Assembly (NCBI GenBank): GCA_013368375.1
Contig: JAACJP010000003.1
Coordinates: 1-64,000 of the forward strand
Direction of reading: 5' to 3'
Length of the DNA: 64,000 nt
Source of the DNA: Tricholomella constricta
Taxonomy: Eukaryota; Basidiomycota; Agaricomycetes; Agaricales; Lyophyllaceae
A program made the position numbers and the translations under genes. The stretch's first letter is position 1; each line of letters begins with the position of its first letter. This document shows positions 1-64,000 of this stretch, one piece after another. The notes beneath the pieces were generated by a model. The model saw only the letters and a list, made by a program, of their open reading frames with translations, was not told where the DNA came from and made no database searches.

Positions 1-1748
1 AAGTCGTTACGAGCATCCTGCATGGTTGAAGGCAGCACGAACCAGTCATACAATCCAAGTACGACGTCTTCAAACGTCCAGAACTGCTTCTCGCGGTTTA
101 CATGTATAACGTGGCGATTGTACCACTTTCGAGCTTCGCCATCGAGAAACTCGGATGTTATCAGAACGCGCTCTTGGTCGCGTTCTTCTCCTCCAAACTG
201 GCTCACTGCCAGCATCACGACGAGGCTCGACAGCCATTCTTCAAGGTCGCCGAACTTTGCACTTCCACTATAAGTGCCTACGGACTTTGAGTCCGCACGC
301 CGAGATTTCATCCCGTCCGGAAGCGACAGTCGTACCGACAAACGCTCGTGCATTAATTGATGCAATCGCTCATGCATCTTAGTTTTATGCTGCTCTCCGG
401 CAGCATGTATTCCGTCCGCAATTGATTGACTCCTGCGAATCGGGTCAGGCATTGAGTAGCCTCGACTTTGAAATCGAGGCTGAGCATGTGAAGTGGGTTC
501 ACTTATACGAACCCGCATGTCTTGACGGCCGTTAGCCGTCGCCGTCGTATTATGTTTTCCGACGGCCCCATTTCCCAGTCCACCATCCGAACCTTGAGTT
601 TGCGAGGCCCATTGCCTCGCCATCTCATCTACGGGCATATGTCCTTCGAAGACGACTCCTTGATCATCATAATTCGTGAACTTGCTCCGTGATAAATCAG
701 CGTTTCTCAAACGCTGATATGCGACTCGGTTGTTCCAATCTTTCGCTAATGGAACACGGCCATCCTTCGCATCCATAGGTACTTGAATAGCTGGCGCGCT
801 TTCGTCGCCAGCTGCTTGCGTGGTTGTATACTTACGTTCCGTGGGTGGGTCTAACGTAGACTCACTAACAGGGGCCCATTTGGATCCCTGTGGTTGCGCA
901 AGATGCTCTTCACGAGTCATTCTTTCGCGCTTCGCTGCCGCAGACCGACGACGATAATCGTCGTCAGATTCTCCTAACTGTCGCGCTTGATGCAGCGCCG
1001 ATACTGCCATGGCAGCCTCATCAAGAGGCTGGTTCGATCCGGCAGCCACTGCTTGAGGAGTGAAGAGGTCATCCCAACGACCTTTTCCTTTGTTGAACGA
1101 GGCTTTCTTAGGTACAGGCGTCCCAGCGATCGAGCTGACTGCTGAATTCGAAGTTCCCTTAGGGTACTTCTTCCTGTATTCCGTAACTACTACGGACAGC
1201 GCTTCCAAGTATCGGTCGGCATATGCTTGTGCGACCATTTCTCCAACGGATTGTGCTCCGGTAGATCGCAGAACGAGCCTATCCGCTCGTTCCTCCAGTC
1301 GCCTTCGCCGATGCTCGCTAACCACATCGGTGGTGTCCCAGAATTGCTTCACTTGAAGCGCAAGCAATTCCCTTTCGCTGGCCTCTTCTTCATTAGCCTC
1401 GGGGTCGGACAAGTCGTCTTCGTCCGACTCCATCTTGACTATGCTCAGGGTGGACGCCCCGAACGCTCTATTTGACAGACGGCTGTCTGGCCATCTGCTT
1501 CCCGCCGTGGGGCCAGGTCGATGTGACCTGGCCAATTCGTCGGCCAAGCTCCCAGGCACATTGGTGCTTGCTATTGGCCAAAGTTCCTCCGATTCTACTC
1601 CTAGTGTATTCTGCGCTGGTGAACTTTGTCCACCAGCGACTGATCCGACTTCCACTGGTTGCAGTGGAAGTTGTGATGGAGGATGCGCTGTGAGCGCATC
1701 CTCGAGGACCGGAGTTCGGCTCTTTCCGGATGTGGGAGTTGTTGTCAT
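1..1748 (-). CDS. Ty3/Gypsy Gag, C-terminal part beyond window edge
   Basis: A minus-strand frame is open for 582 codons from an ATG at 1748 to the left edge with no stop, so this is the N-terminal part of a longer protein. The first ~100 residues are Ser/Thr/Pro-rich, followed by an acidic patch (ESDEDD near residue 108) and a charged region. Near the edge the frame reads FGDLEEWLSSL, GGEERDQERV, GEARKWYNRHV and FEDVVLGLYDWFV, ending PSTMQDAR. That pattern is typical of the capsid (retrotransposon gag) domain of Agaricomycete Ty3/Gypsy elements. The role would be assembly of the virus-like particle. Zinc knuckle, protease and pol would lie to the left, outside the window. No in-frame stop is seen, so the copy may be young. 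The family call rests on recall of similar proteins, not on a search. Confidence 0.8.
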   Translation of the reverse strand, partial: MTTTPTSGKSRTPVLEDALTAHPPSQLPLQPVEVGSVAGGQSSPAQNTLGVESEELWPIASTNVPGSLADELARSHRPGPTAGSRWPDSRLSNRAFGASTLSIVKMESDEDDLSDPEANEEEASERELLALQVKQFWDTTDVVSEHRRRRLEERADRLVLRSTGAQSVGEMVAQAYADRYLEALSVVVTEYRKKYPKGTSNSAVSSIAGTPVPKKASFNKGKGRWDDLFTPQAVAAGSNQPLDEAAMAVSALHQARQLGESDDDYRRRSAAAKRERMTREEHLAQPQGSKWAPVSESTLDPPTERKYTTTQAAGDESAPAIQVPMDAKDGRVPLAKDWNNRVAYQRLRNADLSRSKFTNYDDQGVVFEGHMPVDEMARQWASQTQGSDGGLGNGAVGKHNTTATANGRQDMRVRISEPTSHAQPRFQSRGYSMPDPIRRSQSIADGIHAAGEQHKTKMHERLHQLMHERLSVRLSLPDGMKSRRADSKSVGTYSGSAKFGDLEEWLSSLVVMLAVSQFGGEERDQERVLITSEFLDGEARKWYNRHVIHVNREKQFWTFEDVVLGLYDWFVLPSTMQDARND

Positions 1749-1975
1749 CGGGTCTCGGTCTCGTTGGTTCTTTTTGATGATGGGTGTTCTAAATGGAATG
1801 TGGGTCTGCGTAACGTCGTGGGTACGCAGCAATAGAAAGCAAGGTAGCTTAAAAAAATGTAACGGGGTTACAGATTTTGGGGACCTTGTTGTTCACACTA
1901 GACGTAAGCTTGACAAGTCTGTCGATTGCTACGTATAGGTGTACAAGGTTGTTTATACTTAATTAATGTAATGAA

Positions 1976-4672
1976 TTAAATAGGCAACACCAGAAGGTGT
2001 TGCCAAACAATAGCGTAATCGTCTCGATAAGATACGATTAGATAACCAAGATTAGATAAGATAGTGGGTGTCCTTACATGTGGCCAGGCCACTTGCAGTG
2101 CCTTGAGGATAGCGTACACTTCACCACGATTATTGGTTTGCGCATCGGGCACTCGAAACAAGGCATTTCGAGGGTTGTTATCTCCCCAGTAGATACCACT
2201 GCCTGCCCTTGCATATGGGAGTCCATTGTGGTGGCACGAGCCATCAACATAAACATAGGTTGGGCTTGTCGTTTTGGTAACATTGCCATACAGACAGCGT
2301 GTCCTTGATTTCAGATCTGATTTGGAGTCAAGAACACGTTGCAGTAGCATATCTATGCGGCTGTCTGTAAGGTTTACAACCAGTTTACTGTTTGGGTTTT
2401 GTGTAGGTTTGGGGGGCCTTTGCGGTTGAGGAGGTGCAGGGTGAAGTAACTGCAGGTTTAGTTCTAGTGGTGTATGGTCTCGTTCACCAGGTGCTAGGGG
2501 CATTACTTGGAAGCGGGAGACAAGGTTTGCTCCCTTGACATTTGTAATAGCATAGTCGATGGTAGAGTTACCCATAGGTTGAATAGACGTGAATTGGCCA
2601 CTTCCTGGGGCATATAGAGAGTTGCCGTTGAGGATTTCGAGGCGGAGGTCATGGCAGAGTTCTAGTAGGAGGCGGCCTCTCGTCGAGACAGTAGTGTCCT
2701 CAGAGACTCTTGAATGGTGGGTTGGAGACTTAGTGCCTGTCCGAGCATTCGGGTCTCCGAGGAGGTACACCGGTTTGTCCAGGTTGTATAGCAGGTTTGT
2801 CGTCTCGCATAATTTTTCAAAGGGGTCAACATCGGAGAAGGAATCCCATCGTGCATCTTCAGGTAGTATATAGACATTGACTACGATGTAGTGGTCAGAT
2901 TCCAGGACCATGATGTCTGGGCTTGACAGGTCCTCTCAGAATTTGATTTTGAGGTCGTTGTTGACTAGTGCTAGAACTCCTCCCCGTGGTCGGGAGAATA
3001 GTTGTTTGTAATGTCGTGGTAATGAGAATACACTATAGCCATGTGGTATATGGAGGGTCTCATGTTGTTGGTCTACAAGGTGGGTTTCCTGGTAGAGGTG
3101 TATATGGTGGTTTTGTATATCACGACGAAAGTAGGGGCAGGTGAGCTCGATAGCAAGTTGTCCTCCAATGTTCCAAGACTTAATGTTCAGAATAAAAGAA
3201 GACGACTTTGATTGGGTATCTACTCGTGTAAACGGTATGCTAGGTGGTCGCGGACATAGCAGACTCGTAATTACATGTTCACCTGCCCCACTCAGTTTAA
3301 CAACCTCGCCGTGATGGTGTCATATGCCCCAGGACGGGGCCCCGCACTCCAGATGGTGACGAACGAGATTGCGTCGATGTTGGAGTTGAAGACAGCCTTG
3401 ATGAAGCCGGGGCGGAGGCGGTGGGCGCGTACATTGCGTGAGACATGGCTAAGGGATGGCAGGAGGTTCATGAGTGCCTTGAACTCCCCAGTGATGTTCT
3501 TGCCCCAGTTGATCGACCCGACCTCGACGCTGACGCTGCTGCCACCCGAGTTCGGGTGGGGTTGCACAGTGGGGGCAGGTGGGCCAAGAGGAGCCTGCGG
3601 AGCAACGGCGACGGGCATCGAGGACACTACCATGGCGTTTCCGGAGAGCTGGTGGTCCGAACCACGTAAGGGGGTGGTGCCATGATGGAGGAGGCGGTGG
3701 TGTTGGCGGTGGAGGGGCTGGGCTGGACATTCACCGACCATGTGCTCGAGGTCCTCTGCCTTTTGTTACGGGGAGGGGGGGTGAGTCAGGGATGGTGGGG
3801 TCAATGGTGTCACCGTGGCGGTCCATGCTGCGGTGGATATCGTCAACGACGGCACCCAGAGCTGTTTGACGCAAGTCCGCGGCCCGTAGCGCGGCATGGA
3901 GCCACTGGTTCTCCCCCTGCAGACCCTTGACCGCTAGTACCAGGTTGTTGTTGGACTGGATCAGCTGGTCCAGTGTGTCGGGCAGGATGGACTCCGGAGG
4001 GGGGGCAGTGGTGTTCAACAACGCGATGTCGGTGACAAGGCTCACGATGTGTGCGCAGAGGGTTTGGAGTTCCTCCTGTAGCTCGGCATTGGTGGTGTTA
4101 ACGTGAGCTGCAAGGGCGTCGTGGTTGGAGTCGAGCCGGCATATGCCCGCGGCTGCTGCCTCTGCCTTGGGGGGTGCGCGGGTTCCAGAACCGCCGGGAG
4201 TGGGGGCCTTCTCCGGGCTAGCCGGGGCTTTAGCTTTCCCTTTCGCTTTCGCGGCGGTGGAGTGGGTGGTGGAAGGTGGGGGTGGGGTGGAGGTACCTTC
4301 CACGTCAACAGAGGAGGCACCGGGGGCCGTCGTGTCCATGAGAGACCCGATTAACAAGTCCATAGAGCCCGAGCTAGAAAGGGCAGCGTGGGCCGACCGT
4401 CCAGTTTGGCAGGTCATACGGCGGTCAGACGAGGGGGTGGGGGCAGGAGGGGCGGGGGAAGGTGCTGGCAGTGTGGGGGGGCCGTCTGCATCGCCGGCAG
4501 TGGTGTCTCCCATAACAGAGTGGGGAGTGTCCGAGAGGCCAGGCAGCTGTGGGGGGGCCTCTTCTGCAGCAGACAGGGGTGTGGAGAGCTGAAGGATCTC
4601 CTTCGTCGCTTTTTTGAAGGAGAGCGCTTTCAAGACAGAGGAGTTGGAGCCGGGGGCAGGGGAGTGGGACAT
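1976..4672 (-). pseudogene. Decayed EEP endonuclease-RNase H fusion gene lacking RT
   Basis: Three minus-strand blocks form one gene. The N-terminal block (ATG 4672, or 4744, to 3731) is Ser/Pro/Ala-rich with a predicted coiled coil. The middle block (about 3590-3292) contains WGKNITGEFKALMNLL and an RGFIKAV-like strand ending in FVTIWS. The third block (about 3225-1976) is an endonuclease/exonuclease/phosphatase domain: NIKSWNIGG start, YQETHL, SRPRGGVLALVNN, LLGDPNAR, IDYAITN and GERDHTPLE. It is followed within ~80 residues by an RNase H type 1 start (YVDGSCHHNG, AGSGIYWG, NNRGEVYAILKALQ) that is cut off before its last catalytic motifs. An in-frame TGA at 2936-2938 stands where CGA (Arg) is expected, and the blocks are in different frames (introns or indels). 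No reverse transcriptase lies between EEP and RNase H. It could be an internally deleted LINE or a domesticated EEP-RNase H family. Confidence 0.65.
1983..2004. repeat. Perfect 9-bp hairpin
   Basis: GGCAACACC and GGTGTTGCC flank a 4-nt AGAA loop. It lies just beyond the truncated RNase H frame. It could mark the end of an unrecognised insertion or be part of the 5' region of the leftmost Gypsy element. No CTRR terminus was found at Helitron spacing. Confidence 0.5.
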
Positions 4673-4744
4673 GGTGTTCAGAGTTGTGCGGTGGTGCGAG
4701 ATAAGGGGGCGTACTTCGGTAGGTGTATTCCCCCGCTCTCTCAT

Positions 4745-5446
4745 CTCAATCTCAGTCCCTCTACCGCCTATGCGAGGTAGCCGTGAGCTCGCGCCGAGCC
4801 TCTTGGGTCTTGGTTGCAGCTCGTTGGCGGCCCCCTGTGGGTGTTCCGATGTTCCGTGGCCTGGGCAGTGTCTGAGGGGCTGCAGGACGTTCGTGTGGTC
4901 GTACGTTCTGTGTGAGACGTGGGAGGCGCGAGCGATGGTCCCCAGTAGTTCAGTTGAGGTGTTAGAGGCTTTGTGGGAGTGCGCTTTGTGTTCGTGTTGT
5001 TTTTTTTTTTTTTTGTTAATTTAGTTTTTCTCCCGTCTTAGGCAAACAGGTGTTTTTATTCAAGTGTGTCTACGCCGGGATCGATACAATCAGGGCCAGT
5101 ACGTCTTTTTGGTGGTCTGCTAGCGCAGGACCAGTGTTTGAGACGGTGTTTTTACTGGTTTTTCTGATTTTTGTGTGATTGAGTAGGAATAGTAAGCCTT
5201 AAGCAGCTGAAATTTCTGATTGCCGGCGTGCGAGCAACGGACTTTTTTTGCAGACCGATTGCGGTGGGCAGATGCATTCTTCTTTTTTAATTGATACGTC
5301 TGGCGCTCGCTTGAAATCGATCCTCAACGTTCACCTTGGTGAGTATGGGATTTTAAAGAAGTGAGAGGAACGAAAGAGAGAGATTTAACTGACGCCGTCG
5401 CGTGGTACACACACCGACGGATATATGATGACCGAGGGTATCACCC
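4745..5446. other. Non-coding stretch with T15 run
   Basis: No gene is seen. It includes a run of 15 T at about 5000-5014, in the orientation expected for a poly(A) tail of a minus-strand insert. The rest is GT-rich sequence upstream of the EEP-RNase H pseudogene and could contain its promoter. Confidence 0.5.
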
Positions 5447-5610
5447 CCGAGACCGGTCGCCACTACCTACTAGTCTGTCCCCACTACCAATATGAACGCC
5501 ATCACCACCTGCGACGCAAGTTACAACGCAAAGCTGAGTCCCTCTCCTTTCTTCTCTCGAGCCCCGGTGCCTTAAAGCACCTCCTCAGATACATCCATGC
5601 AACGAAATGA
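5447..5610 (+). pseudogene. C-terminal fragment of LINE-type polyprotein
   Basis: The frame reads ETGRHYLLVCPHYQYERHH, then LRRKLQRKAESLSFLLSSP and ALKHLLRYIHATK before a stop. This resembles the short segment after RNase H/RT at the C terminus of fungal non-LTR retrotransposon polyproteins (pattern ETxxHxLLxCPxYxxxR...LLxxPxALxxLLRFIxxT). No RT or RNase H precedes it, so it is a 3' relic. The terminal TGA follows K where these proteins commonly end in a TGRF-like tail, so it may be a mutated codon. It lies on the strand opposite to the EEP-RNase H pseudogene and is probably a separate insertion. Confidence 0.55.
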
Positions 5611-6558
5611 TTCAAATCCGCTGCCGTCACTGCACGCCACCTAGCTGACGCACGCGCTGAAGTCCGGGCAAGCCAAGCGCGACACCCTCCTCGCCGCCCC
5701 GCTCCCACCCGCCCCACCTGACACCGCCCGCTTCCGCACCACGCGCCCTCTATTTTACCAACTCCTTAATTCAGATTCCTTAACGGCACACGACACCCCG
5801 ACTCCCCAATAACCTTCACCTTAAAACTGTTCCCTTTTCGGTCAGAGTGCACCGTCGTGCTGCTCGTTCCCCCCTCTCTCCCGCTTTGCGGGCCTTCGTT
5901 GCCGCCCAATCCGTCACCCAACACTTACGACCGCAGCCTTCTGTTCTCAGGGTTTATTAGGGGAGCGTTATCTAAAACGGCGTCGGACACGCCGGCTCAC
6001 TCTTTCTCCAATTGCTGGGGGGGTGCAGTATCTAATGTCTCTCGTAGATAGTAAATACCTGTTCGCATGTACCGTGGACCATAGGCGCAATGCGCCTTTA
6101 ACACGTTAAAATGATTCAAAAAAAAAAAAATATGATGACCGAATCAGCCGCGAAAGTAGGGTTCCTTGGCTGTTTTCTTTTTCGTTCGCGGTTTCAGCAT
6201 CGTTCAATTCTGCCATTTTGCCATTCTGTTCTCAACAACTTTTCTTAGGCAATGCGAATGGATTCTCCAGGCTACTTGTATCAATGTTTCGCCCACAGTG
6301 GTTTCATTGACCTCGACGCGATCGAGTCGAGTATGTAGTCATATATATAAAGGCAGTCAGATCCGCTTCGGATCGGCCTCAGCACGGAGAATGACCATTT
6401 GCTTCAAGCCTCCTCATCTTATTCGCACCGGCTTACCTTTTCCCGGATAAGTTCGACCTTGGAGCGATGGGTCAGCGCGTACAAAAACAAAACGTTGAGC
6501 TTGCTTGTCATCCTTGCTTCACCCCTCCTCCCTATGCCGCAGTCTCTGCCGCCCCTCC
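5611..6558. other. Non-coding stretch with A13 run
   Basis: No gene is seen. A run of about 13 A at 6118-6130 may be the poly(A) end of the LINE fragment to the left. The last ~400 bp would be the promoter side of the MFS pseudogene. Confidence 0.5.
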
Positions 6559-8880
6559 ATGACTCCGCACGGTCATCGACCACGAACCATCGCCGACACC
6601 ACGTCGTACACCCCAGGTGCTGGACCCCGCACTTCGAAGCTCCTTTTGACTTCGCTCAGCCCCCTGGATAGAGAGATCACCCGCGATGAGCTGCGCATGG
6701 AGAAATATGGAGGAGATGATATCCACGACCCCCCCGAACAGAAACAGAAACAGCGGCCGGACGGGACTCGGGAGCTCGAAACCGAACCTGAAGAAAGTAT
6801 CGACAATGGGCAGATATCGTGGGATGGGCCGGACGACGTGCGGAACCCTCAGAACTGGACAAATGGCTCATTACAATAGCCTGTGCAGTGATGACCGTGA
6901 ATGTGTGAGTCCGCACATTCTGTGCGAGGGTTATGAAGCTCATACATATGACGGTTTGTGTGTAGGACGTTCGCCTCGTCCGCACCGTCCTCAATGATGC
7001 CTTTTCTCGCGACGCAATTCCACATTCCACCGGAAACGACGTATCTGGTGACCACTGTGTTTTTGCTGGGCTATACCACCGGGGTGGTTCCCTTCCTTCC
7101 GTTTTGTTTGGTCAGGATATGCGGGGGCTGACATCTCCTTTCATCCAGCCCTTGTCTTGGGGTCCAGGGAGTGAGCTCGTAGGCAGACGTCCAATATTCA
7201 TCGTGATCATGTCATGCTACATCCTCTTTCATCTGGGCCAGACTTTGGCGCCCAATATCCAGACGCTTCTCATTACGCGATAATTTTGTGGGTTCTTCGC
7301 CATGGCACCTTTGACAAATTGCGGTGGTACGTCACCATTCCAAAAAGTCATATCTGACCTTTGTGCTAATCCAGGGCTTAGGTGTCATAGGTGATGTATG
7401 GTACAGCTAGTGTGTTTCTTGGTCCTGTTTTGGGCCCGATTGTCAGTGGATAATGAGTAATCTTACCATTTCAAATGACAGGACGAAGATATTGAATTGT
7501 AATGTTAGTATACTCGAAAGTCACCTCAACTGGAGATGAGTTTTCGGGTGACGATGATCTTTGCGGGTTTCTGCACGACCATCGCGATTTTGATCATTCC
7601 AGAGACGTATGCTCCGAATATTCTAGCCAAGAAGGTGCGTTTGAAAATGTCTTGTTTGTATAGGAATCATCTATTTACTTGATTGCTCAATATTAGGCGA
7701 AGAAATTGCGGAAAGACAACCCTATCGCCAATAAGCACATCTATGCAGAGTACGAAAAACAAGATTGGTCTCTTCGGGATGACATCCACCGCACTCTATA
7801 CCGGCCCATGCTCGCCATGGAGCCCGTCCTGGTCCTCATCACAATCTACCTCTCCCTCATCTACGGAGTCCTCTATGCACGTGCGTCATCCTTCACTCCA
7901 CCATCTATACACTTCACCATGCTAACCGTCCATCTATGTAGTCTTCCAAGCCTTCCCCATCATCTTCATCACCAAACACAACTTCACCATCTCCCAAGTC
8001 AGGCCCGTCTTCATCGGGATCAGGATCGGCACGACCCTGGGCTCCTTCCTCAATTTCCGCCTCACCAGCCACTACCCTCGGCTCATCCAGAAGTGGAGGG
8101 GCTTCCCGCCCCCTGAGCAGCACCTCTTTGGAGCGATGATCGGAGGCCCCTGTTTGGTTATGGGCGCGTTCTGGCTGGGTGGACGGGCCAGTACGGGAGC
8201 GTGCCCTGGTACGTTCCGGCGCTGAGCACGGTGCTGATTGGGATGGGGATTAGTACGATTTTTATGTCGTCTTTGGTACGTCTTCAAGTACGAACTCGGA
8301 AGGGCTATGGCTGATACGTACCTCTTGCAGAGTTATCTCGTCGACACCTACTTGTGAGGAACCTTTTTCTATATGTATATCAAGTGCACCGTTCTTATGG
8401 GTGCCTTTCAGGATGTACAGTGCTTCCGCTTTCGCAGCGAACACGATGACACGATGGTTCGTTCCGTAGTCGCCGCTGCCTTCCCTCTATTCACCACGCA
8501 AATGTTCACTAAAGTACGTCGCCATCCATACCACATCCCAATAATAATCATGACTCAATAACAACTTTTACAGATGGGTGTAAACTGGGCCCTGACACTG
8601 CGGGCATAAGCCCATATGAGCGTCGGATATATTTTGAAATTTTGGATATATGTTGAATTTATTTGATATTAGACCCATTATTAAAATATATTCAAAATAA
8701 AATCACTGATGTTTTGGGCTTCCCCCCGCGGTGTGACGCTCGTCGGTCTCTTCGGACTGCTCCTCGCACCAAGTCCATTCTTGTTCTATGTATCGCTATG
8801 GCCCGCAGATACGAGCGAGGAGTAAATTTGCTCCGTGCATCGTACGACACCATACACTCCAAATTTTTCGGTTTTATGCT
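6559..8880 (+). pseudogene. MFS (DHA1-type) drug/polyamine transporter pseudogene
   Basis: Across several exons the plus strand encodes a 12-TM major facilitator protein like fungal DHA1 multidrug/polyamine exporters. Visible parts: ISWDGPDDVRNPQNW before TM1; SSAPSSMMPFLATQF (TM1-2 loop); TTYLVTTVFLLGYTTGV; LSWGPGSELVGRRPIF (the family motif after TM2); FFAMAPL; NWRWVFW-like loop; IPETYAPNILAKKAKKLR before the central loop; IYLSLIYGVLYA; GSFLNFRL; SYLVDTY; AAAFPLFTTQMF; MGVNWALTL; and a C-terminal RYGPQIRARSKFAP. Introns with GTGAGT/GTACGT donors separate several blocks. It is broken: one base is missing near 6862 (TNGSLQ instead of TKWLIT), an in-frame TAA follows LLITR near 7282, another shift lies near 8460, and an AT-rich insert interrupts the end. 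It would have acted in the plasma membrane. Confidence 0.85.
8601..8711. other. AT-rich insert within the MFS pseudogene
   Basis: About 110 bp of AT-rich sequence lies between the MGVNWALTL block and the last transmembrane block of the MFS pseudogene. It contains an inverted pair ATTTTGAA / TTCAAAAT near its ends. It may be a small MITE-like insertion or a degenerate intron; no clear target duplication was identified. Confidence 0.35.
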
Positions 8881-9727
8881 CACCGCTGTACTTGGATATA
8901 CATATGTAGGATCTGAAAATAGCTAAAGAACTGGCTCAACAACAAGCTGAAAATGAGAACGAGAACGACTAAACTCAATCTGTTTATGATTGATCTCTCT
9001 CCTGTTTCACGATCTACTCCAAGTTAAAGTTATGAAGGCATATTAATATTCACGTCTTCCACTACCCGCATATTGGATTACATTTTAGATACACGGACAT
9101 TGACATCATTAGAGCAATCACACATAGATAGCATTTATTGACATTATTTTGAATAATATTACATCAGAAAAGGTGTTTTGCAAGATATTATGGCTCGTTA
9201 CTGATTGGAATGAAGGATACACCAAGTCTTGGATTCAATATGTCCACGACGTGGGAACGAGAATTCAAACACGGGATCAAATTCTGTTTATTTTGTGATG
9301 AGTTCAGCTGGTCCCCAGAACGGATCAGAAATTGGGACATCCTGGAGTCACGTCCATGTGTAGACACGTATCTCGTCATGCTGAATTTTGTGTGGATGAC
9401 CTTCTGTATCTCGTATGTACAAAACAACGTGAATCTGTCAGAAAAATTCATCTGAGATTTGTCAAACGACGGTCCTAACTTGAATGTGGTTGGTCTCCTG
9501 TACTTCAGATGTGTGATTTCGTGAAGAGAGCACCGAGCACCCCATCTGACTTATGGTTCATGGAGCTCAAGGTGGTAATGAAAAAAAAATATAGATTTCA
9601 TATAATACAGCAGTAGTTATTAAAACAGACATCTAAGTGGGAATCCGCTGCCCCCGCCGCCGCTTTCAATCAACTGCTGAATGTCGATCAGCGAGCCTCC
9701 GACTCGGCACCTTCGAAGACCTTGGCG

Positions 9728-9781
9728 ACGGATGGTGATGGTGATGGATGGTGATGGCGACGGATGGATGGTGATGGCGAC
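9728..9781. repeat. GATGGTGATGG-type microsatellite
   Basis: Imperfect tandem repetition of GATGGT, GATGGA and GGCGAC hexamers. Confidence 0.8.
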
Positions 9782-10181
9782 CTGTTGACCATTGTTGAAT
9801 GGCGGCAGAACGAGAGCGCGAGGGAGAGCATGAACCTGGGTTCGAGTGCGAATCGTTATATGCGGAGGGCGGGAGTCAGTGATGGCCAGCCGACAGGCTG
9901 AATTTAATCAGTCATAAGCAACAAAATTATGAAAAGACAGGACGTACCTAGCCAGAGCCATAGGGATTGTCTTGAGGAATGGTAGTGACCATCCTGATTA
10001 GACATATCAGTACGGGGGAAGCGAGTTGTACACAAGATAGCATAAGGGCGGCGTCACAGTGACGACGTGGTGTTTGTGCCAACAGAGTGCCCACAGAACG
10101 GGCGAACTCAACACAAGAGGCCACAAGCACCACGGAGGAAACATGTATCCTCCCGCAAATTATACAAAAATAAGAAGCTAT

Positions 10182-10200
10182 GGGGGGGGGGGGGGGGGGG
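10182..10200. repeat. G19 homopolymer
   Basis: Nineteen consecutive G residues. The length is likely uncertain in any assembly. Confidence 0.85.
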
Positions 10201-11238
10201 TGAGAGGAGGCAATGAGCGACGTGGCAACGAAACCATGGGTTGATGGATGTTGAAGCGGAGTTTGATTGGACTTGGTCGTTTTTTTTTTGTTGGTCAAAT
10301 GGAAAGCGGTTCATCGACCACTTGTAAACCCCTTGCAATGTTGTTAGGCAATATATAGTATGTCAATATGATCCATTGCGAAAGCTACATTATTGATCCG
10401 TCGATCACTACATCATTGTAATATTTCACAAGGTCCCACGGCATTTTCCCAAACTTGCTGATGAACATGGATTACAGATGGGCCTGGCCATCATATGTCG
10501 AGACAGGATGGCTACAACATTGACTACACCTAGCCTCACCGCAACAAAAGACATGTGAGCCCTAGATGGGCTGACACACCCCCTCTATCTCAATGAGAAA
10601 TATTGTAGCCACATTTTCTTATGCTATCGGGATCACATGAGGTCCATTTGGCGGTGTACTGATACTGATACTGAGCGGAGTTTGAAATGTCACGTGACGT
10701 GCACCTAATCTGGATGTGTCCCACCATATATCTACGTGTTTCCATGTGAAGAACATGGATTTCTTCATTGCAAGTTAATCAAAGAGTGTATTTGAAAATT
10801 TAAAGGCCCATAAGGTGTAAATTTTTGGCCACAATGAGCCCCAACCTTCCTCCTACATCCAACTGTTCTGGGCCTACTTATCTATCAAACCAGAAGTGTG
10901 ACCTGCTAGTAGGGTCAATTTAGCAGGGTTAGAAAAAATGGTGGGGTAGTTGGAGATGATAGAAATGGTCTCGACTCAATGTCAAAGCTGGTGGAGCAGA
11001 CCAGGCAAGTATTTAACAGATTTACCTTGTTTTGGCACTGAGATGGGTTCATGTGGTGGTGGGGAGAGCTCAGAGAGGTGCAGAGAGGTCAGAGAACAAC
11101 TAAACCACTGCTTCACATCCATATGCAAAGGGAGGAGGCAGCATGTCACTGTTGATTGAGTTGATACAGAACATAATGAAATATCCAAGGAAAAAACAAG
11201 CATTGAACATGGTTTTAGTACAGGTGGAGAGCTAAAGT

Positions 11239-11561
11239 TGTTACGATCCGGTGATCTACAATACACTGTAAGTGCGTTTTCCCCCTTTCCTTCCTTTGTT
11301 ACTTTTCTCTTTGCTTTATCTCTACCTACACAAAGGAACCATTACCTATATATATAGCTACAGTACGATATCGGATACCCTTAGTCCTTCTACACGGATT
11401 AAGGGTAAGCACTCTTATACTTATATTGACGGACACTTTACTTACTGTACCATAGTTTATTCTGTGTCTTTCTAGGTACGATACACAGAATATAAGTTCT
11501 TCTACACGGACTAAGGTTTATTCTGTGTCTTTCTAGTTAACCTATAGATCGGATTCTAACA
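11239..11561 (+). repeat. Isolated LTR of element D
   Basis: The 323-bp segment starts TGTTACGATCC and ends CGGATTCTAACA, the TG...CA form of an LTR. It contains a TATATATATAG box near 11351 and an internal duplication of TTTATTCTGTGTCTTTCTAG (around 11456 and 11518). It is followed by GGTTATGGGCATCTAAGC, which could be a primer-binding site. Only 77 bp of possible internal sequence (11562-11638) remain before element A. No second copy is in the window. It is unlike the LTR of element B, so it cannot be B's missing 5' LTR. Confidence 0.55.
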
Positions 11562-11638
11562 GGTTATGGGCATCTAAGCCGCACACTCAAGTGGCGAGCT
11601 TTTTTTGAATTCAAACTCTATCTGGGTCACCGGGCCGA

Positions 11639-12672
11639 TGATAGAGCTAGAAGGCCTGTAGGTGCTGTGCACAACAACAAAACAACTAACAACTATGGGG
11701 GGCGAGAAGTGTTAAAAGTTCCCAAACACGCGAGTGTGCAGGGTTTGAAAGTGGTGGTTCGGTGAAAGTAAAGACGATCCGACTTGTAATTAGTCGAACC
11801 GACGGCGATGCGATAGAATACGATCGTTCACAGGTGGAACGGGTCGGTAGCACGACTTTTGTGTCGGTTGTGCGACAACGAGACGAACGAGACGAATATG
11901 GAGAACTCACGGGTTCGGGCGATGGTTACGAGACGACAGAGACGGCGGTTACGAGGTTTACGACGGTGGCGACGGTTTATACGATGAGAACGATGCAGAG
12001 ACGACAGAGACGACGGTTTTGAGCTATTAACTCTGAGGGTGAGGGAAAATACGGGCTGTAATTCACTGGGGGAAGTAGGTAGTACATGGGTATGTTTTTA
12101 TACTATGCGACCGACTCGCCTCTCGCGAGCCGGTGAGGCAGGTGTTTTACTGGTTTATCGGGAGAAGCGACGCCAAGCTTGGTACCACGCGACACTTTTT
12201 AGAGAGTGTGGCGCTCTTTGGCTCGGCAAAGGGGCTTTTGATCGGCCCGCGGTGTCGGGTCGGATGTATGATCGGTAGTGGATTTGCGATCGGTAGTGGC
12301 TCTTGGGTGCGGAACTCCGTGGTGCGGCCGGATCCTCTCTGCGAATGGCTGGGCAAGGTGTTTCCGTCGATAATTTCCAATCGGGTTTGGTTGTTGCCGG
12401 GTTGAGACCTTGGTATACGAACGTGCGCGGTCGTTGGCAGGTTATACGGCGTTCCGTGCTCCGTGCGCCCAAAGAGGAGAGTTGGCGTTTCAAGTTACTC
12501 TGTTTCTTGGTCGGTGCGTCGGTCGTTTGGTCGTATCGTCGGTCGGTCGGTCGTATTGTCGGTCGGTCGGTTCGGCGCTTTGGTCGCATCCGGGACCGTG
12601 TTCGTCGTGGCGCAGCGGTTGATGTCCGTATTATGGGCAGGTTCTGTGTACAGTGCGGGACGGTGCTCATCA
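11639..12672 (-). repeat. Element A 3' LTR
   Basis: TG...CA repeat of 1034 bp, matching 23759-24792 except at 8 positions. Every difference is a CpG-to-TpG/CpA transition (positions 11821, 11992, 12015, 12191, 12419, 12537, 12591 and 12654). Near its internal end it contains a GTCGG direct-repeat run (12539-12575). Confidence 0.95.
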
Positions 12673-12690
12673 TCTCCTCCTTACTTGAAA
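12673..12690 (-). other. Element A polypurine tract (3' PPT)
   Basis: Read on the minus strand the segment is TTTCAAGTAAGGAGGAGA, directly abutting the LTR start TGATGAGC. This is the expected primer for plus-strand DNA synthesis. Near-identical copies occur at 14334-14351, 14645-14662 and 18791-18808 in the same orientation. Confidence 0.8.
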
Positions 12691-12692
12691 TA

Positions 12693-12710
12693 CCGACTGT
12701 CCTCAGTCGG
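12693..12710. promoter_or_regulatory. CCG-N12-CGG palindrome upstream of antisense gene 1
   Basis: CCGACTG and CAGTCGG form a perfect 7-bp inverted repeat with a TCCT loop, beside the PPT and ~120 bp upstream of the antisense gene 1 start. A TATATATA box follows at 12795-12803, ~30 bp before the ATG. Inverted CGG triplets are the usual recognition form of Zn2Cys6 dimers, and the downstream gene encodes a Zn2Cys6-like cluster; autoregulation is inference only. Confidence 0.45.
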
Positions 12711-12832
12711 TCCCGTGCATCGGTCAGGGGGCGTTCGTCTTGGAAAAGAGGGGCAGGGGTAGGAGGAAGTGGCGGTGCCGGCGCGCTGGCGACCTATATA
12801 TATTCAAGTCCTCGATGGGTTTACCCATCGTT

Positions 12833-14129
12833 ATGTCGAGACCTCCTGTCGATCTTCAGCACACTCTCCGCTTCTTGGAACGGGACTGGGACGAATGGCA
12901 ATCGCTGTCGGCCGACTCCCCTCGTTACGCGCGCACCCGTGTGCTTCAATACTTGTCGAACAGCCTCGAAGTGCTTAGGTCGCCGGTGGCTAGCCCCTGG
13001 CGTTGGATGTGGGGCGACGAGGAAGAGGCATTGTCCAACATATGGTCTACGATCGAGTCCGACCCCGAATGGTCCGAGCGGTTCGCGGATCTAGAACCGA
13101 GTGTGCGTTCGCTTGCTGGTTATTTGGTCGTTTCTGCAGCGTACTAACGCGCTAGTTGGTAGTCCGATTACCCTCACCGAGAGGCGGTCGCCCGTATGCG
13201 CGCCGCCTTCACCGACGAAGAGGCAGGGTCTGCCGTTCGGGAGCGTTCGTGCGCTCCCTCTGGTGGGGACGGGGACGAAGAAGAGTCTGTCGTCGAGATC
13301 TCCGGGGAGTCGGTAGTGGCGGCACAAGGGATGCGACACCGTTTGTGGCTGGCACGTCTCGAGGAATTTAAGAAGGAGTACCCCGAGCATTACGCTCGTA
13401 GCGAGGCGGTAAGTCGTCGGTCCTCCCGCGTCCTTGTTCTTTCGTTCACCTATTGGCTAGTGCGATCGTTGTGTGAGCTACGGCTTGGACTGCATTCAGC
13501 GCAGCGACATTGATATTTGCGCGGTTTGCGAGATTCAGTGTAGGCGATGCGAGACGAACGAAGTGGGGTCATTTCGGCCAGCTCCGCACCAGTTCGTGTC
13601 GTGTTCAGTGGAGGGCCACTTTTGCGACGCGTGTATGCCCCCTCCGCTGCTCGACGCGGTCCGTTCACCCGATTTGGCAAGGGCCGCTCGGCGCCCTGTC
13701 GTAACTCGTTCGGCGGGTTCGGTAGACCGGGGTGCAGGTCTCCCGTATCAGGGCCCGGTGTTCCGCCCTGAGGACTTCCTTCGTAACGAAGATTTGCGCG
13801 GTTTGGGCTTCACCCAGCCGTTGTCGGTTATTTCGCGGTTCGGTCTTGCAGATGTAGATCGGGCGCTATCGGCGCGCACCGTTTTCTTGCGTACTTTGGT
13901 CCAGGAAATTCAAGTCCTTGAATCGCGCCAAGAGATCATGCGTTCGTCGTCTCGTCAGCTTTACGGGCAGGTCGTGTCTACGTCGTCGGCCCTTGACTTG
14001 CTTCAGGCCCGGCGCGCAGAGTTAGTTGGTGCGTCTGCGATGGGTAATTCGAGGAGTGGGGGCGGCGGCAGTGGAAACGGTGTCGACGGTGGTGTACGCG
14101 ACGATGGTGGCGAGGGTTCGTCGCCTTGA
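12833..14129 (+). CDS. Antisense accessory gene 1 of element A (Zn2Cys6-like, coiled coil)
   Basis: Three exons, 12833-13102, 13163-13408 and 13461-14129, give 394 codons plus stop with phase-0 junctions. Intron 1 has donor GTGCGT, a perfect TACTAAC branch site (13142-13148) and acceptor GGTAG; intron 2 has GTAAGT and GCTAG. The N-terminal ~90 residues form a conserved module (WDEWQSL, WGDEEEAL, IWSTIE.D.EWS). Exon 3 opens with a CX2CX6CX8CX2CX6C cluster, the spacing of a Zn2Cys6 binuclear cluster, though without the usual basic patch between Cys2 and Cys3. A predicted coiled coil (FLRTLVQEIQVLESRQE onwards) and a Gly-rich acidic tail follow. It lies antisense between pol and the 3' LTR and has a paralog at 14792-16840, so it is kept by the element. 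DNA binding is likely but unproven; a structural Zn cluster is the alternative. Confidence 0.7.
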
Positions 14130-14791
14130 CTTCGGGTTTGTCGTGTTTTGCGGTCGGGTTGCGCTCGTTTATTGGTCGCGTATTTTGTATATACCTGATT
14201 TGTCGTGCGGGCCCTAAAATTGGGCCGTTCTTTATAATTCGAACTTCCCGTGTTTTTAAGTGGCGCAGGTCGGTTCGTCGTGTCGGTCGGTTTTGTTGTC
14301 GGTGGTGTCGGGTCGCTCCATCCGTAGGGCATGTCTCCTCCTTACTTGAAATGCCGACTGCCCTCAGTCGGCCCGGAGTCCGACTCTGCTGCCCGACCCA
14401 CTAAGGGTGGGGCTATGGACCCCGACGGGAGTGGGAGTTTTTCAGGAGCGGTGGTGTCGTAGGCGACGGCGCTGCCGAGGGTGGGAGCGGTGGCGACGTC
14501 CGTCGGTGTCGGGTCGGTTGCGTTCATCTCGTCTTGTGAAGGTGAGTCCGACCGTTTGCGCCGCTGTTTGTAAGGATGTGTGGTCTGTTTGGGTCATGTG
14601 ACTTGTTGGTCCATGTGGGCGCCATGTGTGCGCCACGTCTCTTCGCTCCTCCTTACTGGAACTGCTGACTGTCCTCAGCCTAGGCGTCGCGCGTGTGTGG
14701 CGTGGGAGGAGGTGGCGGTGCGAAAAAATTTTGGCGCCTTGTTCTGGTTCAATTTCTTTTTCTCATTTCCTTCTCTTCCTGTTGACTCGCG
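14130..14791. other. Spacer/promoter between the two antisense genes of element A
   Basis: No coding sequence is seen. It holds two further copies of the PPT-like block (14334-14351 and 14645-14662) and a second palindrome GCCGACTG-CCCT-CAGTCGGC (14353-14372), with a decayed third one near 14665. The PPT-plus-palindrome unit beside antisense gene 1 was therefore copied together with the gene. Confidence 0.6.
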
Positions 14792-16840
14792 ATGACCCCT
14801 GCCCCCGACTACTCGCTCGTCTTGGAGAACTTGGGAAAGGACTGGGCCGACTGGCAATCGCTTCCCGCAGACGCGGCACGCCCCATGCGTGCGGATCTCT
14901 TGGAGGACATTCTGGAGGGTGTGGAGTCCCTGCGCTCTCAGGTGGCCGGTGGGGAGCGCCGAGTGTGGGGTGACGAGGCGGAAGCCCTAGCGTCGATCTG
15001 GGCCGGCATTGAGGGCGACAAGGAGTGGTCTGTCCAATTTCTGGGTCTTCGTCCCGAGGTACGCTCCGCTGTTCGTGTCCTTACGTTTATCGACGCGTTT
15101 GCCCCTCAGGATGAGTACACTCGCCGACGTCGGGAGCGGCATCAGCGTCTGGGTTCGGGGATCGGTAGCCGCGCCTCGCAGTCGGTGGCGCCCGAGGAGC
15201 CCACGGCATCGTCAAAGGTTGCGGTCACACCCGTTGCCGAGTCGGCGGCATCGGTGGAGACGAATCTTATGGATGTGGACGACGAGGCGGGCGGGGGGCC
15301 CCCCGTGGTTCCCGACCTTGGTGGCCCTGCGGCCGACGGTACCGCTTCCGTTGTTCCGGCGGGCGCTACTATGCAAGAGTTGGCGGCGAAGGCGGTGACC
15401 GATGGCGTTTCGCGTACGGTCGAGGAGTTTCGTCGGTCGTCGGAAGCAGCGAGCGTTGCCGCCATGGCCGCGCGGATGGCGCGTGAGGTCGAGGAGCCTA
15501 TGCGGGACCCGCTCGCGCCTCTCTCGCGCGCCGTCTCCGAGGTCGCTCTAGGTGGTCGATCGAACGCCGCCGTTGGTGGGGGAGAGTCGTCGGTGCGCCC
15601 GCGGGGAGAGGGCAAAAAGGGCGGCGGTGCGCGTAAGATGGCCTACGTCTCCGCGGGCGGAGGGCGCCCGACAGCGCTTCCCTTCCCTGTGGTGCCCGGT
15701 GTAGGTCCTTGTGGCGCCCGTTCCCTTGTTCGCCTCCTGACTATATTTTGACAGGCGTCTCGTCCAGTGGCTCGCCCCGTGGGGTCGGGTGAGTCCACGC
15801 TCTGTCCTGGCGTCGTGTTTTGTCCTGTGAGCGGGCGACGCTTAACTCTTTTCTCAGGTGCGAAGCCAGCGACACCGTCGGCCGCCCCGGAACCCCACAA
15901 AAAACGCAAGCGTGTGATGGGGGAGGACGACGAGGGATCGGTCGTGATCGTCGAGGCAGGGAAGAAGCGGAAGACGACCGCGGTCCCCAGCGCCTGGGAG
16001 CTGAAGTTAGAGGAGTTCAAGGTCGAGTGTCCGGATTGGTTCGCTCGCGACGTTCCGGTACGAGGTGTCGGTCGGCTCCTCTGTCGGGCGTTTCTTTCTA
16101 ACTTCGTTTGGTAGTGCAAGCGTTGCGTTCGCGCCAGTCAGACTTGCATTCAGCGACCGGGCAGCGGCACTTGCGCCCGGTGCAAGATACAGTCGAAGGG
16201 TTGCGTTCCGTCGGCCGCTCCTGGTGGCAAGGCTTCGGGTGCGCGGCCTCGTCGTCGCCCCATTTCGCGTCCCGTCGTTGAGGATTCCGATGGCGACGTG
16301 CAGATCGTTTCGTCGCCCACCGACACGCGTCGCGGATTGTACGTGGCCGACGGGCCGTTCGGGATCGGTGCTCCCGCTGCGCGCATCGCGCTGGAGTGTG
16401 CGGAGACTCTCCCGTTCCTGGGGTCGGATTATCTTCGGCGCGGGCGGATTCCCGAGGGTGCGTGTTTGCCGGCAGATGTGGACTTGGTGGGGTTGGGGCG
16501 TGATCGGGAGGCGACTGTTGCTGCGGTTGCGCGCTTTTCTCGTGCCGACGTGGAGCGCGCGCTGTCGTCGTGACACGCCTTACTTCGCTGCCTCGTCCAG
16601 GAGTCCCAGACAACCGAGGCGCGGGTAGAGGTCCTCCGCTCTACTTTGGCGACTCTGAACGACCAGTTTGCGGACACGACTGTCGCTGTCCGCCTCCTCC
16701 AGGATCGGTACGACCAGCTGTGCGCGGCCGACGGTGTCGATGGCGGAGGTCGCGGTTCTGATGGCGAGGCCAGTGATGAGGACTACGAGGGCCCGCCGCA
16801 CGCGGGTAGCGACGTCTACGGGGAGGAGGGAGTGGAGTGA
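14792..16840 (+). pseudogene. Antisense accessory gene 2 of element A, one nonsense codon
   Basis: Five exons: 14792-15058, 15110-15700, 15755-15788, 15858-16057, 16115-16840. Donors include GTGAGT and GTAGGT, acceptors CTCAG, ACAG and GGTAG. The sum is in frame (606 codons with stop) apart from a TGA at 16571-16573. That codon follows ALSS where gene 1 reads ALSA then Arg, so a CGA-to-TGA change is likely. The N-terminal module matches gene 1 (WADWQSL, WGDEAEAL, IWAGIEGDKEWS). Exon 4 adds basic nuclear-localisation-like stretches (KKRKR, KKRK). Exon 5 opens with CX2CX6CX8CX2CX6C, then a C-terminal coiled-coil region and an acidic tail. It arose by tandem duplication with gene 1. The stop would remove the last ~90 residues only, so a shortened protein is possible. 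Confidence 0.65.
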
Positions 16841-17225
16841 GGGCGAACGGTGGGCGGTTGTGCGCGCTTCTTGGGGTCTTGGTCGCGCCTACCCTTGTAT
16901 ATTTTCTTTTTTGTGTACGTCTGGATGCGTCGTTCCTCCGCTAGAGGCGTCGCTTGTTTTTAGTTTTCTGTGATTGGAGTTGTCGGGGCCCGTAAGATGG
17001 GCCATAAAATGCAATACGTGCTGCGTGGTTTTCGTGTGGAGCCTGATATTAAGTGTAGGATTCGAAAATTGAGTGGTGGGTAAACCAAACGAAAGGAAAA
17101 GCTGTCGGTCAGAGTGCTGAACTTCGCGGACGGTCGGGTCGTGGGGCGTTGAGTAGGAACCAGGGAGTGATAGATGTCGAAATATTATTAAAAAAAGGGT
17201 ATACGGGTAGTCGAGAGTTGAGCGG
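16841..17225. other. Non-coding spacer between antisense gene 2 and element A pol
   Basis: No gene is seen. The two transcription units converge here, so it probably holds both 3' ends. It contains A/T-rich stretches (for example ATTATTAAAAAAAGG near 17185) but no clear terminator motif. Confidence 0.5.
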
Positions 17226-20200
17226 CTAGTTCTGCTCGTTTTCCGATTCGGAGTCGTCGCCTACGACTTCTGGTCGGTCTTCGTCGTCGGTGATTGTTGT
17301 TGCTTCCAGTTCTCTGAGTCTCTTGGTGTCTATGTCTAGCGCGCTGTCGGGTAGGAGGATGTTGTTTCGCGCGAAGTAGGGGGTGAGTCGGAACGCTGCT
17401 ACAGGCCGGTGTAAGACGGTGCCATCCAGTTCGCAGAGGATGTAGGCGCCTCCGCGGTTGCGTGAGATCACGACGAGTGGTCCTAGGTATCTAGATCGCA
17501 TTTTGCGGTTGAGCGATTTTTCGATTTTCGTGTTGCGCATGAGGATGAGGTCTCCGCGTTTAAAGTTGTAGTCGCGTAGGGTTCTGGCGTGTTTAAGTTC
17601 AAAGCGAATCGCCGCTTGTCGTCGCGCCGCGTATACGTCGGAATGTAGTCGCTCTAGGTCTGTCGTTCGTTTTTGTAAGGCGATCGCGCGGCGTGTCAAG
17701 AGGTCGGTGGAGGACAGGACAGAGTCGGGCGGTGGCTGTAGGTACGTGGCTTCAACGATATCAAGTGGGAGCAAGGGTTGGGTTCCTGTTGCGGCGTAAT
17801 AGGGAGAGCATCCCATTTGCTTGCGGATCGTGACGCGCTCGGCCCAGAAGACTGAATAAGCGGCTTGCAACCATTTGTTTTCGTTTCCGTCGGCGGCTTT
17901 GAAAAGGGATTGTCGGACGTCGAAATGGGATCGCTCGACGAGCCCGTTGGCTCTAGAGTTATAGCCTGAGATTCGAATATTGTGTATGTGGTATTTCTTT
18001 GTGAGGTGTTCGGCGGCTTTGATGAAGGCTGGGCCATTGTCGGTTACGATTTCGCGTAGTCCGCCCCACCGGCAGATGATGTCTTCGTACATCCAATCGC
18101 CGAGTGTGCGACTGTTTTCCTTTCGGAGTGCGCGCCATTCGGGAAAGTGAATCAAGGAGCAACGACCTTGGACAATATATTTGAAACCGTTCGATGGCGG
18201 TAAGTGCATAGTGTCGATGTACATCTTTGCGAACAGTGGCGCAGGTGTCGCAACGACCGGGGGAATCTGAACCTTGGTCGTTTGTTGGATTTGGCATATG
18301 TGACATGTCTGTACGAACCACACGACGTCGGCCCGAACATTAGGCCACCAAAAGCGCTCGAGTAGGGTCGCGCGTGTCGCGTAGAAGCGCTTGTGTCCGA
18401 GGTTGTCGTGGACCGATCGCAGGATCTCTAATCGCGCGCTGGGGCGGGCGACTAGTTTATGTGCGCCTTGGCTGTCTCTTCTCCAGAGTCGTGTTCCGTC
18501 TAGGAAAAACCCGGTGGCGTATCGAATGAATGTGGCGTACTGGTCGTCGGACATGCCTTCTGGTCGTTCGAGGTCGGCCAACCATTGTCTAACAGCATCT
18601 ATACGGTGGTCTTGGGCTTTAGCGGCGTTGGTCCTGGGCACGTCGTCGTATGACATGTCGGTCGAGTTCGCGTTTGGATCGGTTATTCCTGTATCATCGT
18701 CGGTACGGATTCTGGGTTGTCGCGGGGAGTCGGTTGCGAGTTCGTGAGTCGCTGAGTCTGGTGGTACCGCGTCGGTGTATACTGCCACCATCTCCTCCTT
18801 ACTTGAGATCTGCGCCATAGCAAAGATCTGGCGCACATGCAATAGCGACGGTGGCTGTGGCAGTGGTTGAATAATGTGCATGAGTCCTTGCATCCGGTCG
18901 ACCCAATCCTCAAAGTCGGCTTCTTCTGCGTCACAGTTGTCGGTCGGGTCGTCGGGCTGACGAGGGCGACGGGATAAGCCGTCGGGTCCGTGGAACGTGC
19001 CTTTAACATGAACGAGCTCGAAGTGGAACATGAGGACAGATACGATCCACCTGTTTATGGAAGCTGACGGTTGGATATCGGGGTTGGAGAGCATGCCTTT
19101 AATGTAGCGTGCGTCGACTTCGACGACTAGGTTGCGAACGCCTATAACGTACAGTCGTAAAGCGCCAAGCGCCCGAAACAGGCCGTAAAATTCGAGTTTC
19201 GGTTGAGAGAATCGGGATTCGCGGTCGTTCAGCGTGATGGAACCGAACCGATTGTATCTGCGTCGTTTCCGATCGACAGGTTCGGCCTGACAGAGGTAGA
19301 ATCCGACTGCTATGTGTGAAGTGTCGACGGCTAGGATGACGGGGTCGTCGGAGGCGTAGTCGATGGGTACGAGGGGTTTCGCTTCTGCGATCGCCTCAAC
19401 GATGTCGCGTTGCGCTGCGATCTGGTCGGGGCCGAACTCGAAGACTGCATCCTTGCGGGTTAGCTTCACGAGGTGGTGCGCGCGATGAGCAAAGTTTTTG
19501 ACGAATATCCTGAGCACTCCGACTGTTCCTAAGAACGCGCGTAACTCCGATAGCGTGGCGCACGACTTCCAATTACGCAGTAAGGCTAGTCGGTCCACGT
19601 CGGGTATGCGACCGTCGGGCGTGCAGACGTGTCCGAGAACTTTGAATTGTGGCGCGCATAAGACTAGCTTCTTGCCAGAGAAGGTGCCGCCGCAGTACTT
19701 CATGCGCTGGAGGATGCGATTGACGTCGTTGAAGAATTCCCAGATCGCGAATCGCACATCGGCATTGTCGGGGTGCGTTTTCGGCAACCCTGTGACCGGG
19801 TCGGGGTACCAAGTTGCAGGTCCCTTTATAGCAGCGTCGTCGATATAAGGTAGCGTATAGTCCGGGATTTCCGGTTGCAGTATGTGAGTGACATCGTCGT
19901 GGAAGATTGGGACGGAGTTGGTCCAGCCCATAGGTAAGGTGACTAGGCGCAACGCGCCGAAAGGTGTTTGGAAGGTGGTAAGATCGCGCGACGATGGTGC
20001 GATTAGCCGTTCGTCGTAGCCGACAAACAGGTCTAACATTGCGCCACAAATGCGACCGGCGAATTGTTCAGCGACGTGGTCTGGTATCGGGGTGACACCC
20101 GAGTGTCGGATTGTTACACGGTTGAGCGGTTCGAGGCTGTGGACGAGGCGGAACTTGCCGTTCTTCTTTAGAGTGCAAAACCAACGTGATCGGTAGCTGG

Positions 20201-20996
20201 AGTTGGATGGTTCGTAAATGCCGGCGGCGAGTTTAGTTTTGATAATGTCGCAAACTTCGTCGTAGATGCCAGGTGGTATGGGGATATTGCGTTCGATCCA
20301 AGGTGTGTGCGCGACGACGGGGATATCGATGGGGGGAAAGAAGTCCGACCGAAAACTACCGCGTTCGGAGTCGTCCCATGCGAAAGCAAGGTTCTGCTTA
20401 CACATGAGGTCGTGCATAATAGCGCGTTCGCCGGGCGTTAGGAAATCCGGGTGTTCGCGGTCTAGGTCTTCTTTTCGCTCCAGAGTGTAGCGGCCGGTGG
20501 GTTGGAAAGGTGGCGGGTTAGGGAGCAAGGTCGGCATATCGGCGAGCGGGTTGCCCAATATCTTGCGCTCGATTCGGAAGTGGTCGGGACAACTTGCTAC
20601 GATCGATCGTACTTTCTGTGCCACTGGTTTGTACTTCTTTTTGGTTTGTACGCCTTTGATTTTCACAGCGAAGGTGTCGGTTGCGGTGTTGGTCGGAGTT
20701 TGGGTGTAGCGCCCGCTGTGGCGCTCGTTGTTTGGTGAAATCGGGCAGAGGGTCGCTCGCTCGAGAGGGGTAGAGCTTGTATTAACGGATTGGTCGGCGA
20801 TTGCTGGTGTGGTTAGTTCGGACGCCGCGACGTAGAGTGAGGCTAGTTGCGCGTCGCAGGTGGCGTCGCTATTAAGTTCGGTCGGTAGTTCGCAGAAAGA
20901 AATGACAGTCGGGGTATAGCTTAGTGGGTCGTACTCGAGGAGGAGTGCAAGATTGCCGTGATCTCGACTTATTTCCTCGAGAGTATACGAAAATTT
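17226..20996 (-). CDS. pol: Element A Pol (RT, RNase H, integrase), -1 frame to Gag-Pro
   Basis: The frame is open from the frameshift heptamer at 20990-20996 to a TAG at 17226, about 1256 codons; there is no need for a separate ATG. RT shows LKKNGKFRLVHSLEPLN, FQTPFGALRLVTLPMGWTN and LPYIDDAAIKG, a YIDD box in place of the common YLDD. RNase H follows (AVDTSHIAVGFYLCQ, LEFYGLFRAL, VEVDARYIKG, HGPDGLSR). The integrase has the HHCC zinc motif (HDNLGHKRFY...CHICQ), then YIDTMHLP, VTDNGPAF and NGLVERSHFD for D, D and E. The tail (KIEKSLNRKMRSRYLGPLVV) resembles the GPY/F-type end. No chromodomain is present. No stop or shift was seen, so it could be functional. The RT clade is not the classical chromovirus one. 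Confidence 0.9.
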   Translation of the reverse strand, partial: KFSYTLEEISRDHGNLALLLEYDPLSYTPTVISFCELPTELNSDATCDAQLASLYVAASELTTPAIADQSVNTSSTPLERATLCPISPNNERHSGRYTQTPTNTATDTFAVKIKGVQTKKKYKPVAQKVRSIVASCPDHFRIERKILGNPLADMPTLLPNPPPFQPTGRYTLERKEDLDREHPDFLTPGERAIMHDLMCKQNLAFAWDDSERGSFRSDFFPPIDIPVVAHTPWIERNIPIPPGIYDEVCDIIKTKLAAGIYEPSNSSYRSRWFCTLKKNGKFRLVHSLEPLNRVTIRHSGVTPIPDHVAEQFAGRICGAMLDLFVGYDERLIAPSSRDLTTFQTPFGALRLVTLPMGWTNSVPIFHDDVTHILQPEIPDYTLPYIDDAAIKGPATWYPDPVTGLPKTHPDNADVRFAIWEFFNDVNRILQRMKYCGGTFSGKKLVLCAPQFKVLGHVCTPDGRIPDVDRLALLRNWKSCATLSELRAFLGTVGVLRIFVKNFAHRAHHLVKLTRKDAVFEFGPDQIAAQRDIVEAIAEAKPLVPIDYASDDPVILAVDTSHIAVGFYLCQAEPVDRKRRRYNRFGSITLNDRESRFSQPKLEFYGLFRALGALRLYVIGVRNLVVEVDARYIKGMLSNPDIQPSASINRWIVSVLMFHFELVHVKGTFHGPDGLSRRPRQPDDPTDNCDAEEADFEDWVDRMQGLMHIIQPLPQPPSLLHVRQIFAMAQISSKEEMVAVYTDAVPPDSATHELATDSPRQPRIRTDDDTGITDPNANSTDMSYDDVPRTNAAKAQDHRIDAVRQWLADLERPEGMSDDQYATFIRYATGFFLDGTRLWRRDSQGAHKLVARPSARLEILRSVHDNLGHKRFYATRATLLERFWWPNVRADVVWFVQTCHICQIQQTTKVQIPPVVATPAPLFAKMYIDTMHLPPSNGFKYIVQGRCSLIHFPEWRALRKENSRTLGDWMYEDIICRWGGLREIVTDNGPAFIKAAEHLTKKYHIHNIRISGYNSRANGLVERSHFDVRQSLFKAADGNENKWLQAAYSVFWAERVTIRKQMGCSPYYAATGTQPLLPLDIVEATYLQPPPDSVLSSTDLLTRRAIALQKRTTDLERLHSDVYAARRQAAIRFELKHARTLRDYNFKRGDLILMRNTKIEKSLNRKMRSRYLGPLVVISRNRGGAYILCELDGTVLHRPVAAFRLTPYFARNNILLPDSALDIDTKRLRELEATTITDDEDRPEVVGDDSESENEQN
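18791..18808 (-). other. Internal (central) PPT-like copy inside element A pol
   Basis: Minus-strand sequence TCTCAAGTAAGGAGGAGA repeats the 3' PPT with one change in 18 nt. It lies in the coding region between RNase H and integrase (codons for QISSKEEM), the position of the central PPT in lentiviruses and Ty1. Confidence 0.5.
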
Positions 20997-22856
20997 ACGT
21001 CGGTCTTGGGGCGGCGACGCTGCCCGCGCGCGAAGGTCGGTATTGCGATGACCTCTCGAGTGTTTGGGTCGGTGATGGTTATGATCGTATCGTCGGCGGA
21101 TCTTGTCTTTACGTTAGAACAAGTAAGTACGTCGAACGGACGGCCGAGGAGTATATCGTATGCGGGGTTGCGAATGACGTGCATCTGGAGGTAGAGCGTA
21201 ACGTCGCCTATCGTACAGGGTACGTTTCTTGCTAGACCGAGCGACGGGTCGGTTGTTCCGTTCGCTGATTGCATCTGGAGAACGATAGTCGGGTCGTATT
21301 TGACTCCCAGTCCATGGCAAACTTCTTCCGACATTGCGATGATTTGACATCCGCTGTCGACGATGCTTTCTATCTGTTCCCTTGCGTCGACCATTATCAT
21401 GATCGATCTGAGCGCGTGCGATTCCATTGCGACGATCAATCGGTCCGGGTGTTCGCCGGGTAGTAGGGTCTGGTAATACGTGTCGTAGATGTCGCCGGTG
21501 ACTAGTGCTCCGGGCGGTGGCGTCGCGTTGTCGCTGTTGGATTCGCAGGGGAGCGCGTCGAGTTCCTCGATAAACGCCGACGTGGGGACTTCTTGATACA
21601 CAGTTGCGAGGTTGCTGGCGACGATGCGTCTCGGTGTATTAGCTTCCCTAAACTTTCCGCGAACCTCTGGGGCTACTCCGCAGAGTTCACGAACTGTAAC
21701 TGGTATGGTGGCGTCGAGCGCGCGTTCGAACAGAGTCGTTGATTTGGCCGGGTCTGTGATGGGCGCTTGGGTGCGGTACGCACTGTCGGTTTTCGCCTTC
21801 TCTATAGCGGCTAAGTTTCTCGTGGTCGGAGGGAGGTAACGGTTCTCAGGGATGTTAGAGAAAGGGTGCACCGGGGTCTGGTCGTTTGCATTGACTGTGA
21901 CGTCGGCCTTAGTACTAGGGATCAGCGGTATGTTGGATGGTAGCGGGGGCGCCTTGGCTCTGCCTTCCGTCGCGTCTTGGGCAGGCTGCGACGCGGGTGC
22001 AGGTTTGTTGGTCGGTGCGACCCCTGGTTGGTCGGGGTCTTGAACGGTTTCGATCGTGACAGGTCGCCTTTGAGGTGCACGACTAATAAGCTCCACGCCG
22101 TCAAACACTTCCTTCCGTGCGCGGAGCGTGTTGAGTTCTCGTTCTAACACAATCATGCGGTCTTCGATTTTTAGGCCATGGTCGGTGACGTCGTTAAATT
22201 GTAGTATCTCTAACATCATGCTTTCGGTCGGGTTCGCGTTTGCCGATAGCTGTCCTGTCGCCAGTTGGCCGGGGTTGCGCCTGTGCCATTCGTCCAGTTT
22301 GTCTTTTATGTATCGACCTGGGGTCCCCGCTGGTATGCGCGCACCACTTGGCAGGCCTATCTTGTTGTCGTCGGTCCTGCGGCAGCGTCCTTCTCCCGCG
22401 TATGCTTGATGTACGGGACAGCTGGAGATATAATGTCCTTCGCCACCGCAAAAGAGGCAGTTGTCGTTAGGTGACTGGTTCGGTCGGCCGCCGTTGCCTC
22501 CTTTGTCTTGTCCTAGACGTAGGATATGTTGTTCCAAGAGGTGAATTCTTTCATGGAGTTCCTCTAGTTTGAGAGGTTGTCCTGTGTTAGGCGACTTGGT
22601 CGCGCCCGTTAACGACCCGCTCGGTGCTATCGTAACTTGTGGGGGTGCGCGCGGTGGCTCTTCCTGTCGCTGGACGGCGCTTGTCCCGTGTAAAATATGT
22701 TCGGCTGCGGCGCGAACCGTTTTGGTGGCATAGGGGTCATCGGGATGGTGGTTCGGGTTTAGGATCTCGAGTCTACGATGGATCTTTGCCCATAGGTCGG
22801 GCTGGAACGCGCGACGGAATTGACGGTCGCGTTCGTTTATCGATAGTCGGTTTTTT
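20969..22856 (-). CDS. Element A Gag C-terminal part with zinc knuckle and protease
   Basis: The frame runs from the A-run at 22851-22856 to the stop at 20969. It continues the capsid sequence (LSINERDRQFRRAFQPDLW), then a CX2CX4HX4C zinc knuckle (CLFCGGEGHYISSC), a Pro-rich linker, and an aspartic protease: VDSGCQIIAMSEEVCHGLG, with ILLGRPFDVL as the second conserved segment. Gag and protease are thus in one frame, with Pol in the -1 frame. The zinc knuckle binds RNA; the protease, as a dimer, cleaves the polyprotein. Confidence 0.85.
20990..20996 (-). promoter_or_regulatory. -1 ribosomal frameshift site A_AAT_TTT (element A pro-pol)
   Basis: In the Gag-Pro frame the codons GTA AAT TTT give the X_XXY_YYZ heptamer A_AAT_TTT; slipping by -1 enters the open pol frame, eight codons before the Gag-Pro stop. 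About 8 nt downstream starts CTCGAGGA, which can pair with TCCTCGAG further on (8 bp). A shorter TCTCGA/TCGAGA stem is an alternative. Confidence 0.65.
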
Positions 22857-23273
22857 GCTGACAAGGAATTGGGTAACCGAAAGGAACTGTCGGTAATATT
22901 CCCCGAGATCGCTATTCGACTGGATCCCGAGTCGGTGTCGTTCCCTGAGCAGGTGGTCGAGGTCGGCCATTGAATATTTCCTTTCTTCGCTCGCGCCTGG
23001 ATAGAGCGCCATTATCGCTTTTCGCCAGTCGTCATATGTGGTACTGGCTGCGAACTCGTCAAGTTGCTCCCACAGGTCAGCGGTATCGATGTCGGTGTAT
23101 CGCGTAGCGTGCATTTTCTTCTCCTGTTCGTCTACTACGTTACACTCGATGAAGAGATGATTCAAGTCCGAGAAATATCGTCGCAGTTCGCGCGCGCGTT
23201 CGGGCGCGAACGTCGGTGCCGAGCTTTGTCCGCGCGAGGGCATCGGTTTTGCAATAATCGGTGGTTGTGCCAT
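22773..23273 (-). pseudogene. Element A Gag N-terminal part, frameshifted
   Basis: From an ATG at 23273 (MAQPPIIAKPMP) the frame covers the start of the capsid: YFSDLNHLFIECNV, WEQLDEFAAS, DWRKAIMALYP and LGEYYRQFLSVTQFLVS. It then leaves the frame used by the downstream Gag-Pro block at the six-A run 22851-22856. The shift needed is +1, as if one extra A were present. The frame is also open upstream of 23273 through a Ser/Pro-rich segment almost to the 5' LTR, so an earlier start is possible. A replication or sequencing slip in the A-run is the simplest cause; +1 frameshifting is less likely because no rare-codon context was recognised. Confidence 0.7.
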
Positions 23274-23737
23274 GATTGATGGTGTTGTTTTTGGGAGAGG
23301 GGTCGGAGAGGGGGAATACGACGGCGAATAAGAATCTGAGGTTTCTGGGGTCGCGGGCGATAGAGATGGGAGTCTAAATTCTACTCCTGGATCGGTAGTA
23401 GGCGGTTCCGACGCAAAGGGGTCGAAATCTAGGTCGGTTTGAGCGGTTGGTTCGGAGAACGGTGGTTGATCGGTCGGGGTAGGTGACGGTAGCGTTGACG
23501 AAGGGATATAGAAGAGCGGGCTGAGGTTGTTATGGATTGCGCGGTGTGGTGTTACTGAGCGGAAGAGCGGGGAGAGCGATTCTGAGTCGGTGTCGGCTTG
23601 TCCGAAGGCAGCACGAATTTCGGCACGGAGGGTTCGGGCTTTAGCTTCTTGTCGGGTTGCGGGCGGAATGGTCGACGAGTCGTAGGTTTTTATGAACAAG
23701 AGGAATGAAGCTGCGTGTTCGGCGGTGGCTTTTAAAA

Positions 23738-23755
23738 CCCTCGCGGTGGGCTCCA
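23738..23755 (-). other. Element A primer-binding site
   Basis: Three nt inside the 5' LTR the minus strand reads TGGAGCCCACCGCGAGGG. The initial TGG complements a tRNA 3' CCA. The tRNA was not identified. Confidence 0.55.
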
Positions 23756-23758
23756 GAA

Positions 23759-24792
23759 TGATAGAGCTAGAAGGCCTGTAGGTGCTGTGCACAACAACAA
23801 AACAACTAACAACTATGGGGGGCGAGAAGTGTTAAAAGTTCCCAAACACGCGAGTGTGCAGGGTTTGAAAGTGGTGGTTCGGTGAAAGTAAAGACGATCC
23901 GACTTGTAATTAGTCGAACCGACGGCGATGCGATAGAATATGATCGTTCACAGGTGGAACGGGTCGGTAGCACGACTTTTGTGTCGGTTGTGCGACAACG
24001 AGACGAACGAGACGAATATGGAGAACTCACGGGTTCGGGCGATGGTTACGAGACGACAGAGACGGCGGTTACGAGGTTTACGACGGTGGCGACGGTTTAT
24101 ACGATGAGAACAATGCAGAGACGACAGAGACGACAGTTTTGAGCTATTAACTCTGAGGGTGAGGGAAAATACGGGCTGTAATTCACTGGGGGAAGTAGGT
24201 AGTACATGGGTATGTTTTTATACTATGCGACCGACTCGCCTCTCGCGAGCCGGTGAGGCAGGTGTTTTACTGGTTTATCGGGAGAAGCGACGCCAAGCTT
24301 GGTACCACGCAACACTTTTTAGAGAGTGTGGCGCTCTTTGGCTCGGCAAAGGGGCTTTTGATCGGCCCGCGGTGTCGGGTCGGATGTATGATCGGTAGTG
24401 GATTTGCGATCGGTAGTGGCTCTTGGGTGCGGAACTCCGTGGTGCGGCCGGATCCTCTCTGCGAATGGCTGGGCAAGGTGTTTCCGTCGATAATTTCCAA
24501 TCGGGTTTGGTTGTTGCCGGGTTGAGACCTTGGTATACAAACGTGCGCGGTCGTTGGCAGGTTATACGGCGTTCCGTGCTCCGTGCGCCCAAAGAGGAGA
24601 GTTGGCGTTTCAAGTTACTCTGTTTCTTGGTCGGTGCGTCGGTCGTTTGGTCGTATTGTCGGTCGGTCGGTCGTATTGTCGGTCGGTCGGTTCGGCGCTT
24701 TGGTCGCATCTGGGACCGTGTTCGTCGTGGCGCAGCGGTTGATGTCCGTATTATGGGCAGGTTCTGTGTACAGCGCGGGACGGTGCTCATCA
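23759..24792 (-). repeat. Element A 5' LTR
   Basis: 1034 bp, 99.2 percent identical to the 3' LTR, with all 8 differences at CpG sites (7 of them TpG or CpA in this copy). It joins directly to the protease-coding sequence of B1 at 24793. Short open frames within either LTR are duplicates of each other and have no support as genes. Confidence 0.95.
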
Positions 24793-24793
24793 T

Positions 24794-27700
24794 CGCGAAG
24801 ATCTGAAACCGGGCCTTGACACTAAACTACGCGCAACGGCATTATCGACAACGGACACCCGCACTGTAACACTCTCCTCCCATTCGTCACTGGCATTCCT
24901 AATACACCTCACGCCAAACGGAGGAGGAGAAGACCCCGAAAACACGCTCATCGACAGCGGAGCTACCGACAACTTCATGGACTCCGTCATGGCGACATCA
25001 CGTGGGCTCCACCTTGAGGAGCTCAACCCCCCAATAAACCTCTGCCTATTCGACGGAGAACTCTCCGCATCAGGCAAAATCACACACTATACCACCAACG
25101 ACGTCAAATTCAGTGACGGCACTACTCAGAGGATAAGATTCCTCATAACGAAACTCCACGAGACAGCGACGATAGTACTGGGACTATCATGGCTGAAGGA
25201 GGTCAATCCCCACATAAATTGGAAAGACCTCTGCATCACGCTACGACGGGGGTCAAACGGCAAAATCGAAGGATCACTACCGGACCTCCGAAGGAAAAAG
25301 GAAGTCGCTCCAACAACAACAGGCACAGGAGCTCAACGCTTACCCTCGCGGTCGGCTCGCTCCTTCACGATGGAAGTACAGTTGGAGGGATCTGCAACGC
25401 GTCTACGGGCACTTATTGATAGTGGGGCGGCGGGCAACTTCATAACAAAATCCTCGTGTACGAAGCCGGAACCTCTCGCCAACCCCATGACCCTACAACT
25501 GTTCGACGGAAACCCCAGCGGAGGCGGAGCCATTTCACACCATAGTCCCGAAATGATCAAACTCGAGAACGGACTAGAGTATAAGGTCGACCTCCTCATA
25601 ACACAGTTACATCCAGCCACACCATTAGTGCTCGGATTACCTTGGTTACGGGAAGCAAATCCGGACATTGACTGGCGGGAAATGTCCATGACCATGGAAC
25701 AAGGAGCAGAACTAGCCGCGATATCGCTTTCCCAGAAGACGCAATGGGGAACCGTGACCCTTGAGGAGGAGGAAGACGTCGAAGCTCCGAAACCAGCCAA
25801 CCCCCTTTCGGTAAAACAACCCCTCCTCAGGGACCTCCTGGACGACGAAAACGATCAGAACGACACCTCCAGCGATAACATGAAGGAGGAAGACACCCGC
25901 CCAAACACCAACGAACCTCAGGAGGAAGCACCAACACCAACAACCGAGTCGCCAGAGGAGGTAACGGGACGGAAAAGCACCCGAAAACCACCTCCACCAA
26001 ACTATTTCCCTCCAAACGTTCCGAGGTCCAAATTCAAACCCCACCCCAAACGGAAATCCGCAACATCCCCAACGACAGAAACACGGGAAGAAGATGAAGC
26101 CAACCCAGAAATGGAGGTCGAAGACGAAACCGGAGAGGGAGAAGAGGATGTCGAAACACAAAACATCCGCCTGATCGGAGCGGCGCCATTCGCAAACCTC
26201 ATCAGGGACGGAGCCACAGCGTTCCAACTACACATCTCCCCCTCTGAACAAGAGGAACACCTCCATGCCAATAACACCTCCGACGACAAACCCAAGCAAC
26301 CAAAGACAGAAAAGGAAATCTTTGAGGAAGTCGTACCTCCGGAGTACAGGGACTTCGAAGACGTATTCTCAGCGGGCGAAGCGAAAACCATCCCCCCACA
26401 CCGACCTTACGATCACACAGTGGAACTCGACGAAAACACTACCCCTCCCATCGGAAAGATATACAATATGTCCGAACTGGAATTGAAAGCATTGAAGGAT
26501 TACATCGACGAGATGCTCGGAAAAGGGTTCATCCGACCTTCGAGTTCGTCAGCGGGAGCTCCGGTACTGTTCGCAAAGAAGAAGGACGGATCACTCCGGC
26601 TATGCGTGGACTATAGAGGACTAAATCGGATCACCAAGAAGAACCGTTACCCTCTACCCCTGATCGGAGACCTCATAGACCGACTTCAAAAAGCAAAAGT
26701 ATACTCGAAGATCGACCTCCGAGTGGGCTACAACAACGTCCGCATAGCTCCGGGACACGAATGGAAGACAGCCTTCCGCACTCGTTATGGACTTTTCGAA
26801 TACCTGATAATGCCTTTCGGCATGACAAACTCACTCGCGACATTCCAACACTTCGTGAACGACATCTTCCACGACATGAACGACGTGTTCGTAGTGATCT
26901 ATCTCGACGACATTCTGGTTTTCTCGGAGACCTTAGAGGAACATCACGGACACGTTCGGAAGGTCCTCGAGAGGCTCCGGAAACACAACCTTCATGCGAA
27001 ACCGGAGAAATGCACGTTTCACACTACGGAGATCGAATACCTAGGCGTCATCGTATCCCCCGGCGGAGTAAAGATGGACCCAGGAAAAGTCGACGCGATT
27101 CGGAAGTGGCCTAGGCCGATGAAGGTCAAGGAACTCCAATCTTTCCTAGGCTTTGCAAACTTCTATCGGCGGTTTATCGACAATTACTCGGGCATAACGA
27201 AGAGGTTAAACAAACTCACGCAAAAGGACACAATCTGGAAATGGGATTCCGAATGCGAAGGAGTCTTCGAGCTATTGAAGAAAGCATTCTCCTCCGCACC
27301 CATCCTACGACACTTCGATCCTCAACTACCGGTGATATTAGAGTGCGACGCTTCCGACTTCGCCATAGCGGGGATCATCTCCCAATTTGACGAGACATCA
27401 CAAGACTTACGTCCTGTCGCCTTCTATGCGAGAACTATGATAGACGCGGAGCTCAACTACGACATCTATGACAAGGAGCTCCTAGCAATCGTGGAAGCGT
27501 TTAAGCAATGGAGGGCCTACCTAGAGGGATCTCCCCACCGCATTCAAGTGTACTCCGACCACAACAACCTACAGTACTTCTCCACGACCAAGCAACTCAG
27601 TCGCAGACAAGCACGATGGTCGGAATGCCTGGCGAACTTCGACTTCCAAATAAATTACAGACCCGGAAGATTAGGAGCGAAACCAGATGCCCTCACGCGA

Positions 27701-29155
27701 CGGCCAGACGTGTATCCAAAGAAGGGTTTCGAGCAGGATCACAACTCCTTCAACAACCGCATCATCATACCCCCCGAACGATTGAACGCGGCCCTAATAC
27801 TGAACGAGGAGCTCCTACTAAACAACATCCGGAACACACCCCGAGACGAATTCTTCGAGAGACACGCACCCAAACCCGGAGATGAGACCTCCGCGTTCTC
27901 CCTATCCAATGATGGCAAACTACTCCTTCGCGACGGAAGAATCTACGTACCGGACCATTCCAGATTACGCCTCGACATCCTACAGCAACATTACGACCAC
28001 AAACTGCGCGGACATCCAGGGATCAGAAAGACCACACAACTCATCATGAGGACTTATTTCTGGCCCGGATTAAGGAAGGAGGTCACTCGATACGTCCGAA
28101 GCTGTTATACCTGTAAAAGAGCGAAGGTCCCACGCCATAGCCCATACGGACTATTGAAACCACTCCAGATTGGGCGAAGGGCGTGGGCCTCCATATCCAT
28201 GGACCACATTGTAGAACTACCGGAAGCGGATGGGTACGACACCATACTGGTCGTAGTATGCTGCCTCACCAAGCAAGGCATCTTCATACCCTGTCACACA
28301 ACGGACACAGCAAAGGAACTTGCTCAACTATTCTTGGAACATGTCTTCTCCAAGCACGGACTGCCCGACGACATCATATCGGACAGGGGCACCCTCTTCG
28401 TCTCCCGTTTCTGGAGCTCGCTGTGTAAAGCCCTGGACATTAAATCGAACCTTTCGACCGCGTATCACCCGGAGACCGACGGCCAGACGGAACGAGTAAA
28501 TCAGACACTGGAACAGTACCTCCGGATATACGTGAACTACCTCCAGGCCAACTGGCGAACACAGCTCCCACTGGCAGAATTCACGTATAACAATACGACC
28601 CATTCGACCACGGGAGTCTCTCCTTTCTTTGCGAACAAGGGTTATCACCCCCGCCTGACAATCTCTATAAAAGACATACCGGCAAAGGAAGCCCAGGAGG
28701 TAGCCGTAGACCTCCAGACCCTCCAGGACTACCTCCGCCAAGAGATAGAGATCGCAAACGAAGCCTACAAACGATTCGCGGACAAGAAACGGGACCCTAC
28801 ACCAGATTGGGCCGTAGGAACGGAGGTATGGCTCGATTGCCGGAACATCAGAACGAAACACCCCTCCAAAAAGCTGGACCACCGGAGACTGGGCCCCTTC
28901 AAAATCCTGCAGAAGATCTCCAGCCACGCGTATCGACTGGAACTACCTCCGACACTGAAGGGAATTCACAATGTGTTCCACGTCAAGTTACTCGAAAAAC
29001 ACGAACACGAGAACTTCCCAGGACGATCAAAGCCACCTCCGCAGACAATCAAAATCGAGGGCGAGGAGCACTACGAAGTAGAACGAATCCTAGACTCCCG
29101 AACACGAGGGAAACACGTGCTCTACTTGGTACGATGGGAAGGGATATGGCCCTGA
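24794..29155 (+). pseudogene. pol: Element B1 Pol with two tandem protease domains; chromodomain shifted
   Basis: The frame is open from 24794 to a TGA at 29155, truncated upstream. The first protease domain has DSGATDNF (D codon 24953-24955) and VLGLSWLKEVNP; the second has DSGAAGNF (D codon 25418-25420) and VL GLPWLREANP, 155 residues later. An acidic linker follows. RT: FAKKKDGSLRLCVDYRGLN, LIMPFGMTNS, VIYLDDILVFS. RNase H: ECDASDFAIAG, NYDIYDKELLAIV, YSDHNNLQYF. Integrase: the HHCC zinc region (CYTCKRAK visible), then SMDHIVELP, ISDRGTLFVS and ETDGQTERVNQTLEQYLR (D, D, E). At the C terminus the chromodomain begins (EEHYEVERILDSR, YLVRWEG) but one extra base near 29144, relative to B2, throws it out of frame. 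Integration targeting would be affected; catalytic domains are intact. Confidence 0.9.
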
Positions 29156-29463
29156 GGACGACACATGGGAACCAGCAGGAAACATAGAGGGAGCAAAAAA
29201 CATGGCCCTCGAATTCCATCGTCTATTCCCAAGGAAACCACGAGACCCCACAATCTAGAATCCGACGAAATTCACGCACTTCACGAAATTTATGAAAAGC
29301 CCCTTCAAGAAGACGATTTTTATCACAAAATGTATTTCGAACACCGGGACAACGACACTACAAGAAAAAGAAAACACCAAGGAAAAAGAATTAACGAACT
29401 TCAGATGTAAATATTCAACAAAAAGAAAGCAAAGAAGGTCCTAGACACCACCAAGAAGACCGA

Positions 29464-31480
29464 CTAGTCAATGCGACGACGTTTGGATGGACCCGCGCTC
29501 AGAGTGGAACCCTCCCCGCGACCAAACCCGACCTCCCCATCCAACTCCCCCTCCAACGGACGCATCGAAGCAATATCCTGCTCATCGTCGGCGATTAATT
29601 GGGATCGAGACACGAAGTCCGCAAGGGCGTCTTCACGAGTGAGCGAAGTGCGGTGCAAAGCAAGGAAATGATCGAATGCAGGGAAGAGTACCTCGGGGTC
29701 GATGGGAGGGGGGAAGAGCTCGAGGAGCGAATGCCGCTCCAGGACCTTATGGGCAGCATCGACAATATCCCGGGCCGGCGACACCTCCATCTCGACAAGG
29801 GCGCGACGCAAGGCACCGTCGGCGACAAACATGTCCGACGCAAAGGCGGTACGCGCAAGTTCAAGGGCTATGACAAACTCAGACAATGAGAGAGGAACGA
29901 TACGAATCAAAAAAAACTCACCGTCGACACGAACGCGAAGGTCCAAGGCATGACCACGCCAATGGTCCCGGACCTCCTGAAGATGGACGACGTGCCCCTG
30001 AAGACCCGCTACCTCATCCTCGAGACCCGCAACCTGCATCCGCAGATCCTCAACCTCAGCGTCACGATCGACGTCGACGACCTCCACGGCACGCGATGTC
30101 TGCGCCTGCAGATGAAGAAGGCGTTCACGCTCGTCGGCGAGTTGGGATAGGACTCCGTGAAAACGACCTTTGTGGCGTTCACCCTCGACCTCGAGACGCT
30201 CGACCTGGGAGGAAAGGGCCTGAGCACGCGCGACCTCCTGGTCGTAGAGACGCTGGAGACGGAGGAACGCCTCCGGCGAAGGAACGGAAGGAGCAGGGGT
30301 AGCGAGGGGGGACGACAGCAACATGGAGGGAGGGCAGGACTGCAGGGCTGGCGATGGCGAAACTGAATTGGACGAGCTCTTTAAAAAGAGAGGTTCGTCA
30401 GGGGTCGTATCGGGGGACACCGCACGCGTAGCGCCCGACAAAGGAGGAACCAAAAGAGGAGAAGTCGGCGCCGCGGGAGAAAGGGAGGGGGAACGAGGCA
30501 AAGGACGCCCCCTAGACCCCTGCAGACCAGACCGCATACCCCCATGACCAACAGACGCTAACTTTCGACCCTGTCCTCGGGTACCACGAAAGATAGCACG
30601 CGCAGGCGGAGCACGGCTAAGGCGAACGGCGGCCTCATCCCCAGAAGAAGAGGAAAGGGAAAGGACCTCCGTAGAAGGCACGGAGACAAGAGAGGAGTCG
30701 AAGGAGGGGGACGCCACACGCAAGATACGACGGATAGCGGAAAAGGACATAGCGACGCCGGTGCGGGAGAAGGAAAAACCTTCGGTACGGGTCCGCAACC
30801 ACGCCAAGGGGATCGCCAATTCCCTAGATGCCACCTCTAGACCATGGTCAAGCGACAGGGAGCACAAGGCCTGCGCCGCGCGGCAATCGACGCAGGGCAA
30901 GGTCCCACGAAGACGAACCTCCTGAAAACGGCAAGACTGATGACGACCCCGACACCGATCACACTAGCAAAGAGCCCAAAAAGAGAATCAGCGGAAGGAT
31001 CCAGCCCGATCGCAAACGAAAGACGATACTTACCGGTCCGTGCGCCTCACACCAAGCCAAAGAGGGAGGAACCCGCACAGTGGTACGCATCACCTCCGCC
31101 AGAACCGCATCTGTCAAGAGGGGCCCCCAAGACAATGAAGTCGCCGCCGGACGCGACACGGGATCACTGGAAGATTCGAAAAGGGCCTCCGGAGTGGTCG
31201 AACGGGGGCGACGGATCTGCTGAGCCCGGACCGGAAGACGAATAACCAGTCGAGGGAAGGAGGGCGTAGGAGGAACGGGGGAAGAACTGGGGACGGCCCC
31301 GACGCTTCCATCTGGGAGAACGGCGATCCCAGGGAGAGAAGGAGTAGGGGAGACGGGTCGGGGCATGTCCAAGAACGCGACGCGCGCCCGATCTTCTTCG
31401 GATAAACGTGCCAACTCTTGATCGCGCAAAATCTGGGCAGCGGAGGCAGACGATGCAAAATCTCGATTGAAGACCGACAT
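29464..31480 (-). CDS. Antisense accessory gene of element B1
   Basis: Three exons on the strand opposite to pol: 31480-31034, 30921-29922 and 29867-29464, summing to 616 codons plus stop. Introns have GTAAGT/TTCAG and GTGAGT/CATAG signals. The second intron is confirmed by copy B2, where its length and sequence differ while the flanking exons match. Exon 2 starts with a CX2CX6C motif (CVDCRAAQALC) close after a Cys in exon 1, half of the cluster seen in element A's antisense genes. Then come a Ser/Pro-rich region, a long coiled coil (LYDQEVARAQALSSQVERLE to VVHLQEVRDHW), and a helical C terminus with ASDMFVADGALRRALVEME and an acidic tail ending GPSKRRRID, a possible nuclear signal. Function unknown. 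Its conserved place between pol and the 3' LTR suggests an element-encoded regulator. Confidence 0.7.
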
Positions 31481-31689
31481 GGAGATGATAAAAAGAAATT
31501 AGAGGAGAAAAAAACAACCAGAGCTCTCCTCTTTTTCAATCTCCGAGATCCTCCAAATCACCCACATGGACCCACAATCGACCTAGACCCGCACGTGCCC
31601 CTCACGTGACCGCGCGCAACCCAGAAAGAAAAACAACCGCCACACTATCCGTATTCGAACATCTCCCCGCGTCTCAGTGGCTCGACGCT

Positions 31690-31703
31690 TGAGGAGGGGG
31701 TAA
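31690..31703 (+). other. Element B1 polypurine tract
   Basis: TGAGGAGGGGGTAA directly precedes the 3' LTR start TGTCACGACC. Confidence 0.75.
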
Positions 31704-32061
31704 TGTCACGACCACCCCTAACAACCACCCCTAAAATCACATCCCACTACGCTTTCCCACGCCTACCCACTGTATATAACATGACACCACTTCTTTCCAG
31801 ACTCTTCACCTCGATATTACCATTTGTTACGACTAGTTCCCGTTCCCGTTTCTTATTCTCTCTTACTCTCTCGGTTTACTCAGCTCCGCAATTGTATCAC
31901 TTGTGCTCATTCGTTCGAATAAGCTCCGGTGAACATCCTCATCAACGCTCACGACCTCCGATTACCCTATCGGAGCCCGTCTTCCTTGATGACGTCAGGC
32001 CTGTCCGCTTCGGTGGTCTCGGAATAACTCCGCAATCAGCGTGCTACGCAAGGTCCTAACA
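31704..32061 (+). repeat. Element B1 3' LTR
   Basis: 358 bp, TGTCACGACC to GGTCCTAACA, with a TGTATATAAC box near 31770. It is bounded by the PPT on one side and by B2 protease-coding sequence (GCTACCGACAAC) on the other. No second copy is in the window because the 5' end of B1 is lost and the end of B2 lies beyond the right edge. Confidence 0.8.
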
Positions 32062-32776
32062 GCTACCGACAACTTCATGGACTCCGACATGGCGACATCA
32101 CGCGGGCTCCACCTTGAGGAGCTCAAACCCCCAATAAACCTTTGCCTATTTGATGGGAAACCCTCCGCATCAGGCAAAATCACACACTATACCACCAACG
32201 ACGTCAAATTCAGTGACGGCACCACTCAGAGGATAAGATTCCTCTTAACGAGACTCCACGAGACAGCGACGATAGTGCTGGGACTATCATGGCTGAAGGA
32301 GGTCAATCCCCGCATAAATTGGAAAGACCTCTGCATCACGCTACGATGGGGGTCAAACGGCAAAATCGAAGGATCACTACCGGACCTCCGAAGGAAAAAG
32401 GAAGTCGCTCCAACAACAACAGGCACAGGAGCTCAACGCTTACCCTCGCGGTCGGCTCGCTCCTTCACGATGGAAGTACAGTTGGAGGGATCTGCAACGC
32501 GTCTACGGGCACTTATTGATAGTGGGGCGGCGGGCAACTTCATAACAAAATCCTCGTGTACGAAGCCGGAACCTCTCGCCAACCCCATGACCCTACAACT
32601 GTTCGACGGAAACCCCAGCGGAGGCGGAGCCATTTCACACCATAGTCCCGAAATGATCAAACTCGAGAACGGACTAGAGTATAAGGCCGACCTCCTCATA
32701 ACACAGTTACATCCAGCCACACCATTAGTGCTCGGATTACCTTGGTTACGGGAAGCAAATCCGGACATTGACTGGC
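32062..32776 (+). pseudogene. Element B2 Pol, tandem protease segment
   Basis: Matches B1 from ATDNFMDS through VLGLPWLREANPDIDW with a few substitutions. It contains most of the first and all of the second protease domain (DSGAAGNF). The DSG of the first domain lies on the lost side of the B1 insertion. It ends at GACTGGC, the target sequence duplicated by the KDZ transposon. Confidence 0.9.
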
Positions 32777-33278
32777 CAGGTAGGGGCACTACAATGTAGC
32801 GTGTCCTACTGTCCAGCGGGGCCATACATGTAGCCGTATTGACGGCACCAGCGGGGCCGCTGGAGCGCCAGCGGGGCCACTACATGTAGCCGTGTTGCAC
32901 GGTACCAGCGGGGTCTCTACATGTAGTCATCTGGCACGGTTCCAGCGGCCCCGCTGGTGCTACAGCAGGGCTAATATGCAGCGGGGTAGGGGGCCAGCGG
33001 GGGATTGCCCACGTCTGCGGACCTCTGCGGGTTGCCTTTTTGGGGGCTAATACAGCGGGCCTATATGAGCCAGCGGGGGATTGCCCACGTCTGTGGACCT
33101 CCGCGGGTCGCCTTTCTGGGGGCTGATTGCCCACATCTGCGGACCTCTGCAGGTCTCCTTTGTGGGGGCTGGTATGGGGTATTGCCCACATCTGCGGACC
33201 TCCGCGGGTCGCCTTTTTGGGGGCTAATACAGCGGGCCTATACGTGCTGTCGGCAGCGGCAGAGGGTTTGCGGGGCAT
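32777..33278 (+). repeat. KDZ left terminal inverted repeat
   Basis: Reverse complement of 52292-52936. The outer ~250 bp carry three TACATGTAG-type palindromes (32824-32833, 32880-32889, 32918-32927) alternating with CCAGCGGGGCC / GGCCCCGCTGG blocks. The inner part has three to four degenerate copies of a unit reading GCGGACCTCCGCGGGT. It is shorter than the right end because that unit is expanded there. Confidence 0.85.
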
Positions 33279-33737
33279 TACCCACGTCCGCAGATAAATA
33301 TATGTCCGCGGGTTGTTGTCTGTGGCCTATAAGGGCTAAGGTAAAGGCTAGTGGGGCATTCCTCATTGCCCGTGGGTTGTGCACGCTCTGACAGCGGGGA
33401 ATTACGCCATGTCCGCAGCCCATGTCCGCAGCTCATTGTCTGTGGGGCATGTTACATGTAGCATGTCCAACAAGCCTTCTGGCAAGGGGCCCATATGCTG
33501 CTGTCTGAGGCAGTGGAGGCTTTCTTCACGCGTCCGCGGACCAATGCATAACGGGCTCATTTCTCACCACCAAGTGAGTTGTCTTGGGCAGCGGCCAATA
33601 CAAGCATACACTTTCTGCCAATACATGTCCGCGGTGTGGCCGCGGAGTCACACCGGTAAAATACAATCAAAACAAATGTGGTGTATATATTGAAAACAAG
33701 GCAAATGTTGTACAAATCTGTCACTGATCTTCTACCA
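33279..33737. other. KDZ left subterminal region
   Basis: No gene is seen. It contains scattered GTCCGCGG-type palindromes (for example near 33534, 33629 and 33645) and GTCTGTGG repeats. It probably includes the 3' untranslated end of gene G2. Confidence 0.55.
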
Positions 33738-35867
33738 CTAATCATCCAAAATGTTGGTCGGAATGTGCGCAAATGAGGCGGCGGTGTATCGTCCGCGGGG
33801 TACTTGGACTGCAAGCTGCTCATTGAACTCATCGTCTGAAAACTGAAGTAAGCCTTCAAGCATTTCAATTGGCGGTCTGGCATTACGACGAGCCCGCTGC
33901 CTGCGGCCAGTGCGCCGTGTAACCCTAAGTTGCCCCTCCTCACCTGAGTCCTCGGACAGTGAGAGGATGTCTGCCCCTTGCTCATCCGGGTCTTGCGCGC
34001 CCACCTCCGCGGGGCTGTCATCGTCTGAAAACTCGAGATCAGGGTCATGGAGATCTTCACTTTCCTCAACCCGATGGCCCGCGGAGCTGACTTCGTCGTC
34101 AGATGGCACATAATCTGGTGAGCCTGTGAGCTCAGACAGTAGAAATGATTAAGAATGCAATTTACCGCTCATCTCCGCGGACCTGGGCTCAGCATCGGAA
34201 GGAACATAGTCCGGGGTTGGATAACGCGGTGCTATTTGGGTTCAAACAGTCAGAAAATATACAGAGACTGTAGAGGATGCAGCTTACCCGTCATCGCCGC
34301 GGGGTCCACCTCATCATCGGAAGGAATATACTCTGGGGTTGGATAACGCGGTGCTATTTGGGTTCAAACAGTCAGAAAATATATAGAGACTGTAGAGGAT
34401 GCAGCTTACCCTTCATCTCCACGGGGTCCGCCTCATCATCGGAAGCAATATATTCCGGGGTTGGATAACGCGGTGCTATTTGGGTTCAAACAGTCAGAAA
34501 ATATACAGAGACTGTAGAGGATGCAGCTTACCCATCATCTCCGCAGGGTCCGCCTCATCATCGGAAGCAATATACTCCGGGGTTGGATAACGGGGTGCTA
34601 TTTCACAGTCAGGAAATATGAGGAAACATGCAAATCCAGTGCTTACCACCCGTTGCAATGATTGCCTCCAGATCTACAGGGCTGTCCGCGGCGGGGCCCG
34701 CGGCATCCGTGGCTAAGACATTGCTTTGGTAGTAACTCACATATTCCCCACCATCATCAGCTCGGAGCGGTGGCCTGCAAAAGTGGTCAGGATACTCAGA
34801 AGGCAGGAGTTCCCTGGGCCAGCGGACATCATCTCCGAGTGCATCATACCTGTCTGATGGACTGGGACTTGCACTGTGTGAGTCGGAGTCGACCCCCTTT
34901 GCCTTCCCTGATGGAAGATCCCCACCAAAGTCGGATCCCAGTGGCCCTGCAGTTGCCTGGGGGTCAAAGATTCTGAAGAGCTCCCGAGGAAGCATTTCTC
35001 CCCTCCCTTGCATATCCGCGGGTTTGATCTGATTGTCCGGGGAGATTTTCTCCGCGGCCCCCGCCTTTTGAGCTGTGATCTCCTCCTCCGCCTTTAGAGC
35101 CGAAGCCTCAAAGATGGTGTTGAAGGTTGCGGCACGGCGGGTGGACTCGAAGGCCTGTGCTTCTAAAATGGATGCAAAGCCTTGCACACGTGTCCGGCAC
35201 TGCTGCAGGGCTTGCGGACTTGCTTGTGTCCGCGGGACCCAAAGCGGAGGTGCTTCCTTCTGCTGATGACGATGGAGGGCAAGGCATTCCTTCAGGGTAG
35301 AATGACTGAGCGGCTCCCGGGGCTCATTATCTTTATGCTCTAGCCACCAGTCACATGCATATTTTGTGACGGGTGCCGCGGGGTGTTCAAGCGGAAGGGC
35401 GGCGTCCAGAGCAAGGATCAGGGCATCCGAGAGCACCAGTGGGCCGTGAGATGTCTGTCCATAGAAGTGGCATGCAAGAAGTCGGAGGAGGTTTGGAACC
35501 TCACAGGGGGCCATCATGCTGGTTGCAGCACCTACATGGGCCAATGCAAAATCCTGTCACAAAAGAAACTGAGCTGCAATCTGATATTGATTTCACCGCG
35601 GGTACTTACAAGCTCCGCGGACAAGTGCTTCTGCATGGAAGCTCGAATTTTTGGATCATTCACTGCCGCATATTTGACCAGAGAGATATGCAACCTTGAT
35701 TCGCAGTAAAAGAGGACCTCTTGCAAATTGCGGCTCTGCCAAACGTCGGGAGTAAGAAAGTTTCGGCATCTATGGACAAGAGCGCGGGAAACGCGGGGGA
35801 AGCCATTGTGTTTGCCTTGGAGAGTCGATAAGAGATCGGATAAGGGGGAGAAAAGAGTAGTTGCCAT
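33738..35867 (-). CDS. KDZ accessory gene G2 with tandemly duplicated exon-intron units
   Basis: Seven exons (35867-35610, 35553-34647, 34597-34532, 34475-34410, 34353-34288, 34231-34166, 34123-33738) sum exactly to 604 codons plus stop. Exon 1 reads MATTLFSPLSDLL; exon 2 has an Ala/Glu-rich helical stretch (ASALKAEEEITAQKAGAAE) and SDRYDALGDD. Exons 3 to 6 are each 66 nt, separated by near-identical 56-nt introns between repeats, and encode 22-residue acidic repeats of the form PRYPTPEYIxSDDExDPxEM. The last exon is very acidic and ends PTNILDD. I do not recognise a domain. It lies 200 bp downstream of the transposase gene in the same direction. A role as an acidic partner or chromatin adaptor is conceivable but not shown. 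Confidence 0.75.
34166..34597 (-). repeat. 122-bp tandem array of exon plus intron units
   Basis: Four 66-nt exons are separated by three 56-nt introns (34232-34287, 34354-34409, 34476-34531). Each intron starts GTAAGCTGCATCC and ends CCCAAATAG on the minus strand. Exons are phase-symmetric, so any number can be joined or skipped without frame loss. Confidence 0.85.
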
Positions 35868-36068
35868 AGTTACATAATTGACAGTTGCTTTCCCACCATC
35901 ATGTGATTTGACTGCACACGTGCATCCTGCAACATCCACGGACATCATTAGGCAAAGCACATCATGTTCAACGGGTCATGTCATCCGCGGACTTGGTTGT
36001 TGTCACCCCGCGGACACAATCATTGATCATTCCATTCCATTCTGCACGGCATTGATGATCATTCCATT

Positions 36069-39000
36069 CTATGCAAGCAATGCTACATATGATTGATTTA
36101 CTTCTTTAAATCGTTGCTCCGCCAACCAAGCAAGTTCCTTCCACATGGCTGTCTTCGCTGTCGGGCCCAGTTGTCCTGCAGCCGCGGCCTCCGCACCGCG
36201 CTCTATCCAGATCTGGGCCTGATGAAGGAAATATCGGGTGGTCCAAGTCATTTCATATTGAACAAGAGTGAATTCTTCTGTCCATCGATCCTTTTGTGCC
36301 CTTGCCCTCAAGAAATGAACACGTTGAACTATTGGTATCATGTCAGTAACAACTCCGCGGGGTTGACGCCAAAGAACATACACTCCAGCACAGCCTCCGG
36401 ACTATCTGTCGCTTGACCAGGTATTTGCCAAATCCAAGAAAGACTGGTACTTCGGATATCAGTTGAGCCCGGAGTGTTGGGATCCAGTATGGCGGTGCTC
36501 GATTTCACATGCTTCTTGTCAAGAATTTTGTACCTTTCCAGTGTGCCTTCATCCGCACCCAGACGGACAAGCTTTGCTCTGCATTTGTCATACACCCGAC
36601 AAAGGGTGGTGATTGTGTAATTGAGGGCGGTGATGTTACCCCGCGCGCGCGTCACCACACCCTTCCGCGGAGCAACTCGGATGACGTGTGAGTACAAAAA
36701 TGATTTCTTCGCAATTGCATTGCGGAGGTTCTGCAGATGGCGCTCTGCTTGAACCTTGCGCAATGCAAGCTCAAGTTTAGCCAGATGTGTCTCAGTTTCC
36801 CCAGCTGAGGATGGCAGGCAAATAGGTGTCTGCTCTGGTGGTAGGGGTCCGTCTGTTGCACTGACAGGACGGGAGCGTGTTTGTGCTGGCACCGCGGCGT
36901 CTCCGGAGGGTGGCAGGTCCGCGGGGTTCTCGTCTAGGTTGTCAAAGGCTTCGACGTTCACTGGCACATCCTCCGCGGAGGCCGAAGGAATGAAGTTTAT
37001 GCTCAGCTGTTTTGATGTGAACACATCAATTTGTGCACGTAGGCTTTGCCTTTCAGTTTCGACGGCCTTGCGGACATCTTCCCGCGGCTCGCGCACAAGT
37101 TGGCGGACTTTGTCTTGAAGGCCAATTCTAGATGGAAACTGTTCAGCTCCGGAAGACAAATAGAGATAAAATGTCTTACTGGCGCTCCTCAAGATCAAGG
37201 CCTGATTGTATCCACTCCTCTTCAGCTGTTGAGTGTTGCACAGGTCCATTGGAATCTCTCAGCTGCCCAATGTCCGCGGTGCGCGCTTTGAGGATGTCCA
37301 TAGCCTTGACATCATGAACCCTCCTCCGCTCGGCCTCCTGGATCTCCGCCTCCCAAGTTGTGGTTTGTGTGCGGCTTATGCCTGAAGCGACACCTTTGAA
37401 ATATTCTTGAGCAGTCTCCAACATCTCTGTCGCCTTTTCGTATGTCCGACACAATGTGACCGCTACTCCGCGGCCGCGGACATGGTCAGTTATCATAACG
37501 GAATAGATGAAATTTTACTAACGCATCTGCAGGAGTTTCTTCCAGTTAGAATCATTCATATGATCGTCCAGGATCTCCGCTCGGTGTGCCAATGTTGCGG
37601 TTCTGGTCATTGGTGACACAGTGTTCAACACGGCCCACAAACTCTCCAGAATTTCACCCGCAACTATAGCAGCGCCTGAAATGAATGAAGTTGCAAAGCG
37701 GTTAAAGCAATCATCTTTGTGACCGTGAACATGGAGTAGTCCGATGGCCTGAGCAATAGTCATTCCTGGGGGGAGTAGGTGGCCGATGCGCTTCAGAAAG
37801 TGTACCATGTATTGGCAGGCAATATCATAGATCAATAACACCTGGTCAATGTCTTCCACATTTGTTGTTTTAAGCGCCTGGAGGAATGCCCAGTCCACAT
37901 TCTTTTGCTGCTCACCCGCGTGGAGGTCCGACAGGCCGTTGGGGGCAAAACAACCATGCCGCGCACATGCAATGGCTACAATTCCTTTAACATCACAGGC
38001 TTTGGACACAAGCATTGCCTGCTCAACAGCGCGGAACTGATTCTCGCAAGGGGCTTTCTAAAATACAGGTTAGCACAGAACGCCGCGGGGTTGATGAACC
38101 CCGCGGACTACGCCGCGGAGGTGATCGGACTTGACTCACTGTCATCACATTGAATGCTTCCTTCAGGAACTCATTATAATTGGCCCGGTTAGCCATCATA
38201 CCTGACCCTTCCGACAGCCAAACATCCATGGCATTGTTCTTTTGGCGAACATGATCCGCTTTGAAATTGCCATCTGCGACAAAAGACCTCATGTATACTT
38301 TTCTGCATATAATGTTAATAACAATGATCAATCGTCACCAAATGCACTCACTTATTTGGGTCCGCGGACCACCCCGCGGGGAGATTGACACCTGGCTGTG
38401 GACATGTGGGACAAAAAATGGCGAGCTCCCCTGCAGTGGTCTGCATTGGATCTCTGTTATTGCTGCCAAATCCACCCCATTTGAGCTTCTTCAGCCATCT
38501 CCATGAACGCGAGAGCCGGCGGAGTTCGCGATAAAAGTTGTCGATGTCCGCGGAGCTCGTTGCTGCAGCGGTAGTCCGGCTGAGTTTGTGCCAATACTGA
38601 AATGCAGATGCCTTGCATTCCAGGTTCGCAAGACGATAATCATCGAGGACTGCAGTGGTGAAGAGCGTATTGTATCGTGTGAAGCTAGCAGGCACCAATC
38701 GTTTGTGCATCAGGTCTGTATTGACCTGGCTGACTCCGCGGCATGAACAGAAGACAAGTGGAATGTAGTGAATTCCATTGACATGTACAATGCGCACATA
38801 ACGATTGTTGAATGCGTCGTGCCGTGGCATTCTCGCCGGAAGGTCATCATCAACACCAGTGTCATCGTCATCTTCCTCGTCCACTTCGACTTCAACTGTG
38901 TCCAGATTAGACCCTGCCTCAGCAATCGGATGAAATTCTGGCTGTTGACCATAAGCACGGCTCAAGCGCGCCATATAATCATTGTCCGCTGCATCATAGG

Positions 39001-39786
39001 AAGTCTGATCAGTCATGTCCGCGGGGTCCGCGGGGTCGCTGTGTCGACCCGCGGGGTCGTTTCGCTGCTCTGTGCAGTGGTTCTTCTGTTCTTCATCGTC
39101 GTATTTCACCTGGTAATTCTCCAACTGCTCCTGTTGTAGCTGTAGTGTATCACAGAGTGCTTTCTCGGAGGAGTGGTGGGGGACCAGCAAGTAGGTACCA
39201 ACCTCCTGCAGCTGAGCTGCCTGGAAGTATTGACCTGTCCAGAACTCAATGCGATGGAGAGGATTGTCCCTGTGAGTTGTCCGCATGCAACCCCGGCAGA
39301 GTATCCTGTCACTGAGACAGTCTCGACAACGCCAACGTCCATAGTTGCCCTTGGGACAATCAGAACATTGAGTTTGATTCTCAATGTACTCTCTCCCAAG
39401 TAGTCCCTCCAACAGTTCTGGAACGTGGTTCACAAATTCTTGAAGGTAATCACCTTGTGTCTGTGCTGTGATTCAGTTACATGTACACACTACTTCAAAG
39501 AACAATTCACCTTGCCCCGTTTGGGGGCCACCTCATCAGTGGTGTCATTCAGGTCTGCTGAGTGAATGTCCGAATGCTCAAAGGGTTGGACATGGGTCTG
39601 CACACCCTGAGGGACAGATGTAGCAGGGTCCGGTGACCTCTTGCGCAAGGGGACACTCCTGGATTCCACGATGTCACCCCTCTGGGTATGCCTGACTGTT
39701 GTCTCGACATCCATGGCATATGAGCGAGAACTTTCCTTAAGGACTTCATCCTTCTTGCGACGTGTGCGCTTTACTGCACGCAACAT
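36069..39786 (-). CDS. KDZ transposase (Kyakuja-Dileera-Zisupton) with CxC2-like cysteine cluster
   Basis: Seven exons read from splice sites (39786-39511, 39460-38352, 38302-38140, 38057-37523, 37462-37180, 37127-36382, 36328-36069) sum to 1123 codons plus stop, all junctions in frame. Residues ~124-152 hold a cysteine cluster (CSDCPKGNYGRWRC, CRGCMRTTH) followed by HRIEFW, the CxC2-type zinc domain found in front of fungal KDZ transposases. The RNase H-like catalytic core has ADGNFKADH (D472), APCENQFRA, CARHGCFAPNGLSDL, YDIACQY (D594) and GEILESLW (E651/E654). The C-terminal helical region has RAQKDRWTEEFTLVQYEM. These match the three acidic residues and conserved motifs of the KDZ superfamily. 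No stop or shift was found, so it may be active. It would act in the nucleus on the element's ends. Confidence 0.92.
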
Positions 39787-40042
39787 GGTGGGTAAGGATG
39801 AGATCTGATTTGGTGGAAAAATCAGAACCTGTCTACTGATGTATCACTGATTACTCTCGGACATGTCCTCATGGTTGTGCAAAGGTCAGCTGCACTCATA
39901 ATCGGGGCCATTGATGTACCCGTGCCTCATATTACCCAAACTGGAAACTTCCTTGCCAAATGCGGGTACTGTGGGACAACTGTCAAGCGTGGAGTTCAAC
40001 ACTTTTAGACCCAAATAGGAAATTTTGTAACGGAGCTCCACC
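39787..40042. promoter_or_regulatory. Divergent promoter between KDZ transposase and gene G3
   Basis: 256 bp separate the transposase start (minus) and the G3 start (plus). The stretch is free of CCGCGG, in contrast to the flanking genes. No clear TATA box was found. Confidence 0.5.
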
Positions 40043-42295
40043 ATGTCCGAAAATATTTTCACACCGGAAACAGTCACACATGCCCCCGCGGCCCTGAAGA
40101 AGACAAGTAAGGGGCCCCGTTACCCGGCTGACGAGCGCGCCGTCCTCAACAAGTACCGAGAGGAGTATCGGTCAGAGTCGGACCAGAAAAAAAGGGCGGC
40201 CATTTTCAAGGACAAAGTCTTGGTTGATATTTATAACTTCTGGAAGGCAAAGGGAACAGAGCCCAAGACCGCAAAGAAGTCTGCGTCAGCTACCATGGTC
40301 CATCAGGCTAGAGTGTGTATCTCTGTGTCATCACACTGATCAGCATACAGAAACTGGCAGATTGGGTGAGGAACAACTGGAGGCCCTACCCAGCATATAA
40401 CCAGTCATCGGGTAATTTGAAAGTTACTGTGCGCCAGGTAGTCAATCGGACAATGCGCGGCTTGATTACCGAAGAGTTGAAAGAGATACTGGAGGAGGTC
40501 GATGAATCTCCCACCGCGGCCTTCCAGCAACACAACAAGGCTTTGGCACGGGTGATGAACAAACTCACTCCGCCACAACTCCAGGAGGCAGAGGCCACTG
40601 CCCGTGAGTGGAGCACCAAGGGCTTTCCTGCTGAGGAGCAGCGCAAGTGAGTGACTCCGCGGGGTCCGCGGACATCTCGGAGTTGATACCTTCTTATCTC
40701 AGGAATGCGGATAAGCGGGGCTTTCAACGAGTGGAGAATGAGGATGCCAACAGGTGGCGAGAGATGGGCATGCTGTCCCTTACCTTTGTGGTATGGAGAG
40801 GGCAAGATGGGCAACTGAGTGTCCGGTCGTGAGTTGTTCATCGACTCCGCGGGCTTGTGCTGATGTCCGCCGCGGAGCAGTCATGACAGCATTGCAGCAA
40901 ATGCAGGAGCAATCAGCAAAACTTTCATTGATACCTTTCCGCACATGGTAAAGGACTTCAAAAGAAAGCTTATGGACTATGTCCTTTCACTCCAAGAATC
41001 CATTGCACCAGACCCCCTGCATCAGACTGATACAGTAATTCAGCCACGTCCAGATCTACAGCTGGATCAACAAAATGATGGTTTTCCAATTCTACCGGAG
41101 TTGGTAGAAGGTGTGCAACAGAGCAAAGATGACCTTGAGCTTCTGGTCCGCGCATTCCTGAAACATCATTACAGTACGTGATAATTCTTTGATATCATAT
41201 CAGACCTATCCTAACTTCCTTACAGAACTAGCATCGGGACACCTCTACTCATCCCCTCCATTCACTTCCATCAAAGCGGACAATAGAATGTTCATCCCCG
41301 CGGAGTACGTTCCCACGGACATCCAAATTCAAGACCCACGGAACCTCCGACTACATGAACTCCGGGAGTTGCTCGACTTCTGGGGAGAGCGCCAGAAGAG
41401 GCTTGGACCCTCAGAGACCTTTCGCTGGTCCAGTTACTTGAACAAGAAAAAGGAGAGAACGGAGGCGGTCTACGGGGCGCGCAAGGACGAGGAAGCTTTG
41501 GCTGCCGCGGCAGCAGCAAAGAAAGCAAGGCGGAAGAGGGGCAAAAAAAAAGCACCAGCTCCGGACCCCTTAGAAAGCCTTATTCCAATGTCGGACCTGG
41601 AAGGCAGTGACGGCGAACACAGCAGTCCAGCACCAGATGAAAACCAACATCCGACACCCCTGAGATTCAATCCATTACCGGATAACGAACCCCGCGGACC
41701 ACCCGATGAACTCGCAGAGCACTATCAGAATCAATCACAAGATAATGACCCTCACGGACTACCCAACACACCCCGCGGAGCACCCATCAAACCCCGCGGA
41801 GCACCCAACGAATCCAACGAACCTGGAGAACAGACTGACGAATATGGTCCCCATGACCGTCTTGAACCAGACCCCATGACTAATCAAAGCCTGGTCAGAA
41901 TTGACGAAGCAACAATGCACCGCTTGAATGCCCGCGGACTTCCGACACAGGCACCCATCAATGGGCCTGGTGAAGGGCTGCCAGAGTACATGGTGCTGGC
42001 AACTGCAATGCAGCTCCTCAACGAGGTAACTCCGCCGCCCAACACTCCTACTCCCTCTCCGCCGAATACACCAACTCCGCCCACACCTCCGGTTACACGC
42101 AAGCGCAAGCAGGTTGAAGGACAGATGACTAAGCGAAAGAAATCAAAGCAGGATTTACTGCTTGCGGAGGCCGCGGACTTTGGTGTCAGTACCACCAGGG
42201 GTAGCCGCACACGCAATCAAACCATGACCCGAGCTGCAACATCCAAGTCCGCGGGGCCTAGCAACAGGTCTAAAAGAAGCACAAGGCGCCGCTAG
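40043..42295 (+). CDS. KDZ accessory gene G3 (681 residues, basic C terminus)
   Basis: Five exons, 40043-40312, 40351-40646, 40703-40828, 40890-41173 and 41226-42295, sum to 682 codons with all phases matching; the 38-nt first intron is short but has GTGTGT and TACAG ends. The N-terminal part reads KGPRYPADERAVLNKYREEY and KLADWVRNNWRPYPAYN, a helical region I associate with KDZ-linked mushroom proteins of unknown function. Then come TFIDTFPHMVKDFKRKLMDY, HLYSSPPFTSIK, and a charged Ala/Lys stretch (KKARRKRGKKK). The C terminus is Pro-rich with PRGAP repeats and two basic clusters (TRKRKQ, TKRKKSK) that could be nuclear signals. It is divergently transcribed from the transposase, which suggests co-regulation. 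Function unknown. Confidence 0.8.
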
Positions 42296-42674
42296 TTTAC
42301 TGTTTTCTCATCAGTTATAATTGTTGACAGCTCATTGGTAATTCATTGATCACAATGTTCAAAAAAATTGTTTTATTGTATATACTTTTCAATAATGTGG
42401 CAGTATATACACTACAAGTTGCCAGTGCTTTGCTATCATACATATTTGTTCAGTAAAGACAACAGATATTTGAAGGAAGTCCGCGGGGTGTTCGGAAAGT
42501 CCAAGCCACCTAGGCTGAATTGTGCTTTTTGGAAGGCCCTCCACCCTCATCCGCCGCCTTGCGTTTTGTGCCTCGCGAACCTTCCTCTGGAGCAGGTGAC
42601 CCCTCAGGACTGAGCTGCGGAGACGGAGTGGCAGGGCCCGCGGGGCCCGCGGATCCTTGTGGGGTGGGCGGAGT

Positions 42675-43171
42675 TGTTAGGGCGACCTCAGCGCAGAGCT
42701 TAGTCGTGCTGGCAGAGGGGAATCCAATGTTATATTATGTACGATTAGAGAGAACGTAAGTAGACCTACCTGGCAGAGGGGAATCCAATGAGAATAGAGT
42801 AAAGGATTCCCCCATGTCAGGAGGATGACTATATACGAGTAACTACTTGAGGGCCGGCTCTCTGGGGTGTATGGTACGTAAATGATAACGGATGGGCAGC
42901 GGCGCGTGTATGTACACGTTCCCGACGCTGTCCGATCCTCGTGGCTCAGGGTGCAGGCGCACGAGGTCGGGTGACCGACGTCGGGATGTCGAGAATCGGG
43001 ATCGGGCGCGCGCTGGAAGGGGAAGTAACGACAGGAAGTTATAAGTATGTACACCGATGCTTGGGGCGGAGCGTCGGGGTCGGGATCGCGATCATCTGAG
43101 GAGCGGTCGGTCACGTGCTCGTCCGAGGAATCGGATGGTCACGTGATCACCAAACAGGTGTTCCCCTAACA
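42675..43171 (-). repeat. Element C 3' LTR
   Basis: 497 bp, TGTTAG...CTAACA on both strands. It matches 48544-49040 except for one CpG transition (CG here, CA in the other copy, near 42705). Confidence 0.97.
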
Positions 43172-46100
43172 TCACCCCCCCTTTTGAATCGCAACGACTC
43201 GGTGCGGGGTGACGGTGGCGAAGATGGCGGGGGATAGAGTGAAGATGCCACGAATGTGGCGTGGGGCGTCGGGGTTGTCGCGGTGAAATTTGCGTACCAG
43301 ATCGGGGGCGGCGACATTTTCGCGAGGTTCCCAAGAAGCTTCTTCGTAACCATAGCCCTTCCACAGGACCTTGTACTGTAGTTTTTTGCGGAAGGTTCGG
43401 CTATCGAGGATCTTTTCAACTTCATAATGGGGTTCGTCTCGATTATGTCGGGGGGCGGAGGGGGATCGGATCGACGACCTTCGATCGGATCAGCAATGGC
43501 GGGGATGAGCTTCACGACGTGGAAGACTGGGTGGATGCGCTTCATGGACTGAGGCAGCAGGAGGCGGTATGCCAGCGGGCCGACTCGCCTTTGCACGACG
43601 AAAGGGCCAAGGTAGCGATGCGACAACTTCTTAGACGGTCGGGTCGTAGAAATGTCGGTCGCGTCCAAGTATACCTTGTCGCCAGGCTGGTAGTCGGGCG
43701 TTGGGGCGTGCCGCTGGTTGTAATACCGCTCCATGTCGTCTTTGGCCTTTGAAAGCGCTGCCTTGGCTTCCTCCTGTGCTTCCTTCATGCGCTCCACGAA
43801 CTCGTCTGCTGACTCGTTCTTGGAAGCGCCCCGACGCGGCTCAAAGCCCATGCGCGGATGCCGACCAGTGTCAAGCAGGAAGGGGGTCTGCTGCGTCGCC
43901 GAATGTACATGGTTGTTGTAACTGAATTCGGCGTCGGGCAGGAGGTCCTCCCAATCGTTCTGGCGCTCATTGCAGAAGACTCGCAAGAACTGTTCCAGTT
44001 CCTGGTTGACACGCTCTGTCTGTCCGTCGGTCTGTGGGTGGTACGCCGTCGAGGCCGACAGCTTGATACCCAGGAGTCTGTACAGTTCGCGCGTGAACTC
44101 GGCGACGAACTGTGGACCTCGATCGGAGACGAATGCGTCGGGGAGACCGTGCAGCTTCCAGACGTGGCGACGGTAGAGGTTCGCAGCTCCCAGGGCCGAA
44201 CAAGTCGTGTGCGACGCGATGAAGTGCGCGCGCTTTCCAACTGAATCCACGACATTCATGATCGCGTCGTGGCCGTTGGACTCTGGAAGTTCGGTGATGA
44301 AGTCGACCGATACGACATTCCATCGGCCTTCGGGGATGGGAAGCGGCTGCAGCTGTCCGACGGGGAGTTGGCGGCGAGGTTTCGTGCGCAGACACATGTC
44401 ACAGGTGCTGGTGTACGAACCGATGAAGCGCGACATCTGGGGCCACCAGTAGTTGCGCGACACCAGTTCGAGCGTCTTCCAGCGACCGGGGTGACCGGCG
44501 ACCTTGGAGTCGTGGTGCTGCTCCACAATGCGTCGGCGAAGGTCTGGGACGTTCGGGACATAGATCCGTCCACGGAACGTGAGCAGACCGCCTTCCTCTC
44601 CCCACTCGCCAAAGCGAAGGGAGCGGCCGGCGATCTTGGATGCTTTGACCAGTTGCGCCGCTTTCGCGACCGCATCCTCCTGAGCCCCATCGCGATTGCC
44701 CTTGCGGATCGCTTTCAGCACATCATCCTCCTCTCCGACCAGTGCAAGGCCTTCAGTTGCACGAACGGCGAAGAATTCTGGTTTGAGCAGCACGATGTTG
44801 GCGTTGTCGGCGCTTCCGTCGCCATGGTCGGGGCGACGCGATAACGCGTCGGGTTTGCCCATGCTACGGCCAGGACGGTGGTGGAGGGCGAAGTCGAAGT
44901 TGGCGAGGTAAAGCGACCATCGGGCTTGACGCCGATTGAGTTTCTTCGCGGTGAGGAAGTACTCGAGGTTCTTGTGGTCGGTCCAGATCTCCACCTTGTG
45001 CTTTGCGCCTTCTACGAAGTGTCGCCATTCCTCCAGAGACCGGATGATCGCCAGCATCTCTTTGTCATGGATCTCGTAGTTCCGCTCGACGGCGTTCAAG
45101 CTCTTCGAGTAGAACGCGACCGGGTGCCACTTGCCATCGGATGGCGACTCTTGCGACAGGACTGCGCCCGTTGCGAAGTCGGACGAGTCGGCTTCGATGC
45201 GGTACGGTCGATCGTCGTTGGGGAACATGAGGACTGGCCCCGATGTGATTGCAGACTTCAGAAGGGCAAAGGCCGACTGCTCCGACTCTCCCCATCGCCA
45301 GGCGACGTCCTTGCCTGTCAGATCGAACAGGGGTCGGGCATGGTGCGAGAAGTCCTGGATGAACCGTCGGTAGAAATTGGTGAAGCCTAGGAACGCTTGC
45401 ACCTCCTTCTTGTTCTTCGGCGCCGGCCATTCCAACACTCCAGCGACTTTAACCGGATCCATTTCCGCTTGCCCTTGCGAGATGATCAGCCCGAGATACT
45501 CGATCTTAGTCTGCTCAAATTCGCATTTCTCGGGCTTTAAGAACAGCTGATGTTCGCGGAGTCGGTCCAGTACCAGTCGCGTGACCCGATGGTGTTCCTC
45601 TAGCGTCTTTGTATAAATCAAGATGTCATCGAGGTACACGCAAACAACACCTTCAGCGATCAGATCGCGGAAGATATCATTCATCATGGTCTGAAATGTG
45701 GCGGGGCTGTTCGTGAGGCCGAAGAACATGACGAGCGGCTCGAAGAGGCCGCGATTCGTCCGAAACGCTGCCTTCCACTCGTCGCCTTCCTTGATCCGCA
45801 CGTTGTTGTACCCCCATCGGACGTCCAACTTGGTGAAGTACCGCGCGCCGCGAAGGTTATTCACCAGTTCGCTAATGAGGGGCAGCGGGTATCGGTTCTT
45901 CACCGTGAGCGCATTGAGCGTCCGATAGTCCTGAACCAGTCGGAGCGACCCGTCCTTCTTCTTGATGAAGAAGACCGGCGACGCCATGGGCGACTTGGAC
46001 GGTCGGATGCGACCTGTCTCGAGGTTCTCCTTGAGGAACGCGTCGAGTTCGACCTGTTCTGCCGGTGAGAGCGGGTAGACCTTCGTGCCCGTCGGCGACG

Positions 46101-47204
46101 CGCCCGGCTCCAGTTCGATGGCATGGTCCCATTGCTTGCGCTCTGGAAGCTCATCGAATGCGACTTTGGAGAAGACATCTTCAAAGTCGTGGAGGTGGGT
46201 CGGTACTGCGTCGCGGAAAGTTCTGGGCACGGAGTTAGCAGCGTGCGCTTCCGCAAGTCGCTGCGATGTCGTTTGGCTGGCCCGAATATGCTCGGCGGTC
46301 GGAGTCGGATGGATCGCGGTCGCGAAGATGCGATCGCCACTCAGGAAGGTTTCCACCAGGAAGTCGTCAGACTCTGGGTCAGGTTCCTCCAGGATCGGGG
46401 TGTAGGGGAGGAACTCCTCCTCATCAGAGTCGTCCTCAACATACGGGTTGGTCGGGGCTCGCAGGTCGGGCTCAGTCATCGGTATACCGTCGGCTCGACA
46501 GGCGCGGATCGCTGCGCGCACTTTGGTGCGTGCGCGCCGATCGGCTTTGACCTCGTCCTTGCAGGTGCCGCACTGCGTCGGACAGCGACTCATCTTCACC
46601 TCCTTGGTCTCCCAGTCGATCTCGGGGTTATGGTTTTTAAGCCAGTTGAACCCGAGGATCATGTCTTGCTTGCCTAACTGGGTGACCCCGAAGACGGCTC
46701 GTTCGGTATGACCGTTGTATCGCAAGACAGCTTCTACGATGCAAGAGACCGAACCGCCTTCGTTGAGAGTGCCGTCCACATTGTAAACCGGGGATGGCCG
46801 ACTAAGCACCTTGGTTGTGAGCTTGTGTTTCTCGACGAAAGCGACATTGAGAAAACTGCCGGTCGCTCCGCTGTCCACTAGGGCAGTGACGGCATGCGAC
46901 TCCTGGGTGTCGGTGGTCTCCAGTTCGACGTTGAGCCACAGGGATCTGGGGCAGGGGGAGGCAGCGGCGATGAAGCGACTAGGGAGTCGCTTTTCCCAGC
47001 GGGGTAGGCCACGACGCGACGGGGCGATCGGCTTTGCAACTGCGATCGGTGTCGTCGGGTCGGAGGGGTTTTGTACGTCTTTGTCGGTCGGTTCGCTCGT
47101 CGGAATAGCAGCAATATTAGGTGTATTGGCGTATTCTACGGATAAAGGAGCGAACCGATTACGACTAGACAACGGGGGCGTACGTTCCACCCGTTGTGTA
47201 ATTA
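43147..47204 (-). pseudogene. pol: Element C Pol; chromodomain out of frame
   Basis: Pol lies in the -1 frame relative to Gag and has no ATG at its start. Counting from 47190: protease VDSGATGSFLN (D near 106) and ILGFNWLKNHNP; RT FFIKKKDGSLRLVQDYRTLN, VMFFGLTNSPATFQ, CVYLDDILIYT; RNase H EADSSDFATGAVL, NYEIHDKEMLAI, WTDHKNLEYF; integrase HHDSKVAGHPG...CDMCLR, SVDFITELPE, VSDRGPQFVAEF and QTDGQTERVNQELEQFLR (D, D, E); then a GPF-type end (HRYLGPFVV). The chromodomain ([30 protein letters not shown]) is encoded at about 43438-43270 in the next frame and stops at 43172; a single missing base near 43440 separates it from Pol. The shifted frame runs into the LTR. Confidence 0.9.
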
Positions 47205-48416
47205 AAAACCCTCCTCGGCGTCGGAGGCGGTCGCGTCGGCCGACGATGGAGTCGGGTCGGCGGGGACTGCGTCCTTGCGAGCTAGACGTTCCATGATAAG
47301 CGCCTCCAGCTCGTCATCGAGCATGTGGCGCACGTCCCAGCGCAAAGGGCAGTCACGAGAGTAGTGACCCTTTTTCTTGCACCGAAAACAGTGGTCGTCG
47401 GCAGGCGCGACTCGATCGCGCATCCGATCTACGTCCATTGGGATGCCCTGGGGGATCGGCCTGGGGGCTGGTGCAGCAGGAGCGCGGGGGGCGGGGGGAG
47501 CGGGAGCGGGAGCGGGAGCGGGGGCAGTAGCGAACGCCCATCGTGCAGCTGCGGTGGTGGGCGGGCGGCTGTCGGGCGCCTTTGTCGGGACCATCCGACG
47601 GTGGAAGTCGTCCTCCGACCTCATGATGAAGTCTTGAGAACGAGCGATCCTCAGCCACTCCTCAATCTTCTCATCGTGCGGGCGACCCGTGGTGATGCTT
47701 CCGAGTCGCCTCGAGAGCTTCGGGTCCATTCCCCGACGGAATTTGAGGACCAGGTGACGCCCATCTGGGTAGCCCGCCTTGACCCACAGGGATCGGAACG
47801 AGTCGATGTACTCGTCGATCGATCGACCGTTCTGGAAGTACGCCGTCGACTCCAGGATGAGCGCGGCATCGGCGACCTCGTCGAAGAGGAAGAACTCGCC
47901 ACGGAAGGTGTCTTCGAAGTCCTTCCAGGCGGGAAAGACGTCCTTGGCGGTTCCGAACTGGAACACCCGACTGACGAAGTCGGCGGCTCGCCCGTGCTGC
48001 ATGTACGACAGCACCCATACTATTCGGGCGTGGTCATCGGCGAAACTTCCCCCGCACAAGGAGAAGTAGAGCTTGCAGGCGTTCAAGAACGCGCGACCGC
48101 CCGATCGGGCGCCGTCGTAAATGGGAGGGGGCGACGGTCGGAGGTGGTGCGATCCCGATCGCGGAGAGCCTGGCAGCGGGGTGGTCGTCTCAGGCGGCGG
48201 GGGGGTCGTGTCTGCTTCGGGAGCAGCGGGGGTGGGATTGGGGGGTGTCCCCGACATGAATTTTTCGAAAAGAGCGGAGAGGCGGTCCATAGAGGCCGAG
48301 TTGGAGGTATTGGAGGCAGAGAGAGCCGAAATTGTGGCTTCCATATTCGCCAACCGCTCCTCCGTCGTGAGGAAGGGAGAGAACGGTCGCTGCGACATGT
48401 CACCAAATTCGGACAT
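47202..48416 (-). CDS. gag: Element C Gag (404 residues)
   Basis: ATG at 48416 gives 404 residues. Pro-rich N-terminal segment, then a capsid domain (FSLCGGSFADDHARIVWVLS, WKDFEDTFRGEF, SIDEYIDSFRSLWVKAGY, LVLKFRRGMDP) of the retrotransposon gag type, an Ala/Pro repeat (APAPAPAPAPP) and a CX2CX4HX4C zinc knuckle (CFRCKKKGHYSRDC). The stop lies in the frameshift heptamer context. It builds the virus-like particle and binds RNA through the knuckle. No defect is seen. Confidence 0.93.
   Translation of the reverse strand: MSEFGDMSQRPFSPFLTTEERLANMEATISALSASNTSNSASMDRLSALFEKFMSGTPPNPTPAAPEADTTPPPPETTTPLPGSPRSGSHHLRPSPPPIYDGARSGGRAFLNACKLYFSLCGGSFADDHARIVWVLSYMQHGRAADFVSRVFQFGTAKDVFPAWKDFEDTFRGEFFLFDEVADAALILESTAYFQNGRSIDEYIDSFRSLWVKAGYPDGRHLVLKFRRGMDPKLSRRLGSITTGRPHDEKIEEWLRIARSQDFIMRSEDDFHRRMVPTKAPDSRPPTTAAARWAFATAPAPAPAPAPPAPRAPAAPAPRPIPQGIPMDVDRMRDRVAPADDHCFRCKKKGHYSRDCPLRWDVRHMLDDELEALIMERLARKDAVPADPTPSSADATASDAEEGF
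47205..47211 (-). promoter_or_regulatory. -1 ribosomal frameshift site G_GGT_TTT (element C gag-pol)
   Basis: Gag ends GAG GGT TTT TAA, giving heptamer G_GGT_TTT directly before the stop. A 7-nt spacer is followed by an 8-bp perfect stem: ACAACGGG (47197-47190) with CCCGTTGT (47176-47169), loop 13 nt. The -1 frame enters Pol without a stop. GGGUUUU is a known viral slippery sequence. Confidence 0.8.
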
Positions 48417-48529
48417 CTCGAAACGGGACTGGACGGGCGATCGGGGCGAGCGCGCGTTGGACGGTCGCGTGTAGCAGACGCGTGTTTCGGCGCGGAAGCG
48501 GATCGGTCGGCTTCGTCGGGTTTCTAGAG

Positions 48530-48541
48530 TTACTCTATTCT
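48530..48541 (-). other. Element C self-complementary primer-binding site
   Basis: Two nt inside the 5' LTR the element strand reads AGAATAGAGTAA, which is the exact complement of TTACTCTATTCT in its own LTR (48671-48660). A TATATAG box ends 26 nt, and starts 33 nt, before that segment, placing the predicted RNA 5' end there. No TGG start for tRNA priming is present. Confidence 0.7.
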
Positions 48542-48543
48542 GC

Positions 48544-49040
48544 TGTTAGGGCGACCTCAGCGCAGAGCTTAGTCATGCTGGCAGAGGGGAATCCAATGTT
48601 ATATTATGTACGATTAGAGAGAACGTAAGTAGACCTACCTGGCAGAGGGGAATCCAATGAGAATAGAGTAAAGGATTCCCCCATGTCAGGAGGATGACTA
48701 TATACGAGTAACTACTTGAGGGCCGGCTCTCTGGGGTGTATGGTACGTAAATGATAACGGATGGGCAGCGGCGCGTGTATGTACACGTTCCCGACGCTGT
48801 CCGATCCTCGTGGCTCAGGGTGCAGGCGCACGAGGTCGGGTGACCGACGTCGGGATGTCGAGAATCGGGATCGGGCGCGCGCTGGAAGGGGAAGTAACGA
48901 CAGGAAGTTATAAGTATGTACACCGATGCTTGGGGCGGAGCGTCGGGGTCGGGATCGCGATCATCTGAGGAGCGGTCGGTCACGTGCTCGTCCGAGGAAT
49001 CGGATGGTCACGTGATCACCAAACAGGTGTTCCCCTAACA
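48544..49040 (-). repeat. Element C 5' LTR
   Basis: 497 bp, with TATATAG at 48704-48698 and predicted RNA start near 48671, dividing it into U3 of ~370 and R-U5 of ~127 nt. Confidence 0.97.
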
Positions 49041-51134
49041 GGAGTCACCTGGAGGGTGGGTCCAGCTGGGGTCGACGCAGGCACAGTCGGGCTCCAGGCC
49101 GGTGGTGAAGGGGTGGCGAGAGCGGGGGTGGGCACAGGGGTGGTGGGCACAGGGGTGGCTGGAGGTGGAGGTGGAGGGGTGGCTGGAGGTGGAGGGGTGG
49201 TGGGCAAGGGGGGCAGAGGGGTGGAGGGAGGCGGAGTTCCCTCAGCCGCTGACTGGGGTGAAGACGGAGGCAAAGGCGGATCTTGAGCGGACTCTGCGGG
49301 CCTGCGCGGAGGAGGCGGAGTTGCTTGCGGAGGTGCTTGCAAATCCATGTTCTCTATGTTGAGGGCGGCCATGTCCGCAAACAGCTCCGCGGCCAGCTCC
49401 GTGGGAAGAGGTGCTTGCGCCTCTAGCATCCGCACACGCTTCTGCAGGCCCTGCACCTCGACTCCCTGACGTTGCGCCTCACCCAATACCTCCCTCCCTG
49501 CCAACTCCAGCTCCCGCTGTGCAAGTACAAGCTCTGCAGCCCTAAGGTTGATGAGCTCGCACTGCATTGACCGCCTCTTGTCCCGCTTCAGCACCAATTG
49601 CACGCTGACCTCCAGGTCTGACATCCGCTCCCGCAAAGTGGTATTTTCTGCGGTCAAGGTCGCAAGCCTGGTCAGGATCGCCGCGGGGTCAAAGTCCGCG
49701 GGGAGCGCGGCAGCGGACGGGAAGTGGGTGGCTACAATGGTCTTCTTTAGCAAAGTGATGAAGAGAAGAAAAAAGACTTACAAGGCCCCGCGGGGTTGAA
49801 GTCCGCGGAGGGCGCGGCAGCGGACCTGGGGTGAGTGGCTACAAGTATATTTATTAGCAAAGTGATAAAAAAATGGATGGGAACTTACAGGGACCCGCGA
49901 TGTTCTCCTTTGCCCGCTTGACCTTCGTTGGCTTTGGCCCCTTCCTCGGAATGCCTGGTGAGAAAACACAACTCTGCTTTGCAAACTTGCATGGAAAGCA
50001 GGCTGTTGCCTTCCCACCCTGTATCCTGCACGCGAGATTCCTCATTGTGCATCGTACACAGGCGGGGTCATAGTTTCCGTGGTCGACCGCGGACATCGCT
50101 CGGAATTCGTTGTCGCTGTCGTCCCGGTCCAAGTCCTGGAACGACTGCACCACCTTGCCCTTTCCCTTGTCTGCGGCGGAAGGCAAGGGGTCCGCCGCGC
50201 GGATACGGTGCTGTTCTGTTGTGTTGGGAAAGATCAGTGTCAGACTAGGTAATGCAAAAATGAAAAACTCACCGGGTTGAACGCCCGCGGCCTTGACCCC
50301 CGCGGACCCATCCACTTCCCTCTGCTTTCCCTTCTCCTTTCTTCTCCTCTCTGCCTTCTCCGCCCTCTCCTTCTCCGCCTTCAACGCCACGGCCCTCGCT
50401 TCCGCTTCCACAGCCCTCACCTCTGCGGCCCTTGCCTCCGCCTCTCTCTCTTTGGCAGCCCTCCTCCGGGCGGCCTTCTCTGCTCTCGCTCTCTCCATCT
50501 CCTCCCTCTCCCTCTTCTCCTTTTCCTCCCTCTCTATTTCTTCCTCTAACCTCTGCTCCTCAGCCCATTTGGCCTTCCTCTTCTCCCGCCTTGCCTCCGC
50601 GGCCTTCATCTCCTCTGCCATTTCCGCGGCCTTTCTCCTTGCCAGTTCCATCGCCCGTTTCCTTGCCTCCTCGGCCTCCGCGACCCTTGCTGCCCACTCT
50701 GTGGCGGCCCTTGACGACTCCGCCTCCGCGGCACTCGCTGCCGGCTCCGCGGCACCCGCTGCTGACCCCGCGGCACCTGCTGCCGGCCCCGCGGACCCCG
50801 TTGTCTGCTGTTGGCCCTGGTGAGCACGCACAATGTCCAGAAGTTTACCCATTAGCTCCTTCGTGTTTTCCCCATGCGAGATGTCCTGGATTAGCCGGAT
50901 TGTGGCAGCAAGGAGGGAGGCGTGCCTGGCCCGCATAACCTCCGGGGTGGTGCTGGCCTTGACCCGCGGCCATAATTTTTTCTTATTTTCTAATGGTCAG
51001 TGATTGGTTAAGATAGAGAAAAAAAAATGTACCGCTGTTTTTTTGTACAGCGCAGTCAGCGCCGGGACATCGCCGTTTTCGACGGCCTTGACAATGTCGT
51101 TGTTGATCGCGTTCAGAGCCGTGATGTCGGACAT

Positions 51135-51339
51135 TTTGATGCGCGGAGGGCGGTGTTGCGGACTTAGATTTGGGAGTGGTGGCGGGCAGATATGGGAGGG
51201 CAGAAGAGTTCCGCAGGAGTTGAAAATTCTCAACATGGTCACGTGCAACATCCAATTATATCTCTCTTACTAATTGTTCTCCGTTGTTCCAAAAGATTCT
51301 TATCACGTGCTCTGATTGAAGATCAACCAGACCATAAAG
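51135..51339. promoter_or_regulatory. Divergent promoter between KDZ genes G4 and G5
   Basis: 205 bp separate the two start codons. Like the 39787-40042 spacer it lacks CCGCGG. No TATA box was recognised. Confidence 0.45.
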
Positions 51340-51948
51340 ATGGCCTTCTTCAACAGACACAGACCCATACAAATGAGCGCCATCAACCCATCGGAAAGTA
51401 ACTCCGCGGACACCGCGGACATGCGACCTACTCCGCTCCGCGGATATGTTGTGATCAATTCCAATGGCCGGGAGTACCTTGTGCCACAACATCTGGCTGC
51501 CATAACGGAGCAGAAGCTCCTAACTGAAGCTTTGAAGGAAAAAGAGCTGAAGAAGGCCAAGGCTGATCCTGGAGTAAGTGATGGAATTGCTGCTCATTCA
51601 TTGAAGGGATAGCTAACATAAATTGAGTAGCCAGTGAAGCACAAAGACGGAGGGTTTCTGACTCTAGCCTCTGGTTCTGTTATAATCCCCGCGGACCCCG
51701 TAAGTCTTTTTATGCACACCTTGTTTACAAAACTAACAGTCATTTATTAGCCAATGACACAGCGAGAGCTCCTTGGTCTCCACGCTGAAATCAAAGCTTT
51801 CCAGCAACTTCACAACGTATCCTATGCTTCCGCGGCTCGTCAGCTGTATCTGGCAGAGGTCGCCAAACTTAACAGCCTGCAAGTTGCTCTCGGTGCCTTC
51901 CGTACCATCCGCAATGAAATTGATGGGCCTCAAATGGGTGATACGTAG
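51340..51948 (+). CDS. KDZ accessory gene G5 (166 residues)
   Basis: Three exons, 51340-51573, 51631-51699 and 51751-51948, with GTAAGT donors, CTAAC branch sites and GAGTAG/ATTAG acceptors; all junctions in phase 0. The protein starts MAFFNRHRPIQMSAINP, contains GYVVINSNGREYLVPQHL and a charged helix (EKELKKAKADPG), a short middle exon (GGFLTLASGSVIIP) and a C-terminal helix (ELLGLHAEIKAFQQLHNVS, LAEVAKLNSLQVALGAF). No family is recognised. Exon 1 alone has three CCGCGG copies. Its divergent pairing with G4 suggests co-expression with it. Confidence 0.75.
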
Positions 51949-52291
51949 AGGACATAGTTTGGTACACTTCTGCACTTCTGTCATTAAGTACTTGTGCAAC
52001 AATGTGTGATTACATGCAATTAATTACATTACTGTGATTAGTAATCCCCATAGACGGAGGCCCGCGGACATGTATTGATCCGCGGATGTTGGTATGGCCT
52101 GAGGCCCGCTGCGGTGCTGCGGGTGCCTCCAGAGACAACGACCCGCGGACATGTATGTCACCGCGGACGTGCCTGCCCAGGCCCGCTGCAGTGCTGGGAG
52201 TGCACCACAAACTACGACATGTATTGAACTGCGGACGTCGGTAATGGCCCGGCCAGGCCCGCTGCGGTGCCGGGGGTGCCTCTAGAGAATG
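51949..52291. other. KDZ right subterminal region with degenerate repeats
   Basis: No gene is seen. Three degenerate units of roughly 80-100 bp each contain a GACATGTAT element, one or two CCGCGG-like sites and an AGGCCCGCTGCGGTGC-like block. Confidence 0.6.
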
Positions 52292-52936
52292 ACCCGCAAA
52301 CCCTCACCCTGCCGCCGCTGACAGCACCATATAGGCCCGCTGTATTAGCCCCCAAAAAGGCGACCCGCGGAGGTCCGCAGATGTGGGCAATACCAGCCCC
52401 CAACAACGAGACCCGCGGAGGTCCGCAGATCTGGGCATCCCCCATACCAGCCCCCAAAAACAAGACCCGCGGAGGTCCGCAGATCTGGGCATCCCCCATA
52501 CCAGCCCCCAAAAACAAGACCTGCGGAGGTCCGCAGATCTGGGCATCCCCCATACCAGCCCCCAACAACGAGACCCGCGGAGGTCCGCAGATCTGGGCAT
52601 CCCCCATACCAGCCCCCAAAGACAAGACCCGCGGAGGTCCGCAGATCTGGGCATCTCCCATACCAGCCCCCAAAAACAAGACCCGCGGAGGTCCGCAGAC
52701 GTGGGCAATCCCCCGCTGGCCCCCTACCCCGCTGCATATTAGCCCTGCTGTAGCACCAGCGGGGCCGCTGGAACCGTGCCAGACGACTACATGTAGAGAC
52801 CCCGCTGGTACCGTGCAACACGGCTACATGTAGTGGCCCCGCTGGCGCTCCAGCGGCCCCGCTGGTGCCGTCAATACGGCTACATGTATGGCCCCGCTGG
52901 ACAGTAGGACACGCTACATTGTAGTGCCTGTATGTG
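52292..52936 (-). repeat. KDZ right terminal inverted repeat
   Basis: Inverted copy of 32777-33278, about 140 bp longer because of an internal tandem array. The tip ends CATTGTAGTGCC-TGTATGTG before the GACTGGC duplication. Confidence 0.85.
52393..52716. repeat. 54-bp tandem array, six units, in the KDZ right end
   Basis: Units begin CCAGCCCCCAA at 52393, 52447, 52501, 52555, 52609 and 52663, exactly 54 bp apart. Five of six contain CCCGCGGAGG; one has CTGCGG. Each has a GCAGATCTGGGC or similar block. A related unit precedes the array. Confidence 0.92.
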
Positions 52937-55900
52937 GACTGGCGGGAAATGTCCATGACCATGGAACAAGGAGCAGAACTAGCCGCGATATCGCTTTCCC
53001 AGAAGACGCAATGGGGAACCGTGACCCTTGAGGAGGAGGAAGACGTCGAAGCTCCGAAACCAGCCAACCCCCTTTCGGAAAAACAACCCCTCCTCAGGGA
53101 CCTCCTGGACGACGACAACGATCAGAACGACACCTCCAGCGACAACATGAAGGAGGAAGACACCTGCCCAAACACCAACGAACCCCAAGAGGAAGTACCA
53201 ACACCGACAACCGAGTTGCCAGAGGAGGTAACGGGACGGAAACGCACCCGAAAACCACCTCCACCCAACTACTTCCCTCCAAACGTTCCGAGGTCCAAAT
53301 TCAAACCCCACCCCAAACGGAAACCCGCAATGTCCCCAACGACAGAAACACAGGAAGAAGAGGAAACCAACCCGGAAACGGAAGTCGAAGACGAAACCGG
53401 AGAGGGAGAAGAGGATGTCGAAACACAAAGCATCCGCCTGATCGGAGCGGCGCCATTCGCGAACCTCATCAGGGACGGAGCCACAGCGTTCCAACTACAC
53501 ATCTCCCCCACTGAACAAGAGGAACACCTCCATGCCAATAACACCTCCGACGACGAACCCAAGCAACCAAAGACAGAAAAGGAAATCTTTGAGGAAGTCG
53601 TACCTCCGGAGTACAGGGACTTCGAAGACGTATTCTCAGCGGGCGAAGCGAAAACCATCCCCCCACACCGACCTTACGATCACACAGTGGAACTCGACGA
53701 AAACACTACCCCTCCTTTCGGAAAGATATACAACATGTCCGAACTGGAGTTGAAAGCATTGAAGGATTACATCGACGAGATGCTCGGTAAAGGGTTCATC
53801 CGACCTTCGAGTTCGTCAGCGGGAGCTCCGGTACTGTTCGCAAAGAAGAAGGACGGATCACTCCGGCTATGCGTGGACTATAGAGGACTAAATCGGATCA
53901 CCAAGAAGAACCGTTACCCTCTACCCCTGATCGGAGACCTCATAGACCGACTTCAAAAAGCAAAAGTATACTCGAAGATCGACCTCCGAGTGGGCTACAA
54001 CAACGTCCGCATAGCTCCGGGACACGAATGGAAGACAGCCTTCCGCACTCGTTATGGACTTTTCGAATACCTGGTAATGCCTTTCGGCATGACAAACTCA
54101 CTCGCGACATTCCAACACTTCGTGAACGACATCTTCCACGACATGAACGACGTGTTCGTAGTGATCTATCTCGACGACATTCTGGTTTTCTCGGAGACCT
54201 TAGAGGAACATCACGGACACGTTCGGAAGGTCCTCGAGAGGCTCCGGAAACACAACCTTCATGCGAAACCGGAGAAATGCACGTTTCACACTACGGAGAT
54301 CGAATACCTAGGCGTCATCGTATCCCCCGGCGGAGTAAAGATGGACCCAGGAAAAGTCGACGCGATTCGGAAGTGGCCTAGGCCGATGAAGGTCAAGGAA
54401 CTCCAATCTTTCCTAGGCTTTGCAAACTTCTATCGGCGGTTTATCGACAATTACTCGGGCATAACGAAGAGGTTAAACAAACTCACGCAAAAGGACACAA
54501 TCTGGAAATGGGATTCCGAATGCGAAGGAGTCTTCGAGCTATTGAAGAAAGCATTCTCCTCCGCACCCATCCTACGACACTTCGATCCTCAACTACCGGT
54601 GATATTAGAGTGCGACGCTTCCGACTTCGCCATAGCGGGGATCATCTCCCAATTTGACGAGACATCACAAGACTTACGTCCTGTCGCCTTCTATGCGAGA
54701 ACTATGATAGACGCGGAGCTCAACTACGACATCTATGACAAGGAGCTCCTAGCAATCGTGGAAGCGTTTAAGCAATGGAGGGCCTACCTAGAGGGATCTC
54801 CCCACCGCATTCAAGTGTACTCCGACCACAACAACCTACAGTACTTCTCCACGACCAAGCAACTCAGTCGCAGACAAGCACGATGGTCGGAATGCCTGGC
54901 GAACTTCGACTTCCAAATAAATTACAGACCCGGAAGATTAGGAGCGAAACCAGATGCCCTCACGCGACGGCCAGACGTGTATCCTAAGAAAGGGTTCGAA
55001 CAGGATCATAATTCGTTCAACAACCGCATCATCATACCCCCCGAACGATTGAACGCGGCCCTAATACTGAACGAGGAGCTCCTACTAAACAATGTCCGGA
55101 ACACACCCCGAGACGAATTCTTCGAAAGGCATGCACCCAAACCCGGAGAAGAGACCTCCGCATTCTCCCTATCCGATGATCACAAACTACTCCTTCGCGA
55201 CGGAAGAATCTAGGTACCGGACCATTCCAGATTACGACTCGACATCCTACAGCAACACCACGATCACAAACTGCGCGGACATCCAGGGATCAGAAAGACC
55301 ACACAACTCATCATGAGGACTTATTTCTGGCCCGGATTACGGAAAGAGGTCACTCGATACGTCCGAAGCTGTCATATCTGTAAAAGAGCAAAGGTCCCAC
55401 GCCATAGCCCATACGGATTATTGAAACCACTCCAGATTGGGCGAAGGGCGTGGGCCTCCATATCCATGGACCACATCGTAGAATTACCGGAATCGGATGG
55501 GTACGACGCCATACTGGTCGTAGTATGCCGCCTCACCAAGCAAGGCATCTTCATACCCTGTCACACAACGGACACAGCAAAGGAACTTGCTCAGCTATTC
55601 TTGGAACATGTCTTCTCCAAGCACGGACTGCCCAATGACATCATCTCCGACAGAGGCACCCTCTTTGTCTCCCGTTTCTGGAGCTCGCTATGTAAAGCCC
55701 TGGACATCAAATCGAACCTTTCGACCGCGTATCACCCGGAGACCGACGGCCAGACGGAACGAGTAAATCAGACACTGGAACAATACCTCCGGATGTACGT
55801 GAACTATCTCCAGACCAACTGGCGAACACAGCTCCCTCTGGCGGAATTCACGTATAACAATACGACCCATTCGACCACGGGAGTTTCCCCTTTCTTTGCG

Positions 55901-56523
55901 AACAAGGGTTATCACCCCCGCTTGACAATCTCTATAAAAGATATACCGGCGAAAGAAGCCCAGGAGGTAGCCGTAGACCTCTGGACCCTCCAGGACTACC
56001 TCCGCAAAGAAATAGAGATCGCAAACGAAGCCTACAAATGATTCGGGGACAAGAAGCGGGACCCTACACCAGACTGGGCTGTAGGAACGGAGGTATGGCT
56101 CGACTGCCGGAACATCAAAACGAAACGCCCCTCCAAAAAGCTAGACCACCGGAGACTGGGCCCCTTCAAAATCCTGCAGAAGGTTTCCAGCCATGCGTAT
56201 CGACTGGAACTACCTCCGACACTGAAAGGGATTCACAACGTCGTCCACGTCAAGTTACTCGAAAAGCACGAACACGAGAATTTCCCCGGACGATCAAAAC
56301 CACCTCCGCAGATGATCGAAGTCGAGGGCGAAGAACACTACGAAGTGGGACAAATCCGAGATTCCCGAACACGAGGGAAACACGTCCTCTACTTGGTACG
56401 ATGGGAAGGGTACGGCCCCGAAGACGATACCTGGGAACCAGCGGAGAATATAGAGGGAGCAAAAGACATGGCCCTCGAATTCCACCGACTTTTCCCAAGA
56501 AAGCCACGGGACCCCACGATTTA
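52937..56523 (+). pseudogene. Element B2 Pol, RT to chromodomain, two nonsense codons
   Basis: Resumes B2 Pol after the KDZ insertion and follows B1 almost residue for residue through RT (VIYLDDILVFS), RNase H and integrase (SMDHIVELPE, ISDRGTLFVS, ETDGQTERVNQTLEQYLR). A TAG at 55211-55213 replaces the TAC of B1, and a TGA at 56038-56040 replaces CGA. The chromodomain is intact in this copy (EEHYEVGQIRDSR, YLVRWEGYGPEDDTWEPAEN), ending at 56523, and shows what B1 has lost. Confidence 0.9.
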
Positions 56524-56728
56524 AAACGACTCGACGAACACTCATGCACATCACGAAAAATTATGCAAATCCATTTCAAGAAGACAAACTGTGTTATATG
56601 TATTCGTACCTCCTGGACAACAACATTACGAAAGAGAAACGATACCAAGAAAAAATAAACGAACTTCAAGTGTAAATATTTGGCAAAAAGGAAATGAAGG
56701 AAGTCCAAGACACCGCGAAAACGACCGT

Positions 56729-57726
56729 CTACTCGATGCGATGACGCTTGGAGGGACCTGCACTGGCAGAGGAACTGTCCTCGCGCCCAACCCCCACCTC
56801 CCCAACCACCCCTACCTCCAGAGGAAGCATCGACGCGATGTCCTGCTCGTCGTCGGCGATCAATTGAGACTGAGACACGAACTCCGCAAGGGCGTCTTCA
56901 CGAGTGAGAGATGGACGATGAAGAGCAAGGAAATGCTCGAAGGCGGGAAAAGGGGACTCAGGATTGATGGGAGGGCGAAAAAGCTCGCGGAGAGAATGCT
57001 GCTCAAGAATCTGGTGAGCGGCGTCGATGATACCCCGGACCGGCGACGCCTCCATCTCGACGAGGGCGCGATGCAGAGCGCCATCCGCAACAAACATATC
57101 GGATGCGAAAGCAACACGCGCAAGCTCAAGGGCTACAACAAATTCCGGGGGTGAAAAAAGAGAACGAAAGAAGACAAAAGAAAGACTCACCATCGGTGCG
57201 AACGCGAAGGTCCAAGGCTTGACCACGCCAATGGTTCCGGACCTCCTGAAGATGGACGACGTGCCCCTGAAGACCAGCAACCTCATCCTCAAGACCCGCA
57301 ACCTGCATCCGCAGATCCTCGACCTCGGCGTCACGATCGACGTCGACGACCTCCACGACACTCGATGTCTGCGCCTGCAGATGAAGAAAACGCTCACGCT
57401 CGTCGGCGAGTTCGGATAAGACTCTGCGAAAACGACCCTTGTTGCGTTCGCCCTCGGCCTGGAGACGCTCTACCTGGACGGACAAAGCCTGCGCACGCAC
57501 GACCTCCTGGTCATAGAGGCGCCGAAGACGAAGGTGCTCCTCAGGCGAAGGAGCAAGAAGAGCAGGAGCAGCGGGGGGGGACGACATCAACATAGTGGGA
57601 GGGGAAGCCTGGTGCAGAACCGGTGAAGGAGAGACCGAGGCGGACGACCCTTTTAAAAAGAGAGGCTCCGAGGGCCCGACGATGGGAGAATCCGGAGAAG
57701 CGGCACGCATGGCGGCCCCAAGACGA
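56729..57726 (-). pseudogene. Element B2 antisense accessory gene, 3' part, interrupted by E
   Basis: Homolog of the B1 antisense gene. Exon 3 (57132-56729) reads ALELARVAFASDMFVADGAL and ends GPSKRHRIE. The intron is about 57133-57190 (GTGAGT/TGTAG) and differs in length and sequence from B1's. Exon 2 (57191 onwards) has the coiled coil (LYDQEVVRAQALSVQVERLQ). Element E cuts exon 2 at 57726, and the gene continues at 63849-64000. Confidence 0.8.
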
Positions 57727-57927
57727 TGGAGATAGCCAAGTTGACGCTTCGTCGGGACTTGGTTGAGAATGTAGACGGCGTGCAAAAGAGATGATTATTC
57801 CTTCTACCAACTGGCCCAAAGTGGCCGCGGCCCCTATGACTAAGCTACTAAAGCTGTTGCTAAACAAGGCCAAACAATGCGTTCTCCTTACTTCGCCTGC
57901 CTTGGAGCGTCGCTCCGCGACACTCCA
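57727..57927 (-). repeat. Element E 3' LTR
   Basis: 201 bp, TGGAGATAGCC...GACACTCCA, identical to 63648-63848 as far as read. Confidence 0.95.
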
Positions 57928-57969
57928 TGTGCCCCCCCTCTCTCGTGGCGACGTCCGCGTCGCCCTTCT

Positions 57970-60900
57970 TTACCCCGGTTGATCAACGACCATCTCTTCT
58001 CCTTCCTCCGCGTTCGCTTCTAAACTGCTCGCCCCTTGGTTGCTGCTTTCCTCCCTCGTGATTCGCTCCTCCGCCTCAGCCTGCGCTTCAGCTAACTTCG
58101 TGCCTGGTCTGGGCAAAAAGCGCCTCAGCCTCCTTGCGCTATAGCTCCCCGGCATCTCCCCTCCTTCCAGAGTTTCCAACGTGTATGAGTTGACGTTGCG
58201 CGCGACCACCCGCCGGGGAATGGACCACTTCGGTAACAGTTTGCGCTCCGTCTTGAATGTGTAGTCGAGATCGCTCCGGTAGACCTGTACTAGATCGCCC
58301 CGTTTGAACACGACTTCTTGTTTTGACTCCGCGAGCACTCGCTTATCGAATGCTGTCTTCCGCTTCATGGCGTGCTGTACTGCCGCCGCGTAACCGTCCA
58401 ACCTTTGCTGCCCGGCATAGGCCATCTGAGTCGCAACGTCCTCCTCCTGCAGGGCCGTGATGCTGTCCGCGATCGGCGTTCTCGGTGTGTTGACGACCAA
58501 GCCCAACAGTAGCTCCTTCGGCTTGTAGTCCAGGGCCGGGAGCAGTCTCCAGTTCAAAATTTTGATGGCTTCGTCGAAATGTGATGGCCATGTCCTTGGC
58601 AAGTCCGCCGCGCTCATGCGCTCGTATTCATCCTCCCCGAGATCCGGCGAGCATAGCCGTTTCAGCACGTGCAACAACAGTTTGTTGGTGCCCTCCACCA
58701 ACCCGTTGACCCATGGTGAGTACGCCGCGACGACGTGCACTTCCGTTCCCCACTCCCCGCAAAAGGCCCTAACCTCCGCATTGTCGAAATGCTTCCCCCC
58801 GTCCACCATGAGCGCCTCCGACGGTGCGTACGCATGAAAGATGTTGGATAGCGCGCTGACTGTCGTCTTCCCGGTGCCGGCCGACTTATACTTGTAGCCC
58901 CAAACGTGCTGCGAGTAAGTATCAAGATACAAGCCCACGGTGTGGTAGCCTCCGATCCCGACCGGCATTGACAGATAGTCCCCTACGAGGAGCTCGAACG
59001 CATGGCGCCGGGTGATTGGGTTCAGGAGTGCATGCAGGTGTGTCGCTCCGAAATTCTTGCAACGCCCGCAGTCCTTGATGCCTTGAATAATTGATGCGTC
59101 GAGTCCCGGGCTCCAAATCGTGTCCGTGAGTTTCTTCTTTATTGCGTCCCTCTGCCAATGCCCCCCGTTCTGATGTTCCGCCCTCGCCAGCTCTGTCGCC
59201 TCCTTGCGTGTTACGCATTCCACCCGCGCTCTCGCCCTCGCCCTACGACCTCCTCCCACACGCCATAGCTTCCCTTCGTCTATTAGATATTCGGATGCTC
59301 TATGCTTCGCTCTCCGCCGCTCAGTCGCGCTTCGCCCGTGGTCCAGTTCGAGTAGAGCTTCCACGACTTCTAGGAACATGGGCTCCTCCGCAAACCGTTG
59401 CCTCAATTCCTCGCCTTCCCCAAGCGATGCCAGAAGGAAGATGTCGTGGACCAGGCCTGTGACGGCCTCCCAGTCTTCGCAAACGGTCCAATCGCTTCCA
59501 TCACCGGCCTCCTTCGGCTTTCCTTCCGCTGCCCTACTCAGCCCATCGGCGACCACGTTGATCTTCCCCGCAACGTGGCGAACGTCGACAATTTGGTGAG
59601 CCAAGATTCCGTCCCGCCATCTGGCGTGTGTGGCGTTTAACTTGTCATTCATGAGTACGTCCCTCAATGCCTGACAATCCGTTTCGATGATGACTGGATA
59701 CCCCCAGACGATGTCTGAAAACTTGTCAAGTCCAAACTTTAAGGCAGCGAACTCCAGTAGGAACGGTTTGTACTTCTCCTCTGCCCCGGAAGTTCGTTTT
59801 GACGCGAAACCCACAGGATGCAGCTTCTTGACCGATGCACCGCTAGGCATGACCGTCGTGAAATGCTGGGCGAGTACGGCGCCGAACGCGTCCATGCAGC
59901 CATCCGTGGTTAAGACGAACGGGGACCCGTCCCACCGCGGTGCTCGCAACACCGGTTCCGAAGTCAGGATCTTCTTGAGAGCCAGGAAGCTCTCCGCGTG
60001 CGCCGGCATCCACTTCCCTTCCAACTTGTAATTCACCATCGCCCTCCTGTACACAGATTTCGTCGCCCCGGCCGGTATTTCTACCTCCCTTAGTAGATTC
60101 CTCAGCGGTGCCTCTATCTTCGCGTATCCGTGGATGAGATCCCTGAACCATCCCGCCAACCCGAGAAACGCTGCCAGATTCTGCGCGTCTCCAGGGGTCT
60201 TCCAGTTGACGATCGCTGTAAGTTTGGCTAGGTCGGGTTGAACGCCCTTCGGCCCCACCGTCGCCCCCGCAAACACTCCCGTCGTAGCGAACAGTTTCGT
60301 CTTCGGTGCCGATATGGAAAGGCCTTTCTCCCTGCATCGCCCGAATATCAATTCGAGCCTTGCCATCATGTCCTTGAACTCATCCGCTGCCGTCCCTCCG
60401 TCGTCCACAAACAACTCCATGACCTCCCGGACCAACAGGTCGTGTAAGCTTTTCGCCGTCATTTGCGCGAACGTCGACGGTGCCCCCGTCAACCCAAACG
60501 GCATTTTTCGGTACCAGAAGTACCCTCGCCCCTCCACGTAGAAGGCCGTATATGGCCTCGACTTCTCCGCGACTTCCACCGCATAGAACCCCGCCGCGAA
60601 ATCAAATAGTGACACCCAACGCTTCCCGCTAAGCTTCTGTTGCTTGGCCCGAATGTCCCCCTGCGGCATCGGTGCGATTTTTGTAATTTTGTTGATCTCC
60701 GCAAAATTCTGACATATTCTCCACTTAGGGTCGCCTTGCCCCCCGTCGTCAGCCGGTCTGGGTAATGGTCGTTCCGGCATGGGGAAATACGGTTCCAGCC
60801 CGTTTTCGACGCATTGGTCGTTGACGCGGTGTTGTAACTCCTCGAGTGTAAGGCCTGCACCTTGGTGGGCTTTCTGCGCGAGCGTCGTCGGTGAGACGCA

Positions 60901-62115
60901 CTTTACTTGTCCGGGTTCGCACTGTTCGATGACGCCGGCTTCTAGCATTTCATCGATCTTCGCGTGTAGGTACTGTCGCTGGGGTGGTGTGAGAGGCCGC
61001 TGATGAACCCTCTTGGCGAATGTTGCGTTTTCCGGAATATCCAGCGTGTGGACCGCCCCCTCCACTGCCAGCACCTCTGCTACCGACAACGCGAAGACGT
61101 CGGCGTTCCGAGCTATAAACGATTTCACCTCTTCCCTCTCCGCCTCTGAAAGATCCTCCCCCACCCCGACCTGCCTCAAAATTTCCGCCACCCTCGCCGG
61201 TTGGAAGGGATCCGTTTTCCGCGTAAAGATGTCTTTCTGGTCTTCATCGACGTCGCCATATACCTCGCTCCCGATATCGACCGCTCCATCCGACTCGCTG
61301 GTGATCATACACACGGGCGCCGTGGATTCGTCATCCTGCCCATTCGCCCCTTGCCCTTCGTCATCCTCAGATGTCGCCTCCTCTTCACTTCCCTGTGCTC
61401 TGTCTCGCTCTGTTTCGCACTCGTCCGTATCCTGTATGCGCCGGGGCTCTCCGTACCCCAAATAGTGTATGGTGTCGTCGCCAAACTGTGTGTTCTCGAA
61501 TTGGTTGGCCAGTGTGGCCCGCTCGTCGCCCACGGCAATAGTCACCTCGTTACGCCTGTAATAATGCACCGCGTCGAAGGCTACCATGAGCGGTTTGCCG
61601 AACAGGAAGGACCAACTCCCGCCACTGTCGAAGATTTCAAAGGCGCCTCGCAAGCGCACCCCGCCCACGCTCAACACTCCTTCCCAAACGGCCTCCGCCC
61701 GTACGATCTGTCCATCTGCCATTCGAAGTCGCCTCTGTGACGGCTTTGTGGGGCCTAACCTGTGCCTCACCTTGGCGAAGACGCGGCTGCACATTGCCGC
61801 GACCATCGCCCCGTCATCGAACGTCCCCCACACTCGCACTATCTCTCCTCCGGGTCCTTCAAGGCTCACGGCCTGCACGAAAGGTTCTACTTCCTGTCCT
61901 CCTTCATCTTGTTGGCGCTTATGTCCCGCAATGTACAGGTTCACGATGCTGGATTCGTCCACCACGTCTACATCGTCAAGAAGTACATTGCGAGTTTCGA
62001 CCTCGTCCCTCGCCGCCACTCGATCGCCGGCGGGGACCCTTCCGTCCTCTCCTGTCGTTACTGTCGGGGCCGTCCGTCTCGTGTCGTCTACGCGGACGGC
62101 CCATCGCCTTTTCCC
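57970..62115 (-). CDS. pol: Element E Pol with DDG protease variant and FVDD RT
   Basis: Open from the frameshift heptamer (62109-62115) to 57970, about 1380 codons. A protease-like domain reads WGTFDDGAMVAAM and LFGKPLMVAFDA, with DDG where retropepsins have D(S/T)G. RT: GDIRAKQQKLSGKRWVSLFD, YRKMPFGLTGAPSTFAQM and ELFVDDGGTA, an FVDD box. RNase H: TTDGCMDAFGAVLAQ, LEFAALKFGLDKFS, ETDCQALRDVL, NVVADGLSR. Integrase: HQNGGHW...CGRCKNF zinc motif, LLVGDYLSMPVG, LMVDGGKHFDN and NGLVEGTNKLLLHVLKRL for D, D and E. The C terminus (RVVARNVNSYTLETLEGGE, SARRLRRF) lacks a chromodomain. No stop or shift was found. The clade differs clearly from A, B and C. Confidence 0.9.
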   Translation of the reverse strand, partial: GKRRWAVRVDDTRRTAPTVTTGEDGRVPAGDRVAARDEVETRNVLLDDVDVVDESSIVNLYIAGHKRQQDEGGQEVEPFVQAVSLEGPGGEIVRVWGTFDDGAMVAAMCSRVFAKVRHRLGPTKPSQRRLRMADGQIVRAEAVWEGVLSVGGVRLRGAFEIFDSGGSWSFLFGKPLMVAFDAVHYYRRNEVTIAVGDERATLANQFENTQFGDDTIHYLGYGEPRRIQDTDECETERDRAQGSEEEATSEDDEGQGANGQDDESTAPVCMITSESDGAVDIGSEVYGDVDEDQKDIFTRKTDPFQPARVAEILRQVGVGEDLSEAEREEVKSFIARNADVFALSVAEVLAVEGAVHTLDIPENATFAKRVHQRPLTPPQRQYLHAKIDEMLEAGVIEQCEPGQVKCVSPTTLAQKAHQGAGLTLEELQHRVNDQCVENGLEPYFPMPERPLPRPADDGGQGDPKWRICQNFAEINKITKIAPMPQGDIRAKQQKLSGKRWVSLFDFAAGFYAVEVAEKSRPYTAFYVEGRGYFWYRKMPFGLTGAPSTFAQMTAKSLHDLLVREVMELFVDDGGTAADEFKDMMARLELIFGRCREKGLSISAPKTKLFATTGVFAGATVGPKGVQPDLAKLTAIVNWKTPGDAQNLAAFLGLAGWFRDLIHGYAKIEAPLRNLLREVEIPAGATKSVYRRAMVNYKLEGKWMPAHAESFLALKKILTSEPVLRAPRWDGSPFVLTTDGCMDAFGAVLAQHFTTVMPSGASVKKLHPVGFASKRTSGAEEKYKPFLLEFAALKFGLDKFSDIVWGYPVIIETDCQALRDVLMNDKLNATHARWRDGILAHQIVDVRHVAGKINVVADGLSRAAEGKPKEAGDGSDWTVCEDWEAVTGLVHDIFLLASLGEGEELRQRFAEEPMFLEVVEALLELDHGRSATERRRAKHRASEYLIDEGKLWRVGGGRRARARARVECVTRKEATELARAEHQNGGHWQRDAIKKKLTDTIWSPGLDASIIQGIKDCGRCKNFGATHLHALLNPITRRHAFELLVGDYLSMPVGIGGYHTVGLYLDTYSQHVWGYKYKSAGTGKTTVSALSNIFHAYAPSEALMVDGGKHFDNAEVRAFCGEWGTEVHVVAAYSPWVNGLVEGTNKLLLHVLKRLCSPDLGEDEYERMSAADLPRTWPSHFDEAIKILNWRLLPALDYKPKELLLGLVVNTPRTPIADSITALQEEDVATQMAYAGQQRLDGYAAAVQHAMKRKTAFDKRVLAESKQEVVFKRGDLVQVYRSDLDYTFKTERKLLPKWSIPRRVVARNVNSYTLETLEGGEMPGSYSARRLRRFLPRPGTKLAEAQAEAEERITREESSNQGASSLEANAEEGEEMVVDQPG

Positions 62116-63308
62116 TGCTCCTCTCCATGTCCTTCCTCCGCTATCTCCTCGACCGTCCCGTAATCGTCGATTGCGACGTAGCGCATCGCCGCTGCCGCCG
62201 GGGCTTCCCTTGGTTCCCTCAACATATTTGTGCAGATCGCGCGCCAGCGTTGTTCGTGTGGGTGTAAGTGTCTGTTTTCCGGGCACGTGCAATTGAAACT
62301 AAGGTGTCCTTTGCCGGGATGGTCGCGTCCGCTGAGTCCGCATTTGTAGCATTCGTTGTTGTTGACCTTGCTCGTTCCGGGCCTCAAGGGGTAAGGCGTC
62401 AGCTCTGTGACCGGTCCTCCTGCGCCGTGTGTTTTCGCCCATGCCTGTTGTTGGGCCTGGTGTGCCAAGCGACCCGCTTCGGTGTCAGGGTGATGAGGCA
62501 GTGTCGCATATCTGGCCCTGAACGCGGCCTTTTCCTCGGGTGTGAACTGGCGCGGCGGCCCTCTCGTGTATGCATTCTGCGTGCCACTTCTCCCCGGGCT
62601 ATGCTGTCCGAACAACGTGGTGCCGACCGCCGGCGGAATCGTTGCCGTTCCAAGGGTGGTGTTGGCTAGCTGCCGTCCGAGTACGGTCCGTGGGGTTTCC
62701 AGTTGGGCAATGCGCCCTTTCACGGCGTCGAGTATGTCTTTCCGCTTCTTCTCCTCCTCCACCCTCTCCTTCATGTAAGTGACGCTGATTCCCCTGACTG
62801 CTGCCAGGAACAGCGCCCAGGTCGCGTACTCATCGGCTAGCTTTGCCTTGACGACCGATGGCAAGCCTTTCCGGACCTGTCCGATGTAAACCGCCCCTGC
62901 CTCGACCCCTGCTTCCTTCGCCAATCTCCCCATCTCGTCGGCCCAGGCGACGTGTGTGTACACCTTCCTCCCCGCTACCGTCTTCATTTCTCCCAGTTCT
63001 TTGTCCAGGAGCTTCGTGTTAAGTAGTTCTTCTTCGCATTCCGCCGCGCTTTTCTTGACCACTGTCGCTTTAGGCCAACGGGCGTCGTATGCGGCCTTGA
63101 GCAGCGGCCAAGTAGATTTCGCAGCTGGGTCGAGTCCCGCGAACCACTCGTCCGCGGCGCTGTCCGAATGCAGGAAATTTTCGAACTCGGCCAATTTGTG
63201 CGCGTCGTCTTTGCCGGCCATGGCTCTGCAAAACGCGCGCCAGAAGTCCTGCGCATTCTCGTTCTCTCGGAGGTCGCCCCAGAAGGGTTCGATAAACATT
63301 GCGGCCAT
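62088..63308 (-). CDS. gag: Element E Gag (406 residues)
   Basis: ATG at 63308; the capsid region reads FWGDLRENENAQDFWRAFCR, EFENFLHSDSAADEWF and WPLLKAAYDARWP, then RKGLPSVVKAKL. A zinc motif reads ECYKCGLSGRDHPGKGHLSF with a following Cys, a CX2C...HX4C variant with a longer loop than the standard knuckle. It ends at the TAG just past the frameshift heptamer. The frame is intact. Confidence 0.88.
   Translation of the reverse strand: MAAMFIEPFWGDLRENENAQDFWRAFCRAMAGKDDAHKLAEFENFLHSDSAADEWFAGLDPAAKSTWPLLKAAYDARWPKATVVKKSAAECEEELLNTKLLDKELGEMKTVAGRKVYTHVAWADEMGRLAKEAGVEAGAVYIGQVRKGLPSVVKAKLADEYATWALFLAAVRGISVTYMKERVEEEKKRKDILDAVKGRIAQLETPRTVLGRQLANTTLGTATIPPAVGTTLFGQHSPGRSGTQNAYTRGPPRQFTPEEKAAFRARYATLPHHPDTEAGRLAHQAQQQAWAKTHGAGGPVTELTPYPLRPGTSKVNNNECYKCGLSGRDHPGKGHLSFNCTCPENRHLHPHEQRWRAICTNMLREPREAPAAAAMRYVAIDDYGTVEEIAEEGHGEEQGKGDGPSA
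62109..62115 (-). promoter_or_regulatory. -1 ribosomal frameshift site G_GGA_AAA (element E gag-pol)
   Basis: Gag codons CAG GGA AAA give G_GGA_AAA seven codons before the Gag stop. A 6-nt spacer precedes a perfect 10-bp stem, GGGCCGTCCG (62102-62093) with CGGACGGCCC (62076-62067), loop 16 nt. The -1 frame is the open Pol frame. Confidence 0.85.
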
Positions 63309-63628
63309 GTCGCCGAGGTCAAGCTGATTCGGTACGGGGTTGGCTTGGGGTGCTGGAGATGTAAACGGTGAAGAGTGCCGTGTACCTAAGCCTAGAGAGT
63401 CCGGGGCCGGGGAAGCTGTTGAACTGGACGGAGGACTTGATGGGGGTAGCGGCGGTCGAGCAGCAAATCGACCGTTGACTCGGAACTGGTTTCTTTGGGC
63501 CAGGGCTTCAGGTTCGGTCGCGTTCTTTATCTTTTTGTTAACAAAAGAAAAATCTTTGGCTTCGATACTTTGCTTCGAGGACTTTTAAGCTTTGAAACTT
63601 TGAACTTGGTGCTTGAAAATTGAAATCG

Positions 63629-63645
63629 AATCGCTGTCGTCACCA
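63629..63645 (-). other. Element E primer-binding site
   Basis: Two nt from the 5' LTR the element strand reads TGGTGACGACAGCGATT; TGG complements a tRNA 3' CCA. The tRNA was not identified. Confidence 0.5.
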
Positions 63646-63647
63646 GA

Positions 63648-63848
63648 TGGAGATAGCCAAGTTGACGCTTCGTCGGGACTTGGTTGAGAATGTAGACGGC
63701 GTGCAAAAGAGATGATTATTCCTTCTACCAACTGGCCCAAAGTGGCCGCGGCCCCTATGACTAAGCTACTAAAGCTGTTGCTAAACAAGGCCAAACAATG
63801 CGTTCTCCTTACTTCGCCTGCCTTGGAGCGTCGCTCCGCGACACTCCA
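63648..63848 (-). repeat. Element E 5' LTR
   Basis: Identical partner of 57727-57927. Short frames in these LTRs are duplicated with them and are not genes. Confidence 0.95.
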
Positions 63849-64000
63849 ACGACGAACAGGGAAAGGGGAACCGAGCTATCGGAGGGGGGAGGAGAATAAC
63901 CAGGCATAGGCAAAGGGCGCGCCTCCGGAACAGACAAGCGCGCACCCCCACGACCGACAGGCACAGACCTTCGTCCCTGACCTCGCGTACCACGGAAAAT
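63849..64000 (-). pseudogene. Element B2 antisense gene, continuation beyond E
   Basis: Read on the minus strand it gives IFRGTRGQGRRSVPVGRGG and a Pro-rich stretch, matching B1's antisense protein (AIFRGTRGQGRK). It is cut by the right window edge. Confidence 0.75.

Follow-up and report, generated by a model that had tools for sequence, protein, structure and literature searches.

The window analyzed here, a 64,000-nt stretch of Tricholomella constricta contig JAACJP010000003.1, carries a transposon with a KDZ transposase domain and a CxC2 cysteine cluster, and this element is a member of the KDZ superfamily (Table 1). The limits assigned to it by an earlier sequence-only reading are correct, as it runs from CA to TG and is flanked on both sides by the 7-bp target-site duplication GACTGGC. 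A nested Ty3/gypsy element, with a duplication of its own (GGAGT, at 42670–42674 and 49041–49045), splits gene C of the window copy within its proline-rich last part. Protein relatives of the transposase exon number 164, and the best-scoring among the 120 listed aligns to 99% of the query at 49% identity; the KDZ exon gave no match in viral_contigs, and gene B matched no Pfam family above the cut-off.

We refer to the family of the window element as fam1 and to its relatives as fam2 to fam5. The 7-bp duplication and the CA..TG ends that characterize Kyakuja elements were found for fam1, and fam4 has the target duplication AACTATC; the same end search found no such duplication with CA..TG ends for fam2 and fam3. 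In the available part of the report on the Laccaria Kyakuja families, these are described as having no terminal inverted repeats (PMC12730594). Unlike them, the window element has inverted repeats, of approximately 240 bp in fam1, and for this reason we file fam1 as KDZ and not as Kyakuja proper.

Table 1. Features of the KDZ transposon and its surroundings in the window.
Feature	Position	Strand	Remarks
Left target-site duplication	32770..32776		GACTGGC; within a Ty3/gypsy-like ORF
KDZ transposon	32777..52936		CA..TG ends; 36/40 outer bp inverted-repeat; 13.8 kb excluding the nested element
Left terminal inverted repeat	32777..33025	+	zero CCGCGG
CCGCGG sites, left part	33101..42652
Transposase gene, several exons	33738..39784	-	limits approximate
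KDZ transposase domain exon	37518..38057	-	PF18758, 4.2e-36; no CCGCGG
CxC2 exon	38348..39472	-	PF18803, 2.4e-18
Gene B	40043..42295	+	relatives in fam3 and fam4; first exon also in fam2
Gene C, zinc-cluster protein, then possible coiled coil	42512..51135	-	limits approximate, read from the sequence
Nested Ty3/gypsy element	42675..49040	-	LTRs 99.8% identical over 497 bp; no CCGCGG
CCGCGG sites, right part	49387..52688		total of both parts, 88
Zn2Cys6-like cluster of gene C	49971..50084	-	CX2CX6CX9CX2CX6C
Gene D, small	51373..51948	+	relatives in fam3 (tblastn) and in fam2 (by eye); end approximate
Right terminal inverted repeat	52688..52936	-
Right target-site duplication	52937..52943		GACTGGC

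The CCGCGG sites of the window element

The sequence-only reading had reported about 88 CCGCGG palindromes in the approximately 13.8 kb of KDZ sequence, and exactly 88 are present in 32777–42674 and 49041–52936, or one per approximately 157 bp. The runner-up among the 6-bp palindromes of the element is ACATGT (n = 15). The word had also been described as essentially missing from the nested element and scarce in the other elements, which agrees with counts of 0 in 42675–49040 and 14 in the remaining 43.85 kb (10 in 1–32776 and 4 in 52937–64000). As the whole genome contains 12158 CCGCGG in 44.09 Mb (one per 3.6 kb), a number resembling that of the reversed word (12474), CCGCGG is not generally common.

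The excess withstands both of the controls that the earlier reading had called for. With tandem repeats masked, 71 sites remain, against 2.6 ± 1.5 (maximum 6) in 100 dinucleotide shuffles, and tandem repeats can be discarded as the cause. When 2507 codons of the exons are shuffled synonymously 1000 times, 8.3 ± 2.6 sites arise (maximum 17); the actual number is 49, so that codon usage does not explain the excess. Of the 98 positions at which the encoded protein allows CCGCGG, 49 have it. Coding sequence, with 50 sites in 7544 bp, carries the word about as densely as the rest of the element, with 38 in 6250 bp. Regional composition was rejected as well, neither the nested element nor the flanks of the window having any of 40 CGG patterns above a z of 2.0, and so was nucleosome-like phasing, the gaps between sites (mean 149, standard deviation 157) resembling random spacing. 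The two divergent promoters do lack CCGCGG, as had been noted, but with fewer than two sites expected in each this observation is weak, and we do not count it as promoter avoidance. No CCGCGG is found in the outer 250–325 bp of the element, where the words CTACATGT/ACATGTAG concentrate; these occur at both element ends, with one more at 33454.

Site turnover and the words of sister families

Between six related groups with a zinc gene, the number of sites is maintained while their positions turn over: the compared stretches contain 17–34 CCGCGG each, of which pairs at 53–62% identity share 4–14. In the 11 of 19 copies that have an open full CxC2 exon and are less than 99% identical, CCGCGG was unchanged in 1614 of 1840 comparisons (88%), against 66% for other hexamers with two CpGs and 72% for CpG-free hexamers. 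This conservation is bimodal, with five lineages keeping 20–23 of 21–23 sites and four other open-frame copies keeping 13–17 of 19–23, no better than background. Seven copies, one per subgroup and chosen after the site counts had been seen, kept 870 of 912 (95%); a group picked for low site number (L011, L014, L018, and L021) kept 56 of 80, which is background-like, and is not used as evidence. Site conservation or compensating gain had been named beforehand as support for a function. The number is indeed kept and conservation lies above background on average, but it is uneven between copies.

Losses of CCGCGG are mostly CpG transitions. Outside the words, the zinc-gene elements are poor in CpG (observed/expected 0.57–0.74, versus 1.12 in the window's flanks), which may be a sign of past methylation. 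Four decayed copies have kept 17 of 33 CCGCGG versus 17 of 83 other two-CpG hexamers (CpG-free hexamers, 68%), and this retention could reflect a shielding of the sites against mutation, as well as selection acting before the copies decayed.

For fam2 to fam5, one copy each was read over most or all of its length, fam3 without its right end and fam5 without located ends. In fam3 there are 82 CCGCGG, followed by C in 63% (versus A in 47% for fam1), and its exons contain 31 against 3.7 (maximum 11) in 500 synonymous shuffles. The word of fam4 is CGG-N3-CGG (76 versus 7.8 in the control) and that of fam2 is CCGG (141 versus 59.5), with a small excess over synonymous shuffles in fam2 (CCGG, 46 versus 33, maximum 44; CGG-N3-CGG, 15 versus 7.8, maximum 17). 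The single fam5 copy showed no dispersed CGG-pair word, as 0 of 40 CGG patterns exceeded a z of 0.6.

All four lineages fam1 to fam4 encode a Zn2Cys6-like protein beside the transposase, and presence or absence of the zinc gene goes in step with the words. Of the fam1–4 transposases, 33 of 38 have a zinc gene no more than 14 kb away, and of those in fam5 0 of 7; a TET/JBP gene stands beside 1 of 38 and 7 of 7, respectively. Being a distant KDZ family (approximately 35% identity), fam5 is not a clean knock-out for the pairing of zinc gene and word. Since the distribution of the words, like that of the zinc proteins, tracks the transposase lineages, their match could be due to shared descent rather than functional pairing. 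The earlier suggestion of a selected, dispersed tag finds support in the synonymous shuffles, the constancy of site number under turnover of places, the above-background mean conservation and the words of the sister families.

The zinc-cluster protein as candidate reader

Zn2Cys6 proteins share the spacing consensus CX2CX6CX5-12CX2CX6-8C and are usually transcription regulators. The spacing fits all nine aligned zinc-cluster sequences, in which six cysteines and one lysine are invariant (9/9). Pfam Zn_clus matches eight of the nine (best 4.8e-5), the domain in the window scoring 17.7 bits, under the cut-off of 21. Five PDB sequences were retrieved with E up to 10, all of them weak matches (E 0.6–9) to zinc clusters, which belong to GAL4, LAC9, and the regulatory factor of the ethanol regulon, and the two cluster halves align to GAL4 in swapped order. 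After the cluster, families of coiled-coil type were matched below the cut-off only (DUF948 at 5.8e-4 in fam3; bZIP_1 at 0.53 in fam1). Structure prediction of the zinc domain without an alignment was too poor (pLDDT 57.6), and no relative of the protein elsewhere was found among the 7990 candidates scored, either with the single sequence or with alignment A2.

According to the available part of a published account, Zn2Cys6 proteins typically read pairs of CGG in inverted, direct or everted orientation, and have a coiled-coil dimer helix downstream of the cluster (PMC5559640). CCGCGG may be regarded as two CGG half-sites placed back to back with no spacer, an arrangement known to be read by Zn2Cys6 dimers. 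The sequence-only reading did not name a reader for the tag, and we propose that it is the zinc-cluster protein encoded by the transposon. The CCGCGG sites are probably binding sites of the gene C product, which is predicted to coat the element and prevent silencing. It would bind dispersed sites over the entire element and counter methylation-based silencing; each zinc-gene KDZ lineage writes its own word along its full length, exons and introns included, and such a private word could mark the lineage's own copies and spare the remaining genome. An anti-silencing role appears the most plausible one for this binding, which we infer because a TET/JBP gene stands in for the zinc gene in sister elements and by analogy with the plant VANDAL/VANC systems. 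We put forward more tentatively, at slightly less than an even chance, that each family rewrote the whole of its sequence, coding exons too, in a DNA code of its own for which its half-swapped zinc-cluster protein is the reader, that code and reader change together, and that the pair replaces the TET/JBP demethylase of the sister elements against silencing. If the zinc-cluster proteins do bind the words, the fam1 protein is expected to prefer TCCGCGGA, that of fam3 GCCGCGGC, and those of fam4 and fam2 CCGG/CGG-N3-CGG. This one genome thereby provides a natural set for relating zinc-cluster sequence to DNA word, as it has four lineages that differ in both, and a direct way to test whether transposons can distinguish themselves from the host DNA and so escape silencing.

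The same protein might instead read the sites as dispersed enhancers, or as replication or pairing elements, raising expression or copy number with no silencing role. This fits the usual function of Zn2Cys6 proteins, but we consider it rather unlikely, as the sites extend across exons and introns and are missing from the two divergent promoters (an absence that is weak by itself), unlike those of promoter-centred activators, and as TET/JBP replaces the zinc protein in sister elements. Improbable, too, is binding by the transposase (CxC2/KDZ) for assembly of a transposition complex or for cis preference: some transposases do have numerous subterminal sites, and word and transposase share lineages, yet the outermost part of the element has CTACATGT/ACATGTAG in place of CCGCGG, the words show a CGG-pair grammar, and the one fam5 copy has a KDZ/CxC2 transposase without a word.

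Reading of the sites by a protein of the host, which might for instance silence or methylate the element, is very unlikely. A tag that harms the element should vanish, whereas here the number is kept and places are regained; the word differs between families within one genome, and five lineages suggest that sites are kept by selection in active copies. The CpG poverty outside the words, as a possible trace of methylation, would speak for such a protein. Lowest in our estimation is a compositional or mutational by-product, whether bound words are shielded against CpG decay or the sites stem from codon usage or the spread of tandem repeats. The prevalence of CpG transitions among the losses and the persistence of CCGCGG in the four decayed copies would be expected from shielding, which retains sites but cannot create 88 of them against 2.6 in shuffles (repeats masked), nor 49 in exons against 8.3 in synonymous shuffles; moreover, related groups have their sites at different places.

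Comparison with known systems

A literature search returned no report joining CCGCGG, a transposon and a basidiomycete. The sole co-mention of KDZ, transposon and Zn2Cys6, as far as the accessible texts go, is in a Cryptococcus clinical survey, and the titles and abstract beginnings of the literature matches listed contain no zinc-cluster gene in KDZ elements. The DNA uptake sequences of Neisseria and Haemophilus are short self-marking words that run through coding sequence at about one per kilobase; they serve bacterial DNA uptake and have no tie to a transposon, unlike the CCGCGG words.

In the yeast regulators Pdr1/Pdr3 the zinc-cluster halves are in the ordinary order. The fam1 word, an everted CCG-CGG with T/A flanks, is like the Pdr1/Pdr3 element, given as TCCGCGGA in the excerpts available (PMC5539612). 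The same excerpts describe four such elements in the PDR5 promoter, versus 88 sites across the transposon.

The TET/JBP-bearing Kyakuja (KDZ) elements of mushrooms resemble the window element in their KDZ transposase, 7-bp duplication, CA..TG ends and an accessory gene thought to act against silencing. In the available portion of the report, the dioxygenase is speculated to counter silencing without target specificity (PMC12730594), and the text makes no mention of zinc cluster, binuclear, subterminal or accessory terms. In contrast to the window element, the one TET-bearing element read here has no dispersed motif.

A comparable arrangement is VANDAL/VANC of Arabidopsis, Mutator-like transposons whose encoded protein is specific for a short motif dispersed across its own family, with related VANC proteins acting on different families, as described in the part of the source at hand (PMC5735166). 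The KDZ element has a family-specific motif and encodes a candidate reader, a zinc cluster, which is a different kind of protein from VANC. If our interpretation holds, the element would add another, independent example of sequence-specific self-recognition to the plant one, in fungi. The sites of VANC21 are placed by that source in non-coding regions, and its targets often form tandem repeats (PMC5735166); the KDZ sites, in contrast, fill exons at a similar density, and would represent self-recognition written through coding sequence.

Frequency of CCGCGG in the KDZ transposon

The KDZ transposon in the window lies in a Ty3/gypsy-like ORF, and its gene C, which encodes a zinc-cluster (Zn2Cys6-like) protein, is itself interrupted by a young Ty3/gypsy element. 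Protein matches of the transposase exon include the mushrooms Leucocoprinus, Lyophyllum and Termitomyces, among the matches listed; together with the introns and the genome size of 44 Mb, this suggests that the host is a mushroom-forming fungus.

Features of the KDZ transposon in the window
Feature	Position	Strand	Remarks
KDZ DNA transposon	32777-52936		CA..TG ends, inverted repeats, 7-bp duplication GACTGGC
KDZ/CxC2 transposase			encoded by the transposon
Gene B	40043-42295	+	
Gene C	about 51135-42512	-	
Zinc cluster of gene C	49971-50084	-	
Nested Ty3/gypsy element	42675-49040		within gene C; LTRs 99.8% identical, duplication GGAGT
Gene D	start 51373	+	small
CTACATGT/ACATGTAG words	32826-33454, 52787-52880		only near the two ends; candidate end-recognition sites for the transposase

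The sequence-only reading had put CCGCGG at about 88 copies in the KDZ sequence, held even in coding exons, and at essentially none in the nested element. The exact counts are 88 (in 13.8 kb) and 0; across the genome the word comes up once in 3.6 kb, about as often as its mirror image GGCGCC. The excess stands in both shuffled and codon-preserving controls: with tandem repeats masked, 71 copies are left where 100 dinucleotide shuffles give 2.6 on average and 6 at most, and the coding stretches (13 stretches, 2507 codons) contain 49 compared to 8.3 ± 2.6 expected (1000 synonymous shuffles, maximum 17). Half of the 98 places where the protein permits CCGCGG in these stretches are filled. The abundance of the word is not due to chance.

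The 88 words contain 176 of the 757 CpGs of the element, and outside the words CpG is depleted (0.62 of expectation, versus 1.12 in the window flanks). Across the five KDZ elements read, CpG outside the words is at 0.57-0.74 of expectation with the zinc gene, versus a weaker depletion (0.89) in the TET-bearing element.

Retention and turnover of sites among related copies

At least 134 stretches of the genome match the CxC2 exon. When 11 copies, each with an open full exon and less than 99% identical to one another, were compared in pairs, CCGCGG was unchanged in 1614 of 1840 cases (88%; pairs are not independent). The remaining two-CpG hexamers reached 66%, and hexamers free of CpG 72%. In a per-site test on seven copies hand-picked by the author, CCGCGG was invariant at 15 of 22 sites, versus 23 of 77 for two-CpG hexamers (p 0.002) and 52% for CpG-free hexamers (p 0.14).

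Retention is uneven. Relative to copy L001, five copies retain 23/23, 23/23, 23/23, 23/23 and 20/21 sites, L003 retains 9/9 (part of its stretch is not comparable), and four retain a background-like 17/23, 14/19, 16/22 and 13/21. Two classes can be seen, with nearly all sites retained in L005, L013, L015, L016 and L019, and the background rate in L006, L011, L014 and L018, in which the transposase exon is nonetheless open. Separately, the stretches L003, L034 and L036 have 14 copies of ACCGAC apiece, probably reflecting a repeat-bearing insertion.

Losses of CCGCGG are mostly CpG transitions. In four decayed copies 17/33 CCGCGG sites still stand, versus 17/83 two-CpG hexamers and 68% of CpG-free hexamers; the sites do decay, but slower than the remaining words with CpG. 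Six groups of copies compared around gene C (53-85% nucleotide identity) have 17-34 CCGCGG each in the compared stretches, and pairs at 53-62% identity have only 4-14 sites in common; therefore, the number is kept and the place is not.

Words of the other KDZ lineages

Four further KDZ lineages of this genome (fam2 to fam5; the element in the window is fam1) were read full or nearly full, one copy each. In fam3 (contig C11) CCGCGG occurs 82 times versus 2.4 expected, followed by C in 63% and A in 9% of cases, compared to 18% and 47% in fam1 (chi-square 120, about half of that per site because both palindrome strands were counted). L069, another stretch of fam3, has nearly the same sequence (99.8% identity) and so is no independent evidence. 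In fam4 (C12) and fam2 (C59) CCGCGG does not exceed the background rate; fam4 is rich in CGG-N3-CGG (76 versus 7.8) and CCGG (161 versus 66), and fam2 in CCGG (141 versus 59.5), in which two more fam2 transposase stretches concur (L026, 51 versus 20.9; L030, 50 versus 19.5).

Compared with synonymous shuffles, the exons are in excess in fam3 (31 CCGCGG versus 3.7 in the shuffles) and fam4 (85 CCGG versus 57, maximum 74; 45 CGG-N3-CGG versus 20, maximum 31), and show a weak excess in fam2 (CCGG 46 versus 33, maximum 44; CGG-N3-CGG 15 versus 7.8, maximum 17). The KDZ domain exon contains 0 and 1 CCGCGG in fam1 and fam3, and is not spared in every family, since it holds 6 and 8 CCGG in fam4 and fam2. 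In fam2 and fam4 word density shows a rise and a fall at both ends; the fam3 profile, which does not extend to the right end, shows the rise at the left. Tandem repeats on the right side of fam3 (L064:7000-7993) have two GCCGCGGC in every unit.

As a natural control, the genome has the fam5 elements, in which a TET/JBP gene is present (match to PF12851 at 6.5e-7, below cut-off); in the one element read, no CGG-pair pattern exceeded z 0.6 and the six-cysteine pattern of gene C was not found. Genome-wide, a zinc gene lies near the transposase (within 14 kb, same strand) in 20/22 fam1, 8/11 fam2/4, 5/5 fam3 and 0/7 fam5 cases, and TET in 1/22, 0/11, 0/5 and 7/7, respectively, counts from which fam1 fragments were excluded if the match covered less than about 345 aa and in which fragments of the other families were kept. 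The single fam1 case is a TET/JBP-like stretch (G000:C51:134063-134356) at a distance of 2.2 kb from the zinc gene; by estimate it falls just beyond the border of the element, and it is probably a neighbour.

Gene C protein as putative reader

In all four lineages fam1 to fam4, gene C encodes six cysteines (CX2CX6CX8-10CX2CX6C). Eight of nine domains match Pfam Zn_clus (best 4.8e-5), that of the window with 17.7 bits, under the cut-off of 21. With E up to 10, five PDB sequences match, every one of them a zinc cluster; they come from GAL4, LAC9 and the ethanol regulon factor AlcR (E 0.6-9). The domain aligns with LAC9 in the usual order, whereas with GAL4 the halves are swapped, the first resembling the second of GAL4 and vice versa; this swapped match (alignment A1) suggests a permuted Zn2Cys6 domain. 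Typical targets of Zn2Cys6 dimers are described as inverted, direct or everted CGG pairs (PMC5559640), and the yeast Pdr1/Pdr3 element is given as TCCGCGGA (PMC5539612). The CGG pairs of the words are everted with no spacer in fam1 and fam3, and direct with three spacers in fam4.

In line with the dispersed tag or binding site proposed earlier, we read the words as selected tags of the transposon. The best-supported candidate for their reader is the self-encoded zinc-cluster protein, which is predicted to read the dispersed words of its own element. The transposase tree groups fam1, fam3, and fam2 with fam4, and both word and putative reader track it; with four lineages only, shared descent is inseparable from functional pairing. 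Reading of the words by the zinc-cluster protein would serve anti-silencing of the element, the most likely purpose by analogy, since sister elements have in place of the zinc gene a TET/JBP gene, thought to counter methylation (PMC12730594), and since Arabidopsis VANC is described as acting in anti-silencing via a dispersed motif (PMC5735166).
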